64,000 bases of DNA from Nakazawaea peltata. Its lineage: Eukaryota > Ascomycota > Pichiomycetes > Alaninales > Pachysolenaceae. The notes under the pieces were generated by a model, which worked only from the letters and a program-made list of their open reading frames with translations, ran no database searches and was not told where the DNA came from. This document shows positions 1 through 64,000 of this stretch, in pieces. The number at the start of each line of letters is the position of its first letter. Positions within the stretch are counted from its first letter, which is position 1. The position numbers and the translations under genes were made by a program. The stretch spans positions 943,554-1,007,553 of the forward strand of contig BCGQ01000002.1 in NCBI GenBank assembly GCA_001599355.1, given 5' to 3'.

Positions 1-293
1 AAAGTGCCGTGTGGCTGCTTTTTTTCTTCCATGTGGCGCACCGAGGTGCCGTGTGGCGCCATGTGGCACCGTACCCGGGCTAGTGCGGGCTAGTGCACTC
101 CTTGCGCAATAAAATTCCGCTTTTTTTCCCTAAAAGAGTCATTCATGTGGCAAGTGAATGACCAAAATCAGAAAATTTTGCAATTTCCATATTTTATAAA
201 TAGCCACATTATTTTACTTGGCCACATTTCCCCCCAAATCCATATTTCACTATTAAGAAGTTCACATTTATACGAGTTTAACTGTAACTAACG
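1..293 (+). promoter_or_regulatory. SSU1 upstream region with seven TGTGGC/GCCACA boxes
   Basis: TGTGGC occurs on the plus strand at 10-15, 32-37, 52-57, 62-67 and 146-151, and its complement GCCACA at 203-208 and 221-226. TGTGGC is the core of the Met31/Met32 site that controls sulfur genes in Saccharomyces, and the next gene is a sulfite exporter. The first 120 bases also contain imperfect repeats (GTGCCGTGTGGC and GGGCTAGTGC, twice each), so part of the clustering comes from local duplication. Regulation by a Met31/32-type factor is inference. Confidence 0.55.
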
Positions 294-1505
294 ATGAGTC
301 AGTATACATTTAAACAATGCTTCATCGAAAGCTTCCACCCTATATGGTTCGCCAGTGTTATGGGTACCGGTATCAGCTCGGTAATACTATATGAGTTCCC
401 TTACAGAGCCTTTTGGCTTCAAGTGATGGGATTGGTGCTATTTCTGATAGCTTCCTTACTTTTTATTATGCATAATATCTTCCTTGTGTTGAAGTATCTG
501 GTATTTTACAGAAGTATAGAGTTCATAATGGACTCTAAAGTGTCTGTGTTCATGGGTTGTTACCCTATGGCCCTTTGTCCATTAATTAATATGGTGCTGT
601 TCATAGTTAAAGACTATGGCTCACAAGATAATGAGCATTGGTTTTTATTTATGTACATATTATTTTGGTTTGACGTTATAGCATCGTTGGTGTGTGCATG
701 GGGTATCACTTTTGTCTTGTTCTGGAAATCTCAGATCAAGGAGTGGAATAGTCATGGTATTAATGCAACTTTACTTTTGCCAATCGTCACTTTAACTGTG
801 GCTCTGACAACAGGCTTCGTTATATTCGATTATATACCTGAACATATGCGTTTGTTCCATTTAATTTTATGCTTCGTGATATGGTCCAATGCAATTATGT
901 TGCTGTTCCCCTTCGTCAGCATATATTTCGCCAAATTGTACATCACCAAATTGCCTGCCAAGCCAATGATTTTCACCACTTTTATTCCGATTGGTTTCTT
1001 AGGTCAAGGAGCCTTTGGTCTGTTTTTATTCGGTGATTGTGCCAAATCGTACATTGAATCTGCAGATATTGCATCTTCAGATGTTTTGGTGCTCATTGTT
1101 CAGGTTGTATCGGTAATAATGGGTCTTATGATTCTCTCATTTGGATATTTCATGACCTTCATCGCCTGTGCATCGGTAATAAGTGCTGGACAGCAACAAA
1201 AATTCACCAAAAATTGGTGGCTGATGACTTTCCCATTGGGAACAATGGCTGTTGGAAACTCAAAATTAGGCGTTTTATACGATTTAGAAGTTTTCAAAGT
1301 AGTTGGTGGTATTTATGGAATTGCTACCGTATTAATCACCGTCACCTGTCTTCTTGGAAGTCTTTATGAAGAATTCCCTCACCAATGGTACCAACAAAAA
1401 TTTTTCGCAGACAAAGAGACTTCTCGCACCGCTTCTTGTAACGATATTAATGACCTGGCACAAGGAATCGCTTCAGACGATTCCACCCTTGCATCTCAAG
1501 TATAA
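294..1505 (+). CDS. SSU1: Sulfite efflux pump, TDT family (SSU1-like)
   Basis: This 403-residue membrane protein belongs to the tellurite-resistance/dicarboxylate transporter (TDT) family. In yeasts its SSU1 branch exports sulfite across the plasma membrane. The N-terminus carries the family start FHPIWFASVMGTGISS, and about ten hydrophobic segments run to residue ~365. A GFLGQGAFGLFLFG stretch near residue 245 matches the conserved GQG region of Ssu1. A short hydrophilic tail follows. The length is a little under S. cerevisiae Ssu1, with no sign of truncation. The ATG at 294 begins the conserved N-terminus directly. The upstream DNA is packed with TGTGGC boxes, consistent with sulfur control. 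A malate permease of the same fold is the alternative, but the overall match favours Ssu1. Confidence 0.85.
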   Translation: MSQYTFKQCFIESFHPIWFASVMGTGISSVILYEFPYRAFWLQVMGLVLFLIASLLFIMHNIFLVLKYLVFYRSIEFIMDSKVSVFMGCYPMALCPLINMVLFIVKDYGSQDNEHWFLFMYILFWFDVIASLVCAWGITFVLFWKSQIKEWNSHGINATLLLPIVTLTVALTTGFVIFDYIPEHMRLFHLILCFVIWSNAIMLLFPFVSIYFAKLYITKLPAKPMIFTTFIPIGFLGQGAFGLFLFGDCAKSYIESADIASSDVLVLIVQVVSVIMGLMILSFGYFMTFIACASVISAGQQQKFTKNWWLMTFPLGTMAVGNSKLGVLYDLEVFKVVGGIYGIATVLITVTCLLGSLYEEFPHQWYQQKFFADKETSRTASCNDINDLAQGIASDDSTLASQV

Positions 1506-1678
1506 CCCCCCCAATAATAACCCCTAATATTAGATTTAATTATTGTAGTGCATAAATAACCAAAACTCCCAATTAGGAAACCATTTTCTTCTTCAAATTT
1601 TCAGCGATTTTCCAGTAAAAATTCTCATTTTGAAGAGGGTTGATTTGATTGAAGAGGTGCCACAAGCATAGAAAAGGG

Positions 1679-2716
1679 ATGTCTGGTATTTCTAGTAAGG
1701 TGAAGATTGCTCATTCGTTGAGGGTGTTTACGGCGCTGCGTTTTTTGTCGTCAAGCAGCACCGTTTTCAACCAAGAGTTGGGCCCTGTTAAGAGAACTTT
1801 TGACGAATTTATTTGGTACGAGAAGACTCCAGAGAAGTTGAAGCATTTTGTATATAGACCGAAGCATGCCGAGAATGTATTGAGAGCTGAGTTGTTCGAC
1901 AAAGAGACTGGAAGACCTTTGAGACCAGCCAAGTTCGATGGGTATCCAAAGCTGTCTTTGTTGAACAAGTACTTGTTGAATATTGAGAGTTTTGAAGAGC
2001 TCGTCGAGCTGAAGAATTATATTAGACAGTTGGATGAGTTGACATCGTATTTGAAGTCGATTCATTTGATCAATTTCATCTTGAAGAGTGGAGAATTTGA
2101 GAAGGCTTCATATGGTTTAAAGACCGTTTATAGTTTACAAAAATTCAACTATGATGAGGAGTTGGTTAGATTCATTTGTTTGATGAGATTATTGAAGAGT
2201 GAGAGTTCAGGGGTCAAAGATTTTGAGTATTTGTCTAAGAAGTTGGCTGTTCCATTGAAGAAAGCTTCTGAAGAACTGAAGGCTGACCCATTATTGAATC
2301 TTTTAGCTTACCTGGGTTATGCTATTGTATTGGACAATACTGGATTCGAAGGTGCTGAACTGTTCAAGAAGTTTACTGCTCCACTTGTTGAACATATCTC
2401 CAAATTGAAGGTTTCCGAGTTACCAGAAGGATTCCAGGACAAGTTCAACGTTGGAAAGAAATTGGCTTTGTACTCATCTCTTAAATTAGAACACCTGGAA
2501 TTGAAGAAGGCCCAATTGGTGTTGTCATCTATTCCTGAAGAATTTGTTGCTCCAGAAGTTCAAACTCTTTTACAAGACACCGTCGAACCTTTCGTATCTA
2601 CTTTGGATGATCTCATCCATGGCATTGAAGGTCATGAAGATTTCTTGACATCTATTGATTCGAGAGTGAAATTCCCAAGTGTTGGGGTTGCTGAGAATGC
2701 TGAAACTGAGCTGTAG
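1679..2716 (+). CDS. Putative mitochondrial protein of unknown function
   Basis: This is a 345-residue protein read from the ATG at 1679; the frame is open further upstream but has no earlier ATG. Residues 1-30 are basic, rich in Ser/Ala/Leu and free of acidic residues (KVKIAHSLRVFTALRFLSS), a good mitochondrial presequence. The rest is soluble, highly charged and mostly helical, with Lys/Glu/Leu repeats and no membrane segment. The early part (WYEKTPEKLKHFVYRPKHAE) looks like a conserved block. A fungal mitoribosomal small-subunit protein such as Mrp13/mS44 is possible but I cannot confirm it. It lies in the same direction between SSU1 and GCD2. Confidence 0.7.
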   Translation: MSGISSKVKIAHSLRVFTALRFLSSSSTVFNQELGPVKRTFDEFIWYEKTPEKLKHFVYRPKHAENVLRAELFDKETGRPLRPAKFDGYPKLSLLNKYLLNIESFEELVELKNYIRQLDELTSYLKSIHLINFILKSGEFEKASYGLKTVYSLQKFNYDEELVRFICLMRLLKSESSGVKDFEYLSKKLAVPLKKASEELKADPLLNLLAYLGYAIVLDNTGFEGAELFKKFTAPLVEHISKLKVSELPEGFQDKFNVGKKLALYSSLKLEHLELKKAQLVLSSIPEEFVAPEVQTLLQDTVEPFVSTLDDLIHGIEGHEDFLTSIDSRVKFPSVGVAENAETEL

Positions 2717-2863
2717 TTCCTGTATATAATAATGAAGTGATATAGTCTAGGTATTCGTAGTTGAGGTGGAAGATAAACCTTTGGTGAACGTAGATCTGAC
2801 CCCTGTCTTAAATGGACCCACCTCTCAACACCGAATTCACCCCCTCCTTTTCGGGATCGCTCA

Positions 2864-2875
2864 GAAAATTTTTTC
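2864..2875 (+). promoter_or_regulatory. RRPE-like A/T element upstream of GCD2
   Basis: GAAAATTTTTTC lies 91 bases upstream of the GCD2 start. It resembles the ribosomal RNA processing element common before ribosome-biogenesis and translation genes in yeasts. A TGACTC (Gcn4-half-like) follows near 2895. The assignment rests on resemblance only. Confidence 0.35.
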
Positions 2876-2965
2876 TCACCTTTTCAGCCAAAAATGACTC
2901 GTTAGAAAAATAGCACCTTTGATATCGGGAAGAAGAGAAGAGGGTTTGTTATAGGAGAGTAGAAC

Positions 2966-4507
2966 ATGAGTGAAGTAACTGAAAAGGTGGATAATACGGC
3001 CACGGTGAATCTGGGGAAGAAGAATGAAGAGGATTCCACCAAGAAAAATGCCCCTTCCACTCCTAAAAAAGAGTCCGATACTCCATCGACTCAGCTCTCT
3101 AATAAAGAGTTGAAAGAATTGAAGAAGAAGGAGAAGGCCGCTAAGAGAGCAGCTGCCAAGGCTCAAAGTGAGGCTGGTAATGGAAGTGCAAGCGGTAATA
3201 GTGGTGCCGCCAATGCTTCTGGACAATCACTGTCGTCAGATTCTCATCCTAAAGCCCAGACCAAGTCTAACATTAAGAAACAAGTGACTCAATCCAAGAA
3301 TGTGAAAGAAACTCAAAAGATGCTCCCGTTATTCTCGCATTTAGAGACCCGTGAACAACGTGTACTGACATCTGCCGTCTTGGCCAATATGACACATCCT
3401 CTGATCATCTCGTTGTCCTTGAAATTCTCGTCATATTCGATCGTTGGTTCCACCCCACGTTGTCGTCTGATGTTGAATCTGTTCAAAGAAGTCATTGCTT
3501 CTTACTCTACTCCAGAAGGAACTACATTGACTAGAAACTTGTCTACAAACTTGTCGCATCAAATTGAGTACTTGAAGAACTCCAGACCGTTGAGTGTCAC
3601 TATGGGAAACAGTATTCGTTGGTTGAAACAAGAGATCTCTTTGATCCCAATTGACATGAACGATGAAGATCTGAGATCCCTTTTATGCGATAAGATCGAT
3701 CAATACGTGAGGGAGAAGATTGATTTAAGTCATGATGTCATCATAGATAGTGCTTCCAAACATATTCAAGATGACTACACCATTTTAACTTATGGACACT
3801 CTGAAGTCTTGGAGAAACTCTTTATCGCAAATGCTCAACAAGGAAAGAAGTTCACAGTCATCATTGTCGACTCGAGACCATTGTTTGAAGGTCGTCGTAT
3901 GCTGAAAACCTTGACACTGAACGGAGTCAAATGTCAATACCTGTTGATCAATCTGTTGTCTTCTGTTATTGAAGATGTCAACTATATCATGTTAGGACTG
4001 CATGCGATGTTATCGAATGGACGGTTATATGCTCGTGTTGGTACAGCATTGATTCTGATGAGTGCCAAATCAAGAAACGTACCTGTTTTGGTGTGCTGTG
4101 AGAGTCTTAAATTCAGTGATAAAGTTCAATTAGATAGTGTTACTTTGAACGAGTTGGGAGATGGTGATGATTTAGTTAAGATCGACTCAAAACCAGTACA
4201 AAAGAAGGCTTTCGCATTGGAGCTGTACTTGAAGACTAAGGAAGCTGAGACTGTTGATGAGAAGAAGGGAAGTAAACAACAACAACTGCTGCTGCTGAAA
4301 CAACTGCTGCTGCTGCTTGAACTGCAACAAGCTCAACAATTGGAATCTCAACCTTTGGCTAATTGGAAGACAACGGCTAATTTGAATATCTTAAACATTA
4401 TGTATGACTTGACACCTCCTGAATATATCAAGAAGATTATTACAGAGGTTGGAGCATTACCTCCATCATCTGTGCCTGTTATTTTGAGAGAGTACAAGAA
4501 TGCATAG
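2966..4507 (+). CDS. GCD2: eIF2B delta subunit (guanine nucleotide exchange factor)
   Basis: This 513-residue protein is the delta regulatory subunit of eIF2B, the factor that recycles eIF2-GDP and responds to eIF2-alpha phosphorylation. Residues 1-120 are Lys/Ser/Ala-rich and disordered, as in Gcd2. From ~125 the IF-2B fold shows hallmark blocks: LTSAVLANMTHPLI, TYGHSEVLEKLF, VDSRPLFEGRRML and VPVLVCCESLKFSDKVQLDS, then the C-terminal YIKKIITEVG. CTG codons 345 and 364 sit at the invariant alanines of the family GAHA and GTAQLAL motifs. Nine more CTGs at 4286-4324 make a Gln/Ala linker that would look like an implausible poly-Leu patch under the standard code. It is shorter than S. cerevisiae Gcd2 mainly at the N-terminus. 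Confidence 0.95.
   Translation: MSEVTEKVDNTATVNLGKKNEEDSTKKNAPSTPKKESDTPSTQLSNKELKELKKKEKAAKRAAAKAQSEAGNGSASGNSGAANASGQSLSSDSHPKAQTKSNIKKQVTQSKNVKETQKMLPLFSHLETREQRVLTSAVLANMTHPLIISLSLKFSSYSIVGSTPRCRLMLNLFKEVIASYSTPEGTTLTRNLSTNLSHQIEYLKNSRPLSVTMGNSIRWLKQEISLIPIDMNDEDLRSLLCDKIDQYVREKIDLSHDVIIDSASKHIQDDYTILTYGHSEVLEKLFIANAQQGKKFTVIIVDSRPLFEGRRMLKTLTLNGVKCQYLLINLLSSVIEDVNYIMLGLHAMLSNGRLYARVGTALILMSAKSRNVPVLVCCESLKFSDKVQLDSVTLNELGDGDDLVKIDSKPVQKKAFALELYLKTKEAETVDEKKGSKQQQLLLLKQLLLLLELQQAQQLESQPLANWKTTANLNILNIMYDLTPPEYIKKIITEVGALPPSSVPVILREYKNA
4286..4324 (+). repeat. In-frame CTG codon tract inside GCD2
   Basis: Four CTG codons, AAA CAA, four more CTGs, CTT GAA and a final CTG lie in the GCD2 reading frame (codons 441-453). 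Read as alanine, this is an Ala/Gln-rich linker inside the regulatory fold. Read as leucine, it would be a greasy patch in a polar loop. It looks like an expanded trinucleotide repeat. Confidence 0.9.
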
Positions 4508-5016
4508 AGGGGTATAGTGAATAGATGATAATAGGTGATGGATGTAGTGAGTAGATGATGGGTATATGGGTGTAGTGAATAGATGATAGGCAGATGAATG
4601 TAGTGTTAAGTAATTGAGGCAGGGGTATTAGTAGCTTTTATATTATTTTGAATTGAAAGTTATGCAAGGAAAGTGGGGTAGAGTGTTGTAACGGGGTTAT
4701 CGATTAGCATATGCTCAAGATTGTTGGGTATTCTGTAAAGGAGAGGGATGAGGCTAGAGCTTGCACATGCCAAGGAGAGATTTCACTAAAGGAGAGCACA
4801 TGCTAAGAGAGTTACATCGTAAAGGGGCTACATCGTAAAGGGGCTACATCGTAAAGGGGCTACATCGTAAAGGGTTACATCGTAAAGGGGCTACAATCAG
4901 TTTCCATAGTTACGGAACACAAGAGGGGAACATGTCAACCACTTAAAAGAACTTCGCATGACCAACTACATCTCAATTACATAGACAAACTGTTTAGCTG
5001 CATTCCAACTCTATTT
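4508..5016. other. GCD2/RTS1 convergent intergenic region with minisatellites
   Basis: This 509-base region separates two convergent genes and contains no credible gene. Its first half (4508-4605) holds degenerate repeats of TAGTGAATAGATGAT type. Its second half carries the 16-base tandem repeat described separately. Both transcripts presumably end here. Confidence 0.7.
4812..4890 (+). repeat. Five-copy 16-bp tandem repeat
   Basis: The unit YTACATCGTAAAGGGG repeats at 4812, 4828, 4844, 4860 (one base short) and 4875. The copies are nearly identical, which suggests recent expansion. The ATCGTAAAG core also occurs twice in the POL3/AIM24 promoter. Confidence 0.9.
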
Positions 5017-7128
5017 CTATTTACCATCAATCATTTCAACATCAGCATCGTTAACTTGGGTCTTTAAACCGGAAACGTAATTCTCCAATTTGGACCAACT
5101 CAGTTTACGCAGCTCGGTGATCTGTTTGATCTCTTCCTGTTGCTGTTGGTACAGCAAGAGACAACGTTCAAAGAGATTGGCATTATGAGTACTAAAGTGC
5201 ATCAAAGCATTATCGGCTAGCAGTTGAATGGTACGATTCCAGTTATTTCCCGAACCCAAATCGAATTCATCATCCCCCAGGTCGACGAAATCTGCCAATC
5301 CATCATCTGATCCACCCAAATTCCGGATCACCAAATCTCCATTCTCATCATATTCGGTGAAATGCAGCGGATGGAAACTGTTATTGTTATTGTTATTGTT
5401 ATTGCTGTGGTATCTCTGCAATTCTGCTTGTGAAGACAGTTCGTAGAGAGATGCAAATATGATTGGTAATATCTCCTCATCGTTTTCCATCACCAAATTC
5501 AAGAAATATTCATTCTTCCAATAGCATAACACCTTTTCACTAACTTGGAAGTGAGGGGATGCTATACATTTGCCCAATTGGGCGAATAAAGGAACTCTAA
5601 TTTTTATGAATTCTGAAGGTTCCATTGTTTCAAAGATGTCTTCGACTTCGTTTAAGAACATAACTTCCTTTGGAGAGTTTACTTTTGGCCAGAACCTTAA
5701 TAATCCCATGATAACTTCTTCGGTTAAAGTTGGGTCTTTCTCCAAAAATTGTACTACTCCATATGCTAATTGTGGATGATACAAAGAGAGACATTTTGGC
5801 TTGTGTAATGGGATCAAAACACGGCAGAGGAAAATTTTATGTTCTTCCTTTAATGGTAAAGCAAACCCATTGATGATCGACCCAAGAATCTCCAATAATT
5901 CGGCAATTCCATTGAATCTTTCTGTCTCGTAGATAAACTGTAAGAATACATGGCTCATCACTTTACGGATGTACGATCTTAAGCTCAATACCTTTCCATA
6001 AATTCTGTGTAATGTTGTCTTGAGGAAGTCTCTTTCACGAGGATCTTCGCTATCGAAAAGCTCCAATAAGCGCAAGACAAAGTCATGATCTATGTATTGT
6101 TTGGCAACAGTTGGACTGAAGCTCTTGCTTTCGATGAAACGTAAGAAGAAATCGTAGACAAGGTTCATATGAGGCCATGATAATTCACTGACAGGTTCAT
6201 CTTCATCCGGATCAAAAACATCACCTACTGGGTTAACAGGAGGTGGAATTGGACGGAATAAGTTGGCACGGAACATATTAACGACATGCTCATAGACTTC
6301 ATCAGCATAGGTGAAGTTGGGATTAGCAGTGAGGAAGTCTGTCAACTCCTCAAGGGTCAATCTCTTGATTTCCTTTCCTTGAATGTCCATTGAAGGGTCA
6401 TAAAAGTCGAATAAAACGTTACATTGATCGACTTTTTGGATGAACAACTCTGTGATATCCCTTGAGCTACCCATAACTTCATCGAAACTTGGTAATCTTT
6501 GGATTTCGGCCTGGTGGTGTGGCTCAAAACGTGACGACGAGTGTCTTTTTGGGGATTTAATCAAGTCAATGTCTCCATTGGTAGGAGTAGGTAATCTTTC
6601 AAATGAATGAGAGGCTCCCGGATGACCTGCTAAAAGGTTGAAGTCCTCTCTAGGGGACATGCTTCTATTTGGGCTGGCAGTTGCGTGGATGTTGGTGTTT
6701 GTGCTGTTGTGAGAGGAGGTTGCCCCAAACACAGGTACCGGTTGTTGTACAGCTGGTGGCGTCACACTTACCGAAGGCGTCGTAGTTGACAGGTCTGATA
6801 TTTTGGAAGCCTTAGGGGATGGAGTAGCCGGCAGTTGTTGAGATTTCCCTTGTGGACTCTTTAACCCGGCCGAAGAAGAAGAGGACGATCTTGAACTTTT
6901 CTTGGAAGAAGAAGAAGAAACTGAAGAATTGGCAGATGAGCCATTGGATTTCAGACCTTTGGTATCCTTAGAAGAAGATGATGCTGATCCCGACCCGGGA
7001 GTCCCATTCTCTTTGGAACTCTTCTTACTAGTCCCGCCTGCAGACGAGGAAGCGCCAGAAGTTCCAGCGGGTCCGCCGCTACTTTGGCTCTTGGTTCTTG
7101 AAAGTCTTTGTTTGAACCCTTTCATCAT
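5017..7128 (-). CDS. RTS1: PP2A B56-type regulatory subunit
   Basis: This 703-residue protein is the B' (B56) regulatory subunit that directs protein phosphatase 2A in stress response, cytokinesis and centromere cohesion. The N-terminus [10 protein letters not shown] matches Rts1, followed by ~200 disordered Ser/Gly/Ala-rich residues and the conserved [11 protein letters not shown] and HSSSRFEP motifs. The B56 solenoid (~205-600) has [59 protein letters not shown] and [12 protein letters not shown] poly-Asn run follows near residue 580 (plus strand about 5379-5402). The first of two adjacent ATGs is taken as the start because homologues also begin MM. It converges on GCD2. Confidence 0.97.
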
Positions 7129-8271
7129 CTTTTAATTCTCACCCTTTGATTGTGATACAAATGAATCTAGGACGTGATGGATCGACTCTACTGGTGGTGA
7201 TTGAAATTGGATTGTTGAAGCTTATCGTTAATTTCAAGAGCTGGAAAATGGGAGAAAACAACAAAAAAGAAGGAAAAATCAAAACAAGGGCAAGGGGTTG
7301 GGGGCAGGAAGGGCAAAGTCGGAAGGGCAAGATAGGAGGAAGGGTGTAGTTGGATTGACAGGGGGGAAGAGAATTGAGATTTCAGTAAGGGAGATCTGAT
7401 TAGACGGTCATAGGGTAGTAGATCAAAGGTGTTACATGTTGAAATATTGTGTTGAGTGCCAGTAGACTGAATTGCTCTACGTGTTAATTCTGTGAGGCTC
7501 TTTCCGACTCCATAGAAACTGCGCGGAATAGCAAGGGGAGAGGGCATAATATGGCATAATATGGGGCAATCTAAAGATAGACTAAGGGGTTGAAAAGTAA
7601 GGGCAGATTTTAAAGGTGAGACATTGGTTTAAGAGGGGGTGATAAAGAAGGAGTAAGAGGAGTAGGGGAGAAGGGGAGGAGTAGGGGATGGAAATAATGC
7701 GATACCTGATGAGTGGGATAGAAATTGTGATGCCAACAGTTCACAGAAGAAAAAATCTCAGAAATTGAATGAATAATGCTAAATCAACAGAATAGTCAGT
7801 TGTCATTTTCTCCATATTCTGCCCTTTCATCCTACTCTCTCCGTCCGAATTTCTGACTTCCGCCCAGTCTCGGGCGGAGATTCTCAAGAAAATAAAAAAC
7901 ACTAGGCAGAGCAGAGGGAAAAATTTTCAAATTATATTTCAACTATGATCTGGGAATGAATTGGATAGTAGAACTGGGGGATATGATAGTTGTTGTGGCG
8001 GGAATATTGAACTAGTTGGATCATATTCATACTACGACACTATTAAATCCTTTTAATCTAACTCAAAGGTACGTTTACTCTATATTCTCAACTTGAATGT
8101 CTCTTATGATGATCCTTTCTCCCGCCTGGGAGGGTTAAACCTTCGAGGCCCGATATCTTTTTAGATGAGGAACTTTTAGAAAGAACCGCTACACTGATCA
8201 GACATTCAAGAAATCAAAGAATTTATTAGTTATAACAGAACATATCAGACTAACATGAATAAATAGGAGTA
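7129..8271. other. RTS1 promoter and SYM1 downstream region
   Basis: I see no gene in these 1143 bases. Plus-strand stretches at 7245-7375 and 7600-7690 are strongly purine-rich (runs of A/G including several AGGGG cores). The long leader suits RTS1, whose S. cerevisiae orthologue is a broadly regulated gene. The short open frames here are low-complexity and lack recognisable protein features. Confidence 0.6.
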
Positions 8272-8955
8272 TCATTCTGGAATTGGCGGGATGAAGATTG
8301 GTTGTTCGTTTTTTTTGGCGTTACGAAGACTGAGGTAACAATTCCAAGCAATACTGACCAAGTTAACAGTCAACAAACGGTGTTGGACTGGAACAAGGGC
8401 GAAATTGAAGAATTGAAACACCGGCCAAACTGCCCAATTCAGTACTAAAGTGGTTTTGTAGTTTAATTCCAAATTCAGCTTCAATTGTGAGGTGGATTGC
8501 CCTTCCATTAATGACATGCAAGTAAAGTAGAGTGGGATTCCTACAGGAGCCCATAATAATTGATCAGCAGCGACTCTGGCGACAGTGTCACGGACGTGGT
8601 TGACCTTGGCGATCTTGGATGGAGCTCCAGGGAATCTCACCTTTGAAAGAAATTTGTACCATTTGTCTCCGATGAACAGGAAGACACAACCTCCGTAGAT
8701 CATGGCCCTCAGTGTTCTTTGCCAATCGTAGCGTTGTAAATCTTTTGGTTTTGGGGTATCGCTATCTGGGAAAGGTTTGATATCGGTGAAAAAGACCTGA
8801 GCAATCAGATCTCCAGACCCAAATAAGAACTAGTAGAGTTAGTAGATTGGATTTCAGCGGGAATCACCGGTGGTACTTACTGCAGTGGTGAGGGCATTGG
8901 TCAAGACAGGCCTTGTCTTGATCGAATTGCTGTACAGTTGAAAAATTCGAGACAT
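8272..8955 (-). CDS. SYM1: Mpv17/PMP22-family mitochondrial inner membrane protein, spliced
   Basis: This is a 210-residue protein encoded by two exons: 8955-8881 (25 codons) and 8829-8272. Exon 1 gives MSRIFQ...IKTRPVLTNALTTA and exon 2 continues FLFGSGD.IAQVFF, matching the Sym1 pattern of a basic N-terminus and GD..AQ. Later blocks (GDKWYKFL, ADQLLWAPVGIPLYFTCMSLMEG, NWAVWPVFQFFNFALVPVQHRLL) are diagnostic of Sym1, an ethanol-metabolism and heat-stress protein of the inner membrane. Four hydrophobic segments are visible. The CTG codon at 8712-8710 falls in RT.RAMIYG, where Saccharomyces Sym1 has alanine. S. cerevisiae Sym1 is 197 residues. Confidence 0.93.
8830..8880 (-). other. SYM1 intron (51 nt)
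   Basis: On the minus strand the donor is GTAAGT after GCA, the branch site TACTAAC is at 8844-8838, and the acceptor AG is at 8831-8830. Only six bases separate the branch site and the AG. Joining the exons restores the conserved frame across the GD..AQ motif. Confidence 0.93.
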
Positions 8956-10592
8956 TGATGAACAAGAACAAGAACAAGATTGAAATCAAGATCTGTATCG
9001 ATATTTATCAAGGAGTGAAAAATCACTAATCGGGAATTCTTGCCAAAGGTAATCTAAGGCAGAAGAATAGGAAAGTTTGCCGATGGAGTGAAGGTCGTGC
9101 ACGGAGAGAAGAGAGGAAAAGGTCGTGCAGGGAGAACAAAGAGTACTGGGGATTTGTGTGGGTAGTTGGAAGGGGAGAGACGAAGGGGAGGAGCGAGGGA
9201 GAAGTGGGTAAGGTAGAAGGATGGAGTGGGTAGAGGGAGGAAGAGCAGATGTGTGACAGGGAAAAGCACCACCGTGAGATCTAAAGATAATGAACCTCAT
9301 AAAAACTCCATTAACCAATTCCATATATCAGATGCAGATGAGATCAACTCTATTCTTTCTATTTTAGTCAATTCAGCAATAAACCTCATTACCTTTGTTA
9401 AGGGCGTAGCAATGTACAATAACTCTAAGAGCAATCGATCGCGTTGTGTTGGTTGCTGGTGACCTAAAAAGGGCAGAGTATTTTTATTTTTCTGTGGTTT
9501 GCTCAAAGTCAGGGCTGTGCTGGAGTCACCGGCGCGACCAAGTTTGAAATTTCCCTCGAGACAAGGAGAATCTAGGAACCCGGATTTGAGGATAGGTGAA
9601 AATGAAGTGTCGACAAGATAGGTGATTGAATTGTTGAATATGCATGTTGGAACCAGAAGCGAGATCGAAGGCTCGCGTTGCTCAAATAGTATATTCGACG
9701 ACTGGAAAGATTATCACGTCGGCCGGGAGTTGGCAGGCAGTGAAAAGGCACTGAAATTGCGTGCATTGTCCTAATTAGGAAATGATATTAGAATGATAAC
9801 CCTTTTAGGAAGGCGCGTTTGTGCTTTTTTTCTCTTAAATTAAAAAGTAGTGAGATTAGGTATGCATGGAGGGAGGTTCGGGCAGGGGCAAGGTTCGGGG
9901 GAGGTGAAGTTGAGATTGAATAGATGAAGAAATAAAAGGTCGTTTGTAGAGTAGGTTTGAGCTCGGAGATATCTCCGAGGGTTCGTAGTCTGTCTCCGGT
10001 GTCTCTTTATAGGTTCAAATATGGCTCGCTTTTTTACGATGCCTCGGCTATTACGCACTCCTCTCGACGCAGCAGGGCCAATTGCACATAATAAATTGAT
10101 GTTGCGTCCTGCCCTCCCACTTTTTTTTATTTTAATGTCCCCCCTATAATTTCAATTTTTCGACCACCACACAAAAAGTGCTGCTGGGCACGAAATTTCA
10201 CTATTGAGACAGTGGCGACGGGAGGAGATCAAAAGAGGAATTGATTGTGCAATTGACCTCAATTCGTCTCATACCACCCTCCCAACCTCTCATCTCAGTC
10301 CTCCCTCCCAACCTCGCCCTCTCACCTCCCCCCTTCTCTCCTGCCCTCCCCCATGGCCTCCTATCCCTCCCCCCTATCTGCTGCAAAAAAACACCAATTC
10401 TGCATAATTGAAATTAACCTCTTTTCTTTTTAGGGCAAAAGCTGCTCGCATATATAAAAGGCGAGGGGAAATTTCAGCTTGCAATTTCTCAATCACCAAC
10501 TTGAAATTAATTTATATTTATATAGGTTGACCAATCCATTGATTTTTGTTAATCGATTTAGTTATATCACACCTGATTGACACGTATTAGAA
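8956..10592. other. Divergent intergenic region between SYM1 and PIL1
   Basis: These 1637 bases contain no gene I can support. Positions 9060-9250 are purine-rich and 10255-10385 are pyrimidine-rich (many CCCTCC/CCTCCC tracts), typical of a nucleosome-depleted promoter of a highly expressed yeast gene. The small open frames are compositionally biased and lack conserved motifs. Confidence 0.6.
10451..10458 (+). promoter_or_regulatory. TATA box of PIL1
   Basis: TATATAAA stands 135 bases before the eisosome gene start, directly downstream of the pyrimidine-rich block. Position and sequence fit a strong yeast TATA element. Confidence 0.65.
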
Positions 10593-11513
10593 ATGCACAG
10601 AACATACTCTATGAGAAATGCCAGAGCTCCAACTGCTTCGCAGTTGCAGTCTCCACCACCTCCTCCTTCCACTACCAAGGGAAAGTTCTTTGGTAAGGGA
10701 TCTTTGACCAACAACTTGAGAAGATCTACTGCTGGATCTTTCGGACCAGAGATGGCCAGAAAGTTGTCTCAATTGGTTAAGATTGAGAAGAATGTTATGA
10801 GAGCTGTTGAATTGACTGCTTCCGAGAGAAAGGTTGCTGCTAAGCAATTATCTTTGTGGGGTGAGGAGAACGACGACGATGTCAGTGATGTTACTGACAA
10901 GTTGGGTGTCTTAATCTACGAGATTGGTGAATTGGAAGACCAATTCATTGACCGTTACGACCAATACAGAATCACTTTGAAGGGTATCAGAGATATCGAG
11001 GGTTCTGTTCAACCTTCTAGAGAAAGAAAGCAAAAGATCACAGACCAAATTGCTTACTTGAAGTACAAGGACCCACAATCTCCAAAGATTGTTGTCTTGG
11101 AACAAGAATTGGTTAGAGCTGAGGCTGAATCTTTGGTTGCTGAGCTGCAATTGTCCAACATTACCAGAGAGAAGTTAAAGGCTGCTTTCAACTACCACTT
11201 TGACTCTTTGAGAGAGCACTCTGAGAAGTTGGCTTTGATCGCTGGTTACGGTAAGGCCTTGTTGGAGTTGTTGGATGACTCTCCAGTTACTCCAGGTGAA
11301 ACTAGACCTGCTTACGATGGTTACGAAGCTTCTAAGCAAATCATCATCGATGCCGAGAATGCTTTGGCTTCCTGGACTTTCGACACCGCTCAAGTCAAGC
11401 CAACTTTGTCTATCAGAAGAGCTGACGAGGAGTACGATGAGGATGAGGATTTGGCTGAGGAAACCGAAAACTTGGCTGTCACCGAACAAGAGTGGGCTGA
11501 AGACAAGCAATAG
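10593..11513 (+). CDS. PIL1: Eisosome core BAR protein (Pil1/Lsp1)
   Basis: This 306-residue protein builds the eisosome lattice beneath plasma-membrane furrows. The basic N-terminus MHRTYSMRNARAPTASQLQ is followed by the BAR-type helical domain (~45-275) with GSFGPEMARKLSQLVKIEKN, LGVLIYEIGELEDQFIDRYD and a long, nearly invariant stretch including ALIAGYGKALLELLDDSPVT and YDGYEASKQIIIDAE. The tail is acidic. Pil1 and Lsp1 cannot be separated from sequence alone. Codon bias is strong (TTG, AGA, GGT), as expected for an abundant protein. Its one CTG, codon 185, sits in VAE.QLSNIT, where Pil1 and Lsp1 have alanine. A TATA box lies upstream. Confidence 0.96.
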   Translation: MHRTYSMRNARAPTASQLQSPPPPPSTTKGKFFGKGSLTNNLRRSTAGSFGPEMARKLSQLVKIEKNVMRAVELTASERKVAAKQLSLWGEENDDDVSDVTDKLGVLIYEIGELEDQFIDRYDQYRITLKGIRDIEGSVQPSRERKQKITDQIAYLKYKDPQSPKIVVLEQELVRAEAESLVAELQLSNITREKLKAAFNYHFDSLREHSEKLALIAGYGKALLELLDDSPVTPGETRPAYDGYEASKQIIIDAENALASWTFDTAQVKPTLSIRRADEEYDEDEDLAEETENLAVTEQEWAEDKQ

Positions 11514-11762
11514 ATTGCTCGTTACTAAAATCCATTTCTAGTCATCATTTCGCTTCCTTCCTTTCAAACTTATCCAAGTGTGTTTTTAGTTGATATTTAC
11601 AAGGCTTAATTGCCTATTATTCTGTTGTTGTGAGTTACCAAAGTTGGAGCCAAATTGGTTTTCTACTGGTACAAAATTTGAAGACCTCTTGAATAAAAGA
11701 GCTGTGTTATAATTACAATATATAATTATATCTTTTTTGAAGATAGTTTTTTAAGTGTAGCA

Positions 11763-12688
11763 TTAGGGTCTTGATAAGACAATAAGATCAATTCCACGTC
11801 CAGCAATGGTTCTTGGTCTGTAATTGACTGTAAGTTGGTTCTTTTTGATGTCTTCAGACTCTGTATGTTGAGGAATAGTATTGAGATCGATGTCATCTTG
11901 ATCTTCTTCGAGAATCACCACCTCATTGACAGGTTTATTATCTTGTAGATCTAGTTTACGCACCAATAATTGAGCAGACCCGCTGCCAAACCTTACGTTC
12001 TTGGGCACTTCGGCACCAGCAAAGATCTCGGTCTCCATCACCACTTGACGGAGCAGTTCCAACGTCTTGATGTAAACTATGAGAAGACATTGCCAACCTT
12101 TTTTGGATTGTAATTGTACTGAGATTTTATTACGGTTGGAGGCAGTCAATTGGTCGACTGGAGTATCAAGACATGCCTTCAATATATCATCTTGTAATTC
12201 TTCCACTAAGGACCTGATATCTCTATTTGAGAGTCTGATTCTGGCCAGTCTATGGAGTCTGACTATCAGTTTGCCTTTTGGAGTCAGTAGCAGTGGGACA
12301 GCATGTTCTGCTAGTAAATGGTTAGTCAGTATGGCCTTTCTATTGACGAATACTCTCACAGGTAGCGTAAGGTCATTGGGTAGGGCGATGAAGGAAGTTC
12401 TAATGGTTAGTAAGGAGTTGGAGGTAGTTGAAGGTACTGACGTGGGTACTTTGAGTACTTAACGCGGGTACCTAACGCGGGGTGGACTTACATTGGAGCC
12501 ATAATATTAGATCTTGCATAGATCCGAAGGTAGTAACCAAACTCGGCCTTAAAATCTTGTGTCAGTGCCTGTGTCAGTTCCTCTGCCAGTGCCACCCGCG
12601 CCCCGTGCTGTCGCGACACCAAAAGCAATTTACAAAAATCAATTTTCAACTCCAAATCCCTTGTTATATTGACCTCATCTGGACTCAT
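11763..12688 (-). CDS. Unknown soluble protein, two exons
   Basis: I do not recognise this 277-residue protein. Exon 1 is 12688-12492 (ATG at 12688) and exon 2 is 12399-11763. The joined frame reads ...SNIMAP-ITSFIALPNDLTLPVRVFVNRK.... No signal peptide or membrane helix is visible. The middle (VPLLLTPKGKLIVRLHRLARIRLSNRDIRSLVEELQDDIL) and IFAGAEVPKNVRFGSGSAQLLV look like ordered domains, followed by an acidic linker and a short conserved-looking tail. Three exon-1 CTG codons become alanine in a helical A/E/Q stretch. Its ATG lies 22 bases from that of the divergent LEC1 gene. The canonical intron and continuous frame argue that the gene is real. Confidence 0.75.
12400..12491 (-). other. Intron (92 nt) in the unknown gene
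   Basis: The minus-strand donor GTAAGT starts at 12491, TACTAAC is at 12412-12406 and the acceptor AG is at 12401-12400. The gap between branch site and acceptor AG is only four bases (CATT). Splicing restores one frame of 277 codons. Confidence 0.85.
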
Positions 12689-12710
12689 TACAAGACAAAC
12701 AAACCACAAT

Positions 12711-15700
12711 ATGAGTTCAGAATCGCCTGCCAAGGGTACTTTAACCCTGCAGCAAGAGCATTATCTCAAAAAAGAGCTCATCAATCTCCAATTGATCAAG
12801 GAATTCAACTCCCTCTCAGTGACATACAACGATGTGACTGGGTTGAGGAAGTTTGGAAGTCCTTTTGCTCCATATGATCCCAGCCATCCTCCCTTAAATT
12901 ACGAGGAGAGCTTGGCTATAAGCATGTCATTCCAAGATCATTATGATCTGGAGTTCCCGTTGTTGCGTCACTTCTTCAATCGGTTCCTCATCACGTTTCC
13001 CTTCATCGAACGCTACCAAAACGCCAGTGACAAGAACAACAATGAACAGTTCTGGGTCAACAAGGTGCAAAAATTCTATGAAATCTGGAAGAGCAAGAAG
13101 ATCAGTAACTCCAATGACCGTGGAGAGCTCTCGAAACGGAAATTGACCCTCTTCAAGATCATAAAACTGCTCCTTCTGCTCTACAATTCCGCCCTCCCGA
13201 CAGTCTCTGAAGAAGAGTACCGTCAGGCGACGCTGAAGGGGGACAAAAACCTGTACAAGAAGTTGTCGAAGATTGTGCCGTTGGAGGAGGTGGTCCTTGA
13301 CGTTGCTGACGTTGTCGGCGAGCCCCACTACGTAAATGGACTCGATATAAACGTCGTAGGTGTAAGAAAAGGGAAGGAATTGAAGGAATTGAAAGGTTTG
13401 ATGAAACAATTGAGTTTCTGGTCGTCGTCTAAAGCGTTGGATCCCAAGGATCCGAAGAATTACTCGAGCTTCTATGAATTTGTGATCGAGGTGAGGTCAG
13501 AATCGACCGGGAAAGTCCATTATGTAGCTAGAAGATACTCAGAATTTCAACTTCTCCATAAGAAATTGTTCCAGGTGTTTGCTGGGAAGGAGTTGCCTCG
13601 ATTACCTTCGAAAATAAAGCAAGGATCGAGTTTGGACGTTGAAGGAGGGGAAGGATCTGTAGATGTAGGTGTAGACGTAGAGAGTGTAGATGGAGATGGA
13701 GATGGAGATGGTGGAGACGATGGGGGAGATGATGGGTTGGATGACGAACTTGAAGAGATTGGGGGTGATTCTGATCAATTTATCGAGTCTTTGAAGGCTC
13801 TTAAATTGAAGAATGGTAATTTCAAGTTGCCTAGAGAGAAGATGAGAGTCGCAATGAGGGGTTACCTTCATAGTTTACTCAAATCTCCTAATATTTCTAA
13901 CTCTGAACTCTTTTCTGACTTTTTAAATCGTGATAAATTCGGATTTATCGAGTCGGAAGAGTTGAAAACCGACATAAATGTCCGGAAACAGATAGATATC
14001 ATGGTGGTTGCCCAGCAGATCCAATTCCAACGTGCTACTATTGAATCTATCAAGAAATTACAGGCATCTATTGAGGATTTGAAACTGAAATTACTTTCTT
14101 CCGGTGAAAATTGGGGGTTATTACCATTTTTTGAAGAATTAGAGACCAAAAAACGAATCCAAGACCTCTCTCCGCCTCTTCAATCCTTTGTAGATTTGGC
14201 TAAATTCGAAATCGCTTCGACATTATATGAGGTATTCCTTGCCAATGATCAGTCTCTTGAATTTTTCAAGATTTTGAAGAAAATACACCAATTCTTCCCC
14301 TATAAAATGGTTGCTCTGATCATGAGATATACCAATCCTATGGCTATTATGAAGAAGTTGATCGACTTGTTTTTGATTCAACCACCTTCTTTTAGCGGGA
14401 ATGGGAGATCTTTATTGCAATACATTTTCACCTTGGGATTGAATGATGATTTGAGACATCTTTTGAAGGAGATTTCAACTTTGAAAGGTAATATTCAGCT
14501 GTTGAATCCGAAATATAATGTCGTTGTCGAGAAATTGGAAGCGTATGTCGATAATAAAGATGACAATGTCATTATTAGAATTAAAAAGAACGCTTCTAAA
14601 TACAAAATCGATTTAGTTCTTTCTATTTTATTGAATAATAATGATTTGGGGGTGAAATTGGGTCCGGATGTGGTGGATGATCTTTTGGATTCTTATAGGA
14701 ATCATCTCCGATTGAAGGAGATCCATTCTAAAGAATCTGGTGTGCAAAATGACTCGTCCAGTTACAAAAGAACCGTCTCAAGAGCTCAATTCTTCACTTA
14801 TCTGGAGGATTTGTTCAAAGCTATGTTGAGAAAGAAGGATAAAGATAATCTTAAAGAGTTATGGATCGAGCCTGAACTCACCAAGCTTATCAAAGAATTG
14901 ATAACCATTTTCTTCCAACCCCTCATCAAGATCTTCACAGAACTGGATATCCATTTATATATACCGATTTTCCGGGACTTTATAAGTGATTTAATTAGGT
15001 TGATCAGTACTTATCAAAACAATTATTCACTTCTTCTTAGTACTGGAGAAGCCGGTAATATGGTGACCAAGTTCATTGCTCTTTTAACCAAATATGAACT
15101 GCATGTCTATGAATTTATTCATAATTTATATATAAGCGATAAGAACAGTGATGAAAAATCCCGAGTATTCACTAAACTTGTCGACTGGTTCAACAGTTTC
15201 ATTGTATTGTTGAAGTTTGTCAAGGATGATCGTCCGGATCTTGGTCTTGACCTAAATAAACTAGTCGATAAAATGGTCTCTGAAGGTTCTATTGACAAGG
15301 AGAAGTTGTTGCTGGAGGTGAATAGAATCATTCTGGAGATTGAGAAGAAGCGTAAAATCTATCTTGAGATGGTTGAGAAGGAGCAGGTGGTTATTGGTGG
15401 ATCTAAACTGGTAGCTAGCTCTAAAGTAGCTGCCAATTGGACCGAGATCCACAACAATTTATCTGCTCTGATTAATATGAATATTAGTGACTCTGGAGAA
15501 GCTGTTAAGCCTATTGCTGATTCAGAAATCGATGAGTTGAATATGGAGCTTGTTGAAATGGAAAGTAGTGGGGGTGAATCTCTTTTGAAGAAGATGAGCA
15601 ATGAAGATTTCGTTAAGATGATTACTGAGAATGAAGTTGAGAGGAGATTGGGGAAGGTTAAGAATGAGGAGTATTACAATGATGAGGAGATGGACTTTGA

Positions 15701-15806
15701 GATTTTGAAGAGGGATATTGAGATTAAGAAGATGATGGGTGAGTTTAGTGGGATGATATTGGGGGTGTTACGAGAGAGTGGTAAGGGGGGTAGGGAAGGG
15801 ATATGA
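12711..15806 (+). CDS. LEC1: PX-domain lipid-organisation protein (Lec1/YPR097W-like)
   Basis: This 1031-residue protein has the layout of S. cerevisiae YPR097W/Lec1: an N-terminal PX-associated region (LTLQQEHYLKKELINLQLIKEFNSL, residues ~1-200), a PX domain (~245-415) and a long helical C-terminal region. Lec1 is linked to lipid and ergosterol organisation. The PX hallmark is YVARRYSEFQLLHKKL followed by ELPRLPSK. Between that and the closing PX helices (RVAMRGYLHSLLKSPNISNS) lies an insert of about 55 residues, very rich in Gly/Asp/Val (13627-13790) and encoded partly by GGAGAT repeats. The first ATG is at 12711, and the conserved N-terminus starts within a few residues of it. Confidence 0.85.
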   Translation: MSSESPAKGTLTLQQEHYLKKELINLQLIKEFNSLSVTYNDVTGLRKFGSPFAPYDPSHPPLNYEESLAISMSFQDHYDLEFPLLRHFFNRFLITFPFIERYQNASDKNNNEQFWVNKVQKFYEIWKSKKISNSNDRGELSKRKLTLFKIIKLLLLLYNSALPTVSEEEYRQATLKGDKNLYKKLSKIVPLEEVVLDVADVVGEPHYVNGLDINVVGVRKGKELKELKGLMKQLSFWSSSKALDPKDPKNYSSFYEFVIEVRSESTGKVHYVARRYSEFQLLHKKLFQVFAGKELPRLPSKIKQGSSLDVEGGEGSVDVGVDVESVDGDGDGDGGDDGGDDGLDDELEEIGGDSDQFIESLKALKLKNGNFKLPREKMRVAMRGYLHSLLKSPNISNSELFSDFLNRDKFGFIESEELKTDINVRKQIDIMVVAQQIQFQRATIESIKKLQASIEDLKLKLLSSGENWGLLPFFEELETKKRIQDLSPPLQSFVDLAKFEIASTLYEVFLANDQSLEFFKILKKIHQFFPYKMVALIMRYTNPMAIMKKLIDLFLIQPPSFSGNGRSLLQYIFTLGLNDDLRHLLKEISTLKGNIQLLNPKYNVVVEKLEAYVDNKDDNVIIRIKKNASKYKIDLVLSILLNNNDLGVKLGPDVVDDLLDSYRNHLRLKEIHSKESGVQNDSSSYKRTVSRAQFFTYLEDLFKAMLRKKDKDNLKELWIEPELTKLIKELITIFFQPLIKIFTELDIHLYIPIFRDFISDLIRLISTYQNNYSLLLSTGEAGNMVTKFIALLTKYELHVYEFIHNLYISDKNSDEKSRVFTKLVDWFNSFIVLLKFVKDDRPDLGLDLNKLVDKMVSEGSIDKEKLLLEVNRIILEIEKKRKIYLEMVEKEQVVIGGSKLVASSKVAANWTEIHNNLSALINMNISDSGEAVKPIADSEIDELNMELVEMESSGGESLLKKMSNEDFVKMITENEVERRLGKVKNEEYYNDEEMDFEILKRDIEIKKMMGEFSGMILGVLRESGKGGREGI

Positions 15807-16048
15807 TTTGAGTAGTGTGGTGACAGTTTGGTGACAGTGTGGTGACAGCGCAGAGGTCAGATCTGGGTCAATAACACCGACTGACTGTCTATAGTCACTG
15901 ACTGCCTATTGTCACTATCTATTGTCACTGTGTCACGATATGCACGCTAAATCCGAAAAATAATTTCCTAATCGGGTAATCCTTATCGGCTAAAAAATCC
16001 CCCCCATTTCTCACCTTCCAATCCCCCCATTCCCTCCTCATTCAACTC

Positions 16049-16993
16049 ATGGACTCATTCACCTTAACTAACGGGCTCAAGGTCCCTGCCGTCGCCTATG
16101 GAATCGGCTCAAAATGGTCAAGAAACAAGAAACTGACCCCCAACGAAACTAACTCCGAACTAGCCTCCAATATCGAGTTGGCCTTGAAGAAAGGCTTCAC
16201 TCATTTGGACATGGCCGAGACCTACAACACATACCTGGAAGTCGAGGTGGCCTTCAACAAGTTGCGGAGCTCCGGAGACTTCAAGAGAGACCAATTGTTC
16301 CTCACCGATAAGTACTGGACCGGCTTAGGCTCGGGCAATATGCCAAAGAGTTCAGGTCCAAAAGAAGCCTTGGAGAAGTCCTTGAAGGTGTTGGGATTGG
16401 ACTACGTAGACAGCTACCTTATCCATTCACCTTTCTTGGAGAAGGAGATTCATGGGATTTCCACGAAAGAAGCTTGGAAAGAGATCGAGGAGCTCTACAA
16501 GACCGGCAAAGCCAAGTCGATTGGAGTCTCAAACTTCGACGTTGAGTCTCTTGAGGAGTTGATGGGTTACCTGGAAATCAAGCCTATGGTCAACCAAATT
16601 GAGTACAATGTGTACTTGCCCAACCAGAGTACTGGGATTGTGGAATTCTGCCAAAAGAACGGCATCTTGGTCTCTGCCTACTCACCTTTGGCTCCATTGT
16701 ACAAGAAATCGAATGATCCTGAGGAAAACTCCAAGCCAGGCCCAATTGACGGGCTCGTCGAGGAGTTGGGAGCCAAGTACTCGAAGACTGCGACTCAGGT
16801 TTTACTTAGATGGGTTTACCAGACCGGAGTCTTGCCGGTGACTACATCTCAAAACGAGCAAAGGTTAGATCAGATTTTGGATATTTTCAGTTTCGAATTA
16901 TCGGAGCTGGAGGTTGGCCAGATCTCCCAATTGGGCTCAAAGCACTTCTATAGACAGTACTGGATCGACCCATTCCTGAAGTACGATCCTTAG
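16049..16993 (+). CDS. NADPH-dependent aldo-keto reductase
   Basis: This 314-residue aldo-keto reductase is of the Ypr1/Gcy1-like or related yeast class and reduces aldehydes and ketones with NAD(P)H. The catalytic tetrad is visible: Asp and Tyr in HLDMAETY, Lys in LTDKYW and His in LIHSPF. NQIEYNVYLP and the strand ILVSAYSPLAPLY follow, and cofactor-binding residues lie near LPVTTSQNEQRLDQ. The barrel is complete. CTG codon 175 lies in Y.EIKPMVNQIEY, where AEIKP is usual. The exact substrate cannot be assigned. Its stop codon overlaps that of the convergent ASR1 gene by four bases. Confidence 0.92.
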   Translation: MDSFTLTNGLKVPAVAYGIGSKWSRNKKLTPNETNSELASNIELALKKGFTHLDMAETYNTYLEVEVAFNKLRSSGDFKRDQLFLTDKYWTGLGSGNMPKSSGPKEALEKSLKVLGLDYVDSYLIHSPFLEKEIHGISTKEAWKEIEELYKTGKAKSIGVSNFDVESLEELMGYLEIKPMVNQIEYNVYLPNQSTGIVEFCQKNGILVSAYSPLAPLYKKSNDPEENSKPGPIDGLVEELGAKYSKTATQVLLRWVYQTGVLPVTTSQNEQRLDQILDIFSFELSELEVGQISQLGSKHFYRQYWIDPFLKYDP

Positions 16994-18909
16994 ACCTTTT
17001 TTAGTTCATCTTTAATACAATTTTCAACGAAATCAGTGTAGAATCTGAGTCTTTGACGGTCGTCCAGCGATGTGTGGGACTCGGAGACGATTCTTAGCAG
17101 GAATTCTTGGTATGAATCGAATTCAAAACGTTCTCGGAGCTCTACTAACTTGTTTAGAAGTGATAGGAAATGGTAGGTGGGCCTTTGGAGTTCCAAATCC
17201 TCGATCTTTTTGTAGAGTTTTCTTGAAACTTGACGATTTATCTCGGTGTATTGGTCGGTGGAGATCTGTTTGGAGGTGTAGAAGGGTCTAAGTTTGGACC
17301 TGACGATGAGCTTCTGGAGAAGATGCTTTTGGGAGAGTGAAAGACCTTCTTCTGGGGGAGGGCCGGTTTGTTGAGTCCGTTTTCTTTTCCTTGGGGGGTT
17401 TTTGAGGGGTTCGTGGGGAGAATTTTGGGTTTCAAGGTGAGAATTATGAGCCTCAAGCAGATCAAGAGTGAGTTTAGAAGGTTGAGACAGGTCTGTCGAT
17501 GGTTGAGGTGGTGGTGGGAGGGGTGCAAGCGACTTCTCATCGTCAGAACTCACCATCACAGACGTAGGAGATGTCTCATGAGATGAGGAAGGTGATTTTT
17601 GAGCTCCAATTGGACGTTCTTCAGGTAAAATATGGACTCTTTTGGTATATGCGTTTGTTGAGATGCTACTTAGAAGACTGGAGACAGTACTTGGAGGTGC
17701 CAGACCCTCCAGAGACGGTACAATTGCTGGTGGAATCGACTCAGTACTGGATTTTTCAATTTTACTACCAGACGAAGCCTCTTCTGGCTCAGAAATCCTA
17801 CTATGTTTCCTACGGACCGGTTTTTTCACCTTCTTAGCATCTCCAGACACCCGTGAAGGTCCTGGTGACACCCTTGCACCATCTCCTTCCGACTTTTTAG
17901 CTATATCGTACACTCTCCAAGCATCTTCTTCTTCTTTGGAAATTCTCGGTGTCACAGAACGAGATGGAGGACTCAATTGACCGAAAGTCGACCCGCTATT
18001 CACTATACCACCATTCACAGCACCTACAGGTCCTACACGGTTGTTGTTATGCCTTCTTAAGTTCCTCTGTCTTCGTCTGATCGGTTCAAATGGCAACCCC
18101 AAAGCGTTGCGTCGATTTGTTCGTATTTCATCTCTTAAAGATGCAATAAACGAGTTCACAGCTCTCCCTGACAGTCTGATACTAGCAGGATACCTCATAG
18201 TATTGCTGAAGGAGCTCATTGGATGAACTACACTGTCTCCTGATTGAGGAGTGTCACACATAGGACAGTTCCAAACTCCATCGTAACAGGCATTCCCCAA
18301 ACAGTTAGGGTGGAAGCTTCCAGAGCACCCAGAACAAATTACAAGACCTGTAGACACAGAAGAAGGTCTGTCACACAAGATACATACCGAATATGGCACT
18401 AAGTACCGATGGTTTCTCAGTGGAGGAATATAATCTGGATCGAATCCGGTCCCATAACCATCTTCTTCGATTTGATCCTCGAGCAGATAATCCAGATCGG
18501 TATCATATGGGGTTGGAAATGTTTTATCTTCGATCTTGATCTCTTCTATAATGCTCTCGCCGGCATAGAGCTCAATCACATTGAATTTGGCCCGGCACAG
18601 TGGACAAGTATTGGCTCTTTCTGCCCACGATTTGATACAAAAATCGTGATAACGATGATTACACGGCTTGATTCGAGCCAGGAGTTGAGTTTGCCGGGTC
18701 GATCTCTTTATATCAGATGCAGCTTCAGGTAACAGATCCAAACAAATGGTACACAAGTCTTCTTCTTCATCTTCAACTATCTCATCGTTCTCAATCATAC
18801 TGGTGTCATCCCCTTGCAGGCCAGTGACTGGCAACGGCAGGGGGTCAGTGTCAGGTGGTTTTGCCATTTTCCAATCGGAAATGGCTTCAGATTGTTCGTA
18901 GTCATCCAT
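16990..18909 (-). CDS. ASR1: RING/PHD ubiquitin ligase of the Asr1 (RPC) family
   Basis: This 639-residue protein has a RING finger (~53-106: CTIC ... CNHRYHDFC ... CPLC), a PHD finger (~176-219: CILC ... CSGCSGSFHPNC ... CPMC), a long disordered Ser/Pro-rich middle and a helical C-terminal module (~525-639) with INRQVSRKLYKKI. This RING-PHD-CTD-binding layout defines Asr1 and its fungal relatives, which ubiquitylate RNA polymerase II. S. cerevisiae Asr1 is far shorter (288 residues). The longer form with extended linkers resembles other fungal members. The start is the ATG at 18909; the open frame continues upstream without another ATG. It is divergent from RDS3. Confidence 0.85.
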   Translation of the reverse strand: MDDYEQSEAISDWKMAKPPDTDPLPLPVTGLQGDDTSMIENDEIVEDEEEDLCTICLDLLPEAASDIKRSTRQTQLLARIKPCNHRYHDFCIKSWAERANTCPLCRAKFNVIELYAGESIIEEIKIEDKTFPTPYDTDLDYLLEDQIEEDGYGTGFDPDYIPPLRNHRYLVPYSVCILCDRPSSVSTGLVICSGCSGSFHPNCLGNACYDGVWNCPMCDTPQSGDSVVHPMSSFSNTMRYPASIRLSGRAVNSFIASLRDEIRTNRRNALGLPFEPIRRRQRNLRRHNNNRVGPVGAVNGGIVNSGSTFGQLSPPSRSVTPRISKEEEDAWRVYDIAKKSEGDGARVSPGPSRVSGDAKKVKKPVRRKHSRISEPEEASSGSKIEKSSTESIPPAIVPSLEGLAPPSTVSSLLSSISTNAYTKRVHILPEERPIGAQKSPSSSHETSPTSVMVSSDDEKSLAPLPPPPQPSTDLSQPSKLTLDLLEAHNSHLETQNSPHEPLKNPPRKRKRTQQTGPPPEEGLSLSQKHLLQKLIVRSKLRPFYTSKQISTDQYTEINRQVSRKLYKKIEDLELQRPTYHFLSLLNKLVELRERFEFDSYQEFLLRIVSESHTSLDDRQRLRFYTDFVENCIKDELKKV

Positions 18910-19136
18910 GATATCGGATTCGCTTTGTCTGAGACTGTCCAGCACTCACGTTTCTCGGATTGACAAACACTAACTATGAAGGCAAGATGAGGCAAACGGA
19001 GCGGAAAAAAATATTTAAAAAAAATCCTAACTTTAAATGTATGTGATTTTACAAGACTGTGCAGATAGTGTCGTGGTTGAGAGATCATCTTGTGTCAGTG
19101 CATCGATTAGCGAGATCGAGTCACAAACCTTAAATC

Positions 19137-19460
19137 ATGTCAAGACATCAGTTGGATTTGGTGATGTGCTTGAAGCAGCCAGGCACATCTGTTGGTAAAT
19201 TATGTGATAAGTGTGATGGTAGATGCCCTGTGTGTGATTCATATGTGTCTCCTAAACTGAAGGTGCGAATTTGTGATAGTTGCTCGTTTGGGAAGTCAGC
19301 AGAGAAGTGTATTATATGTGGGAACAAGGGTTCCAATGAGGCGTTCTACTGTTCGGAGTGTTGCAAGCAAGAGAAAGATAGAGAGGGGTGTCCAAGAATC
19401 ATAAACGTGGGAGCGAATAGGACAGACCTGTTTTACGAGAGAAGACAGATCAGGTCGTAG
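19137..19460 (+). CDS. RDS3: SF3b splicing factor subunit Rds3 (PHF5A)
   Basis: This 107-residue zinc protein of the U2 snRNP SF3b complex sits next to the branch-site adenosine pocket. All CxxC pairs of the knotted zinc fold are present (CDKCDGRCPVCDSYV, RICDSC, CIICG, YCSECC), along with the conserved end CPRIINVGANRTDLFYERR. The length equals that of S. cerevisiae Rds3. It lies 227 bases from the divergent ASR1 start. The window's spliced genes all have perfect TACTAAC branch sites, in line with an intact SF3b. Confidence 0.97.
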   Translation: MSRHQLDLVMCLKQPGTSVGKLCDKCDGRCPVCDSYVSPKLKVRICDSCSFGKSAEKCIICGNKGSNEAFYCSECCKQEKDREGCPRIINVGANRTDLFYERRQIRS

Positions 19461-19995
19461 CTTTACGGTGTCTCAATTTGAGTCTACTTTTCTCGATACT
19501 TTGAACTTATTTGACATGGTTCTGATGGTTTTGATGCTGCTTTAACGTTTCTAGTTGAGGAAAACAGGTCATCTCCATCCCAGTATAGTGCATTTTGTAT
19601 AAAAATATGATATTATTTTGATTTCAAATAGGATTAAAAAAGAAAATAGAATGAACCTGAATATAATGCCGACTAAGGAAGCTTAATTGAGTTTCCATGT
19701 CAATCAAATGCAATACCATCCCCATTCGAACTATCCTCTCAACCAACCACTGTCTACCCTTCTTGAGCACTTTACGAATTCAAAATATTGTTGAGCATAA
19801 TATGATTTTCAATCTGTCTCAGCAGTTTACGATTTTGCCCTTCCCCACTAAAACAAACCTGCCCCCAAATATTATGCCCAATCTTATGCCCCCTGCCCAA
19901 GGCTCAACTTTCTTCAACAATCCCTCAAATCAATAGGTCCCAACTACTCCAGACAATCAAAAACTCATCGTTACGAGTTCTTGGCCATTACCCTC
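19461..19995. other. RDS3 downstream / YEL1 upstream region
   Basis: These 535 A/T-rich bases contain no supported gene. An open frame at 19697-19936 has no recognisable domain and ends before the YEL1 start. I treat it as promoter or untranslated sequence. Confidence 0.5.
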
Positions 19996-22900
19996 ATGGT
20001 AGATCTTCGCATGATTTACCAGCGGACTCGTCCGGAAGACAAACCCGGTACAGATGTGCCCATTGTCGCTCCCAGCCTGACTATTTCAGGTGCTCCAGAC
20101 GCGGCACAAGATATTGCTGGACCAACATTGCCAGCAAATAGCGGCAATTCTCCCCCACAAGTCTCATCTACCACATATTCAGTGTCACCAGATTCATCAT
20201 ATAGACCAATTCGGTCCAAATTACCATATTTCAAGCTGAAATCGTCGTCGGTTCGGTCCAATTCTTCCCCTCAAATTGTAGTTGAGGATGATTTGATGGC
20301 TGACAAGGGGGGTAATCATGGGAATTCTGGGGAAATTTCGAGCTCAGCTCATCCTTCAGGACTCTCTAATCCCCAAAGTGAACCAATATCGAAACAGCAT
20401 GAACGAAGAAGGTCATTTTTCACCCTCAAAAAGAAGAACAACTCTAAAGAAGTTCTTAATATCAGCACTGACCAGGGATCATCCGGTACACATCCGGTAT
20501 TTTTGACACCTCAAGTCCCCGAACGCACTATACCCGATCATCAGACATCGGTTTCGCATAATCCAACTAGACCCACTTACCAAAGATCCGTCTCATATCA
20601 ATCTCATAACGATAAAGAGCAACATCTGACAGATTCAGACGATTCTTCATCATGTTCTGCTCATTCTCATCAGAAAACTCCCATTCAAGGTGATAAAGAT
20701 CTCCCAGAGACATCATCATGTTCTCAGGAAATCACTCCTAAGAAACTTAGACTGCGTAGTAAGACACTTGGTGATATTCAGGAATCTCAAAAGGCTCAAG
20801 AGGGCGATTTTGGACCTCCAAAGTTTGTGATTAGTCCATCTAAGAAGACAGATACGGTGCCATTGGATCCAGCTCAGGCTCAAGGTCAATCTCAGGCTCA
20901 AACTCTGACCCTGCCCCTGACTCTGCCCCCATTAAATTCCTCCCGTTCATCTTCAAATATGCTCAGCATGATAACAGGCTTCGTCAAATCTTCAAGACGT
21001 TCAAGCTCAGTCTTAGCTCTTGGAGAATTAGCTGCATCCACTGCACCTACTCCTGATAATCATCTTACTCCAAGCTCAGTCTCGGATTCCACGCCAAATT
21101 CTTCAACCTCAGAATATTTCACTCATCGTTCTCGTCTGTCGTCCTCAGCTCAATTATATCCAACTCTAGATGAAACCCCCCAGCATTATATCAATCGTCT
21201 CATCATGTCTGATCATATCACAGAGATCCTAACTCTAATATGCACCAAAGATACCACTTTTAACTCCCAGTGTCTCGAATATTACTTGAAATTCTTCAAT
21301 TTCGAAGCCGAACCCATCGATGTCTCCCTCCGTAAATTGTTACTCATCAACGAGCTCCCAAAAGAGACTCAACAAATCGATAGAGTCTTCGATGGTTTCG
21401 CCAAATGCTACCATTCTCAAAATCCTACCGTAAATTTCTCCCATGACGTCTGTTTTATCCTTCTGTTCTCATTATTAGTCCTTCATACTGATCATTTCAA
21501 CCCCAACAACAAACAAAAAATGACCAAATTGGACTTTGTAAAGATCGTCAAAGACAGTTTACAACTGTTTTTGGAGAAATTACCTCAAGATCAGCAGAAA
21601 CAGATGGAATTCACCGTCAAAAATATCGTCACAAGAGAAATTTTGGAGTATTTCTATGATAATGTAACCTATACCTCGTTCAAGAGGCTTGAATATTGCT
21701 CAAAAGAATGGTTATTCCTGATTAATGATGGAAAAAGCATCGATTTACTTGAAAATCCCGACTTTTCTATAGCAGATCCTCGTTCTTTTATTCGTTCTAA
21801 CCTAAATTCCGTATCTCTTACCACGGCAGGAAGTTTGAGTGGTCCATCTTTCACATCTTCCACAGCTACCCCATACCATGGCCCTTCAGCCTCGACTTCA
21901 AGTCTAAATTTGACCTCCGGAGTCAACCGTAAACGTGCTAGTAGTTTCTTCTCAAGTACCAGCTCTTCCAGTGCTTATCTGAACCCCATTTATGAGTACA
22001 TGTTAGGAGCACTTCCAAGAGAAGATTTGAAATTGGGATTCTCATTCCAATTATCAAATCCTTTCGTTGGAATGCAAACAACCGACGACCAATCTCCTTC
22101 AGATCTTCTTACGACCTACAAAAGTAAAGAAGATAGCATCTTAACCGAGACCGAAGACCGTATAGACGAGATAGATATCGATATTTACAATCAACTAGTC
22201 GATAATTTACTCTCTAGTACACCTTCGGTTCTTTTAAAATTAAATAAAACAAGAGCTGGAATGATCATGAATAAATCTAAGACGACGATCATCGAGGATC
22301 CCGACTCTGATCCCGATGAAAAGCCCGATCATTCCAGTCAAGAATATGTCTTGAGAGTCTTTAAAATGGGTAAATTGTATAGACAAGAAACTAAGAAACT
22401 ATCCACAAGGTCTGTCCTCTGGAAGCCATATTTCGCCCTCTTAACTTCGATCGGTTTGATATTCTATAAAGATATCAGCATGTTGAAGTTAGATAAGGTC
22501 GATATCGAAGGCCACCAGACGATTATCTTGGAGGAACAGACTGCTACTGGCTTTTTCGAAAGTAGTCTGGAGCCTGGGATCATTATCTATACCCATGGAC
22601 TCTTCGCAGTGAGAAATCAACCTCAACTGCAACGTCGTACCTCCAAATCTTCCAATTCCTTTGCCTCGAAACTAGAAATGCTACAATTCACTGTCTACGG
22701 TAAGAATACTAAAGACATTTATTCGGTTTCTGAGAAAGAGGAGTTGAAAGAATGGGTATTTAACATAAACTACCTCGTACTGGTGAATGATTGTTATTTG
22801 GACTATGATCCACAACCAATCTCAGCCTTAAAAAGCCAGCATATTCATGAAATCTACCCATTAACCACCTTGACTTTATTGCAAAAGGTGAATAAATCGA

Positions 22901-23451
22901 ATAAAATATTGACGACATCTCTTGAATTGTTGAAGAAATTGTTTGGAGCTTGTGATAATTTCGATATTCTCATGCCGTTCCATACCAAGACCCGGGAACT
23001 TTCATTATACTCAGCCAAGTTATTGAATACCAGGATCAATTGGTGTTGGTTTGAATTGAATAAGAATTTAATTATTGTCAAAGTATTGCTTCATTCGATC
23101 AACAATCTGGATGCTCTGCAGCAACTGAAAGAAGAGCTGGAGCTGGCACTGGAGGATCTTATTTCTGTCCTGCCTTCGCAGCTGCTCTCACAACAAGGCT
23201 CCATATCTTTACTGCCTGGCCCGTTGCATCGAAATAAGACCCTTGGAAGTGTTATGCTGGTGATTGATTACAGTATTGCTGATTCTTCTCTGGTATTTGC
23301 ATCTACAGATAGTTTCCAAAGGGGAGACGAACAGCCTCAAAAGACCGAGTCTGATCAGACTGGATCTGATCAGACAAATGGACTCGGTAAAGTACATAGT
23401 TATGCAGGAAGTGATTCATCTCTTTCTTCATATTATGATTGTGATGATTAA
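19996..23451 (+). CDS. YEL1: Sec7-domain Arf GEF with PH domain (Yel1-like)
   Basis: This 1151-residue protein has a ~390-residue disordered Ser/Pro/Gln-rich N-terminus, a Sec7 domain (~395-555) and a PH domain (~790-930). In the Sec7 fold the catalytic glutamate is within NELPKETQQIDRVFDGFAKCY, and the second motif is LLVLHTDHFNPNNK, with His-Thr-Asp where most Sec7 proteins have Asn-Thr-Asp. Sec7 followed by PH in a yeast fits Yel1, the exchange factor for Arf3 at the plasma membrane and bud, or animal EFA6/PSD. It is much longer than S. cerevisiae Yel1 because of linkers. The ATG at 19996 is the first in frame; a further upstream exon cannot be excluded. Confidence 0.82.
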   Translation: MVDLRMIYQRTRPEDKPGTDVPIVAPSLTISGAPDAAQDIAGPTLPANSGNSPPQVSSTTYSVSPDSSYRPIRSKLPYFKLKSSSVRSNSSPQIVVEDDLMADKGGNHGNSGEISSSAHPSGLSNPQSEPISKQHERRRSFFTLKKKNNSKEVLNISTDQGSSGTHPVFLTPQVPERTIPDHQTSVSHNPTRPTYQRSVSYQSHNDKEQHLTDSDDSSSCSAHSHQKTPIQGDKDLPETSSCSQEITPKKLRLRSKTLGDIQESQKAQEGDFGPPKFVISPSKKTDTVPLDPAQAQGQSQAQTLTLPLTLPPLNSSRSSSNMLSMITGFVKSSRRSSSVLALGELAASTAPTPDNHLTPSSVSDSTPNSSTSEYFTHRSRLSSSAQLYPTLDETPQHYINRLIMSDHITEILTLICTKDTTFNSQCLEYYLKFFNFEAEPIDVSLRKLLLINELPKETQQIDRVFDGFAKCYHSQNPTVNFSHDVCFILLFSLLVLHTDHFNPNNKQKMTKLDFVKIVKDSLQLFLEKLPQDQQKQMEFTVKNIVTREILEYFYDNVTYTSFKRLEYCSKEWLFLINDGKSIDLLENPDFSIADPRSFIRSNLNSVSLTTAGSLSGPSFTSSTATPYHGPSASTSSLNLTSGVNRKRASSFFSSTSSSSAYLNPIYEYMLGALPREDLKLGFSFQLSNPFVGMQTTDDQSPSDLLTTYKSKEDSILTETEDRIDEIDIDIYNQLVDNLLSSTPSVLLKLNKTRAGMIMNKSKTTIIEDPDSDPDEKPDHSSQEYVLRVFKMGKLYRQETKKLSTRSVLWKPYFALLTSIGLIFYKDISMLKLDKVDIEGHQTIILEEQTATGFFESSLEPGIIIYTHGLFAVRNQPQLQRRTSKSSNSFASKLEMLQFTVYGKNTKDIYSVSEKEELKEWVFNINYLVLVNDCYLDYDPQPISALKSQHIHEIYPLTTLTLLQKVNKSNKILTTSLELLKKLFGACDNFDILMPFHTKTRELSLYSAKLLNTRINWCWFELNKNLIIVKVLLHSINNLDALQQLKEELELALEDLISVLPSQLLSQQGSISLLPGPLHRNKTLGSVMLVIDYSIADSSLVFASTDSFQRGDEQPQKTESDQTGSDQTNGLGKVHSYAGSDSSLSSYYDCDD

Positions 23452-24306
23452 AAGTTATAGGATTTATTAGTTCTTATTTATGTGTAGACATGAGAATTAT
23501 CTTCTTCCTTCCTTCCCCTTGCCCTTGCCCTTGCCCTGCACCCCCCTTACTCCCAGCCCCTGTTTGCCCTATTTTTCCCTAACCCCCTTTTCTCAGTAGA
23601 GCTTTTCTCAGTTACGCTGCTTCTCTCACAATTCCCACGGCTATGAAAATTTGAATATTTTGCATCTCGTTACTATTTCTCTCTAGCATCTCCCATGAGT
23701 TCCAACAATCTCTGGATCTTCATAGTTAAATCCCTCATTCTGCATAATGTCCTTCCTAAATCCCGCACATTTGATAGCGAACTCCTTTTGCCACTCAATT
23801 ATTCGTCCTTATCTTGCATAAAAAAGCTTATTGGTGCTAGATGATCTCGGCTTGAAAAGAAACCTCAGCCGTGAGATATCATGAAAACTTCAACCTGACA
23901 ACTTCGAACCAACAGTTCATTTTCATTGGTTTCACAGTATCAATTGCCCCAGTTGCTTCTCCAAGTCCTTCTCCATCTTCTGCTCCAGCTCCTCCTTCAG
24001 CTCCTTCTCTCCCTCCTACAAATCTCCCCGCATTTTTCACCCCGCAAAAACTTTTCCCTGTGGCTCAGCCGTAGCTTCCCCCCTCCCCCATAATAAAACG
24101 CTTTTCCTTCCTCGTTTTCGGATCACTTCACAAAATCAAACGAGGATCGTCGCTCCAAAGGTTTTTCCTCAGAGTGAGTCAGTCAAATTCGCAGACTACG
24201 GCTAGCATCCGTCATATTTAAACAGCTCCAATCGCTTAATTGAATTGGTAATTGAATTGGCGCAGACCCCTAACTAAAATAATTGAACTTTCCACTCGTT
24301 GAAATC
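23452..24306. other. Intergenic region before the reductase array
   Basis: These 855 bases contain C-rich runs (23515-23590) and no credible gene. The Ser/Pro-rich open frame at 23871-24074 is low complexity and has no ATG at its start. A TGAGTCA (AP-1/Gcn4/Yap-type) site is at 24175-24181, and ATATTTAAA, a likely TATA element, is at 24214-24222. Confidence 0.5.
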
Positions 24307-25353
24307 ATGACCAAAGAAACCGTTTTACTCTCTGGAGCCTCCGGCTACCTCGCCTTACACATTGTCGACTGCTTATTGAAGCAGGACTATAAAGTGATCG
24401 GAACAGTGAGATCTACTGCCAAAGGTGAAGAAATCATTGCCAACTTCAAGGAAATCTATCCTGACCCTGACTTCTCATATGAAATAGTAGCCAATATCGA
24501 TGATGGAGGAGCCTTTGACGAAGTTTTCAAGAAACACCCGGAGATTGATTACGTTATTCATAACGCATCTCCGTTTGCTTTCGGTATTGGTACTGACATG
24601 CAGGCAACTTATATCAACCCAGCTATCAATGGTACTCTTAACATGTTGAATGGTGCCAAACAATTGGGCTCCAAAGTGAAGGCGGTTGTCATTACTTCTT
24701 CGTATACTTGTGTCAGAGCATTAGAAGTCTCTGAACATGAACATGTCTACACCGAAAAAGATTGGAACCCTATGAGCTTAGATGAGGCCAATAATGGACC
24801 TGTCCATGCCTACTTTGTATCTAAGAAATATGCCGAGAAGGCTGCTTGGAAGTTCTCGGAAGAAGAGAAACCTCAATTCACTATCAGCACTATTCTCCTG
24901 CCCCAAATTTTGGGTCCCCAAATGTTCACAAACTTATGGGCAAAGGACAAATTACCCGTCAGTCCTAACATGCTTATGAAAGTATTCAACACGAAGCCAG
25001 GGGATTCATTCGAGGAATTGTCTAGAATGAAAAGTTTATGTATCGATGTGAGAGACTGTGCCCTGCTCCATGTTCTGCTGATAAAGAAACCCGAATTAGC
25101 AGGTCAAAGATTACTCCCTGCTATTAAGGCTTACACCGGTGAAGAATTATTACAAGTGCTGAACCAAATCCCTGAGTTGAAAGGTGTAGTTGCTCCAATT
25201 GACGAGGCCCAAGTGGAAGCTTCTCTTGCTGATGCTGACAAGTTCGATTGCAGTGAGACTTTAAAACGTTGGGGTAAAGAGTTGATTCCTTTCGAGAAAA
25301 TGGCTGCAGATGCTTTTAAACAGATTTATGAATTCAATCAGGCCAAGGCTTAG
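24307..25353 (+). CDS. GRE2-like NADPH-dependent carbonyl reductase, array copy 1
   Basis: This 348-residue extended short-chain dehydrogenase is of the Gre2/methylglyoxal reductase type. The Rossmann motif is GASGYLA at residues 8-14, the catalytic serine is in ITSSYTCV, and the Tyr/Lys pair is in AYFVSKKYAEKAAW. It is the most diverged of three tandem copies: the ITSS region has YTCV where the others have MA/MS-type, and the segment before the last third is longer (SFEELSRMKSLCIDVRD). The start is the ATG at 24307. CTG occurs at HVL.IKKPELAGQ, where Gre2 has alanine (HLVAF). Substrates of such enzymes include diacetyl, methylglyoxal and other ketones; the one used here is unknown. Confidence 0.93.
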   Translation: MTKETVLLSGASGYLALHIVDCLLKQDYKVIGTVRSTAKGEEIIANFKEIYPDPDFSYEIVANIDDGGAFDEVFKKHPEIDYVIHNASPFAFGIGTDMQATYINPAINGTLNMLNGAKQLGSKVKAVVITSSYTCVRALEVSEHEHVYTEKDWNPMSLDEANNGPVHAYFVSKKYAEKAAWKFSEEEKPQFTISTILLPQILGPQMFTNLWAKDKLPVSPNMLMKVFNTKPGDSFEELSRMKSLCIDVRDCALLHVLLIKKPELAGQRLLPAIKAYTGEELLQVLNQIPELKGVVAPIDEAQVEASLADADKFDCSETLKRWGKELIPFEKMAADAFKQIYEFNQAKA

Positions 25354-26418
25354 AACTAATCGGGTATTCCGTTAACCAATGCTTGGGCGAGTCCCTCGTT
25401 TATTGGGAAAAGTATCGTAATACAATGCTTCTTTAATCTTTAATAATAAAACATCCCCCTTGGCCAATCACTAACCTACTCGAGCAATTGACACTGGCAC
25501 CTCCCACAACTCCCTACTAAGTCCCTCTAGTCCTCCTAACATCCGCTCAACGAATATCAAAATCCAGTAGTTAGTCTGACTACTGCGCGAGGGGTTCGAG
25601 GTTGGATCACAAAGAGAATTGAGGGGGACTACATTTACTGTCTAAATTGATTACCTGAAAATCAATTCGTGAAACTCAATGCCTATTTTTAAGCCCGTAC
25701 AAATGGAGTATGTGTTATTTATTGTTAGAGGAATGGAACAATCCCACTCACTCGACTGATGAGCCTCTACGTTTCACTCCCATGGTCCTGCCACCATACT
25801 TAATACCGTCAATCTTCGACTGTTCAGCTATCTGTAGCTCCATCTAATGTAAATCTTAGTCGTCTCCTGCCAGCTTGTGCTCAAAAGGGTATATAATTCC
25901 TTTAATAGCGCCCCCCTCCCCCTAATGTATGTGTCGCTCAAATATTCCCTTTCTCGGGTATTATGGGGCGTTAAAACATAAGCGAAGAATCCGACTTAGT
26001 GAATCCGAAATTCTGAATCCGAAATAGGTTTCAGGGGAGATCAATAAACGAACCAACTGAGTTATGTTACAGTTTGACTAGTTTCGGATTTCGGGGTTCT
26101 CGGGTTTCTCAGGCTTCTCTTTTTTCTTTTTTTCTTCGAAATTTTCGCTTAGCGATCGCATCGCTGCTCTTACTACCAAAAATGACAGATTTACCGAGCT
26201 ATCAAAGCCGATTACCTGGTAACCCCCCAACATTATTCCCTCAGTATCAATAAACAATCCGAGTATGATGAACTTCACCTGCCTTTAGTACCTGACGGTA
26301 ATTGAAACTCGCCACCTGTCTACAGATGCCAAATAATATTTAAAAGGCACACACTTCCTCCAAATATCGAAACCTTTTATTCTACAAAACTAACCCCCAA
26401 ACCAAAAACACGAAATAA
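25354..26418. other. Intergenic region between reductase copies 1 and 2
   Basis: These 1065 bases hold no gene. Three direct copies of GAATCCGA lie at 25987, 26001 and 26015, spaced exactly 14 bases, with an opposite-strand TTCGGATTTCGG at about 26081. A GGTTCGA core near 25591 looks tRNA-like but is not supported by a cloverleaf. ATATTTAAA at 26336-26344 is the likely TATA element. Confidence 0.55.
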
Positions 26419-27462
26419 ATGTCAAAAGGAACTGTCTTACTTACTGGAGCATCCGGCTTTCTTGGATTGCACACCGTCAACTCGTTATTGAAGAACAGCT
26501 TCAAAGTAGTTGGAACTGTCAGATCGGCTGAAAAAGGTGATGCCATTGTCAAAGACTTCAAGGAACTTTACCCTAAGTTGGATTTCTCCTATGAAATTGT
26601 TGCCGATATGGGTGCTGATAATGCCTATGATGAAGTTTTGAAGAAGCACGATGAGATTGCTTATGTCTTACATACTGCTTCTCCATTTACATTTGGATCG
26701 GGAGCTGACAAGGAAGAATTCTATGTCAAGCCAGCTGTCAATGGAGTTAAAAGCATGTTGAAGGCTGTCAAACTGTATGCTCCTCAAGTCAAGACCGTAA
26801 TCCTCACCTCCTCTATGGCCACCATGAGAAGTTTTGGTGGTTTGGACAAGGAGCATGTCTTCACTGCCAAGGATTGGAATCCTATCGAATACTCTGAAGC
26901 TAATAAGAGTGAGATGCACGCCTACTTTGTCTCCAAGACCTTTGCTGAAAAGGCTGCTTGGAAATTTGTCGAAGAGGAGAAGCCAAACTTTGCCTTGAGT
27001 ACCATTATTCCTCCTCATATCACCGGTCCTCAAATGTTTGAGAAATCATGGGGCATTCCAGGAATCCCTATTAGTGCTTTCCTCTTGAGACAAATCATGG
27101 AATCTAAACCAGGAGATCTGCCAGGTCCAGTTAGTGGATTATTCATCGATGTTAGAGATGTTGCTGAGCTTCATGTCTTACTGTTGACGAACCCTAAATT
27201 GGCAGGCCAAAGATTGTTTGTAGCTTCCGGTTTGTACACTGATGCTAGACTGATCCAATTGTTGAACGAGAAGCACCCAGAATTGAAGGGTAAAGTTGCC
27301 TCGGTGGATGATGCTACTGTCAAGGAATCCTTCACTCGTTGTGACAAATACGACTGTGCTGAGACTATTGAGAATGCAGGTATCACTTTGATCGATTTGG
27401 AGAAATCCCTCGGAGATGCTTTCAAGCAATACTTCGACTTCAAACTGAAGCAATCTGCCTAA
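26419..27462 (+). CDS. GRE2-like NADPH-dependent carbonyl reductase, array copy 2
   Basis: This 347-residue extended SDR is clearly paralogous to its neighbours and closest to copy 3. Both share TFGSGADKEEF, NPIEYSEANKSEMHAYFVSKTFAEK-type blocks and KYDC near the end. It has Rossmann GASGFLG, catalytic Ser in LTSSMATM and YxxxK in AYFVSK. The enzyme looks complete, 5' and 3' ends included. It is likely cytosolic, with no targeting signal. The codon at HVL.LTNPKLAGQ is CTG, again an alanine position in Gre2. Sequence differences from copy 3 are spread evenly, as expected for an old tandem duplication rather than recent gene conversion. Confidence 0.94.
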   Translation: MSKGTVLLTGASGFLGLHTVNSLLKNSFKVVGTVRSAEKGDAIVKDFKELYPKLDFSYEIVADMGADNAYDEVLKKHDEIAYVLHTASPFTFGSGADKEEFYVKPAVNGVKSMLKAVKLYAPQVKTVILTSSMATMRSFGGLDKEHVFTAKDWNPIEYSEANKSEMHAYFVSKTFAEKAAWKFVEEEKPNFALSTIIPPHITGPQMFEKSWGIPGIPISAFLLRQIMESKPGDLPGPVSGLFIDVRDVAELHVLLLTNPKLAGQRLFVASGLYTDARLIQLLNEKHPELKGKVASVDDATVKESFTRCDKYDCAETIENAGITLIDLEKSLGDAFKQYFDFKLKQSA

Positions 27463-28395
27463 GTGTCCTTAGTTCTACTGAGTTTTATCTCTCTAGAACA
27501 TTTCTATGTATAAAGTTATAATTGCCAGGTTTATTATTTGCTATGTAAGCTTTCTAAGAGGCATGGACTGATTGTTTGTTACCAAAGTTTATGATGTTAA
27601 TGCTCTCTCACGTGCTGTAGTGTCAATTGGAAAGTTGTGCTTATTGTTTAATCCCCATATCAGTCAGAAAAGGTACGGCTGTAGCGTTTTGCCGAATTCG
27701 GAATTAAGATCGCCCCCTTTTTATAACCGAGACAGCTTGAGAAGCCCCTGAAATCGGAAAATGCGCTTCTTTATGAGCATATTATTAATTCTCGGAGTTA
27801 ACTCCGCTCATGCAGGGTAGAATGCTAAAAAGCCTGGGCAAAACAAAAGGCTATCAAATGGGGGGAGAATCCTCTTGGGACCCTTAATCCCGGAATCTCC
27901 TTCACTGATCCACTATCACCTGTATTCTGAGAGTATTTTGAGACTGCTTGATATATGACTGCTTGATATATGACTGCTTGATAAATTCCTTGCACGGTAT
28001 TCTACCAGAACATTTAATTCCATTATTGCCGATGATTTTCAACTGCGCTTCAAGTCCCATTTAGAGTTTTTCGGTGTTTATGGAGATGAGAGGGTAGTGT
28101 TGCAGTGAGGGGTGTATTATTGATGAAACACCAATAGATAGAGTAGGTAGACTTCAATTTTGGCGCTGAGGGGTTCGGAAATAATGGAGTTATCTTGGAG
28201 ATGGACAACAATCCTGAATGAACAGCACCCTCTGCACGTTGTTTGAAGTAAATCTTTTGAACCTTTTGCGTGGTCTATAAACTAACAAAAGGGCTAAGGC
28301 CTAGTTCCCAGAAACAATATTTAAATGAACCAATTGCTCTATTAGATCTCTTATATCAACTCCAAATAAATATAATATATTCAACCTGAACATCA
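27463..28395. other. Intergenic region between reductase copies 2 and 3
   Basis: This 933-base stretch has no supported gene. It carries a three-copy 15-base tandem repeat at 27942-27986 and a TATA-like ATATTTAAA at 28317-28325. Confidence 0.55.
27942..27986 (+). repeat. Three-copy 15-bp tandem repeat
   Basis: GACTGCTTGATATAT occurs at 27942 and 27957, and GACTGCTTGATAAAT at 27972. It lies in the promoter of reductase copy 3, about 410 bases before the start. Confidence 0.9.
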
Positions 28396-29439
28396 ATGTC
28401 CAAAGAAACAGTTTTACTTACCGGTGCTTCCGGATACCTTGGTTCCCACACCCTCAACTCTTTGTTGAAGAACAATTTCAAAGTCATTGGGACTGTTAGA
28501 TCAGCTGAGAAAGGTGAAAGGATCATTGCTGATTTCAAGGAACTTTACCCTGATTTGGATTTCACTTACGAAATTGTTCCTGATATGGCAGCTGATGGGG
28601 CCTATGATGAGGTATTGAAGAAACATCCTGAAATTCTTCACGTATTACACACTTCTTCTCCATTTACTTTCGGTTCAGGAGCTGATAAGGAAGAATTCTT
28701 TGTCAAGCCAGCTGTCAATGGAACTCTCACCTTATTAAAAGGTATCAAAAAGCTTGCTCCTCAGATCAAAACAGTTGTCATCACTTCTTCTATGTCCTCA
28801 ATGAGAACTTTCGGGGAGTCTGACAAATCACATGTCTTCACTTACAAGGACTGGAATTCTATCGAGTACTCTGAAGCTAACAAGAGTGAGATGCACGCCT
28901 ACTTTGTCTCCAAGACCTTCGCTGAGAAATCAGCTTGGAAATTCGTTGAAGAAGAGAAGCCAAACTTTGCCTTGAGTACTGTAGTTCCTCCTCGTATTAA
29001 TGGACCTCAAATGTTTGAAAAATCATGGGGTTTAACACCATTGCCTATCAGTGCTCAACTTTCGAAAGATATTGTAGAGTCCAAACCTGGAGACAAGCCT
29101 AAACCGCTCAATGGGTTGTTTATCGATGTTAGAGATGCCGCCGAACTTCATGTCTTGGTATTGAAGAATCCGAAATTGGTTGGTCGTAGATTATTCATTG
29201 TCTCAGGAGAATGTACTGATGCCAGAATGCTCCAGATCTTGAATGAGGAATTCCCAGAATTGAAAGGGAAGGTTGCCTCAATTGATGACGCCGCAGTTAA
29301 AGAATCCTTCACTTATTGTGACAAATATGACTGCTCAGACGCTTTAGAAAGATCAGGAATGAGTTTGATTAGTTTGGAAAAATCAACTGTTGACACCTTC
29401 AAGCAATATCTTGATTTCAAACTGAAGAATGACGCTTAG
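28396..29439 (+). CDS. GRE2-like NADPH-dependent carbonyl reductase, array copy 3
   Basis: This 347-residue extended SDR is the third member of the array. Rossmann GASGYLG, catalytic ITSSMSSM and AYFVSKTFAEK are intact. It is closest to copy 2 but carries V in place of the CTG at HVLVLKNPKL and differs around the substrate loop (LTPLPISAQLSKDIVESKPGDKPKPL). Those differences suggest a shifted substrate range. The gene is intact, and its promoter shares the ATATTTAAA element placed about 80-90 bases before the start in all three copies. Confidence 0.94.
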   Translation: MSKETVLLTGASGYLGSHTLNSLLKNNFKVIGTVRSAEKGERIIADFKELYPDLDFTYEIVPDMAADGAYDEVLKKHPEILHVLHTSSPFTFGSGADKEEFFVKPAVNGTLTLLKGIKKLAPQIKTVVITSSMSSMRTFGESDKSHVFTYKDWNSIEYSEANKSEMHAYFVSKTFAEKSAWKFVEEEKPNFALSTVVPPRINGPQMFEKSWGLTPLPISAQLSKDIVESKPGDKPKPLNGLFIDVRDAAELHVLVLKNPKLVGRRLFIVSGECTDARMLQILNEEFPELKGKVASIDDAAVKESFTYCDKYDCSDALERSGMSLISLEKSTVDTFKQYLDFKLKNDA

Positions 29440-29740
29440 ACTCTTCTGCCACGTCTCAGTCCACCTATATAATTTATAGTCCACTTATCAATTGAGAGTA
29501 TCCCTTTATTTTTCGTACTTTGCTCTTCTCACATGTGTAATTTCTCAACTTTCCCAACCGTTTCTTGCGTTCAGCCTCGTGTCATCTTTATTCGTAATGT
29601 GCTCTTATTTGTTCACCGTACTGCTTCATTTCGTAATTTGCTCGTCTTCCCCTCTATTTTTTACAACTGCGCAACTAACTTAAAATTCCATAAGAGGGCG
29701 GCGCTAAACAATTAAGCGAGAGCTCATTACATGCACCAAG

Positions 29741-32700
29741 ATGCCATTGAGTGAAAGAGAAGTGTTGCCGTTGAGTCTCCGTCCTTCCATCCGAGGAGTC
29801 GAGTACGCGCCTCTCGATATTTTACTCGAAAAGTACGCCTCCAATCCTAAGAAGCTCCGCTTCCTCCGGAATTATGAGCAATATTTCCGCGCCATCACGT
29901 CCGAGACTTCATATGGCCCGGCATCGTTCCATTCTGCGACTGATGCTGCCGATTACTTGAAGAAACATCGTATGTGGTTCCCATACTTGAGATTGGAGAC
30001 CTTAAGTCTCCCGACACCGGAGGATTTCGCCGCTCAACTGAGGCTGGCACTGGCCGCCAGACCAAGCACTAAGCTGGACGTCTCAGACACGCCTGTTGAC
30101 GGCCTAGATGCTGCCAATCTGACAACTACAACTACTAGAGAACAACTAGAAGAGCTTGCTGAAGCTTTAGAAACCAATTTCTTCAACTATTTGCATATTC
30201 CTTACACTTTCGGAGAACAGCCTATTCCTCCGTTAATCAACCACGTTTCCAACTCGATCGAAAGTGATATTTACATGGTCGGTGGGTTGACTTTGATGTC
30301 ACAAGATGAACAGATGGCTTTAATGCATGAATTGACCAATGACGGCTTGATTCCACTAGAAAATGTCCACGTTAACATGGATTACAATTTACCCATCCCA
30401 TTAAACAAGGAGATCATCAAGTCTCCATTCATGAAACCGAACCCGGACTTGTATGTATATTCATCTACTTCTCAGACAGTTATAAAGCCAGATTTACATC
30501 TTCGACTGGAACAACTGCGGTCTTGGAATCGTAAAAGACGTTCGATGCAAAGTGGAGTCGAACCAGAGGAGGAGGATGAACCTCTAGATCTCGATATCCC
30601 TCCACCTCTTTTAGCGGCTCACTCTTGTGTCATCTCTAAACGTCATATCTTCTATTATGGAGGTTTCGAACTCAAGACAAAGATCACTAGACACGATACT
30701 TCCACTACTGTCGATAAAGAGTTTGTCGTAAATAATGAGCTGTGGATTCTCGACGTGAGCACCTGTACTTTCAAACATGTCGCATTGAATGTCCACCCCA
30801 CTTTAACCACGAAGTTCCCTGGCCTGATTCCTCGGTTTGGTCATATCTGTGTTTCGGTCACTTTAGAAGAAATGAACTCGGTAGAAATGAAATCTGCTAA
30901 ACAAGATGCCATTTTATCGTCTAATGCCACCTCCAGCTCACTGCTGGAGTCAATTCGGAAAAATAGTATCATTGCGACAGGCTCCAATGAGTTCACAAAC
31001 CCGCTGTTGGTCTATATAATGGGAGGTTACAAAGAATCTAAGAATAAGAAAGACTTTATCCCATTGAATGATCTTTGGAAAATCGAACTTTTCGTCAATT
31101 TCGAGAACAAAAGATCCAATTTCATGAACTTTAACACTTCATCTTTACTGTATCCTATTGGTGACTTTGATTTAGATCATAGAAATTACGATGAGTTCCC
31201 TTCAAGTCGACACAGTGTGCGTTCCGATTGGACTTCCTCTGATTCTGAAACTGATGAAGAAGAACTGCCTCTCAAGCAACCCAAATCTCGTCGTTCATCT
31301 TCGTCAACTTCCAAACATAATGTTCCTCTTGATGAAGAAGGTGTATTTTCAGGTATTATTCGTAATGATAATCAAGAATGGCCAGATCCTCGTGGGTTTT
31401 TCGCTGGACTGCTTTTCGATAATTCTCAGTTATTTGAAGATTCGGTCAATTTCGATTCCTCCGAGTTCAACAGTGAACAAGATGCCTCTTCCACCACATT
31501 GCTGTCCCCAATTCCAAAAAGAGCAACTACTCTTCCTGGTTTTGGAGGAGTTAAACCAAGTAGTAGACCCGGGTCTCCTGGAGCTTTAGATTCCGGCTCG
31601 AATTCGCAATATTCTCCTAAGCTGTATTCTCCACTTTCGCCTAGTGCTGAACAACGGTTGCTTTCATCAACTTTGGGAGGAAGTAGTACCAGCAGTAAAA
31701 GGAGATCGGGGAAACCTCTGCAAACCCCATCGTCTTACTCTGGTACCCCTACGTCTCATCTAGGGCAGTTCAATACCCATCCAGTCAGAAAGACCTTAGT
31801 AATTCATGGCGGGTCCTCTTTCCAGTACAAAGTGGTCAATAACAAGGTAACCAATAAGCCTCAAAAGTACTCTAAAAAGAAGATCTTAGATGATTTATGG
31901 TGGTTCGATTTGATCCAAGAGAAATGGACCAAAATCTCCACATATATCCGTGACGAGAAACTGAGTGAGACTGGTGACCTGGATTTGAACCTGGACTTAC
32001 AATTAAGAGAACTGCAAGTGAAAAGATGTGGTCATACCCTGATCAAAATGGATAGTAGATACTTGGTTTTGATGGGGGGAGCATTACCAATTGACTTAGA
32101 ACATGAGAAGTATTTCCACGATTATAAAAAAGCATCTAGTGAGGAACTGAAATCATCTTCTAATCGCGATGGTATAGCTCAAAATCTCCTGTTCACTCCG
32201 ATGAGTCCAGTTCCAAGTAGTAATACACTGACGACAGCAGAATCCGAAGAAGGAACAACATCGCAGACAATGACAGCCGGATCTTCCTCCGAAAGCAATG
32301 CAGATTCAATGCAAGATGTCGTTGTGAAAAGAAAGGGCAAGAAGCGTACCAAGAGCAATCTGCCTGATGAAGAAGAAGCTTCTCTTCAGAAACTTATGGA
32401 GAAGAAAGCACCTCCTCTGGAAGATGGATATCATCGTCTTTTAATTCTTGATATGACAACCCAATTGTGGAGAACACTGAGGTATTTCCACAATTTCAAT
32501 GATAGAGCTAGAAATTACACAGAATCACCTCTTGAAAGTCTCCTGATGAAAACTCCCGGTTTTGATATCCAAAAGATTGCCCTGTCACTTCAGAAACTGT
32601 TCTTCAGTAACATTTGTGGTACTCTGGTGACCTTTGATTCTCGAATTTTCGTCATAGGAGGTGAATCTCGTCCTCATTTGCCTGAAGAGATCATGAAATT

Positions 32701-32782
32701 GAAGAAATCTTCCCTCAAAGATCAAGACATGCAAATCTTATTTGGATCTTTATGTGTATTTGAGATCCCCCTTGGAAAGTAG
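29741..32782 (+). CDS. Large kelch-repeat protein, Gpb1/Gpb2 (Krh)-like
   Basis: This 1013-residue protein has scattered kelch blades: IYMVGGL (~177), FYYGGF (~304), VYIMGGY (~425), VIHGGS (~687), VLMGGA (~776) and IFVIGGE (~969). Ser-rich, disordered insertions at ~490-680 and ~795-880 separate them. The spread of blades and the conserved N-terminal block (SIRGVEYAPLDILLEKY) resemble the yeast kelch proteins Gpb1/Gpb2, which restrain cAMP-PKA signalling downstream of the Gpa2 G protein. Other kelch families (Kel3, Mds3) are less likely, but the assignment is by layout only. The ATG at 29741 is used; a separate ATG ten bases earlier is in another frame. Confidence 0.8.
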   Translation: MPLSEREVLPLSLRPSIRGVEYAPLDILLEKYASNPKKLRFLRNYEQYFRAITSETSYGPASFHSATDAADYLKKHRMWFPYLRLETLSLPTPEDFAAQLRLALAARPSTKLDVSDTPVDGLDAANLTTTTTREQLEELAEALETNFFNYLHIPYTFGEQPIPPLINHVSNSIESDIYMVGGLTLMSQDEQMALMHELTNDGLIPLENVHVNMDYNLPIPLNKEIIKSPFMKPNPDLYVYSSTSQTVIKPDLHLRLEQLRSWNRKRRSMQSGVEPEEEDEPLDLDIPPPLLAAHSCVISKRHIFYYGGFELKTKITRHDTSTTVDKEFVVNNELWILDVSTCTFKHVALNVHPTLTTKFPGLIPRFGHICVSVTLEEMNSVEMKSAKQDAILSSNATSSSLLESIRKNSIIATGSNEFTNPLLVYIMGGYKESKNKKDFIPLNDLWKIELFVNFENKRSNFMNFNTSSLLYPIGDFDLDHRNYDEFPSSRHSVRSDWTSSDSETDEEELPLKQPKSRRSSSSTSKHNVPLDEEGVFSGIIRNDNQEWPDPRGFFAGLLFDNSQLFEDSVNFDSSEFNSEQDASSTTLLSPIPKRATTLPGFGGVKPSSRPGSPGALDSGSNSQYSPKLYSPLSPSAEQRLLSSTLGGSSTSSKRRSGKPLQTPSSYSGTPTSHLGQFNTHPVRKTLVIHGGSSFQYKVVNNKVTNKPQKYSKKKILDDLWWFDLIQEKWTKISTYIRDEKLSETGDLDLNLDLQLRELQVKRCGHTLIKMDSRYLVLMGGALPIDLEHEKYFHDYKKASSEELKSSSNRDGIAQNLLFTPMSPVPSSNTLTTAESEEGTTSQTMTAGSSSESNADSMQDVVVKRKGKKRTKSNLPDEEEASLQKLMEKKAPPLEDGYHRLLILDMTTQLWRTLRYFHNFNDRARNYTESPLESLLMKTPGFDIQKIALSLQKLFFSNICGTLVTFDSRIFVIGGESRPHLPEEIMKLKKSSLKDQDMQILFGSLCVFEIPLGK

Positions 32783-33048
32783 TGTACATAATATCAATAG
32801 ACGTTTGAGTTATCTCTAGTAGTGCGCAGTTTCCCAATTTCTCCATCGTAACTTTTCGGATAGCCACTGACAAATTTGCCCGCTCTGATTCGCTGCGCAT
32901 GCCCGGTTTTCTTGCCCGTAACTTGTTCCGAACTTCGCTCCCGAGAGTTGGCGTGGGGATGACCAAAAAGCTCAAAGAGGTTTTTGATATTTTATTTTAT
33001 TTAGTGATAGTTGATAGTTAGTTAATCGGTGTATAGATTCAGGATAAA

Positions 33049-33701
33049 ATGCTTGCTCAAAGATTAGGATTAGGATTGGCTATCAAGCCAGGTAAGTAGA
33101 TTATAGATATAGCAACGATGTGTAGTTGCAGTGTTGAGCTCATCAACTCTTTCGGTATCCGCCTAGGAGTCAACTGGCAGCCAATGGGATCAAATTTCCA
33201 TCCATGTTCTTAATACTAACTCGACGTCCAGTTTCAAGAAATGCCTTCGTCGCTAGAAGATTCCTTAACACTGTCAAGACATCTCATGAATACGAACAAG
33301 AGATCTTGGTTGCTCAACGTAAGAACAGACCAACCTCTCCTCATTTGACCATCTACCAACCACAATTGACATGGATCTTGTCCTCATTCCACAGAATCTC
33401 CGGTGTTTACTTAGCTGGTGGTTTCTATGCTTTGACTTGTGGTTATGCCTTCGCCAGTTTGAGCGGTTACGATGTCAGCACTCAACAAATCGTAGACTTT
33501 TACAGTACTCTGCCAGAGTACGTAAAGTACTTACTGAAGTCTGCTATGCTGTTCCCATTCTTCTTCCACTTTGCCAACGGTCTTAGACATTTGACTTGGG
33601 ATGCTGGTAAGGAGTTGACCATCAAGGGTGTCTACAGAACTGGTTACGCCATAATGGCCTTCACTGCCATTGTCGGTGGTGTATACTCCTTCTTGGTCTG
33701 A
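33049..33701 (+). CDS. SDH3: Succinate dehydrogenase cytochrome b subunit, spliced
   Basis: This 170-residue membrane anchor of respiratory complex II is encoded by exon 1 (33049-33091) and exon 2 (33232-33701). Splicing gives MLAQRLGLGLAIKPVSRNAFVARRFLNTVK, a good mitochondrial presequence. The mature protein has RPTSPHLTIYQPQLTW with the ubiquinone-site serine region SSFHRISG, the heme-ligand His region FFFHFANGLRHLTWD and GVYRTGYAIMAFTA. Three membrane helices are visible. An ATG at 33204 lies inside the intron and is not used. The two CTG codons fall in the second helix, where homologues have I/A and A/V. Confidence 0.96.
33092..33231 (+). other. SDH3 intron (140 nt)
   Basis: The donor GTAAGT is at 33092, TACTAAC at 33214-33220 and the acceptor AG at 33230-33231. 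The branch-acceptor gap is nine bases. It splits the presequence (phase 1), and removing it places the start directly on a mitochondrial leader. Confidence 0.94.
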
Positions 33702-33821
33702 ACATAAATCATTATTTATTATTTAATAATTCATCATATTCATTTTCGTATTTCAAGTGTAGAAAGATATGCTATGGGGTAAAAAAGTGATCTGTAGGAT
33801 TGTATGATCTGCTTGGGTCTT

Positions 33822-33827
33822 TATAAA
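33822..33827 (+). promoter_or_regulatory. TATA box before the secreted orphan gene
   Basis: TATAAA lies 55 bases before the ATG at 33882, within TTTATAAACAG. The gap from SDH3 is short, so this is probably the core promoter. Confidence 0.5.
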
Positions 33828-33881
33828 CAGAGCTTCACGGGAGATTTCTAGTTGAACTAAGTCTTTATCACTTTGTTTGCA

Positions 33882-34634
33882 ATGAAATTCTCTATTCTTT
33901 TACTCTATTTGAAGCTCTCAAGGGCCCTCCCTCTATATTTACATGCCCTTTCACAGAATGGGTCGAATATTTCGGTGGTTGAGACTCCTGATCTTCTTGA
34001 TAGCTGGGAACAAACAGGAGTAGTATACATTCTGCTGACAGACGAATTATGTGGTGAAGATATCCCCTTTGAGACCAAAGATATCACCTCAGAATTGGTC
34101 TTGGATATGGCCAAATTACCTAAAATGGGGGAGAAGAAATACTGTGTCTCTGGAGTGAAGAACTCTAGAGTAGAATCAAAGGCAAGTTTGAGAGCACCTG
34201 TATCTCCTTGCTTAGACAGCTCTTTAGGAGACGGAGGTAGCATCTCCAAAGGTTTATCGATTTCTGTTAGTTTGGGGGGTTCGATCTCTGCAGGTTTAGC
34301 CGATCCATTATTTAATTTAATTAGTCTTAGTGGGGGGATAGATGGGAGTGTTGGGGTGGGTCTCTCATTCAGTCATTCATGTACAGCAGCTGCAGGGGAT
34401 TCTATTCAAATGTGGATGACTCCAATGGTAGGTGTCACAGATTTCGAATACAGAACCTACTACAAATGGAGAGGTAACAAACATTCCTTCTCTGATCTAA
34501 AGAAAATTAGGGGTTTCGAATTTCCAGTGGGTAAATTACAGCCAGCTGTACAATGTTTGAAGGGGGAATATGCAGATTGTGGTGCATTAGTAGTTCAAAA
34601 CTTTGAGATTCCATTAAAGCAGGATCTCAATTAA
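33882..34634 (+). CDS. Secreted cysteine-containing protein of unknown function
   Basis: I do not recognise this 250-residue protein. It starts with a signal peptide (MKFSILLLYLKLSRALP; ATG at 33882). The mature part has six cysteines (near LCGED, KYCVSG, SPCLDSS, HSCTAAA, QCLKGE, ADCGAL), enough for three disulfides. The centre (~115-175) is an unusual Gly/Ser tract with strict alternation of small polar and hydrophobic residues (ISVSLGGSISAGL, VGVGLSFSHS), the pattern of amphipathic beta strands. There is no membrane helix after the signal and no GPI-anchor tail. Neighbours are housekeeping genes, so context gives no clue. A wall or extracellular role is likely; nothing more specific is supported. 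Confidence 0.8.
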   Translation: MKFSILLLYLKLSRALPLYLHALSQNGSNISVVETPDLLDSWEQTGVVYILLTDELCGEDIPFETKDITSELVLDMAKLPKMGEKKYCVSGVKNSRVESKASLRAPVSPCLDSSLGDGGSISKGLSISVSLGGSISAGLADPLFNLISLSGGIDGSVGVGLSFSHSCTAAAGDSIQMWMTPMVGVTDFEYRTYYKWRGNKHSFSDLKKIRGFEFPVGKLQPAVQCLKGEYADCGALVVQNFEIPLKQDLN

Positions 34635-35035
34635 GCGTGTACAAATTTGACTCCATAAGATTTAATGTCCTAAAGATTGATTTTCAACAGATAAAAAAGG
34701 GGATATAAAAATTATATAAAGAAAAGGAAGAAAAAGTGATAGATTTTGTAGGATTTTAATTGGAGATAATATGGGGAGAGTGGAGGAGATTGGATGATCA
34801 TTCAGATAAGAGCCACCTTTCGTCACCTCTATCCCAATTTGACTGCCCCCCCTTTAACCCTCCTCCATACCTCCTCACTCCCGGCTCTTCTCGCTCTTCT
34901 CGCTCACCCTGCGTATCTTCGTGCCCTGATAAGAACCACACAAAAAAATCTCAATTAACTTTTTTATCTCAAAAACAGTGCAAAAACACTAAAGAAAGTG
35001 CAAACAGGTGGGGTCCCAATAGAAGAGGAATCAAA
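34635..35035. other. Intergenic leader of SYN8
   Basis: No gene is seen. An open frame continues upstream of the SYN8 ATG (34760-35035) but has no ATG and is low complexity (Ser/Pro/Arg), so I treat it as promoter and 5' leader. Confidence 0.6.
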
Positions 35036-35935
35036 ATGAGTGTGAATTTATCAATCAGAAGAGTACGATTATTGATCGAAGAAATCAACGATATGGTAGA
35101 AGAAAAAGTACGGCTTGCACATATATCAGAGACTACTCATGATGGCGACATACCCGATGATGAGAGCAAGAGCATCTTGGATAATTTGGAGTCGATCAAA
35201 AAGTTGATATCTAATGTGGATTCGGAGTTGTTGTACAATTTAAAAGAGTACGAGAAGAATAAAGATATGTTAATTAAGGAAAAAGAAGAGTTTGATGATT
35301 TGATTGTGCATTTAGCACGACAACATGACGATGGCGTTCTCTTCTTTGGCAAGTCATCTAATGCATTACAGACGTTTAAATTAGGACCTTTAAAGTGTGT
35401 TCAGGAAGCTGAGAGGAGAAAAATAGAAGAAGAAACGCAAAAGACAGTCAAACAAAAGAAATCTGTGAGATTTAAAGAATCATTGATTGACCCTCCATCA
35501 GGTTCAGGCATAATATCGACTACAGATATCACCCAAGGTACAGAATTACAATCTCTGAAACAGAATTTATTCCTGTCTACTCAGGAAGAAGATACCAGTT
35601 CAATTAATAGTAGCATTCAATCGTTCGATGACTTGTCCAACAGACAAATTTTCATCAGCAATGAACAAGAATTCCTTCAACAAGATTCAATGATCGAATC
35701 TCTCTCAGATTCTGTCCGCCGCCAAAGAGAGATGGGTCTAGCCATCAACGAAGAACTGGAAGATCATCTCATAATTCTTAATGACCTCGAGCGTATGATC
35801 GATGGAACTTCTGATAAATTAGATCGTGGACTCAAACGTTTAGACAAAGTTAACACCAAACTTCGAGAAAACGCCCATCTCGTCACCATCCTTACCCTCC
35901 TCTTCATCCTCATCCTACTCTTAGTCCTATTTTAA
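35036..35935 (+). CDS. SYN8: Endosomal Qc-SNARE (Syn8-like)
   Basis: This is a 299-residue tail-anchored SNARE. The N-terminal helical region MSVNLSIRRVRLLIEEINDMVEEK matches Syn8. A disordered middle leads to the SNARE motif (~215-275: QDSMIESLSDSVRRQREMGLAINEE...) and a C-terminal membrane anchor (LVTILTLLFILILLLVLF). Syn8 acts in endosome and vacuole fusion. The position expected to hold the zero-layer glutamine appears to be His (EDHLIILNDLE) and the preceding layer is a CTG (Ala). This is unusual for the class but consistent with the known drift of Syn8. The start is the ATG at 35036. Confidence 0.85.
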   Translation: MSVNLSIRRVRLLIEEINDMVEEKVRLAHISETTHDGDIPDDESKSILDNLESIKKLISNVDSELLYNLKEYEKNKDMLIKEKEEFDDLIVHLARQHDDGVLFFGKSSNALQTFKLGPLKCVQEAERRKIEEETQKTVKQKKSVRFKESLIDPPSGSGIISTTDITQGTELQSLKQNLFLSTQEEDTSSINSSIQSFDDLSNRQIFISNEQEFLQQDSMIESLSDSVRRQREMGLAINEELEDHLIILNDLERMIDGTSDKLDRGLKRLDKVNTKLRENAHLVTILTLLFILILLLVLF

Positions 35936-36249
35936 CCACACACAATCTATATTTAGAAAAGTCGTGCACAATGTCCGTTTACTTTTACCCCTTTCAGTAC
36001 TTAAGGGGCTGCATCAATTTTTTTCTTCTCATTTCCAGCTGATGTCACTTGAAATTGGCTTCGACGAGCTTTTTTTAGTATATAAACGAGCAGATATAAT
36101 TGAAAAGAGCATAACCTGGACACTTAAATACGTGATCTGGAAGCTGTAGTAGACGTACAAGTCAGATAAGACCCTACTTTTGCCAAATCAATTTTCGATT
36201 CCACACCGCCATTTAGCTCATCTCACGCGTCGGTTTTATAAAGAGAGAA
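35936..36249. other. SYN8/UAP1 intergenic region
   Basis: No gene is seen in these 314 bases. TATAAA-type sequences occur at ~36079 (TATATAAACGAG) and just before the UAP1 start (TTTTATAAAGAG). Confidence 0.5.
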
Positions 36250-37698
36250 ATGTCCATCGATATCAAACAACTGTTCATTGATCTGGGGCAAGGGCATTTG
36301 TTCCTGGAATGGGAGTCACTTTCTGAGAAGGAGCAGCTCCTGTTACTTGATCAGCTTGCTCAATTTGGTGATCCCGCCGCCTTATTGACCTCGGTCAAAG
36401 CAGCCATTTCTTTATCCAAATCCAATTTGTCATCTACTAAGGAAGTTGAACCTTTGCCAAAGGACAGTTACGCTTGTTTGCTGGATGAGAGACCTGAACA
36501 AATCTCTCAATGGGAGACTGAAGGTTTAAGATTAGTCAACAATGGTGAAGTTGGTGTTATTCTTATGGCAGGAGGTCAAGGTTCTAGATTGGGATCCTCT
36601 AGTCCTAAGGGATGTTACGATATCAATTTGCCATCTCATAAGTCGCTTTTCCAATTACATCTGGAGAAGATTAGAAAGATTGTGGAGTTGTCCAACGAAA
36701 AGTTCGGCAACAACAACGGTAGAATAGCTTTCTACATCATGACCTCTTTGCCAACTAGAAAAGAGACCGAAGATTTCTTCCAATCCAACAAATATTTTGG
36801 ATTACTGAAGGAGGATGTCATTTTCTTCAATCAAGGAACTTTGCCTGTCTTTACCGAGGATGGTGATAAGTTGTACATGGAGACCAAGAGCTCTATTTGT
36901 GAGAGTCCCGACGGGAATGGTGGTTTCTACAAAGCCATTCATAAATCAAATTTGTTACAAGATTTCTCCGAAAGAAAGATCAAGTATATTCACATGTTCT
37001 GTGTGGACAACTGTTTGGCTAAAGTGGCTGATCCGGTATTTATTGGGTGGTCTAAGCTCAACAACTATGATTTATCCACCAAAGTAGTCAGAAAGAGAAA
37101 TGCAACTGAAAAAGTAGGTCTCATTGTCTTGGATCAAGAGAAACAATGTCCATGTGTTATCGAGTACTCTGAGATCTCACAAGAATTGAGTGAGAAACTG
37201 AATCCTGATGGTTCCTTATACTTGAGATCAGCAAATATCGTCAACCATTGTTACAGTGTTGAATTATTAGAGCGTGAGATTGAGAAATGGATCCTGTCTC
37301 AAGAATATTTACCGTTCCACATTGCCCATAAAAAGATCCCACATTATGACACGACCACTGGACAGTTTGTGAAGCCAGAGGAACCAAATGGGATCAAATT
37401 GGAACAGTTCATCTTCGATGTGTTCCCAGCTATCCCATTGAGCAGATTCGGATGCATGGAAGTTGACAGAACAGAGGAATTCAGTCCTTTAAAGAACGGG
37501 CCAGGTAGTGCTAATGACTGTCCAGAGACAGCCAGATTACATAGTTTACAATTGGGAACCAAATGGGTGGTTGCCAGTGGTGGAAAGTTGGTAAGTGAAG
37601 ATGCTCTTGTCGAGGTTAGTCCATTGTCCAGTTATGCTGGTGAAGGGTTGCATGACAAGGTCAATGGTCACCTCTTCAAAGATGGTGATATTGTATAG
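36250..37698 (+). CDS. QRI1: UDP-N-acetylglucosamine pyrophosphorylase
   Basis: This 482-residue enzyme makes UDP-GlcNAc from UTP and GlcNAc-1-phosphate for chitin, N-glycans and GPI anchors. The nucleotide-binding signature is VILMAGGQGSRLGSSSPKGC, followed by SPDGNGGFYKA, CVDNCLAKVADPVFIG, EPNGIKLEQFIFDVFP and EFSPLKNGPGSANDCPETAR, all hallmarks of Uap1/Qri1. No targeting signal is seen (cytosolic). Codon 12, CTG, is the alanine of the family AGQ motif near the N-terminus (FID.GQGHLF). The gene is complete and single-exon. Confidence 0.97.
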   Translation: MSIDIKQLFIDLGQGHLFLEWESLSEKEQLLLLDQLAQFGDPAALLTSVKAAISLSKSNLSSTKEVEPLPKDSYACLLDERPEQISQWETEGLRLVNNGEVGVILMAGGQGSRLGSSSPKGCYDINLPSHKSLFQLHLEKIRKIVELSNEKFGNNNGRIAFYIMTSLPTRKETEDFFQSNKYFGLLKEDVIFFNQGTLPVFTEDGDKLYMETKSSICESPDGNGGFYKAIHKSNLLQDFSERKIKYIHMFCVDNCLAKVADPVFIGWSKLNNYDLSTKVVRKRNATEKVGLIVLDQEKQCPCVIEYSEISQELSEKLNPDGSLYLRSANIVNHCYSVELLEREIEKWILSQEYLPFHIAHKKIPHYDTTTGQFVKPEEPNGIKLEQFIFDVFPAIPLSRFGCMEVDRTEEFSPLKNGPGSANDCPETARLHSLQLGTKWVVASGGKLVSEDALVEVSPLSSYAGEGLHDKVNGHLFKDGDIV

Positions 37699-38371
37699 AA
37701 AAGGTCGTGGAATAAATATCAAACGATAAGATAAGAAAAATTGTAGTACGGCGCACGCAGGGCAGAGGGCAGAAAATATAAGGGAAAAAAAACAAAGAAA
37801 AGCAGAGGAATGATCTGATATAAATTGGGGACAATAGAAAGGGAGGGGAAAATCGGTGGGAAATTTAGCGAATTTAAAGGGGATTTAAAGGGAAATCAAA
37901 GGAAATTTAGAAGGATGTTCGGAGAGATCGTTTAGAAGGAACATTTAACGAATTTATTATTGTAGACAGATAAATGTTATGAGATTTTTGTAGTGGATGA
38001 GGTTAAGGCAGTCACAATAATTCTCCTAGAAGTCTCTATGTTTGTTCGACCCACTCCTCCCCCGTCTCTTCGTTCCTTCGTTCGTTCGCCCCCTCCCTCA
38101 TCTTCCTCTGTTCGTTCGCTTCCCTCTCCCACACCCCTTCGTTCCCTCATAGTCTCCCTCCATTTCCTCTGTCCCCACCTGTTGTTCTCCCCACCTGTCT
38201 CCTCGCGTTTTCTCTTCCCTCTCTTGCCCTCTACCTCCTCTTGCCCTGCCCAGCCTCGCGCGCTGCCCCCCTCAGAAAAGCCCAGAACAAATCGGGAGAA
38301 CTTTTTTTCACCACCATAAAAATGGAGATAGAGGTGATTAATCGACAGTTTTGACGGCAGGCCTTGTCAGA
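37699..38371. other. Intergenic region with strand-asymmetric pyrimidine tract
   Basis: In this 673-base region the first half is purine-rich (AAGGGG/AAATTTAG-type repeats at 37830-37910). The second half (38050-38275) is almost pure pyrimidine on the plus strand, with TTCGTTCG repeats. The open frame covering it encodes biased Ser/Pro/Leu sequence and is not credible as a gene. It is the likely promoter of the downstream J-protein gene. Confidence 0.55.
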
Positions 38372-39448
38372 ATGACCGACTACACAGCGGAACAAGAGAA
38401 ACATGTCAAATCCATACTAGAAATCGATCGTAATGACTACTACAAGCTTCTTCAAGTGGAAAAAGGTGCCTCCGAGACAGAGATCAAAAAATCGTACCGC
38501 AAATTGCTGATCAAATTACACCCCGACAAGAACAAGCACCCAAAATCTTCGGAACTGTTCAAAAAAGTGCTGAAACTGTTCGAAGTATTGGGAGACTCCG
38601 ATAAGAAACGTATATATGATCAAACTGGATATGACCCAGACTCTCGTGGAGGGTTTGGAGGAGGAGCGTCCTCGGGAGCATCATCCGGTTTCTACAACGG
38701 AGCTGGAGGTGGCGGTAACCCATTCATGAGACGTGGCGGCGGCGGTATGTACCCTGGAGGAGGAGCTCAACTGTTTGATGCTGAAGATTTACTTAATTTC
38801 ATGTTTGGAGGTGGAGCTCCAGGTGGAACTCTGTTCAATACTGGAAATGGATTCACTTTCAGTTTCGGAGGACCTTCTGGATTCGGAGGAGCTTCCCCAT
38901 TCGCATCTGCATTCCAACAACAATATGCTCGTCAACAACTGCACCAACAACAGCAAAGACAGAGACAGAGACAACAAGGACAAGCCACCAACTCAGATCA
39001 ACTCAAAGATACTCTCAGGCAATTATTACCGATCTTGCTCTTCCTTCTCATCCCACTTCTAACAACATTTTTCGGTGGAGAAGAATCAGAGACATTCTCA
39101 GCTACAGGATCCAAATTGCCCAAGTTCTCTTTCGAACTGCAACCCTCATTACCTATCCAGAGATTCACCTCCAAATATAAAATCCCATACTACATTAATG
39201 AGAAAACTTTCACCACCAATGGAGGTTACCAAGATCTGGAGAGTGCCAAATTGAAGACCTTGGATAAGCGTGTCGAACACAAGTACATCAACGACTTGAA
39301 ATACAAATGCCATAAAGAGAATCTCCAGAAACAGGACGCCATAGAAGACTCTCATTTCTTCTTCATCGTCAACGAGAAGAAACTAGCAGAGCTGCATGCC
39401 ATGGAGACCCCTAGCTGTGATCGTTTATCCAGTTTAGGGTTACTCTGA
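38372..39448 (+). CDS. HLJ1: ER-membrane J-domain co-chaperone (Hlj1/DNAJB12-like)
   Basis: This 358-residue protein has a J domain (~23-90) with the HPD at residues 50-52, a Gly-rich linker (~98-200) with LFDAEDLLNFMFGG, a single membrane segment (~215-235) and a C-terminal region typical of DNAJB12/14 (FELQPSLPIQRFTSKYKIPYYIN). Such proteins recruit Hsp70 to the cytosolic face of the ER for degradation of membrane proteins. It is longer than S. cerevisiae Hlj1 (224), which lacks much of the tail. Codons 46, 62 and 69, all CTG, occupy the alanines of KLA, EAF and RAF in the J-domain consensus. Confidence 0.9.
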   Translation: MTDYTAEQEKHVKSILEIDRNDYYKLLQVEKGASETEIKKSYRKLLIKLHPDKNKHPKSSELFKKVLKLFEVLGDSDKKRIYDQTGYDPDSRGGFGGGASSGASSGFYNGAGGGGNPFMRRGGGGMYPGGGAQLFDAEDLLNFMFGGGAPGGTLFNTGNGFTFSFGGPSGFGGASPFASAFQQQYARQQLHQQQQRQRQRQQGQATNSDQLKDTLRQLLPILLFLLIPLLTTFFGGEESETFSATGSKLPKFSFELQPSLPIQRFTSKYKIPYYINEKTFTTNGGYQDLESAKLKTLDKRVEHKYINDLKYKCHKENLQKQDAIEDSHFFFIVNEKKLAELHAMETPSCDRLSSLGLL

Positions 39449-39492
39449 ATACAAAGTACATATCTATAATAAATAATTCATTACGTTCTATA

Positions 39493-42400
39493 CTACCATT
39501 GGGTTGCGTCCCATTTCAGCATCTCCTTCGACTGTTGATTCAAGTCTTTACCCAGCTTCGTCCGCATGTAAAAGATTGGACAGTCATTGTTCGAACATAA
39601 CACTTCTTGATGCAATGACCCTTGACAACGTTGACATTCTGTCCATAACTTGGCGAATTTCAGTTCCAACAGATTCAATTTCAGTAAATCTTCACTATAA
39701 AGTTCCAGACCTAAACCTTTCTTGATACAATTATCACACAACAGTTGATCATCTTTTGGAAGTGGACTTTTACAGTTCTTACAAAGTTCGGTCTTCTTTG
39801 CAAATCTCATAAGCCCACCTGTCTTTGGCAGTGACATAGTAACAGTTCTGGTATGAGCTCCAGTTAAAAGTTCTTTCAGTCTTTTTGGTCCTAAGATTGG
39901 CTCGAAAATTCTCATCAATGGTTTACTTAATTGGTTATCCAAGTAATAATTCGAATCAATAGGAAGAGAATGCTCCAACAGGTACAATGGGTCTTCTGAT
40001 TTCTCGTAGTTCTTATCACTAGCTGTCTTAATGATCACATAAGCTACACGATCACCGATCGAAGGCAGAGAACCAGCATCTCTTTTCTTCATTCTCTCAG
40101 CTAATTCCACATGCAGTTGTTTACCAGCGTAGTCGTATCTCGATAACAGCTTAGTGATGACCAATTGAGACATATCGACTCTATTCTGTAATAAATCGGC
40201 AATAGTTTTCTTGACAAACTCTTCAGCTCCAGAAACATCACGTCCATACAAAATCAATTCCAATACTTTAGTGATCACATTCTGAACCAACCGACAGTTA
40301 TCTCTTCTGACTGTCTCAATACCTTTAGTATCCATTTTATCAGCCTTCTTAGTATTAGTCCAGAACAATCCAGCGTATCTCTTCTTGTTAATCAACAAAT
40401 ACGGGAAATAAACCTTTTCGAATTCCAATTTGATCGGATTAATAAACTTGGTCGAAACATACAGAGCAGCTTCTTCTCCTAATTCCATACATTTTGCCAA
40501 ATCTGAATACCCAAACTTCACCATGACAGAATCTGTATCACCATAGATAACTTGAGCATCATAGTCATATCCATTCAGAACAGTATACTTCTCTTGGACT
40601 GTTTGTTTAGTCTTTTCGATCATGATTCTACCAAAGGCTGTAACAGATGACGAGATAGCCAAACACGGCAACTTTCCAATCGTAGCACCGGTGAAACCAT
40701 ACACAGAGTTAGCAGAGATCTTCAAAGCCAATTGTCTACCATTCAACACCTGTTTCTTGAAAGGGTCAGTCTCGTTTTTCAAATCTTTCTTAGCATTCTT
40801 TCTTGCTTGCAACAATTCTTGTAAAATAGTAGGCAAAATACCTTTCTTTAAATGCGATTTAACAAAATAGTCATTGTTAGGAGTCAAAGTGTAGTCTTTA
40901 CCCTCTTGAAGACCTAACCTTTCGATAGTCAGTTTGTTCAACAAGGTGGTATAACACAAGTTATGAGCCATCATAATAGATGGATACAAAGAAGCGAAAT
41001 CCAAAGTTGCAATTGGAACATCATAATATCCTCTAACAGGTTCAATAACTGTGGCACCCTCATACTCTTCGTTGGTTCCTTCGCTCTTCAAATTCGGAAT
41101 AACAGTATCCAAATCAAGACATTTACGGAACAATTGCGAAATAACTTTAATCTGTTGCCCTCTAGTGATCAAGAACGAGAAAGGTACACCTGTGACTCTC
41201 GCCATCTCAGTATAATTAACAAGACACATAAGCTTATCAAGTAATCTCATAGGCAAATAAGCATCCTTCAAACAATACACAGCCAATCTTCTACGAGTAT
41301 CAGAGTCTCCATTTTGTAAATCGGTAATGATAGAATGATGAACGTCTTCCTTTTGCTCCCCTAAGAAATGAGCAGACACAGAATTCAACGTATATGAACG
41401 TAATTTATAATCTCTTTGAATAATTTGTAATAAATCCAATTGCATACGTCCCTCAATATTGATATTCTTATTCTCACGAGTACCATACGCTCTTGAACTG
41501 AAGACCGAGTCCTTAATCTCTTGTTTGACGTTGGTAAGTTTTCCGAAATATGGGAATTTCTCCAATTTCAACAGAGCTGCTCTATTGATAAGGTACGGTA
41601 AATCGAAATTAGCCGTGTTATAACCAATGATGACATCCGCATCCACTTTGACGACGAACTCCTTCCATTTCATCAACATTTCTTCCTCAGTCTCATAAGA
41701 ATATATATCGGATCCTACAATTGGAGAACAACTCTTAACAGTGAACACATTCCGTACAAACGGTTGAGACTCTCCCGAACGAGTGACTACATTAGCAATT
41801 TGAATGACAGGATCAACCTCAGCTTCAGGGAAAATACCTTTACGACCAGCACATTCAATATCAAATGATAAAATACGCAATGGAGCAATCTTGGAATACT
41901 CACCTTCAGTATCATGAGCGATCAAATCACGATAATCGATAGAAATCTCATGTTGACATGTAGAGATACGATCGAGTGGATTCACAACCTTATATTTACC
42001 CAGTGGCAGAGTAATCCAGGACATACCGGTGATTTTACAGTCGATCATGACCCTCAAAAGATACTGAATATTGTCAAAAGTCATCACTCCATCTACTGGG
42101 AATAACCCATTATGATTCACCTCACCACGTTCGAACAGAGAACGAAGTTTCCCGATATGTTTGGAGTTATCGACAACCACCTTCATGAACGGGAGCTTGG
42201 TGTTATCATTATAACCCCAAATGCTCTCTTTGAAGACGATCTCAATCTTATGTAATCCTTGGTAATTCTGCTGGAGTTTTCTGGTGAAATCCGGTAAATC
42301 TTTATCACTGAATCCCTTAGGAACCGGTACGTAAAAGTAATGGTAGAATCCAGTCACGTAACAGAAGACAGTATTACCTTCTTCGGTAGCACCAAAGAAA

Positions 42401-42846
42401 CGGATCACCGAATTATTACCCATGATCCCTTCGTCAGCATCCAACTGTTGGAAAGTGATATCACTAATAGCTGGATCGAAATCTGGATCAATAGGCGGTC
42501 TTGCCCACAGATCAACCAGAGTAGTATGACCTTTGATCAAGTCACCCTTAGAAGCAGCCTCCATCAGCTTCAACTCCTTCTCAAATGCTGACAGATCAGC
42601 ATCTGGATCATCGACACCACTCAACTTCGATTTATAAGAGTCTAAAGATGTGTAATGCTTCCGCGGCAAATTGGCGTCTCCATTGATACCTTGATTGGCG
42701 ACGGGTAAGGAATGGGACGACAACTTGATTCGTTTAGTATCTAATTCATCACCCTCAACATCCTCACTCATATGCTTCAACATCAGTCCCGTCTCAGCTA
42801 CTGGTGCCATCTTACTGTATCTCTTCGTCTTAAGCGCCCACCTCAT
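39493..42846 (-). CDS. POL3: DNA polymerase delta catalytic subunit
   Basis: This 1117-residue B-family replicative polymerase has an exonuclease motif ([12 protein letters not shown], ~325), polymerase motif A ([15 protein letters not shown], ~615), motif B ([13 protein letters not shown]), motif C ([12 protein letters not shown], ~767) and two C-terminal cysteine clusters ([19 protein letters not shown] and CQRC...CSNNDC), the second of which holds the Fe-S cluster. CTG codons at 40116-40114 and 40068-40066 (minus strand) fall on the alanines of [11 protein letters not shown] and GSAPS. The start is the first ATG; the N-terminus [16 protein letters not shown] is not conserved, so internal ATGs at MAPV or MSEDVEG are alternatives. 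An ACGCGT box lies 36 bases upstream. Confidence 0.97.
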
Positions 42847-42881
42847 CAAGCTTTAAAATTTAAATTAGAAATAAATGCGCG

Positions 42882-42887
42882 ACGCGT
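42882..42887 (+). promoter_or_regulatory. MluI cell-cycle box (ACGCGT) at POL3
   Basis: ACGCGT within GCGCGACGCGTAGG lies 36 bases upstream of the POL3 ATG. This is the binding core of MBF (Mbp1-Swi6), which drives S-phase replication genes including DNA polymerases in yeasts. Motif and gene function agree; binding is inferred. Confidence 0.6.
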
Positions 42888-42933
42888 AGGAATTGTAAAA
42901 TGCTCAACACAGCCAGAGCGAGGTCTCGTGTTT

Positions 42934-42995
42934 ATCGTAAAGTGCTCATCATCTTAAAGGAGGATTGTTGTCTTCGCGTAATCGTAAAGTGCTCA
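42934..42995 (+). repeat. Identical 15-mer pair in the POL3/AIM24 promoter
   Basis: ATCGTAAAGTGCTCA occurs at 42934-42948 and again at 42981-42995, 47 bases apart, in the 245-base divergent promoter. A related GTAAAATGCTCA is at ~42895. It is a candidate binding site for an unidentified factor. Confidence 0.8.
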
Positions 42996-43091
42996 CCTTA
43001 TTAACCAATCATAGCTATGTACGACTCGAGGTGAAAAATGGGTCTGTTGACTAGGACTTGTAGACGGTGAATAGGTGGGTTGACAGATACA

Positions 43092-43931
43092 ATGTTGAGA
43101 GCAATTACTCGTAGATATGCCACAGCGCTGTTCCTGGAGCAACCAGTGTTTAATACGGTTGGATCTCCACCGGCTATGTTGGACATTAAATTGCCAGCCT
43201 CAGCGGTATTAAATTTGAGATTGAGTTCGCAGTCGTCGATCGTGAGTATCAATGGAGATGTCAAGGATTTATCCAGAGAAGTTAATATGATGAATTTCCC
43301 ACTGCTGAAGCCTGTATTATACCAAAGAATCGTTAATACCACCCCTGTCTCCGTTTTAGTATCGAACGGTACCGGTGTTCATAACTTTGTCGTGGTGAAC
43401 ATTCCTGACTCGGCTCGTCCATGGTACGTCAAGGATCAAAGTCTTATTGCATGGCATACAACTAATGTCACACCTCAATTGAGTAATAAATTGTTGGATA
43501 CAATGAATATTTTGAATGTCACTGGCCAAGGTGCTTTGGCACTTCGTGGATCTGGTCTGATATTCCAAGTCGAATTGGATGAAGGTGAATCTCTTCTTGT
43601 TAACCCTGCTAATTTGATTGCTTACCAACTGAATGAGATTACTGTACAAAAGTTGGAGAAGAGTTTTGTTGATTTCAAATTGCCGTCGTTTTCTATTCTT
43701 GAGACGCTGCAATTGCAATTTGCTCGACTCCTGAAAGTATTTGCCCCATCCCAATCACTGCCAGTAAAATCAGAAGTGCCTCTGGAGATCGCAGAAACCA
43801 CTACTCCTTCAAAACCAACTTTTTCGGACCGTTTCAAAGCATATATCGATCGTAAAAGACGTGAAAGTGCTAGTGATAAATTATTCAAGGTATCAGGTAA
43901 GCTGACTTTGATCTTACAAAATAATGTTTAG
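43092..43931 (+). CDS. AIM24: Mitochondrial inner membrane protein Aim24
   Basis: This 279-residue Aim24/TRAP-like protein supports MICOS integrity in S. cerevisiae. The ATG at 43092 starts MLRAITRRYATALF, a good mitochondrial presequence. The core has the AIM24 pattern ISINGDVKDLSREVNMM..., GQGALALRGSGLIFQVELDEGESLLVNPANLIAY, then a helical tail with a possible membrane-associated segment (~195-215) and basic residues. It is shorter than S. cerevisiae Aim24 (394). It diverges from POL3. Confidence 0.88.
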   Translation: MLRAITRRYATALFLEQPVFNTVGSPPAMLDIKLPASAVLNLRLSSQSSIVSINGDVKDLSREVNMMNFPLLKPVLYQRIVNTTPVSVLVSNGTGVHNFVVVNIPDSARPWYVKDQSLIAWHTTNVTPQLSNKLLDTMNILNVTGQGALALRGSGLIFQVELDEGESLLVNPANLIAYQLNEITVQKLEKSFVDFKLPSFSILETLQLQFARLLKVFAPSQSLPVKSEVPLEIAETTTPSKPTFSDRFKAYIDRKRRESASDKLFKVSGKLTLILQNNV

Positions 43932-44915
43932 ATAGTATCTACATAGATGAGAATATTCTTATTAGTGATTGAATGTAGTATAGAACAGTGAATGGATGGC
44001 TCTTGGATCACCATTGGATCACCATTGGATAACCATTGGATAGCCGTCCATCTGCAATACCTTGAGCATTGACTTAACTATTGATCCTTTCCCCTTCCTT
44101 GCCATTGGATTTCTCAGCTCTCGCAGTTTGATAGTTGAACTGGTCTTATATGATCTAACACAGTCACGATAAGATCTAAACGAAGTTACTTCTTCGTTCC
44201 CCTCCTTCGTATGTACCCCTTTACAGCACCCCTGTTATCTTTTTAGCCCCTTTATGCATAACAATTACCTCCCCTCATTAACCCCTCATTTAATCACTCA
44301 TCTAAGTCGCATACAGCATGCTTTATGTACATTACTATCACATGCTACATTTAGCACATGCTCCATTCATCGTTGCACTTCTCTACCCCTTTCCCTACTC
44401 TTTCTCTAACCTATTCGGTACCCCTTTAGACCAATATAAATAGCCCATCTTCCTAATAAATTTCTACTTATCAAGTCTTTATCTCTTGAACTCATTTGAA
44501 CCCCAAGCTTTACCACTAAATAAATCATTGATATCAACTTTCATCCAACCCATATCCAGATGAATCATTAATCTAACCATCTAGCTAATGTACTATACTG
44601 AATCCCCGGCAAGAGATATTCCAGCACTACTTGGTTAACCCCTTTTTATTCAAACTGAACACCCCCTGATATTCTTTCCGAAACATCAAAAGAAACACCA
44701 AATTCAACACCAGCCCACTCAAATCACCCATAACATATACTAATGATACTCCAACCCATAGCTCACCTGCCCCTGATTCAGCCCCTTTATTCCCAACCCA
44801 CCCCCATCACCTCAAATACCCCTCGGTGCTCAGCATTGTACGAAAAACAATCAAACTTTATTCAACTAATTATCCAATACATATTTCCTAGTCGGATACT
44901 ACGGAGACAAGCAAG
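43932..44915. other. Long promoter region of the zinc-cluster gene
   Basis: These 984 bases have no gene. They contain an 11-base tandem repeat with ATTGG cores (44002-44043), clustered ACATGCT elements at 44328-44370 and C-rich stretches (CCCCTTT type, many). A TATAAATAGCCC at ~44436 is a plausible TATA element. Long, complex upstream regions like this are common before yeast transcription factor genes. Confidence 0.55.
44002..44043 (+). repeat. Four-copy 11-bp repeat containing ATTGG (inverse CCAAT)
   Basis: CCATTGGATCA-type units start at 44011, 44022 and 44033, with a partial CTTGGATCA at 44002. Each full unit holds ATTGG, the reverse of CCAAT, at a spacing of 11 bases, about one helical turn. 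Confidence 0.85.
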
Positions 44916-47900
44916 ATGAGTGTGTCTGGCGAGAAAAGAGCATCTCCACCTTATGGATCTGAAATGGGTGACTCAAATCGTGTTATTAAGAGAAGATTTA
45001 GGATTCCACTGAGTTGCAGAGCTTGTAGAAAGCGTAAGACTAAGGTGAGTGATGACAAATGACTGAAAAATGGTTTGAACATCATATTAAAGGACTGCCG
45101 GTGATCCTCTCAGATTGACAAACCACCACCCATTAAAACAATAATACTAACATTAATTTAGTGTGATAAAGAGAAACCCAAATGTCTGTATTGCCGTGCA
45201 GGAGGCTATGAATGTATATATGAAGACACAAAGAGTTGGGAGGTTTTGACCAAGAAGGCTCCCTCGACCCTGTTACGTGGGCATTTTAAAGAGTTGGGCC
45301 TTGTAGATGGAATAACTCCTGACGACACATATAATGGCGACATGCCTCTCCCATTAGCTATATCTGATGATGATCGTATGGATGCAGAGAGTATGTCAAA
45401 AAGTGATTCTGCAGGGACCCCAACGGCCCTGTTGCAGCCGTACAATCGTACTCAACTGCCTCACCCATTTAAATCTCTTTCGTATTCAGAACGTTTAGAA
45501 CAGGAGTTGATGCAGCTTCGAGGTCAGATTTCACGTATAGAAACTCTTATTGGATCGGTGAGAGATCAGGATCTTACAAATTCAGCTCCTGAGAGGCCTG
45601 AAACCACAGAATCAACTGTACTTCCTCGAAACCATCCGTTTATTCTGGCTTCCGATTCGATTGATTTCTACGACAAAAATCATACATTGTACACTCCTGG
45701 TGATCTGGTAATGCCTACGCCGTATTTATTCAGTTGGATCACCTTGTTGAAAAAGGATCTGTTCAATAACCTGGTTTGGATCCGTTTGATGAATCTTACT
45801 GGTAGACATGTTGGAGAGTTTGCAAGTGCCAGAGCAAAGATTTTGGGTTTACGCTTAGATAAGTCTGTCAACAAAGATAAGGATGACCCTTTGAAAATGC
45901 AATCAGAACAGTATCGTCAAAAAGTCTTCGAAAAGGGAATCAATGCAGCTGGTCATCTGCTTACCAAATTTATTGAAGAGTACGTACCACAAGACAAGTC
46001 TTTGGCTGGAGACCCATTGAACGAAAAGATTCAGACACTGTCAAACCCTAAACAATTCTCTTGGAAACTGGTAGTGCCAAGACCTACTTCTCAACACCAA
46101 TTGAAGACTCTTATATTGGAGAAGTTACCTACTAAAAAGGCTATCTGGTTGTTGATTGACCGATTCTTTAAGTACGCTTACCCCTTCATGCCGTACTTAG
46201 ATGAGTCTACTTTTATGGAACTGACAGCTAAGATAATAGGTCCAAGGACCATGAATGAAGTCAGATTAGCAGACTTGAATATCGAAAAGACACTTGAAAT
46301 CGCTCACGTCGGAATATTGTTATTTGTATTAGAATTTGGAGAATTCACTTTGATTCGTTCAGGAACGTCAGTTGAAGAGATTCAAGAAACGGAAAAAGAT
46401 GCAGACGTACAATATTTGTTGAAGAACCCATTAAAGAAGGATAATGCGATGCTGCTGAAATATTGTTTCGCCCAATTCCGTTTCTTCAGACATGTGAGTC
46501 TTGAAATTTTACAGTTGGCAATTTTCAAGAGACTCTACCAACAGTACTCCCCGATCGATGGAGATAATCTTGACAATCGTGAGCCTCAGATATTCAACGG
46601 ATTAATGTTACAGATGGCTGTATCTCTTGGATTGAACCGTGATAGCGATTCATATGGATGTGGTATTCTCAATGAGTCAGATGACGGTGGACGTCAATTA
46701 AAAGAACAAGCGTCAATTCCTGACAATTTGGCAAATTTGAAGCGTAAAATCTGGCAATTTATCTTAAAAAATGATAGTCATCAAACTTACATCATTTCAG
46801 GAACCTCTTCGACAAAGATTGACTTTTACGATACTTCACTCCCCAAGAAACCAAGTACACTGAATCAAAACTGTTCAAATGAGGATATTGAGAGATTTGT
46901 ATACCACACGTCGCAACAATTTGCAAAGTATGACAAATTACTGAAGTCTTTTGTTTACGATATCTTATCTTTCACTAAATCTAATGCGGAGCAGGTGATC
47001 CAAAAAGTGCATGCACTTGATGAAGCTCTCAATCAGGAATACAAAAGTATCAAGCATATTTTATTGGAGAAGTATCACTATGACAGTGCTTACTATAACA
47101 ATTTATGTAAAGTGGAGGCTATTGGTCGTTACATGGAGATGAAAAGTCTTGTATATATGACCTGCTATCATATTTTCTTATATTACGAGGCTTCTGGTCA
47201 TAATGATAATGCTGCCGTGTACTACCTTTACAAGACAGCAGGGATTGGCGCAGAGTTAAGTGAGAGCTTCCCAAGTTTTGTAACAAGATTTTCTGAGCAT
47301 TTTGGTAACGGGTTCCAATTCTTCCTCTTCCCAATTTTAGAATTGGTTTTCCACAAGACCGTACAGATCAAGTTCTCGTTACAATCCAGAATGCATCACT
47401 ACATGGCAGTACAGCCTGTTAGTCTGCACATGACTGCTTTGATAAAAAGATTCATGTTCCATTTGCACCATTCACATCTCCGTAATTTACGGGTATTATC
47501 TCTTTTGGTCGATAAATATTACTATGCCTGGGTCATGTGTAAATTCCAGAGATTATGTATTATGATCGAGTCTGACAAAATGTCAATGTTTGAAAGTGGT
47601 GGAGATGATAAGTCGGCTTTGATTCTGTCACATGGTGTTGATTTTGAAGAGACCTCTTTCGATATAGAGGACATGAGGATCCCTCTGAGGTTGGCATTGT
47701 TCTTGAGACTTCAAGAAGATGAATTGAAACTGTTCATCAAATTCTTCGAGCAAAGGATCGATCCTGAGTACGTGGAACGAGAGATTATCCCAGGAAAAGT
47801 TACTCAACTTGACCGTATTATTTTCAAACCAGATAGTATGAAACAGATGAACAATAAAGGAGAGAATCTTGATTCCCTGCCTCTTGGAACAACAACAGGA

Positions 47901-48398
47901 CTGCTCAACTCTCAAGGAAAGGCACCGGGATCTTCAGTCCCTTCAACCTCTCTTCCAGGAAAGGTAAACTACCCGCAGCGTGAAATTGATGATAACTGGA
48001 TGGAGTTCTTATCCAATAAAAGTGCCATTCAACACAATGATATTCATGGAAATATCCCCGTCAACATGTACAATGATTTGAGCATGATTCCAACTAGTGG
48101 GTCACCACAGCAACCTCGAATGGTAAATACCCCCTTTCCCCTGGTATACTCCACTTCTGGAATAACAGCATCTCAAGTTCTGTCAGTGCCAATGTCATCC
48201 AACTATGAAGCTTCCCCTGAATCTTACTCAATTGAGCTCTCAAAAGACCTCGATATCCCATTCGCAGGGTTTTCAGGTCCGCAGTCTGCCAATAACTTGC
48301 ATCAATTCTCCCAAGTGGATATCCTGACCATCGATGAAGTGCTGAGATTCATTGGTGACTCCAACTTTTCTAATATGTATGATCTAGATCCAAATTAG
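44916..48398 (+). CDS. Zn(II)2Cys6 transcription factor (Hap1-like cluster), spliced
   Basis: This is a 1121-residue fungal zinc-cluster activator. Exon 1 (44916-45044) encodes 43 residues ending PLSCRACRKRKTK; exon 2 starts at 45162 with CDKEKPKC. Splicing completes the six-cysteine cluster at residues 34, 37, 44, 51, 54 and 61 (C-x2-C-x6-C-x6-C-x2-C-x6-C). The RIPLSC lead and spacing resemble the Hap1 branch. A coiled coil follows (LEQELMQLRGQISRIETLIG), then the fungal transcription factor middle homology region (~250-700) and a Ser/Pro/Asn/Gln-rich tail suited to activation. The exact orthologue is uncertain. Without splicing, half of the DNA-binding domain would be missed. Confidence 0.92.
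45045..45161 (+). other. Intron (117 nt) in the zinc-cluster gene
   Basis: The donor GTGAGT is at 45045, TACTAAC at 45145-45151 and the acceptor AG at 45160-45161, with eight bases between. It interrupts the Zn2Cys6 motif between the second and third cysteines, and removal restores the canonical spacing exactly. Confidence 0.95.
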
Positions 48399-48475
48399 AC
48401 TTTGGTGCACGACTATTACCTATATAACCGTTAATTTGACTTTTGATATTCAAGATGAATGTAGTGTAGATTCTG

Positions 48476-49336
48476 ATGAGAAGAGGGGCCATGGGGTGGA
48501 GATACTACAAGGAGGGTAACCTGAATGTGTTGTTTGTTGATCAGGAAGATGAACGGGTCTTGGTGCGGGTCACCAAACCCTCCAATCTCAACTCTACCAG
48601 TGACATAGTTAAGCATCTTGACTGGTTCAAGGAACGGTTTGGAAAGTATATTTTGAAGATGGAATTGGTGCCTTTAGACCCAGAATTGAAGGGTAATAGC
48701 ATGGTGAGTGACTCAGATCCTCATATGATACTATTAGAGAACGTGGTTGCCGGTCTTTCGGTGATTTTCCAGAGGAAACTTCTCAGTGTTTATTCAAGTC
48801 CAAATGGGGGTGAGTTCCTGGTGGAATTCAAACCCAAATGGTTATATAGATGTGACACTAAACATTGCCGGAACTGTTGTTTGAATGTTCTTAAACAGAG
48901 GGAAGATCTGACAGTTTCAACTTGTCCATTGATGCTTCTATCTGAGGGTTATATTGGTGAGTGGTGTGAGAAGACACTTGGAGGAGTAGTTGATGATTGG
49001 GTAGTGCGAAGATTGGAGCTGATTTTGAGAACCGATTCAATTATAGGATTATTATATGAGGAACAAGGTGGGAAGTCCGATATTCATTCAGAAATACTCA
49101 ACATCATAAGTACTTCTGACGTCACTCTCGATCTACGAAGAAGAATGACTCTTAGAGATGTAACAATATTCATCCGATTTGACCTGAAAAGCTACGGCAT
49201 TAAGTTGATAGATCTAGATTTGAAACCAGCTGCTAAGTATCAGCATTGGCAGAAATTAGAGCAAGGCCTACAAAAGTTATACAATGATTCAAAATTGACA
49301 TTTAATTGTTCTCGTTATACAGATGATATTTTATAG
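48476..49336 (+). CDS. IPK1: Inositol-pentakisphosphate 2-kinase
   Basis: This 286-residue kinase makes phytate (InsP6) from InsP5 and is needed for mRNA export. Diagnostic motifs are EFKPKWL (~115) with the downstream C(D)TKHCRNCCLN, MTLRDVTIFIRFD (~222) and IDLDLKPAAKYQHW (~243), each matching S. cerevisiae Ipk1 in order. The length is close to that of the yeast enzyme (281). The first ATG is used; MGWRYYKEG five residues later is the likely conserved N-terminus. Its last 35 bases overlap the 3' coding end of the convergent HTD2 gene. Confidence 0.95.
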   Translation: MRRGAMGWRYYKEGNLNVLFVDQEDERVLVRVTKPSNLNSTSDIVKHLDWFKERFGKYILKMELVPLDPELKGNSMVSDSDPHMILLENVVAGLSVIFQRKLLSVYSSPNGGEFLVEFKPKWLYRCDTKHCRNCCLNVLKQREDLTVSTCPLMLLSEGYIGEWCEKTLGGVVDDWVVRRLELILRTDSIIGLLYEEQGGKSDIHSEILNIISTSDVTLDLRRRMTLRDVTIFIRFDLKSYGIKLIDLDLKPAAKYQHWQKLEQGLQKLYNDSKLTFNCSRYTDDIL

Positions 49337-50153
49337 TACATTCACAGCATAAGTCGTTAAATTCGTTAGTTAACCACACATTGATATGGTTTGTCTCGGT
49401 GTTGATACTCAAGTTCAACACTATAGTATTGTCCACGAACATTGGTTGTATGTTTTTGTACCGAAGTTCCTCAAACAGAAGCTCAGGAAGCTTGGATCTA
49501 GCAAAGTTTACAATAATATTTAGCAATAGTGGACCATGAACAAGGATGTTGGGGTAGTTTTCTACCTCATTCAGATATTCTCGATCATAATGGATCTTAT
49601 GAGAGTTGTATGTAAGCAGAGAGTACCTCATTAAGTCCAATGGAGTCAAGGTGATAGATTCCTGGTGCACGGGCACCATTTCACCAGCCTTTCTCGCAGG
49701 GACTGGATCATATAAGTTACGAAGATACATTAACCTTCTCATTTCTATCAATTGTAATCCTTTTGTAGTTGAAAATTCTCTCTTTATATCAATAATTGTC
49801 GAATTATTGATCTCTCTAATCTTGTTTATACTTTCAACCAAGTCAATGTTTTCTCCTACTTTAATTTCACCCAATTTTTGTATAGAACCACCAACCCAAA
49901 GACGTCTTTTGAACTCAGGAGGAGACTGATAAGAATCATATCCATCAAAATCCAATTCACTCGTCTTCGAGTTAGGATTCAGGTATATAAAATGATACAG
50001 TAATGGAAGATTACCTATCAGGGCATTAACATTCTTCTCGGTAGGATGGTGAATTCGAGTAAAAGGTAATAAATTATCAAGTTGACTAATCTTAGTCGGT
50101 GTCACGACATCTCCAAACCTCCAAACCTTCCCCAATAACTCCTTCTTCCACAT
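49302..50153 (-). CDS. HTD2: Mitochondrial 3-hydroxyacyl-thioester dehydratase
   Basis: This 283-residue hot-dog-fold dehydratase belongs to mitochondrial type II fatty-acid synthesis, the pathway that feeds lipoate. The dehydratase signature is near 170-215: TPLDLMRYSLLTYNSHKIHYDREY and YPNILVHGPLLLNIIVNFA, typical of Htd2. The N-terminus is basic (MWKKELLGKVWRFGD) and may be imported. It matches S. cerevisiae Htd2 (280) in length. The 3' end overlaps IPK1 on the other strand by 35 coding bases. It is divergent from TRM5 (186 bases). Confidence 0.9.
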   Translation of the reverse strand: MWKKELLGKVWRFGDVVTPTKISQLDNLLPFTRIHHPTEKNVNALIGNLPLLYHFIYLNPNSKTSELDFDGYDSYQSPPEFKRRLWVGGSIQKLGEIKVGENIDLVESINKIREINNSTIIDIKREFSTTKGLQLIEMRRLMYLRNLYDPVPARKAGEMVPVHQESITLTPLDLMRYSLLTYNSHKIHYDREYLNEVENYPNILVHGPLLLNIIVNFARSKLPELLFEELRYKNIQPMFVDNTIVLNLSINTETNHINVWLTNEFNDLCCECTIKYHLYNENN

Positions 50154-50294
50154 TTACTCACCACTTCAACTAGCCCTTCCCATCTGAAAAGTTTCTATTT
50201 GATATTTCCTAAAAGGGTAAAGTAATTGGATGAGAAAACCTTAAAAATTTCCTAAAAGAGCAAATTATTGAAAAATCGACACTCGGTTAAAGGT

Positions 50295-50324
50295 TGAAAA
50301 ATTTTATGGTGAGTTCGATGAGGT
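50295..50324 (+). promoter_or_regulatory. RRPE-like and PAC-like elements before TRM5
   Basis: TGAAAAATTTT (50295-50305) matches the RRPE, and CGATGAGG (ending 50324) resembles the PAC core. The two together, close upstream of the start, are the usual mark of the yeast ribosome-biogenesis regulon, which includes tRNA-modification genes. Confidence 0.5.
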
Positions 50325-50339
50325 TAAAGTCAAAGGTGA

Positions 50340-51785
50340 ATGTTTCTGAGAGTGTGGAACCGTGTATATAGCAGCCGAGCAGTCATGAGTATCAGGGAAC
50401 AGTTATCACAACCACCAATCAACCGTGAAATGAGAGAGCTTGACCGCTCTTTCTTCACTAAGAAATTCAACATTTGGTCATTGTTTTTGAAGGATGCCAG
50501 TAAGATGAGATTCTTCCTTACAGAGTGTAAAGATGACATTTTACAGATCCAGGGTGTTGATTTCATTGTTAAATCGAATCAAGACTTTGGTGAACCTTTG
50601 AACAAGCAAAATAAATTGTTATTGCTCACCGACAAACTCGAGCATAGAGAAGATCTCAAGACAGTTTTGAGTAGTAAACTGTTGAAGTATATTGATGAGT
50701 TTGAAGGTGTTCTCAAACCATACGAATTGGTGGTTGGCTATGATTTCTGGAAAGCTGAGCAAATCCTTAGAGCTGTCTTACCAGACAATCTCGATGAGGA
50801 TATTCCGTCCGGATTTACTCGTACTGGACACATTGCTCATGTCAATTTGAAGCTGGAATATAAGCCATATGACAAGTTAATTGGTCAGGTAATTATGGAT
50901 AAAAACAAATCGGTACGAACCGTCGTCGATAAGGTAGACTCGATTGCAACCGAATTCAGAACTTTCCCAATGAAAGTAATTGCCGGAGAAGAAGATTATA
51001 TCGTCACACAAGCCGAAAGTGACTGCAAATTCCAATTTGATTTCTCCAAGGTCTATTGGAATTCCAGATTACATACCGAACATAAAAGATTAGTAGACTC
51101 ATTTTCTCCAGAAGATCTGATATGCGATGTAATGGCAGGTGTCGGACCATTTGCGATTCCAGCTGCCAAAAACGAACATATCGTTTTCGCCAATGATTTA
51201 AACCCGGATTCTTATAAATGGTTGAATTCCAACATTAAATTAAATAAGGTAACACCTTGTATAGAAACATATAATATGGATGGACGTGAGTTCATCAAAC
51301 AATCTCTGAGATTACTTTGGGATTACAGTGAGAACCATAAAGTTATTCATATTAACCAAAGAAAGGTCAAGAAACAGAAATTGGATCCAAGTCTGGAAAG
51401 ACAAAGACCAGCTCCAATTGAGAAACCAATTCCTAAATTTTTCTCCCATTATATCATGAACTTACCTGATTCTGCTCTTACTTTCCTCGATGCATACATA
51501 GGATTATACTCACAACTGGGATTGAGTAAAGAACAAGTCTTAAGTATCCCTAATTTCAAACTTCCAATTGTTAATGTACATCATTTCGAGAAATTTGAGC
51601 ACACAGAGTCTCCTTCTGACGAAGAATTGCATCATAGAGTCCATGAGAAGGTTAAAAAGTTGATTAACTTCGATATTCCATTCGAATCATTGAGTTTCCA
51701 TCTCGTTAGAAAGGTTTCTCCAACTAAACCTATGTTCTGTGTATCGTTCCAGCTTCCAGAGGAAGTAGCATTTGCTAGTGTATAA
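50340..51785 (+). CDS. TRM5: tRNA (guanine37-N1)-methyltransferase
   Basis: This 481-residue enzyme methylates G37 of tRNA to prevent frameshifting. Trm5 landmarks include SGFTRTGHIAHVNLK, the SAM-binding motif ICDVMAGVGPFAIPAAK (~260), FANDLNPDSYKWLN, and FSHYIMNLPDSALTFLDA (the NLP active-site motif). Two in-frame ATGs, 50340 and 50385, bracket a basic leader (MFLRVWNRVYSSRAV) that looks mitochondrial. Saccharomyces Trm5 is known to be dual-localised from two starts, and the same arrangement appears preserved here. Confidence 0.96.
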   Translation: MFLRVWNRVYSSRAVMSIREQLSQPPINREMRELDRSFFTKKFNIWSLFLKDASKMRFFLTECKDDILQIQGVDFIVKSNQDFGEPLNKQNKLLLLTDKLEHREDLKTVLSSKLLKYIDEFEGVLKPYELVVGYDFWKAEQILRAVLPDNLDEDIPSGFTRTGHIAHVNLKLEYKPYDKLIGQVIMDKNKSVRTVVDKVDSIATEFRTFPMKVIAGEEDYIVTQAESDCKFQFDFSKVYWNSRLHTEHKRLVDSFSPEDLICDVMAGVGPFAIPAAKNEHIVFANDLNPDSYKWLNSNIKLNKVTPCIETYNMDGREFIKQSLRLLWDYSENHKVIHINQRKVKKQKLDPSLERQRPAPIEKPIPKFFSHYIMNLPDSALTFLDAYIGLYSQLGLSKEQVLSIPNFKLPIVNVHHFEKFEHTESPSDEELHHRVHEKVKKLINFDIPFESLSFHLVRKVSPTKPMFCVSFQLPEEVAFASV

Positions 51786-52163
51786 TTAATGAAGTATAGT
51801 GATTAGATCGGGTGTAGAGCTCCTATGGATTTTGAATGGAATCAGTAGAATGTTAAATGAATCCAAATCACACGAGATACTCAAGAGACCTCACCCGAGG
51901 TACTGGACTCAAGACATTCCATCCAAGATAACCCCCGAGATTACCCCCAATTAAGGTCGTGTATACCCAATATAGCCCAATAAGGTAATATTACGTAAGC
52001 GACATACCCCCCAAATTGGGGGTAACAGACTGCTAATTGACTATTTGGGGTACAATGACCAAACCACACCAATATGTAGTCCTATCACTACATCGCTGTC
52101 AATAACTAATTGTTCATTTTGTATTTATTTCTCTCAATCTAATCAAAATATCCTATACAATAA
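51786..52163. other. TRM5 / gamma-glutamyltransferase convergent intergenic region
   Basis: No gene is seen in these 378 bases. It holds C- and A-rich segments (CCCCCAAATTGGGGG inverted repeat around 52006-52024) that could form a hairpin between the convergent genes. Confidence 0.45.
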
Positions 52164-53939
52164 CTATAAAAATGGAACACTAGCTCCATCACCTCTAAGA
52201 TCACTTCCTCCAGCCCAGACAAGAGTATCTGATTCCATCTTCTTGATAATTTGACCTCTGCCGAAGCTTCTTCTCAGATCAGATTTGACAGCCTCAGTTT
52301 TATGACCCAATTTAGTCAAGGCTTCAACAACTTCGCTACTAATTCCTTCCTCAATTAATACGATAGTAGTTGGAGTAGAGGCAGGACCATCACTACCGAA
52401 CCCTTTGTCCTCCATTTCTTGAGCTGGGTCTGGATTCAAAGTGATTCTAGGAGCATCTAAGGCCTCTTGAGGGTTGAACCCAAACAATGTCATATTCAAA
52501 AATACTTGAACATGAGCTTGAGGTTGATTAAATCCTCCCATAATACCATAACTGGCATATAAATCTTCCTTACCATCTGCAGTTGGAGTAGTGATCATTC
52601 CCGGAATGATAGTATGGTAACATCTCTTTCCACCTTCGAGACAGTTTTTAGAAGCTGGGTTCATCGAGAAATTACCTCCTCTGTTATGTAAAGCAAATCC
52701 TTTGCCTGGGACTAAGATACCAGATCCGAATCCCTCATAAACAGAGTTAATAAAAGAACAAGCATCTCCATTCGAATCGGAGACTGTGAAATAGACAGTA
52801 TCGGACTTGAACATTGGGTTAGGGATACCATACTCTGTGTCAGAGTTATCAATGACCGAGTCCTTCTTATAATAATGAATTCTTTCTTTGAAGTACTCAG
52901 GGTCCAACAATTTGGCAACAGTCTCTTCTTGAGTCCATTTGGAGCTCTTTTTGAAGAACTCTGGGTCATTGACATACTCATCACTATCTCTGAAACTAAT
53001 CTTAAGACATTCAATGACTGCATGTAAGTATTCCACAGAGTTATGTTTGATAGTTTTCAAGTCAATCTCTCCAGCAGCATCCAATTCTTTCAACAACCCT
53101 AACGTAAGTAAAGCTACTAAACCTTGTCCATTAGGAGGGATTTCCCATAATTTTTGATCACCCAACTGGTATGAAATTGGTTCGACAAAAGTAGTAGTGT
53201 GATTCTTGAGGTCTTCTAAAGATAACAAACCACCTCTTCTTTGAACTTCATTCACAATGGCTTCGGCAATCTCACCTTCATAGAATCCCAGCTTCCCCTT
53301 CTTGGCGATGGTCTCTAAAGTCTTTGCAACGAACTTGTTAGCTACAAATTGTCCCAGTTTAGGACCAGTTAAACCTGGATTTGGAAGGATATTCAGTAAA
53401 TCCTCCTCCTTGTTGTCTCTACTCTTGAACTTCTTCTCCAGATTTCTCCAGTTGAGAGCTGCAATTTGAGAGATTGGAGCTCCCTTGGCCAACTCGATAG
53501 CAGGTTGAAGAATCTCCTCAAAAGTGACTTTTCCAGACCCCCATTTCTCGACAGAATCAACCCATCCGGCAATGGCTCCACTCACATTGATACTGAACAC
53601 AGACCCATCCTTCAAACGGTAGTTAGGTAAGATCTCTTCAGGGTAATTCTCCTTGATATAATCGATACTCAATTTGGAGGCCGATCTACCAGTTCCATTC
53701 ATACCATAAACCTTTTTCTCGTCGTTTTTATACAACAAACAGAAACAGTCACCACCAATTCCTGTAGAACCAGGCTCCATGACACACAATGCGGCACTTA
53801 CAGCCACCAGGGCATCCACACAATTACCACCTTTGGCTAAGATTTTGAGTCCAGCAGCATTGGCCAACGGCTGGGTCGATGATACGATACCTTTTGGAGA
53901 GTAAACAACCGATCTTCTTGAGTTAAACAGAGTTTCCAT
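52164..53939 (-). CDS. Gamma-glutamyltransferase-like Ntn hydrolase, bacterial (HpxW/YwrD) type
   Basis: This 591-residue self-processing N-terminal-nucleophile hydrolase starts at the ATG at 53939 (METLFNSRRSVVYSPKG). It has GSTGIGGDCFCLLY, GWVDSVEKWG, and the autocleavage site before Thr381 in KSDTVYFTVSDSNGDACSF, then FGSGILVPGKGFALHNRGGNFS and GGFNQPQAHVQVFLN. These features place it with bacterial-type gamma-glutamyltransferases and oxamate amidohydrolases rather than vacuolar Ecm38. There is no signal peptide or membrane anchor, so it is cytosolic. The substrate is uncertain. A past transfer from bacteria into fungi is plausible, although codon use matches neighbouring genes. Confidence 0.88.
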   Translation of the reverse strand: METLFNSRRSVVYSPKGIVSSTQPLANAAGLKILAKGGNCVDALVAVSAALCVMEPGSTGIGGDCFCLLYKNDEKKVYGMNGTGRSASKLSIDYIKENYPEEILPNYRLKDGSVFSINVSGAIAGWVDSVEKWGSGKVTFEEILQPAIELAKGAPISQIAALNWRNLEKKFKSRDNKEEDLLNILPNPGLTGPKLGQFVANKFVAKTLETIAKKGKLGFYEGEIAEAIVNEVQRRGGLLSLEDLKNHTTTFVEPISYQLGDQKLWEIPPNGQGLVALLTLGLLKELDAAGEIDLKTIKHNSVEYLHAVIECLKISFRDSDEYVNDPEFFKKSSKWTQEETVAKLLDPEYFKERIHYYKKDSVIDNSDTEYGIPNPMFKSDTVYFTVSDSNGDACSFINSVYEGFGSGILVPGKGFALHNRGGNFSMNPASKNCLEGGKRCYHTIIPGMITTPTADGKEDLYASYGIMGGFNQPQAHVQVFLNMTLFGFNPQEALDAPRITLNPDPAQEMEDKGFGSDGPASTPTTIVLIEEGISSEVVEALTKLGHKTEAVKSDLRRSFGRGQIIKKMESDTLVWAGGSDLRGDGASVPFL

Positions 53940-54329
53940 GATTTTTGATGTGATACTAAAACAATTCACTTTAATACGGGACCAATCTCTCTTATAAATC
54001 AACTATCGGCCAGCGATAAGATAGGATAAGGGAGAAGATATCCGGGTAGCAAAATATGAAAAGTAGATGCCCTGAAAAATTCCCGATTTGGAAAGATTTG
54101 CCCTTGGGATTAGGATCGTTAGGGCATAGGGCAAGAATGATAGGCAGACAATAAGGCAGAGGCAGAGACGGCAGAGATAACGACGGCAGCACAACAGGGA
54201 TCAGCAATGGCTAGCTACAAGTCTCGGCTAACTAATAGAGAGACAAAGACACAGATAGAGATTCAGAGAAACTCTAACTATATTCGTTACCTAATCCTAC
54301 ATTCTATTCTCTCATCGTCTAGTTAATTA
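53940..54329. other. GGT promoter / GPI11 downstream region
   Basis: These 390 bases have no supported gene. TTATAAAT at ~53993 (reading toward the transferase on the minus strand) is a possible TATA element. The rest is A/G-rich. Confidence 0.45.
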
Positions 54330-55127
54330 TCACCCAAATACTATATTATACACGACTGAAAATACTCCCCCAATAACACCCCCTACATAATTCCCACTCA
54401 CCAAAGTAATTGGCCATGCTTGCCATGGTCTATCCCAATCTAATGGGATAGGAAAACATCCAATCCATGTACCAATGATGGATCCAGCACAAATGCAATA
54501 AATCTCATTTTTGATGGTGAATTGTGACACCACTAAAGAACAATAGTCACCAAAGGTAGGATAATCCACAAATTTGAATGCGGTCAAGAGTGGGAATACC
54601 GAGGTAAGTGACAAATGCAACAGAAGAAGGTAAGTATGGACCGACAATGACATGAATGGTGCTCCAAAGAGAATCAACAATACAAACAAAACAGTCGACA
54701 AGACCAAAGTAATTGCCAAACTAACCAATACATATAAGAAGTTGAAGGCAGTCTTATTTCTTTTCTGGGCCCTTGCAATTGTCAGATCAACAATATAAGC
54801 ATATGTAATTTGTAATACCACACCCAATGCCAACGAGTTCCTCATCGCCCTCACTGGATCCTCGATGAGATCGTAATAATTGAATAATGCCCAAAGCATA
54901 CCGATGTAATGGTATGGAATAATAGTGAATATCGCACCAACAGAACCACATACGCGTCCAGGGGCCGGGATAGCTCCGAGACTCGATGTATTACCTCCAG
55001 AGACTCCGTCTAAATTACTCCCAGTACTTTCCAAGTTCAGTTTGGCTCCATGGAGCTTTCCCAGCTCGGGGAGATCAGAAAATGAGACCGATTTCTTCGG
55101 TCTAGCAGGTTTTCTCGTAACGGCCAT
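54330..55127 (-). CDS. GPI11: GPI ethanolamine-phosphate transferase subunit Gpi11 (PIG-F)
   Basis: This 265-residue ER membrane protein adds ethanolamine phosphate to GPI anchors together with Gpi7/Gpi13. It starts at the ATG at 55127 (MAVTRKPARPKK) and has six or so membrane segments. The PIG-F signature GSIIGTWIGCFPIPLDWDRP, followed by WQAWPITLVSGNYVG, is at the C-terminus. The cytosolic N-terminus (~60 residues) is Ser/Gly-rich and poorly conserved. UAP1 elsewhere in the window supplies UDP-GlcNAc, the first donor in this same pathway, but the two genes are not adjacent. Confidence 0.95.
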   Translation of the reverse strand: MAVTRKPARPKKSVSFSDLPELGKLHGAKLNLESTGSNLDGVSGGNTSSLGAIPAPGRVCGSVGAIFTIIPYHYIGMLWALFNYYDLIEDPVRAMRNSLALGVVLQITYAYIVDLTIARAQKRNKTAFNFLYVLVSLAITLVLSTVLFVLLILFGAPFMSLSVHTYLLLLHLSLTSVFPLLTAFKFVDYPTFGDYCSLVVSQFTIKNEIYCICAGSIIGTWIGCFPIPLDWDRPWQAWPITLVSGNYVGGVIGGVFSVVYNIVFG

Positions 55128-55405
55128 GATTGATGAAGGTCTCAAATCCTTTGAATTCAAGAAACCAGTCGGATATTCGTCCTTACTGGATCAATAACCT
55201 TTCATTAAGCGCCGTTGTTTGTTGTTGTTGTAGATGGCTCGTGTTTGGGAAAGTTTGCACGACTAAATTGGGGGTGACGAATTTTCGATGATGACCGAGG
55301 GCACCGAGGGTATCAAGTCACATGACCCAAATCACTAACACTACACTTAGAAACCATTACTTGGTAGTTACCGCACTTGATACAATTTTATCTATATACA
55401 TGTAT

Positions 55406-56716
55406 TTACTCGTCCTTAACCTCTCCCTTCTTTGGATTACTGAAATATTTCTCGAAAAATCCAATCTCTTCCTTCTTCTTTGGATCTTGAGCTCTCTTAG
55501 CAACAAGACACCAAGTTGTACCGAAATGATGACGTTTCTCTTGAACAATTTCCAACCCAGAACGATCTACAATCTCACCTATATCCAAATTCCAACGACA
55601 ACCCCAAGTCTCAGAGTGCTTATGAGCTCGTTTGTCCAAGATATTGTTAATCCAATCGTACGAACCTCTACCATGCTCAAGTAATACGATTCTTCCTCCT
55701 GGTTTTAACAAAGTCTCCATATTTTGTAACAGTTTGATTGGGTCTTCATGCGAACATAAACCAAAGGTCTCAATAATGGTATCGTATTTCAGATTTCCAC
55801 TGATTTCGGTCAATTGCTCCAGCTTGGCAGTAACAAACAGTACATTACGGAATTCTTTGAACTTCTTTCTGAATTTCTCATGAGTAATTTCCATCATCTT
55901 AGAAGAAGTATCTAAGAAGGTGATCGAGTTGATTCTCTTTGGGTCAAGGTACTTGATATTTCTTCCAGTACCACACAGAACCTCTAAAACATCACCCTCG
56001 ATTTGGTTCATCAACCATTTTCTCTTTCCTCCAATAAACGATAACGTTTCTTCGAAGCCAATTTCCGAGTCATATTTAGGGGCTATTCCATCGTAGAACT
56101 CGGTCAAGTCGCGCAGAGGTAAAATACTCTCGTTCTCTTCGGATGAGGTGAAAGAAACCACTTTTGGAATCTCATCTGCGCTGGGGTTGAACTCTTGATC
56201 TGGACCCAATTCAGTTTTACTTCTCAACTCTTCATACAATTTTAATTTCTTGATCTCTGAGGAACGTAATTTTTCTCTACCCAATTGCTTTAAACGTAAA
56301 ACCTGATACTCAGTACGTTCATTCTCTGGCAATTTCTCTACTTTCGCAAGTAAATCGTCATGTTCTTTATCCTTTGAGAATTCTTTCTGGAAGTATCTCA
56401 CACCGAAGATGAGGAACATACCGTATCCTAAAACGTACCACTTGATCATTTTCTTCTCGAACAGATGAGTACCCAGAATGGCACCATATTTCTTTATCCA
56501 AGATCCAGAGTTTATCAGTTCAATATACTCTTTGGATTGAGTTTCATCTTCCTCAACTTCTCTCTTCTTTGCGAACCTATCCTTTCTTCTGAAAACTACT
56601 GGTTCTTTCTTTTTGGAATTGAGGAGAGAGGCTGTGGAAGTGATATTTCTGGTCAAAATGGAAGCCCGAGAGACTGGAGTAACCATCCTAGATGGTCCGA
56701 ACCTCCCTAACAACAT
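55406..56716 (-). CDS. OMS1: Mitochondrial inner-membrane methyltransferase Oms1
   Basis: This is a 436-residue SAM-dependent methyltransferase with a mitochondrial leader (MLLGRFGPSRMVTPVSRASIL...), a single membrane helix near residue 95 (WYVLGYGMFLIFGVRYF) and a C-terminal methyltransferase fold: motif I LEV.CGTGRNIKYL, LDTSSKMMEITHEKF, and LLKPGGRIVLLEHG. Overexpressed Oms1 suppresses Oxa1 loss in S. cerevisiae. The variable residue in motif I is a CTG, a position often alanine in this methyltransferase class. No start ambiguity is seen. Confidence 0.93.
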   Translation of the reverse strand: MLLGRFGPSRMVTPVSRASILTRNITSTASLLNSKKKEPVVFRRKDRFAKKREVEEDETQSKEYIELINSGSWIKKYGAILGTHLFEKKMIKWYVLGYGMFLIFGVRYFQKEFSKDKEHDDLLAKVEKLPENERTEYQVLRLKQLGREKLRSSEIKKLKLYEELRSKTELGPDQEFNPSADEIPKVVSFTSSEENESILPLRDLTEFYDGIAPKYDSEIGFEETLSFIGGKRKWLMNQIEGDVLEVLCGTGRNIKYLDPKRINSITFLDTSSKMMEITHEKFRKKFKEFRNVLFVTAKLEQLTEISGNLKYDTIIETFGLCSHEDPIKLLQNMETLLKPGGRIVLLEHGRGSYDWINNILDKRAHKHSETWGCRWNLDIGEIVDRSGLEIVQEKRHHFGTTWCLVAKRAQDPKKKEEIGFFEKYFSNPKKGEVKDE

Positions 56717-57004
56717 TTTTCAATTAAAAAACACCGACTTTCTACCGTTTTATCCACACCTTCAAATGCCTTTGAATTCAAAAACCGTCCGCCCAAATCT
56801 CCGCCCGACAATTTTTTTCTCTCTGCCAAATCTCTACCAAATTGAAGGGCTGATTTTCAAGGAATTTCCAGAGCAAATTACTAAACCTTACCAAAAACAC
56901 AGGTAGACTTCCAATAAAGGAAATATACTTAATTACCTAGATCGGCAATTACAAATCACCCCTCTACACTTTAATTCTCATTATATCTATTCTCTATTTA
57001 TAAA

Positions 57005-59074
57005 TCACCAGACATCCTCTTGGAATCTGTTACTGGTCTTCAAAGCACGGATTAATTCAGCTGCAGTGTCCTGAGAAACTCCTCTTTGTGACATGAAAAT
57101 CTGCACTAAAGCAGCATTGACATCCTTAGCCATCTTACCGGCATCACCACAAATGTAGAAGAATCCACCAGCAGCCAAGACATCATTGATCTCTTTGGCA
57201 TACTCGATCATCTTATGCTGTACATAAACCTTTTGCAGTTGGTCTCTGGAGAAGGCAGTCACCATCTGGAATTTGTTACCCAAAACCTTCAGGTATTGGA
57301 CCCATTCATCCTTGTAGAGGAAGTCTTCTTTTTCGGATCTGGAACCAAAGAACAAAAGAGATTGGCCAATGTTGGCCTCGCCATTCTCGACTTGCAGAAC
57401 TCTCTCCCTAATGAAACCTCTGAATGGAGCAACACCGGTACCTGGACCAACCATGATGACAGGTGTAGCTGGGTTAGTTGGTAATTTGAAGGTGGATCTT
57501 CTGACATGTACTGGCAATTTGTAGTTGCTGAACAAACCTCTTGGACCCAGTAAGTCATAAGAAACGTTAGGCTTGAAGGAGTCGTCCTTGTTTTGCTTCA
57601 ATTGGATGTTCCACAACAAATTTGTAGCTACACCAGTTACAGCATGATCAGATCCCAGAGGAACCTCATTCTCAACAACGGCAGTGATATGAATAGTCTT
57701 CTTCTCAGATAAAGACGAAGAAGAAATCGAATAGTAACGTGGTTGTAAATGTTGAATGGACTCGATCAAGAAAGTGAATGGAACTGACCATTTTTCACCA
57801 CCAGAAATGCTCAACAAAGCTTCCGACATATTCAAATATTTAGCAGTGACCAGGTCGTGGAATTTCTCACTAGAATCAGCTAACTCTTTAGTCAGTTCCT
57901 TGGCCTCTGGAGATGGAGCAAATTGTTGAATACTTTGTAAGAATTGTCTTGAGACAGGACCAGAAATCTCCAAGAAATGTCTAACTACAGCCTCGTAAGT
58001 AGTTGGCAATGGGAAAGGAATATGAACAGTAGGGTCTAACTTTTCAAGAGAGAATACCTCATCCTTAATTTCATACAAGGAGAACAGCTTCAAGAAAGCC
58101 TCAACGTTCTCGTTTGAGTTGGAAGGCCAGATCAGTAAATGATCACCGGTGGAATATTTGATATTAGTGGCAGAAATGTCGAACTCAGCGTGGATACAAT
58201 GTCTAGAGTCCGATTGGAATAATTCCTTTGACTTAATAATTGGAGCAATGTAAGGGAAGGAGTGATCAAATGGACCACGCTCTAATCTTTCTTGGACAGC
58301 AGATGATTGAGCAGAAGCGTTGACATAAGCAGCTACAGGTTCACCCAAGGCAACAGACTTGTCATCAACACCCAAGTCAGACTTCTCGATCAATTTCAAC
58401 AGTGGTTGATACTCAACCTCATGCTCCTCCAACTTCAAATGGTCCTTCAAAGAGTCAAAAGTAGCCTCCTTCCAAGTCAAATAGTCTTCATCCATAGTGG
58501 CAGCACCATCATCTCCCTCACCGTATGGAGCGACAAGCTCGGCACCCAACTCTTGGAATCTCTTGTTCATGTTCTTACCTGAAGCATTGTAGAACTCATA
58601 AGTAGAGTTACCCAACCCGAAACAAGTATAGTTAATACCCTCCAAAGATTCACATTCGGTGTTAATGTACTCGAAGAAGTCAACAGCATTATCAGTAGCC
58701 TCACCTTCGCCATAAGTGGCCATGAAGAACACAGCAAGCTTGAAGTCTGGTACCTCTTCTGGGACACGGGCAAAAGTATCGAAATCAAACTCTTGTAAAT
58801 CGACACACATAGTGGCAATTTGGTAACGAGATTGTAACTCCTTGGCGAATTTGTGAGCATAATCCTCGGCGGTACCAGTCTGAGATCCATAGAAAACAGC
58901 AGCCTTTTTACCAGTCTTCTGTAAGACCTCGACAATGTCTCTGGAATCGATATTGACGCCGAGAGAGTCGCCTGATCCGCCTAACAGCGCCTTAATTTGG
59001 TCTTTAGCAAAGTATGCCACCAAGGCAGCAACGATAGCAATCAAAATACTGATATCCAAAGTATCTACAGCCAT
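57005..59074 (-). CDS. NCP1: NADPH-cytochrome P450 reductase
   Basis: This 689-residue ER flavoprotein passes electrons from NADPH to the P450s Erg11 and Erg5 and to squalene epoxidase in ergosterol synthesis. It has an N-terminal membrane anchor (~8-25), the FMN domain (YGSQTGTAEDYA, FFMATYGEGEATDNA, CFGLGNSTYEFYN), the FAD site RYYSISSSS, the NADPH site MVGPGTGVAPFRGFIRE, and the C-terminal EDVW. The start is the ATG at 59074. A CTG codon (57292-57290) sits in QY.KVLG, where S. cerevisiae has EYAKKL. Two CTCGTATA elements lie about 380-400 bases upstream, matching sterol control. Confidence 0.97.
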   Translation of the reverse strand: MAVDTLDISILIAIVAALVAYFAKDQIKALLGGSGDSLGVNIDSRDIVEVLQKTGKKAAVFYGSQTGTAEDYAHKFAKELQSRYQIATMCVDLQEFDFDTFARVPEEVPDFKLAVFFMATYGEGEATDNAVDFFEYINTECESLEGINYTCFGLGNSTYEFYNASGKNMNKRFQELGAELVAPYGEGDDGAATMDEDYLTWKEATFDSLKDHLKLEEHEVEYQPLLKLIEKSDLGVDDKSVALGEPVAAYVNASAQSSAVQERLERGPFDHSFPYIAPIIKSKELFQSDSRHCIHAEFDISATNIKYSTGDHLLIWPSNSNENVEAFLKLFSLYEIKDEVFSLEKLDPTVHIPFPLPTTYEAVVRHFLEISGPVSRQFLQSIQQFAPSPEAKELTKELADSSEKFHDLVTAKYLNMSEALLSISGGEKWSVPFTFLIESIQHLQPRYYSISSSSLSEKKTIHITAVVENEVPLGSDHAVTGVATNLLWNIQLKQNKDDSFKPNVSYDLLGPRGLFSNYKLPVHVRRSTFKLPTNPATPVIMVGPGTGVAPFRGFIRERVLQVENGEANIGQSLLFFGSRSEKEDFLYKDEWVQYLKVLGNKFQMVTAFSRDQLQKVYVQHKMIEYAKEINDVLAAGGFFYICGDAGKMAKDVNAALVQIFMSQRGVSQDTAAELIRALKTSNRFQEDVW

Positions 59075-59648
59075 TTCTATCTTCAAATTCCTCTATCTGT
59101 TATCCTTGTGATGATCAGACGATATTTAAGCGCTGCTTCCGTATTTATTTTATGTACGAAAATGCTTCAATTTTTCACGCACTATTTTGGGATTTTCGCG
59201 TATGATCTGGGTTATGATGGGGGTTTGGCGGTGCAATGGTGATGTAGGTTGGTTGGGGGTGGCGATGAAAGAAGAACGGGAAAAGGTTTAGATTGGATCA
59301 TTGGTGGATAATCCGGGCTCGGAATCGAGTTCCGCACTTCATTTTCCCATAATACTATTCCTTGTTATTAGTGACCTCGATCTGTAGTGTCACGTGATCT
59401 TTCAACTCACTACACGATAACTCCAACATGAGCATAATATTAATGTTTTATATACGAGATCAAGGTTTGTATACGAGATCGATCAAGATAACGGTTGAGC
59501 TGCAAGAGAAAGTGATTGGAGCGATTGGGATGAGATAAAGTACTGATAAGATATTCTAAGGGATGACGTGACGTGATAGCGTTGATAGTGCCTTGATTAT
59601 ATGACTACTGCTCCTACTATATGTTCTATATTACATTACCAGTCTATC
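59075..59648 (-). promoter_or_regulatory. NCP1 promoter region with sterol elements
   Basis: This 574-base region lies between NSE3 (3' end) and NCP1 (5' end). On the minus strand CTCGTATA occurs twice, at 59458-59451 and 59477-59470 (plus-strand TATACGAG). TCGTATA is the Upc2/Ecm22 sterol regulatory core. TCACGTGA (Cbf1-type) lies at about 59391-59398. No gene is present. Confidence 0.6.
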
Positions 59649-60725
59649 CTATTTATAAACGATCGAAAGAGCATTTTCAAGCTTCTCAATATCAATTGAT
59701 CCCCCATATAATTGCTTAACAAATTCAACCATCTGTTTCTGTCCAAACTCAGCTCTAGTACGTCTACCTATGCTATACTGTACATGCTCATCGACATCCC
59801 TTGATCGCAGCAGTTGTACCCGACGTCTCTTATTTTGTTGTGTAGTCTCCAGAGTACTGACTCTATTCTCGATTAAATATTCATCCCGAATAGCTTTCTT
59901 GATCAAAATCTCAAATAATGCCAGGTTGATCCCAAACTTGGTCACTATTGTTTTCAATTCCTGTTTTGCAATATTATTTTTATTCAACAAAGTAGAACAG
60001 ATAAACAAGGTCAAACAACCCATATGATCTTCAGTATCCCATCCGTCATCATTCAGTTGCTTCAAAAAATAGTCACCAATCACATCAGAGTATTTGCTAT
60101 CAAGCTTTGATCGAAGCATGTAAGAATACAGCAATGTTTGGATCAGTTTTTCTACATCCGCGGTCCCTTGCCCCGGGTCCCCGCTTGATTCTGTACCTGC
60201 TTCAGTTTCTCGTGCGCCGAGGGCCGCCTTTCTCGATCCTGCTGTGGTTGCTTGATCTGTGGTTGTCAATGGCAATGGTACCAATTCGTATCCAAGCATA
60301 TTAAGATATTGTTCACTATATTTGTAGACATGAGCAAATTTGAGTTCCTTCTGACTTTCTAAAATATATTTGTTGATAAAGCTCTTTGTCACGTTTTGGT
60401 TTTTAAGCTGTTGTACTAATGCACCTCTAGCTAATCTTATACCAGCTTCTTTCAGCAGGGCTCTTTTTTCAGGAGGAAGTGAATTCAGGAATAAATAGTT
60501 ATTAAGAATTGCTTGGTTTGTTGTTCCATTATGAGAATGAGATTCCTCATCACTACCATCTTCATCTGCATCTTCCACTGGAGTACTCACCACACCAGGT
60601 TCACCTCCTTCCTCTTCACTGTCGTCATCTTTCTCTTGATCTCTGGCATCTTCCCTGTCATCATCTCTTACCTCTTCCCTCTCCCTCTCTTCAATCTCAT
60701 TCCGTCTCCTCAACCGTCTTACCAT
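59649..60725 (-). CDS. NSE3: SMC5-6 complex subunit Nse3 (MAGE domain)
   Basis: This 358-residue protein has an acidic/basic disordered N-terminus (~70 residues with Arg/Glu/Asp repeats) and a MAGE homology domain (~195-350). The conserved heart is LLYSYMLRSKLDSKYSDVIGDYF, DDGWDTEDHMGCLTLFICSTLLNKNNIAKQ and the C-terminal EFGQKQMVEFVKQLYG. Nse3 binds Nse1/Nse4 and DNA in the SMC5-6 repair complex. It is similar in layout to S. cerevisiae Nse3 (303), with a longer tail at the front. It diverges from MCH1. Confidence 0.88.
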   Translation of the reverse strand: MVRRLRRRNEIEEREREEVRDDDREDARDQEKDDDSEEEGGEPGVVSTPVEDADEDGSDEESHSHNGTTNQAILNNYLFLNSLPPEKRALLKEAGIRLARGALVQQLKNQNVTKSFINKYILESQKELKFAHVYKYSEQYLNMLGYELVPLPLTTTDQATTAGSRKAALGARETEAGTESSGDPGQGTADVEKLIQTLLYSYMLRSKLDSKYSDVIGDYFLKQLNDDGWDTEDHMGCLTLFICSTLLNKNNIAKQELKTIVTKFGINLALFEILIKKAIRDEYLIENRVSTLETTQQNKRRRVQLLRSRDVDEHVQYSIGRRTRAEFGQKQMVEFVKQLYGGSIDIEKLENALSIVYK

Positions 60726-61075
60726 CCTATCGTCTACTTCCCTTCAATTTCGTCTCCATATAAAACCCCAACCTTAATAGGAACGCATAAAAACTGTTTG
60801 CACGCGCACGCCCACACACCGCGCACTCGACCCGATCCATAGCATTTTACAACTCGTCCGAGTCGCATCTCTCATAATATGCTCACCACCATCTCGCTGC
60901 TCCGTTATGAAGCCTCGCTGCTCCCGCGCTCAGCCCTGCCGCGGACTCTTTGCTCGGAGACTCCCGTTTCTTATCGCCAGAAATTAAGGTTTACGATAAG
61001 CACATTTCACTTATATATGTTTTAACTATTGTCTAATTTGACGGCTGACCTGACAAAATCAACACTCAACGGATT
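60726..61075. promoter_or_regulatory. NSE3/MCH1 divergent promoter
   Basis: These 350 bases have no gene. They contain an alternating CACGCGCACGCCCACAC run (~60800-60825), a TTTACGAT (complement of ATCGTAAA) at 60990-60997 and a TATATATG near 61012. Confidence 0.5.
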
Positions 61076-63028
61076 ATGGAGAAGATACCAGACCGTCGTT
61101 ACCTTACTCTTATCTTCTCGGCAGTGGCTGCCATGGCTGCTGGTACGCCTTATTTGTATGGAGTCTTTTCACCTCAATTGATCACTAGGTGTCAAATCTC
61201 TGCTGAGAGTGCTGCGACTGTATCATTTGCCTCCAATTTGGGGACTGCTTTGGGTGGATTCCCGGCTGGGATGTTAATCGATAAGAAAGGTGTTCGCTTT
61301 GCCGTCGTGTTGGGTGCCGTTTGTATCATGAGCGGATATGGATCTCTTTATTTCTGCTATAAGTACGCTGTATCCAGTTTATTCTTGCTCTCTATCAGCA
61401 TTCTGTTCGTCGGTTTCGGCTCGATTATGTCATATTTCAGTACATTGAAGGTGTGTACATCCAATTTCCCAAAGAATAAAGGAACATGTGGTGCCTTTTC
61501 GGTCTCCAGCTTTGGTCTTAGTGCCTTGATCTTCAGTACCATCTCACTGTGTTTCTTCAGTGATAATACTGGGGGCTTACTCGGCTTCCTTTCGTTGTGC
61601 TGTGGGTCCGTCATCATGTTCTGTTCATTATTCATCAGACTCTATACTGATGAGGAGATCGAAGTATTGGATAACCAATATTATGACACTATTCCTGACC
61701 CTGAAGCTGTCGCCGATGATGACGAACCAACTTCTAATGAAACTGCAATGGTAGTAGAATCTTCTAAACCTAAGGACATCAAATCAAACAGGCTCAATCC
61801 ATTCATAAGTGCTCATAGAGGATCATTTGCCCAGATAAATCTCTCAGAGTCATCCGGTTCATTGTTTTCATACGCTTCATCGTTAATGTCGAGATCATCA
61901 AGTTTTGTATCTGGTCGTACATACTCCAATACCTCTGAATCTCTGGCATCATCAGCTTCTGGTTCCACCAACACTTCTGAACCTAACATTGTGGCCATTT
62001 CAAATAAACTGATGCTGCTGAAACTTTCAAGATCAAACTCTATGATGAATAACACATATTTCAACTCATCCCCAACTTCTTCTTCCAGACTTTCAGGATC
62101 TCCTAACACTGGAGCATTATTTAGTATCACACCACCAAGTGATTCTCGTTTGGGTCCTTCCAGATTAACTCAGGAAGTACCAAGAGCTTCATTTTCCACC
62201 GAGGATTTCACTCCGCCATCACTGACCCAAACTCAATCGCAGCCTCAAATTGCTATCCAACCCCCAAAATCTTCCTCCTTCTCCTACAATGCTACACCTA
62301 CAGAATCCACACTGTTATTGCCTAAACCTCTGAAGAAGACGAAACATCACACCCCATTACAACATGCCAAGAACCTCATCACCGACCGGTCATTCTTATT
62401 ACACTACCTCAACTTGAGTTTATTAGCTTCTATTGGTCAATTATACATCTTTTCTGTGGGATTCATCGTCCGTGCTTTATACGACAGTGAGACCGACCGT
62501 GACCAATTGACCACGACAGCTGAGCTGTACCAAGCATTGCAAGTGTCAGTCCTCCTGTTCGGTTCCTTCGCTGGAAGATTGATCTCCGGGCCCCTGTCGG
62601 ATATCCTCCATAAGAATTTCAAACTCCAACGGTTAGGCCTCATTTTGGTCTCCATTGCTCTCACGACTGCTGGCCAGGTCTCTACTTTAGCAATTGGAAG
62701 TGTCAACTACATTGTGATCTCGTCGATCTTGATCGGATTCGGCTACGGCTCCATCTACGGAATCTACCCTCTGATTATTGCCGACCAATATGGATCCAAA
62801 GGCTTCTCAACGTCATGGGGGTTGATTTGTACCGGGCCTTTGTTCGGATTGTACTTCTTGACCAAGGTTTTCGGACAGAACGTGGACCGGATGAGTGAAT
62901 TCATAGGTGACAAGTATATGTGCATTGCCGGGAAGAGTTGTTACGATGAGATTTTCCGTATCAATATCGGACTTGGGGTTTTCATAGGTCTCCTTACGAT
63001 GGGACTCATTTATACAAACCGTAAATAA
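61076..63028 (+). CDS. MCH1: MFS monocarboxylate-type transporter (Mch1-like)
   Basis: This 650-residue major-facilitator protein has the two six-helix halves separated by a very long cytosolic loop (~205-440) rich in Ser/Thr/Asn. The N-half motif GTPYLYGVFSPQL and the loop GMLIDKKGVRFAV are typical of Mch1/Nfd4-family transporters, as is the C-half GFGYGSIYGIYPLIIADQYG. Mch1 is a vacuolar or plasma-membrane protein of unclear substrate; it does not carry monocarboxylates in S. cerevisiae. Its length exceeds yeast Mch1 (486), all in the central loop. It converges on the OST3/6 gene, 36 bases away. Confidence 0.88.
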   Translation: MEKIPDRRYLTLIFSAVAAMAAGTPYLYGVFSPQLITRCQISAESAATVSFASNLGTALGGFPAGMLIDKKGVRFAVVLGAVCIMSGYGSLYFCYKYAVSSLFLLSISILFVGFGSIMSYFSTLKVCTSNFPKNKGTCGAFSVSSFGLSALIFSTISLCFFSDNTGGLLGFLSLCCGSVIMFCSLFIRLYTDEEIEVLDNQYYDTIPDPEAVADDDEPTSNETAMVVESSKPKDIKSNRLNPFISAHRGSFAQINLSESSGSLFSYASSLMSRSSSFVSGRTYSNTSESLASSASGSTNTSEPNIVAISNKLMLLKLSRSNSMMNNTYFNSSPTSSSRLSGSPNTGALFSITPPSDSRLGPSRLTQEVPRASFSTEDFTPPSLTQTQSQPQIAIQPPKSSSFSYNATPTESTLLLPKPLKKTKHHTPLQHAKNLITDRSFLLHYLNLSLLASIGQLYIFSVGFIVRALYDSETDRDQLTTTAELYQALQVSVLLFGSFAGRLISGPLSDILHKNFKLQRLGLILVSIALTTAGQVSTLAIGSVNYIVISSILIGFGYGSIYGIYPLIIADQYGSKGFSTSWGLICTGPLFGLYFLTKVFGQNVDRMSEFIGDKYMCIAGKSCYDEIFRINIGLGVFIGLLTMGLIYTNRK

Positions 63029-63064
63029 TAGAGAACATAATATTTATTGAATGGATGTGTAGAT

Positions 63065-64000
63065 CTAGAGAAGAGTAGTGAGATAAAATGGATATCCGTC
63101 GTTTTTGATATGGTAGAAAGCAATGATCAGACTGTATAATACAAATATAGCAGCATTGACGATGATCACGCTTACAAATTTGGTCTTTGGATCATCAAAT
63201 TTGCTAACTTTTGCAAGCAAAAACCACATGGCGACAAATAATCCAAAGTAAACCAGAGAAACCAAATGAGTCTCGGCACCTAATTGCTGTTGATGACCGG
63301 CAATGAAGTAATGCATTTGACCATTGGACTCTCTTGAATATGGAGTCTTTCTGATTTGGTTGAACATGATCCCAGCACAGAAGGAGAAAATAGTGAATAA
63401 AGCTAAGAAAGCATAGATAAATGTGGACTTGAATACCTTGTCAAATTTGGTGTAACATTTGTAAATAGTCACCACCAGCAAAGCCAAGAATGCGAATCTT
63501 TGGAAAATCTTCGAGTAATCGGTCGGTTCTCTCAATACAAACATATTAGGTGTAGCTGTCTTGATCTGAGAGAGGACAAATTGAGCTAAACTGGCATGAT
63601 GTTCTCCATTCATTAAAGTGTATTCCTCATATTTGGCGACATTCAGCTTGGATTTGGTCTTAGTTGGCGCATACAACAACACCTTAGGTACCGATTGTAA
63701 AGATAAGTCTTGGAAATACTGCTTATTGTCCCCAAAATCGGCAATTGCATACAAAATGTTAGGTGGTTTCTGGTCATCTTCGTCGGTAGAAGCCGGAATA
63801 AGAGTGCCACCGACATTCTCCGCATAAGAACTGGCAAATGTGGTGAAATGAGGGTAGAATTCAGTACATAAAGAGCATGCAATTCTCGATGAACTGGCCG
63901 TCAAGTACACAAGAACGTAATAATCTTCACGGTTCAGAAGGAACTGTTCATAATTTCTGTCGGTGATCTTCAAGATATTGTTGGAATTCACTTGTTTGGC
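63065..64000 (-). CDS. OST3: Oligosaccharyltransferase Ost3/Ost6 subunit, 5' end beyond the window
   Basis: The C-terminal 311 codons of this minus-strand gene lie in the window; the frame runs off the right edge, and no ATG is seen, so the signal peptide is missing. The visible part has the luminal thioredoxin-like fold with the redox CxxC motif (IACSLCTEFYPHF), then four membrane helices (FAFLALLVVTIYKCY; FIYAFLALFTIFSFCAGIMFNQI; LVSLVYFGLFVAMWFLLA; VIIVNAAIFVLYSLII). That architecture is the Ost3/Ost6 (TUSC3/MAGT1) subunit. Ost3 versus Ost6 cannot be settled here. Confidence 0.88.
   Translation of the reverse strand, partial: AKQVNSNNILKITDRNYEQFLLNREDYYVLVYLTASSSRIACSLCTEFYPHFTTFASSYAENVGGTLIPASTDEDDQKPPNILYAIADFGDNKQYFQDLSLQSVPKVLLYAPTKTKSKLNVAKYEEYTLMNGEHHASLAQFVLSQIKTATPNMFVLREPTDYSKIFQRFAFLALLVVTIYKCYTKFDKVFKSTFIYAFLALFTIFSFCAGIMFNQIRKTPYSRESNGQMHYFIAGHQQQLGAETHLVSLVYFGLFVAMWFLLAKVSKFDDPKTKFVSVIIVNAAIFVLYSLIIAFYHIKNDGYPFYLTTLL

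Follow-up and report, generated by a model that had tools for sequence, protein, structure and literature searches.

Yeasts with a reassigned CUG codon comprise an alanine clade and the serine clades CUG-Ser1 (the Candida clade) and CUG-Ser2 (Ascoidea, Saccharomycopsis). In the available text of Krassowski 2018 (PMC5951914), the alanine clade includes Nakazawaea, Peterozyma, and Pachysolen, as assigned by BLAST and LC-MS/MS of 18 key species; CUG is described there as relatively rare in the code-changed clades, reassigned codons as avoiding conserved sites, and four of the five CUG-Ser2 species studied as keeping a tRNA-Leu(CAG) beside the tRNA-Ser(CAG). Nakazawaea peltata, which the NCBI taxonomy places in Alaninales, Pachysolenaceae, is the source of the 64,000-nucleotide stretch of DNA analyzed here (hereafter, the window). 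Its nuclear genome almost certainly uses the CUG-Ala code of the order Alaninales (NCBI table 26) through one alanine-type tRNA(CAG) gene, and it resembles the known examples of this code in that CTG stands for alanine, a tRNA(CAG) of the alanine type is dedicated to it, and no leucine tRNA(CAG) could be found. With CUG-Ser1 it shares the reassigned codon and, as far as the available text describes that clade, the G37 next to the CAG anticodon, whereas the tRNA there is serine-type and the one here has a short variable arm along with G3:U70 and A73. The same codon is also reassigned in CUG-Ser2, although most of the species studied there keep the tRNA-Leu(CAG), which was not found here in the places scanned. 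In contrast to the rarity of CUG in the clades of Krassowski 2018, CTG is common in the window (20.4 per 1000 codons); in agreement with that study, 36 of 92 CTG codons lie in conserved context vs 149 of 268 GCN codons (p=0.008). The reassignment is real, already known, and ordinary for the clade. A preliminary description of the window had likewise proposed a CUG-Ala yeast, regarded the reassignment as not new, and favored a relative of Nakazawaea or Peterozyma; the code matches table 26, and the suggested relationship fits, with a window GC of ~41%.

The 31 open frames of at least 150 amino acids in the window hold 15,680 codons (stops counted), and the 320 CTG codons among them make up 320 of the 1106 codons of the alanine set (CTG+GCN). 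The genes on which the analysis draws are collected in table 1. The two CTG runs of the GCD2 linker occupy window positions 4286-4315 with AAA CAA between them, so that the linker is Gln/Ala-rich under table 26 and Gln/Leu-rich under the standard code. PIL1 exhibits a strong codon bias, with AAG for every lysine and TTG for 90% of the leucines, and CTG accounts for 1 of its 29 CTG+GCN codons. Judging by PIL1, highly expressed genes may avoid CTG; across the 31 ORFs of the window, the share of CTG was not significantly correlated with either of two measures of codon bias. Between 24307 and 29439 lie three neighboring frames (at 24307, 26419, and 28396) that look like duplicates of one GRE2-like reductase and contain 5, 5, and 1 CTG codons, respectively; the homologue search covered the first of them.

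Table 1. Coordinates of the genes and reading frames discussed (window positions unless a contig is named)
Feature	Coordinates	Strand	CTG codons
GCD2 (eIF2B delta)	2966..4507	+	23
GCD2 linker	residues 441-444 and 447-450		two runs of four
SYM1-like reading frame (stop to stop; putative family name, from the preliminary description)	8272..8829	-	at 8710-8712
PIL1	10593..11513	+	1, at 11145-11147
Aldo/keto reductase	16049..16993	+	5
GRE2-like reductase (epimerase fold)	24307..25353	+	5
QRI1 (UDP-GlcNAc pyrophosphorylase)	36250..37698	+	9
HLJ1-like J-protein (DnaJ + DUF1977)	38372..39448	+	at J-domain residues 46, 62, 69
POL3 (DNA polymerase delta)	39493..42846	-	25
TRM5-type tRNA methyltransferase	50340..51785	+	7
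Gamma-glutamyltranspeptidase (GGT)	52164..53939	-	7
NCP1 (NADPH-cytochrome P450 reductase)	57005..59074	-	11
tRNA-Ala genes	contig C9: 84113, 124263, 130176, 153657, 298071, 298631		

Eight window proteins, with every CTG masked as X, were searched against PDB sequences, and the homologue residues were tallied per codon and scored with BLOSUM62. The tally comprises 15 of the 23 PDB alignments listed, the eight others being further chains of the same proteins, mutant forms, a chimera, and polymerase zeta; it omits the second stretch of the GGT match and, for one GCD2 match, the first stretch, and one POL3 alignment is partial. At least one homologue was aligned at 74 of the 92 CTG codons, yielding 143 pairs, in which we directly observed a preference for alanine: A was met 41 times, L and K 13 times each, E 11, S 10, and other residues less often, with BLOSUM62 sums of 82 for A, 29 for S, and -170 for L. 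In the comparison of all 20 residues, alanine came first; of 2000 column bootstraps, it won 1945 with all 74 columns and 1905 with the 48 better-aligned ones, and serine won 48 and 82, respectively. Within better-conserved surroundings (87 pairs), the counts were A 30, E 7, S 7, L 6, and K 6. The same procedure returned the standard residue for 54 of the 55 codons with at least eight pairs in the better-aligned set (six codons fell below this minimum), the sole exception being CTG, which returned alanine; thus, the masked test reproduces the code as known and picks out CTG. When the conservation filter was lifted, 56 of 58 codons were standard (three had too few pairs), and the exceptions were CTG and CGG, the latter with tied residues in eight pairs. 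Alanine was met less often at CTG than at GCN codons (29% vs 44%, the latter 206 of 468 pairs; p=0.0013).

The preliminary description had rested on individual sites, and all 11 codons that it cited are indeed CTG on the coding strand, just as the leucines that it cited in GSRLG and in a 15-residue stretch all use TTG. Its claim that these CTG codons fall on residues kept as alanine held for nine of the ten aligned ones, which meet A in at least one homologue, and failed for the HLJ1 codon at 38555 (residue 62), where K stands in four of four alignments among the matches listed. The homologues read A,G,A and A,S,A at GCD2 residues 345 (3998-4000) and 364 (4055-4057), P,A and G,A at POL3 residues 911 (40114-40116) and 927 (40066-40068), A,A at QRI1 residue 12 (36283-36285), and A,A,H at NCP1 residue 595 (57290-57292). 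PIL1 residue 185, whose alignment, like those of HLJ1, stands outside the eight-protein tally, corresponds to A in a solved PIL1 chain, the best one of four matches. HLJ1 residues 46 (38507) and 69 (38576) correspond to A in four of four among the matches listed, the four HLJ1 alignments representing two distinct proteins, as three chains are of the same DnaJ protein. The SYM1 site gives QRTARAM in the table-26 reading. Beyond the cited sites, A is found in both homologues at QRI1 residue 138 and in all three at NCP1 residue 314. Because CTG meets alanine less often than GCN does, the cited sites are clear cases and not the average.

A further comparison was provided by Pfam, with which 20 window proteins were scanned with CTG read as Ala, Ser, or Leu; one protein had no family, and one family was chosen per domain where families overlapped, leaving 28 families. 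The summed scores were 4327.6 bits for Ala, 4286.1 for Ser, and 4213.4 for Leu, that is, a lead of Ala by 42 bits over Ser and 114 over Leu. Ala exceeded Leu in 24 of the 28 families (Leu ahead in three, one tie) and Ser in 19 (Ser ahead in seven, two ties).

ARAGORN found no tRNA in the 64-kb window, and the search for the decoding tRNA covered the whole genome (11,631,020 bases in 11 contigs). A pattern consisting of a CAG anticodon loop followed by a normal T-loop occurred in 66 places, no more than the 70 of a reversed control, so that the pattern by itself is no evidence and the ARAGORN scan is what counts. Applied to all 66 places, ARAGORN recovered a single CAG tRNA, at C4:81426-81498, which it names tRNA Leu by the anticodon alone. 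The preliminary description had proposed looking for just such an alanine-like tRNA, and the gene that we observed is class I, with a 5-base variable loop, A35, G37, G3:U70, and A73. G3:U70 and A73 are marks of alanine tRNAs, and among the 32 tRNA species examined they occur together in tRNA(CAG), Ala(AGC), and Ala(UGC) only; the U6.U67 of tRNA(CAG) is common to the alanine tRNAs and is also present in Arg(CCG) and Val(UAC). The Rfam tRNA model scored the locus at 50.9 bits in a permissive scan (gathering threshold, 29), whereas the gathering scan gave no match, which we attribute to its fast filters. The cloverleaf lies within 0.2 kcal/mol of the energy minimum, and single-strand folding showed no excess over shuffles (z 0.15). 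A DNA search, of a kind that misses diverged copies, alanine tRNAs included, found no second near-identical copy. Six tRNA-Ala genes were found (AGC 4, UGC 2), all on the 588,574-base contig C9, and the CAG gene is on C4. ARAGORN also named a Gly tRNA beside one pattern place (L051); at another (L127), it reported a Val(GAC) tRNA containing an intron of 21 bases, which lies at the edge of the stretch scanned and was taken as spurious.

A search for leucine-type D-arms (at most two mismatches) gave 11 places, of which eight are leucine tRNAs: five CAA, two UAA, and one AAG. One of the CAA genes has an intron and is labeled Val(CAC) by ARAGORN, its body being leucine-type. No leucine tRNA with a CAG or UAG anticodon was present among the 66 scanned places and these eight leucine tRNAs. 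A longer-gap CAG search for introns gave 143 matches, and a CAG tRNA that has both an intron and an unusual D-arm would lie beyond the places scanned with ARAGORN; the set from the whole-genome tRNA scan, in which 63 of 608 candidates were scored, is incomplete. For valine, 36 places yielded five Val(AAC) tRNAs and one Val(UAC), and the genome gave no sign of a Val(CAC) tRNA, all nine CAC-loop places of this search being rejected as tRNAs by ARAGORN; hence, the lone Val(UAC) may read GTG. This sole Val(UAC) found (L070 136-209; C7:714835-714908) bears U73 and a U6.U67 mismatch, and Val(AAC) bears A73.

Taken together with the column preference, these genes suggest a simple route of decoding. 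A class I tRNA with a CAG anticodon, encoded by one gene, would be charged by alanyl-tRNA synthetase through G3:U70 and A73, and would read CUG and insert alanine. Leucine would be read by the tRNAs with CAA, UAA, and AAG, the last presumably with inosine-34. Inosine-34 does not pair with G; with these three anticodons, therefore, no leucine tRNA found can read CUG. Charging by alanyl-tRNA synthetase, expression of tRNA(CAG), and absence of ambiguity are points that we infer from the sequences.

Three other readings of CTG were weighed against alanine. The standard code, in which CTG is leucine and the alanine columns arose by chance, could appeal to the tie of leucine with lysine for the second raw count at CTG, yet the BLOSUM62 sums place leucine far below alanine, and the other leucine codons meet L in 39% (CTC), 56% (CTT), 62% (TTA), and 64% (TTG) of their pairs, against 9% for CTG (CTA has one pair). 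With the deficit of Leu in Pfam, and with no tRNA-Leu able to read CUG found in the places scanned, this reading is vanishingly improbable. Serine, as in the CUG-Ser clades, is a closer competitor, being second in all three alignment rankings and ahead in the Pfam families noted above, and the lead of alanine over it is modest in both Pfam and column scoring; it is the tRNA that settles between the two. No serine-type CAG tRNA was present among the 66 scanned places, and tRNA(CAG) combines G3:U70 and the 5-base variable loop with A73, against G73 in the four serine isoacceptors examined here. Serine at CTG (10 of 143 pairs) is also no higher than at GCN (42 of 468), and a serine meaning of CTG is thus highly improbable. 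On the column scores, the Pfam bits, and the features of tRNA(CAG), both the leucine and the serine readings were rejected. The preliminary description had held that columns mostly of leucine or serine, or a normal tRNA-Leu(CAG), would speak against alanine; the CTG columns are mostly neither, and a normal tRNA-Leu(CAG) was not found in the places scanned.

A subtler alternative keeps CTG mainly as alanine and allows a minority of leucine, with leucyl-tRNA synthetase charging part of tRNA(CAG) through A35, G37, and A73. Yeast LeuRS prefers these three nucleotides, and the tRNA(CAG) gene carries G37. Leucine is held by 10 of 74 CTG columns vs 8 of 237 GCN columns (p=0.003), or 13 of 143 vs 9 of 468 pairs (p=0.0003), and POL3 residue 280 and QRI1 residue 78 are L in both homologues used. 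A precedent is found in the available text of PMC5951914, where 3% leucine charging of the C. albicans tRNA-Ser(CAG) is put down to G37. The leucine excess is nevertheless explicable without ambiguity, since a single base separates CTG from each of four leucine codons (TTG, CTA, CTC, CTT), which makes a Leu-to-Ala swap easy, whereas no leucine codon lies one step from GCN. Leucine tRNAs, moreover, have a long variable arm that tRNA(CAG) lacks, and such partial leucine charging appears unlikely.

The parentage of tRNA(CAG) is less straightforward than its identity marks. A 2016 paper on Pachysolen reportedly viewed the corresponding tRNA as a tRNA-Ala with a mutated anticodon, which is also the published view in the available text of PMC5951914. 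Over its whole length, the N. peltata gene matches Val(UAC) in 51 of 71 positions, Ala(AGC) in 50 of 70, and Gln(UUG) in 45 of 70. Its D-arm is closer to Gln(UUG) (15/16) and Val(UAC) (15/17) than to Ala (11/16), whereas the variable loop (5/5), T-arm (14/17), and 3' acceptor end (6/8) match best, or equally best, with Ala(AGC). FastTree joins the gene to Val(UAC) with a support of 0.957, IQ-TREE gave no supported placement, and nearest-neighbor resampling (n=3000) favored Val(UAC) 1535 times and Ala(AGC) 1263 times; five placements were compared by the AU test, and none was rejected. The valine anticodon CAC is one base from CAG. These patterns leave some room, though we hold it rather doubtful, for tRNA(CAG) being a mosaic, or a recruited Val/Gln-type tRNA that gained alanine acceptor marks, instead of a simple anticodon-mutated tRNA-Ala.

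Provided that the window represents the genome well, translating the latter by the standard code or as CUG-Ser would give the wrong residue at ~2% of codons, and such mistranslation matters for gene models, for the expression of its enzymes in other hosts, and for proteomics. The parentage of tRNA(CAG) and the leucine excess at CTG are the parts that merit a specialist's time. For the evolution of the code, N. peltata offers a usable case in which a frequent codon has been reassigned and a single tRNA gene is the only reader of CUG that was found.
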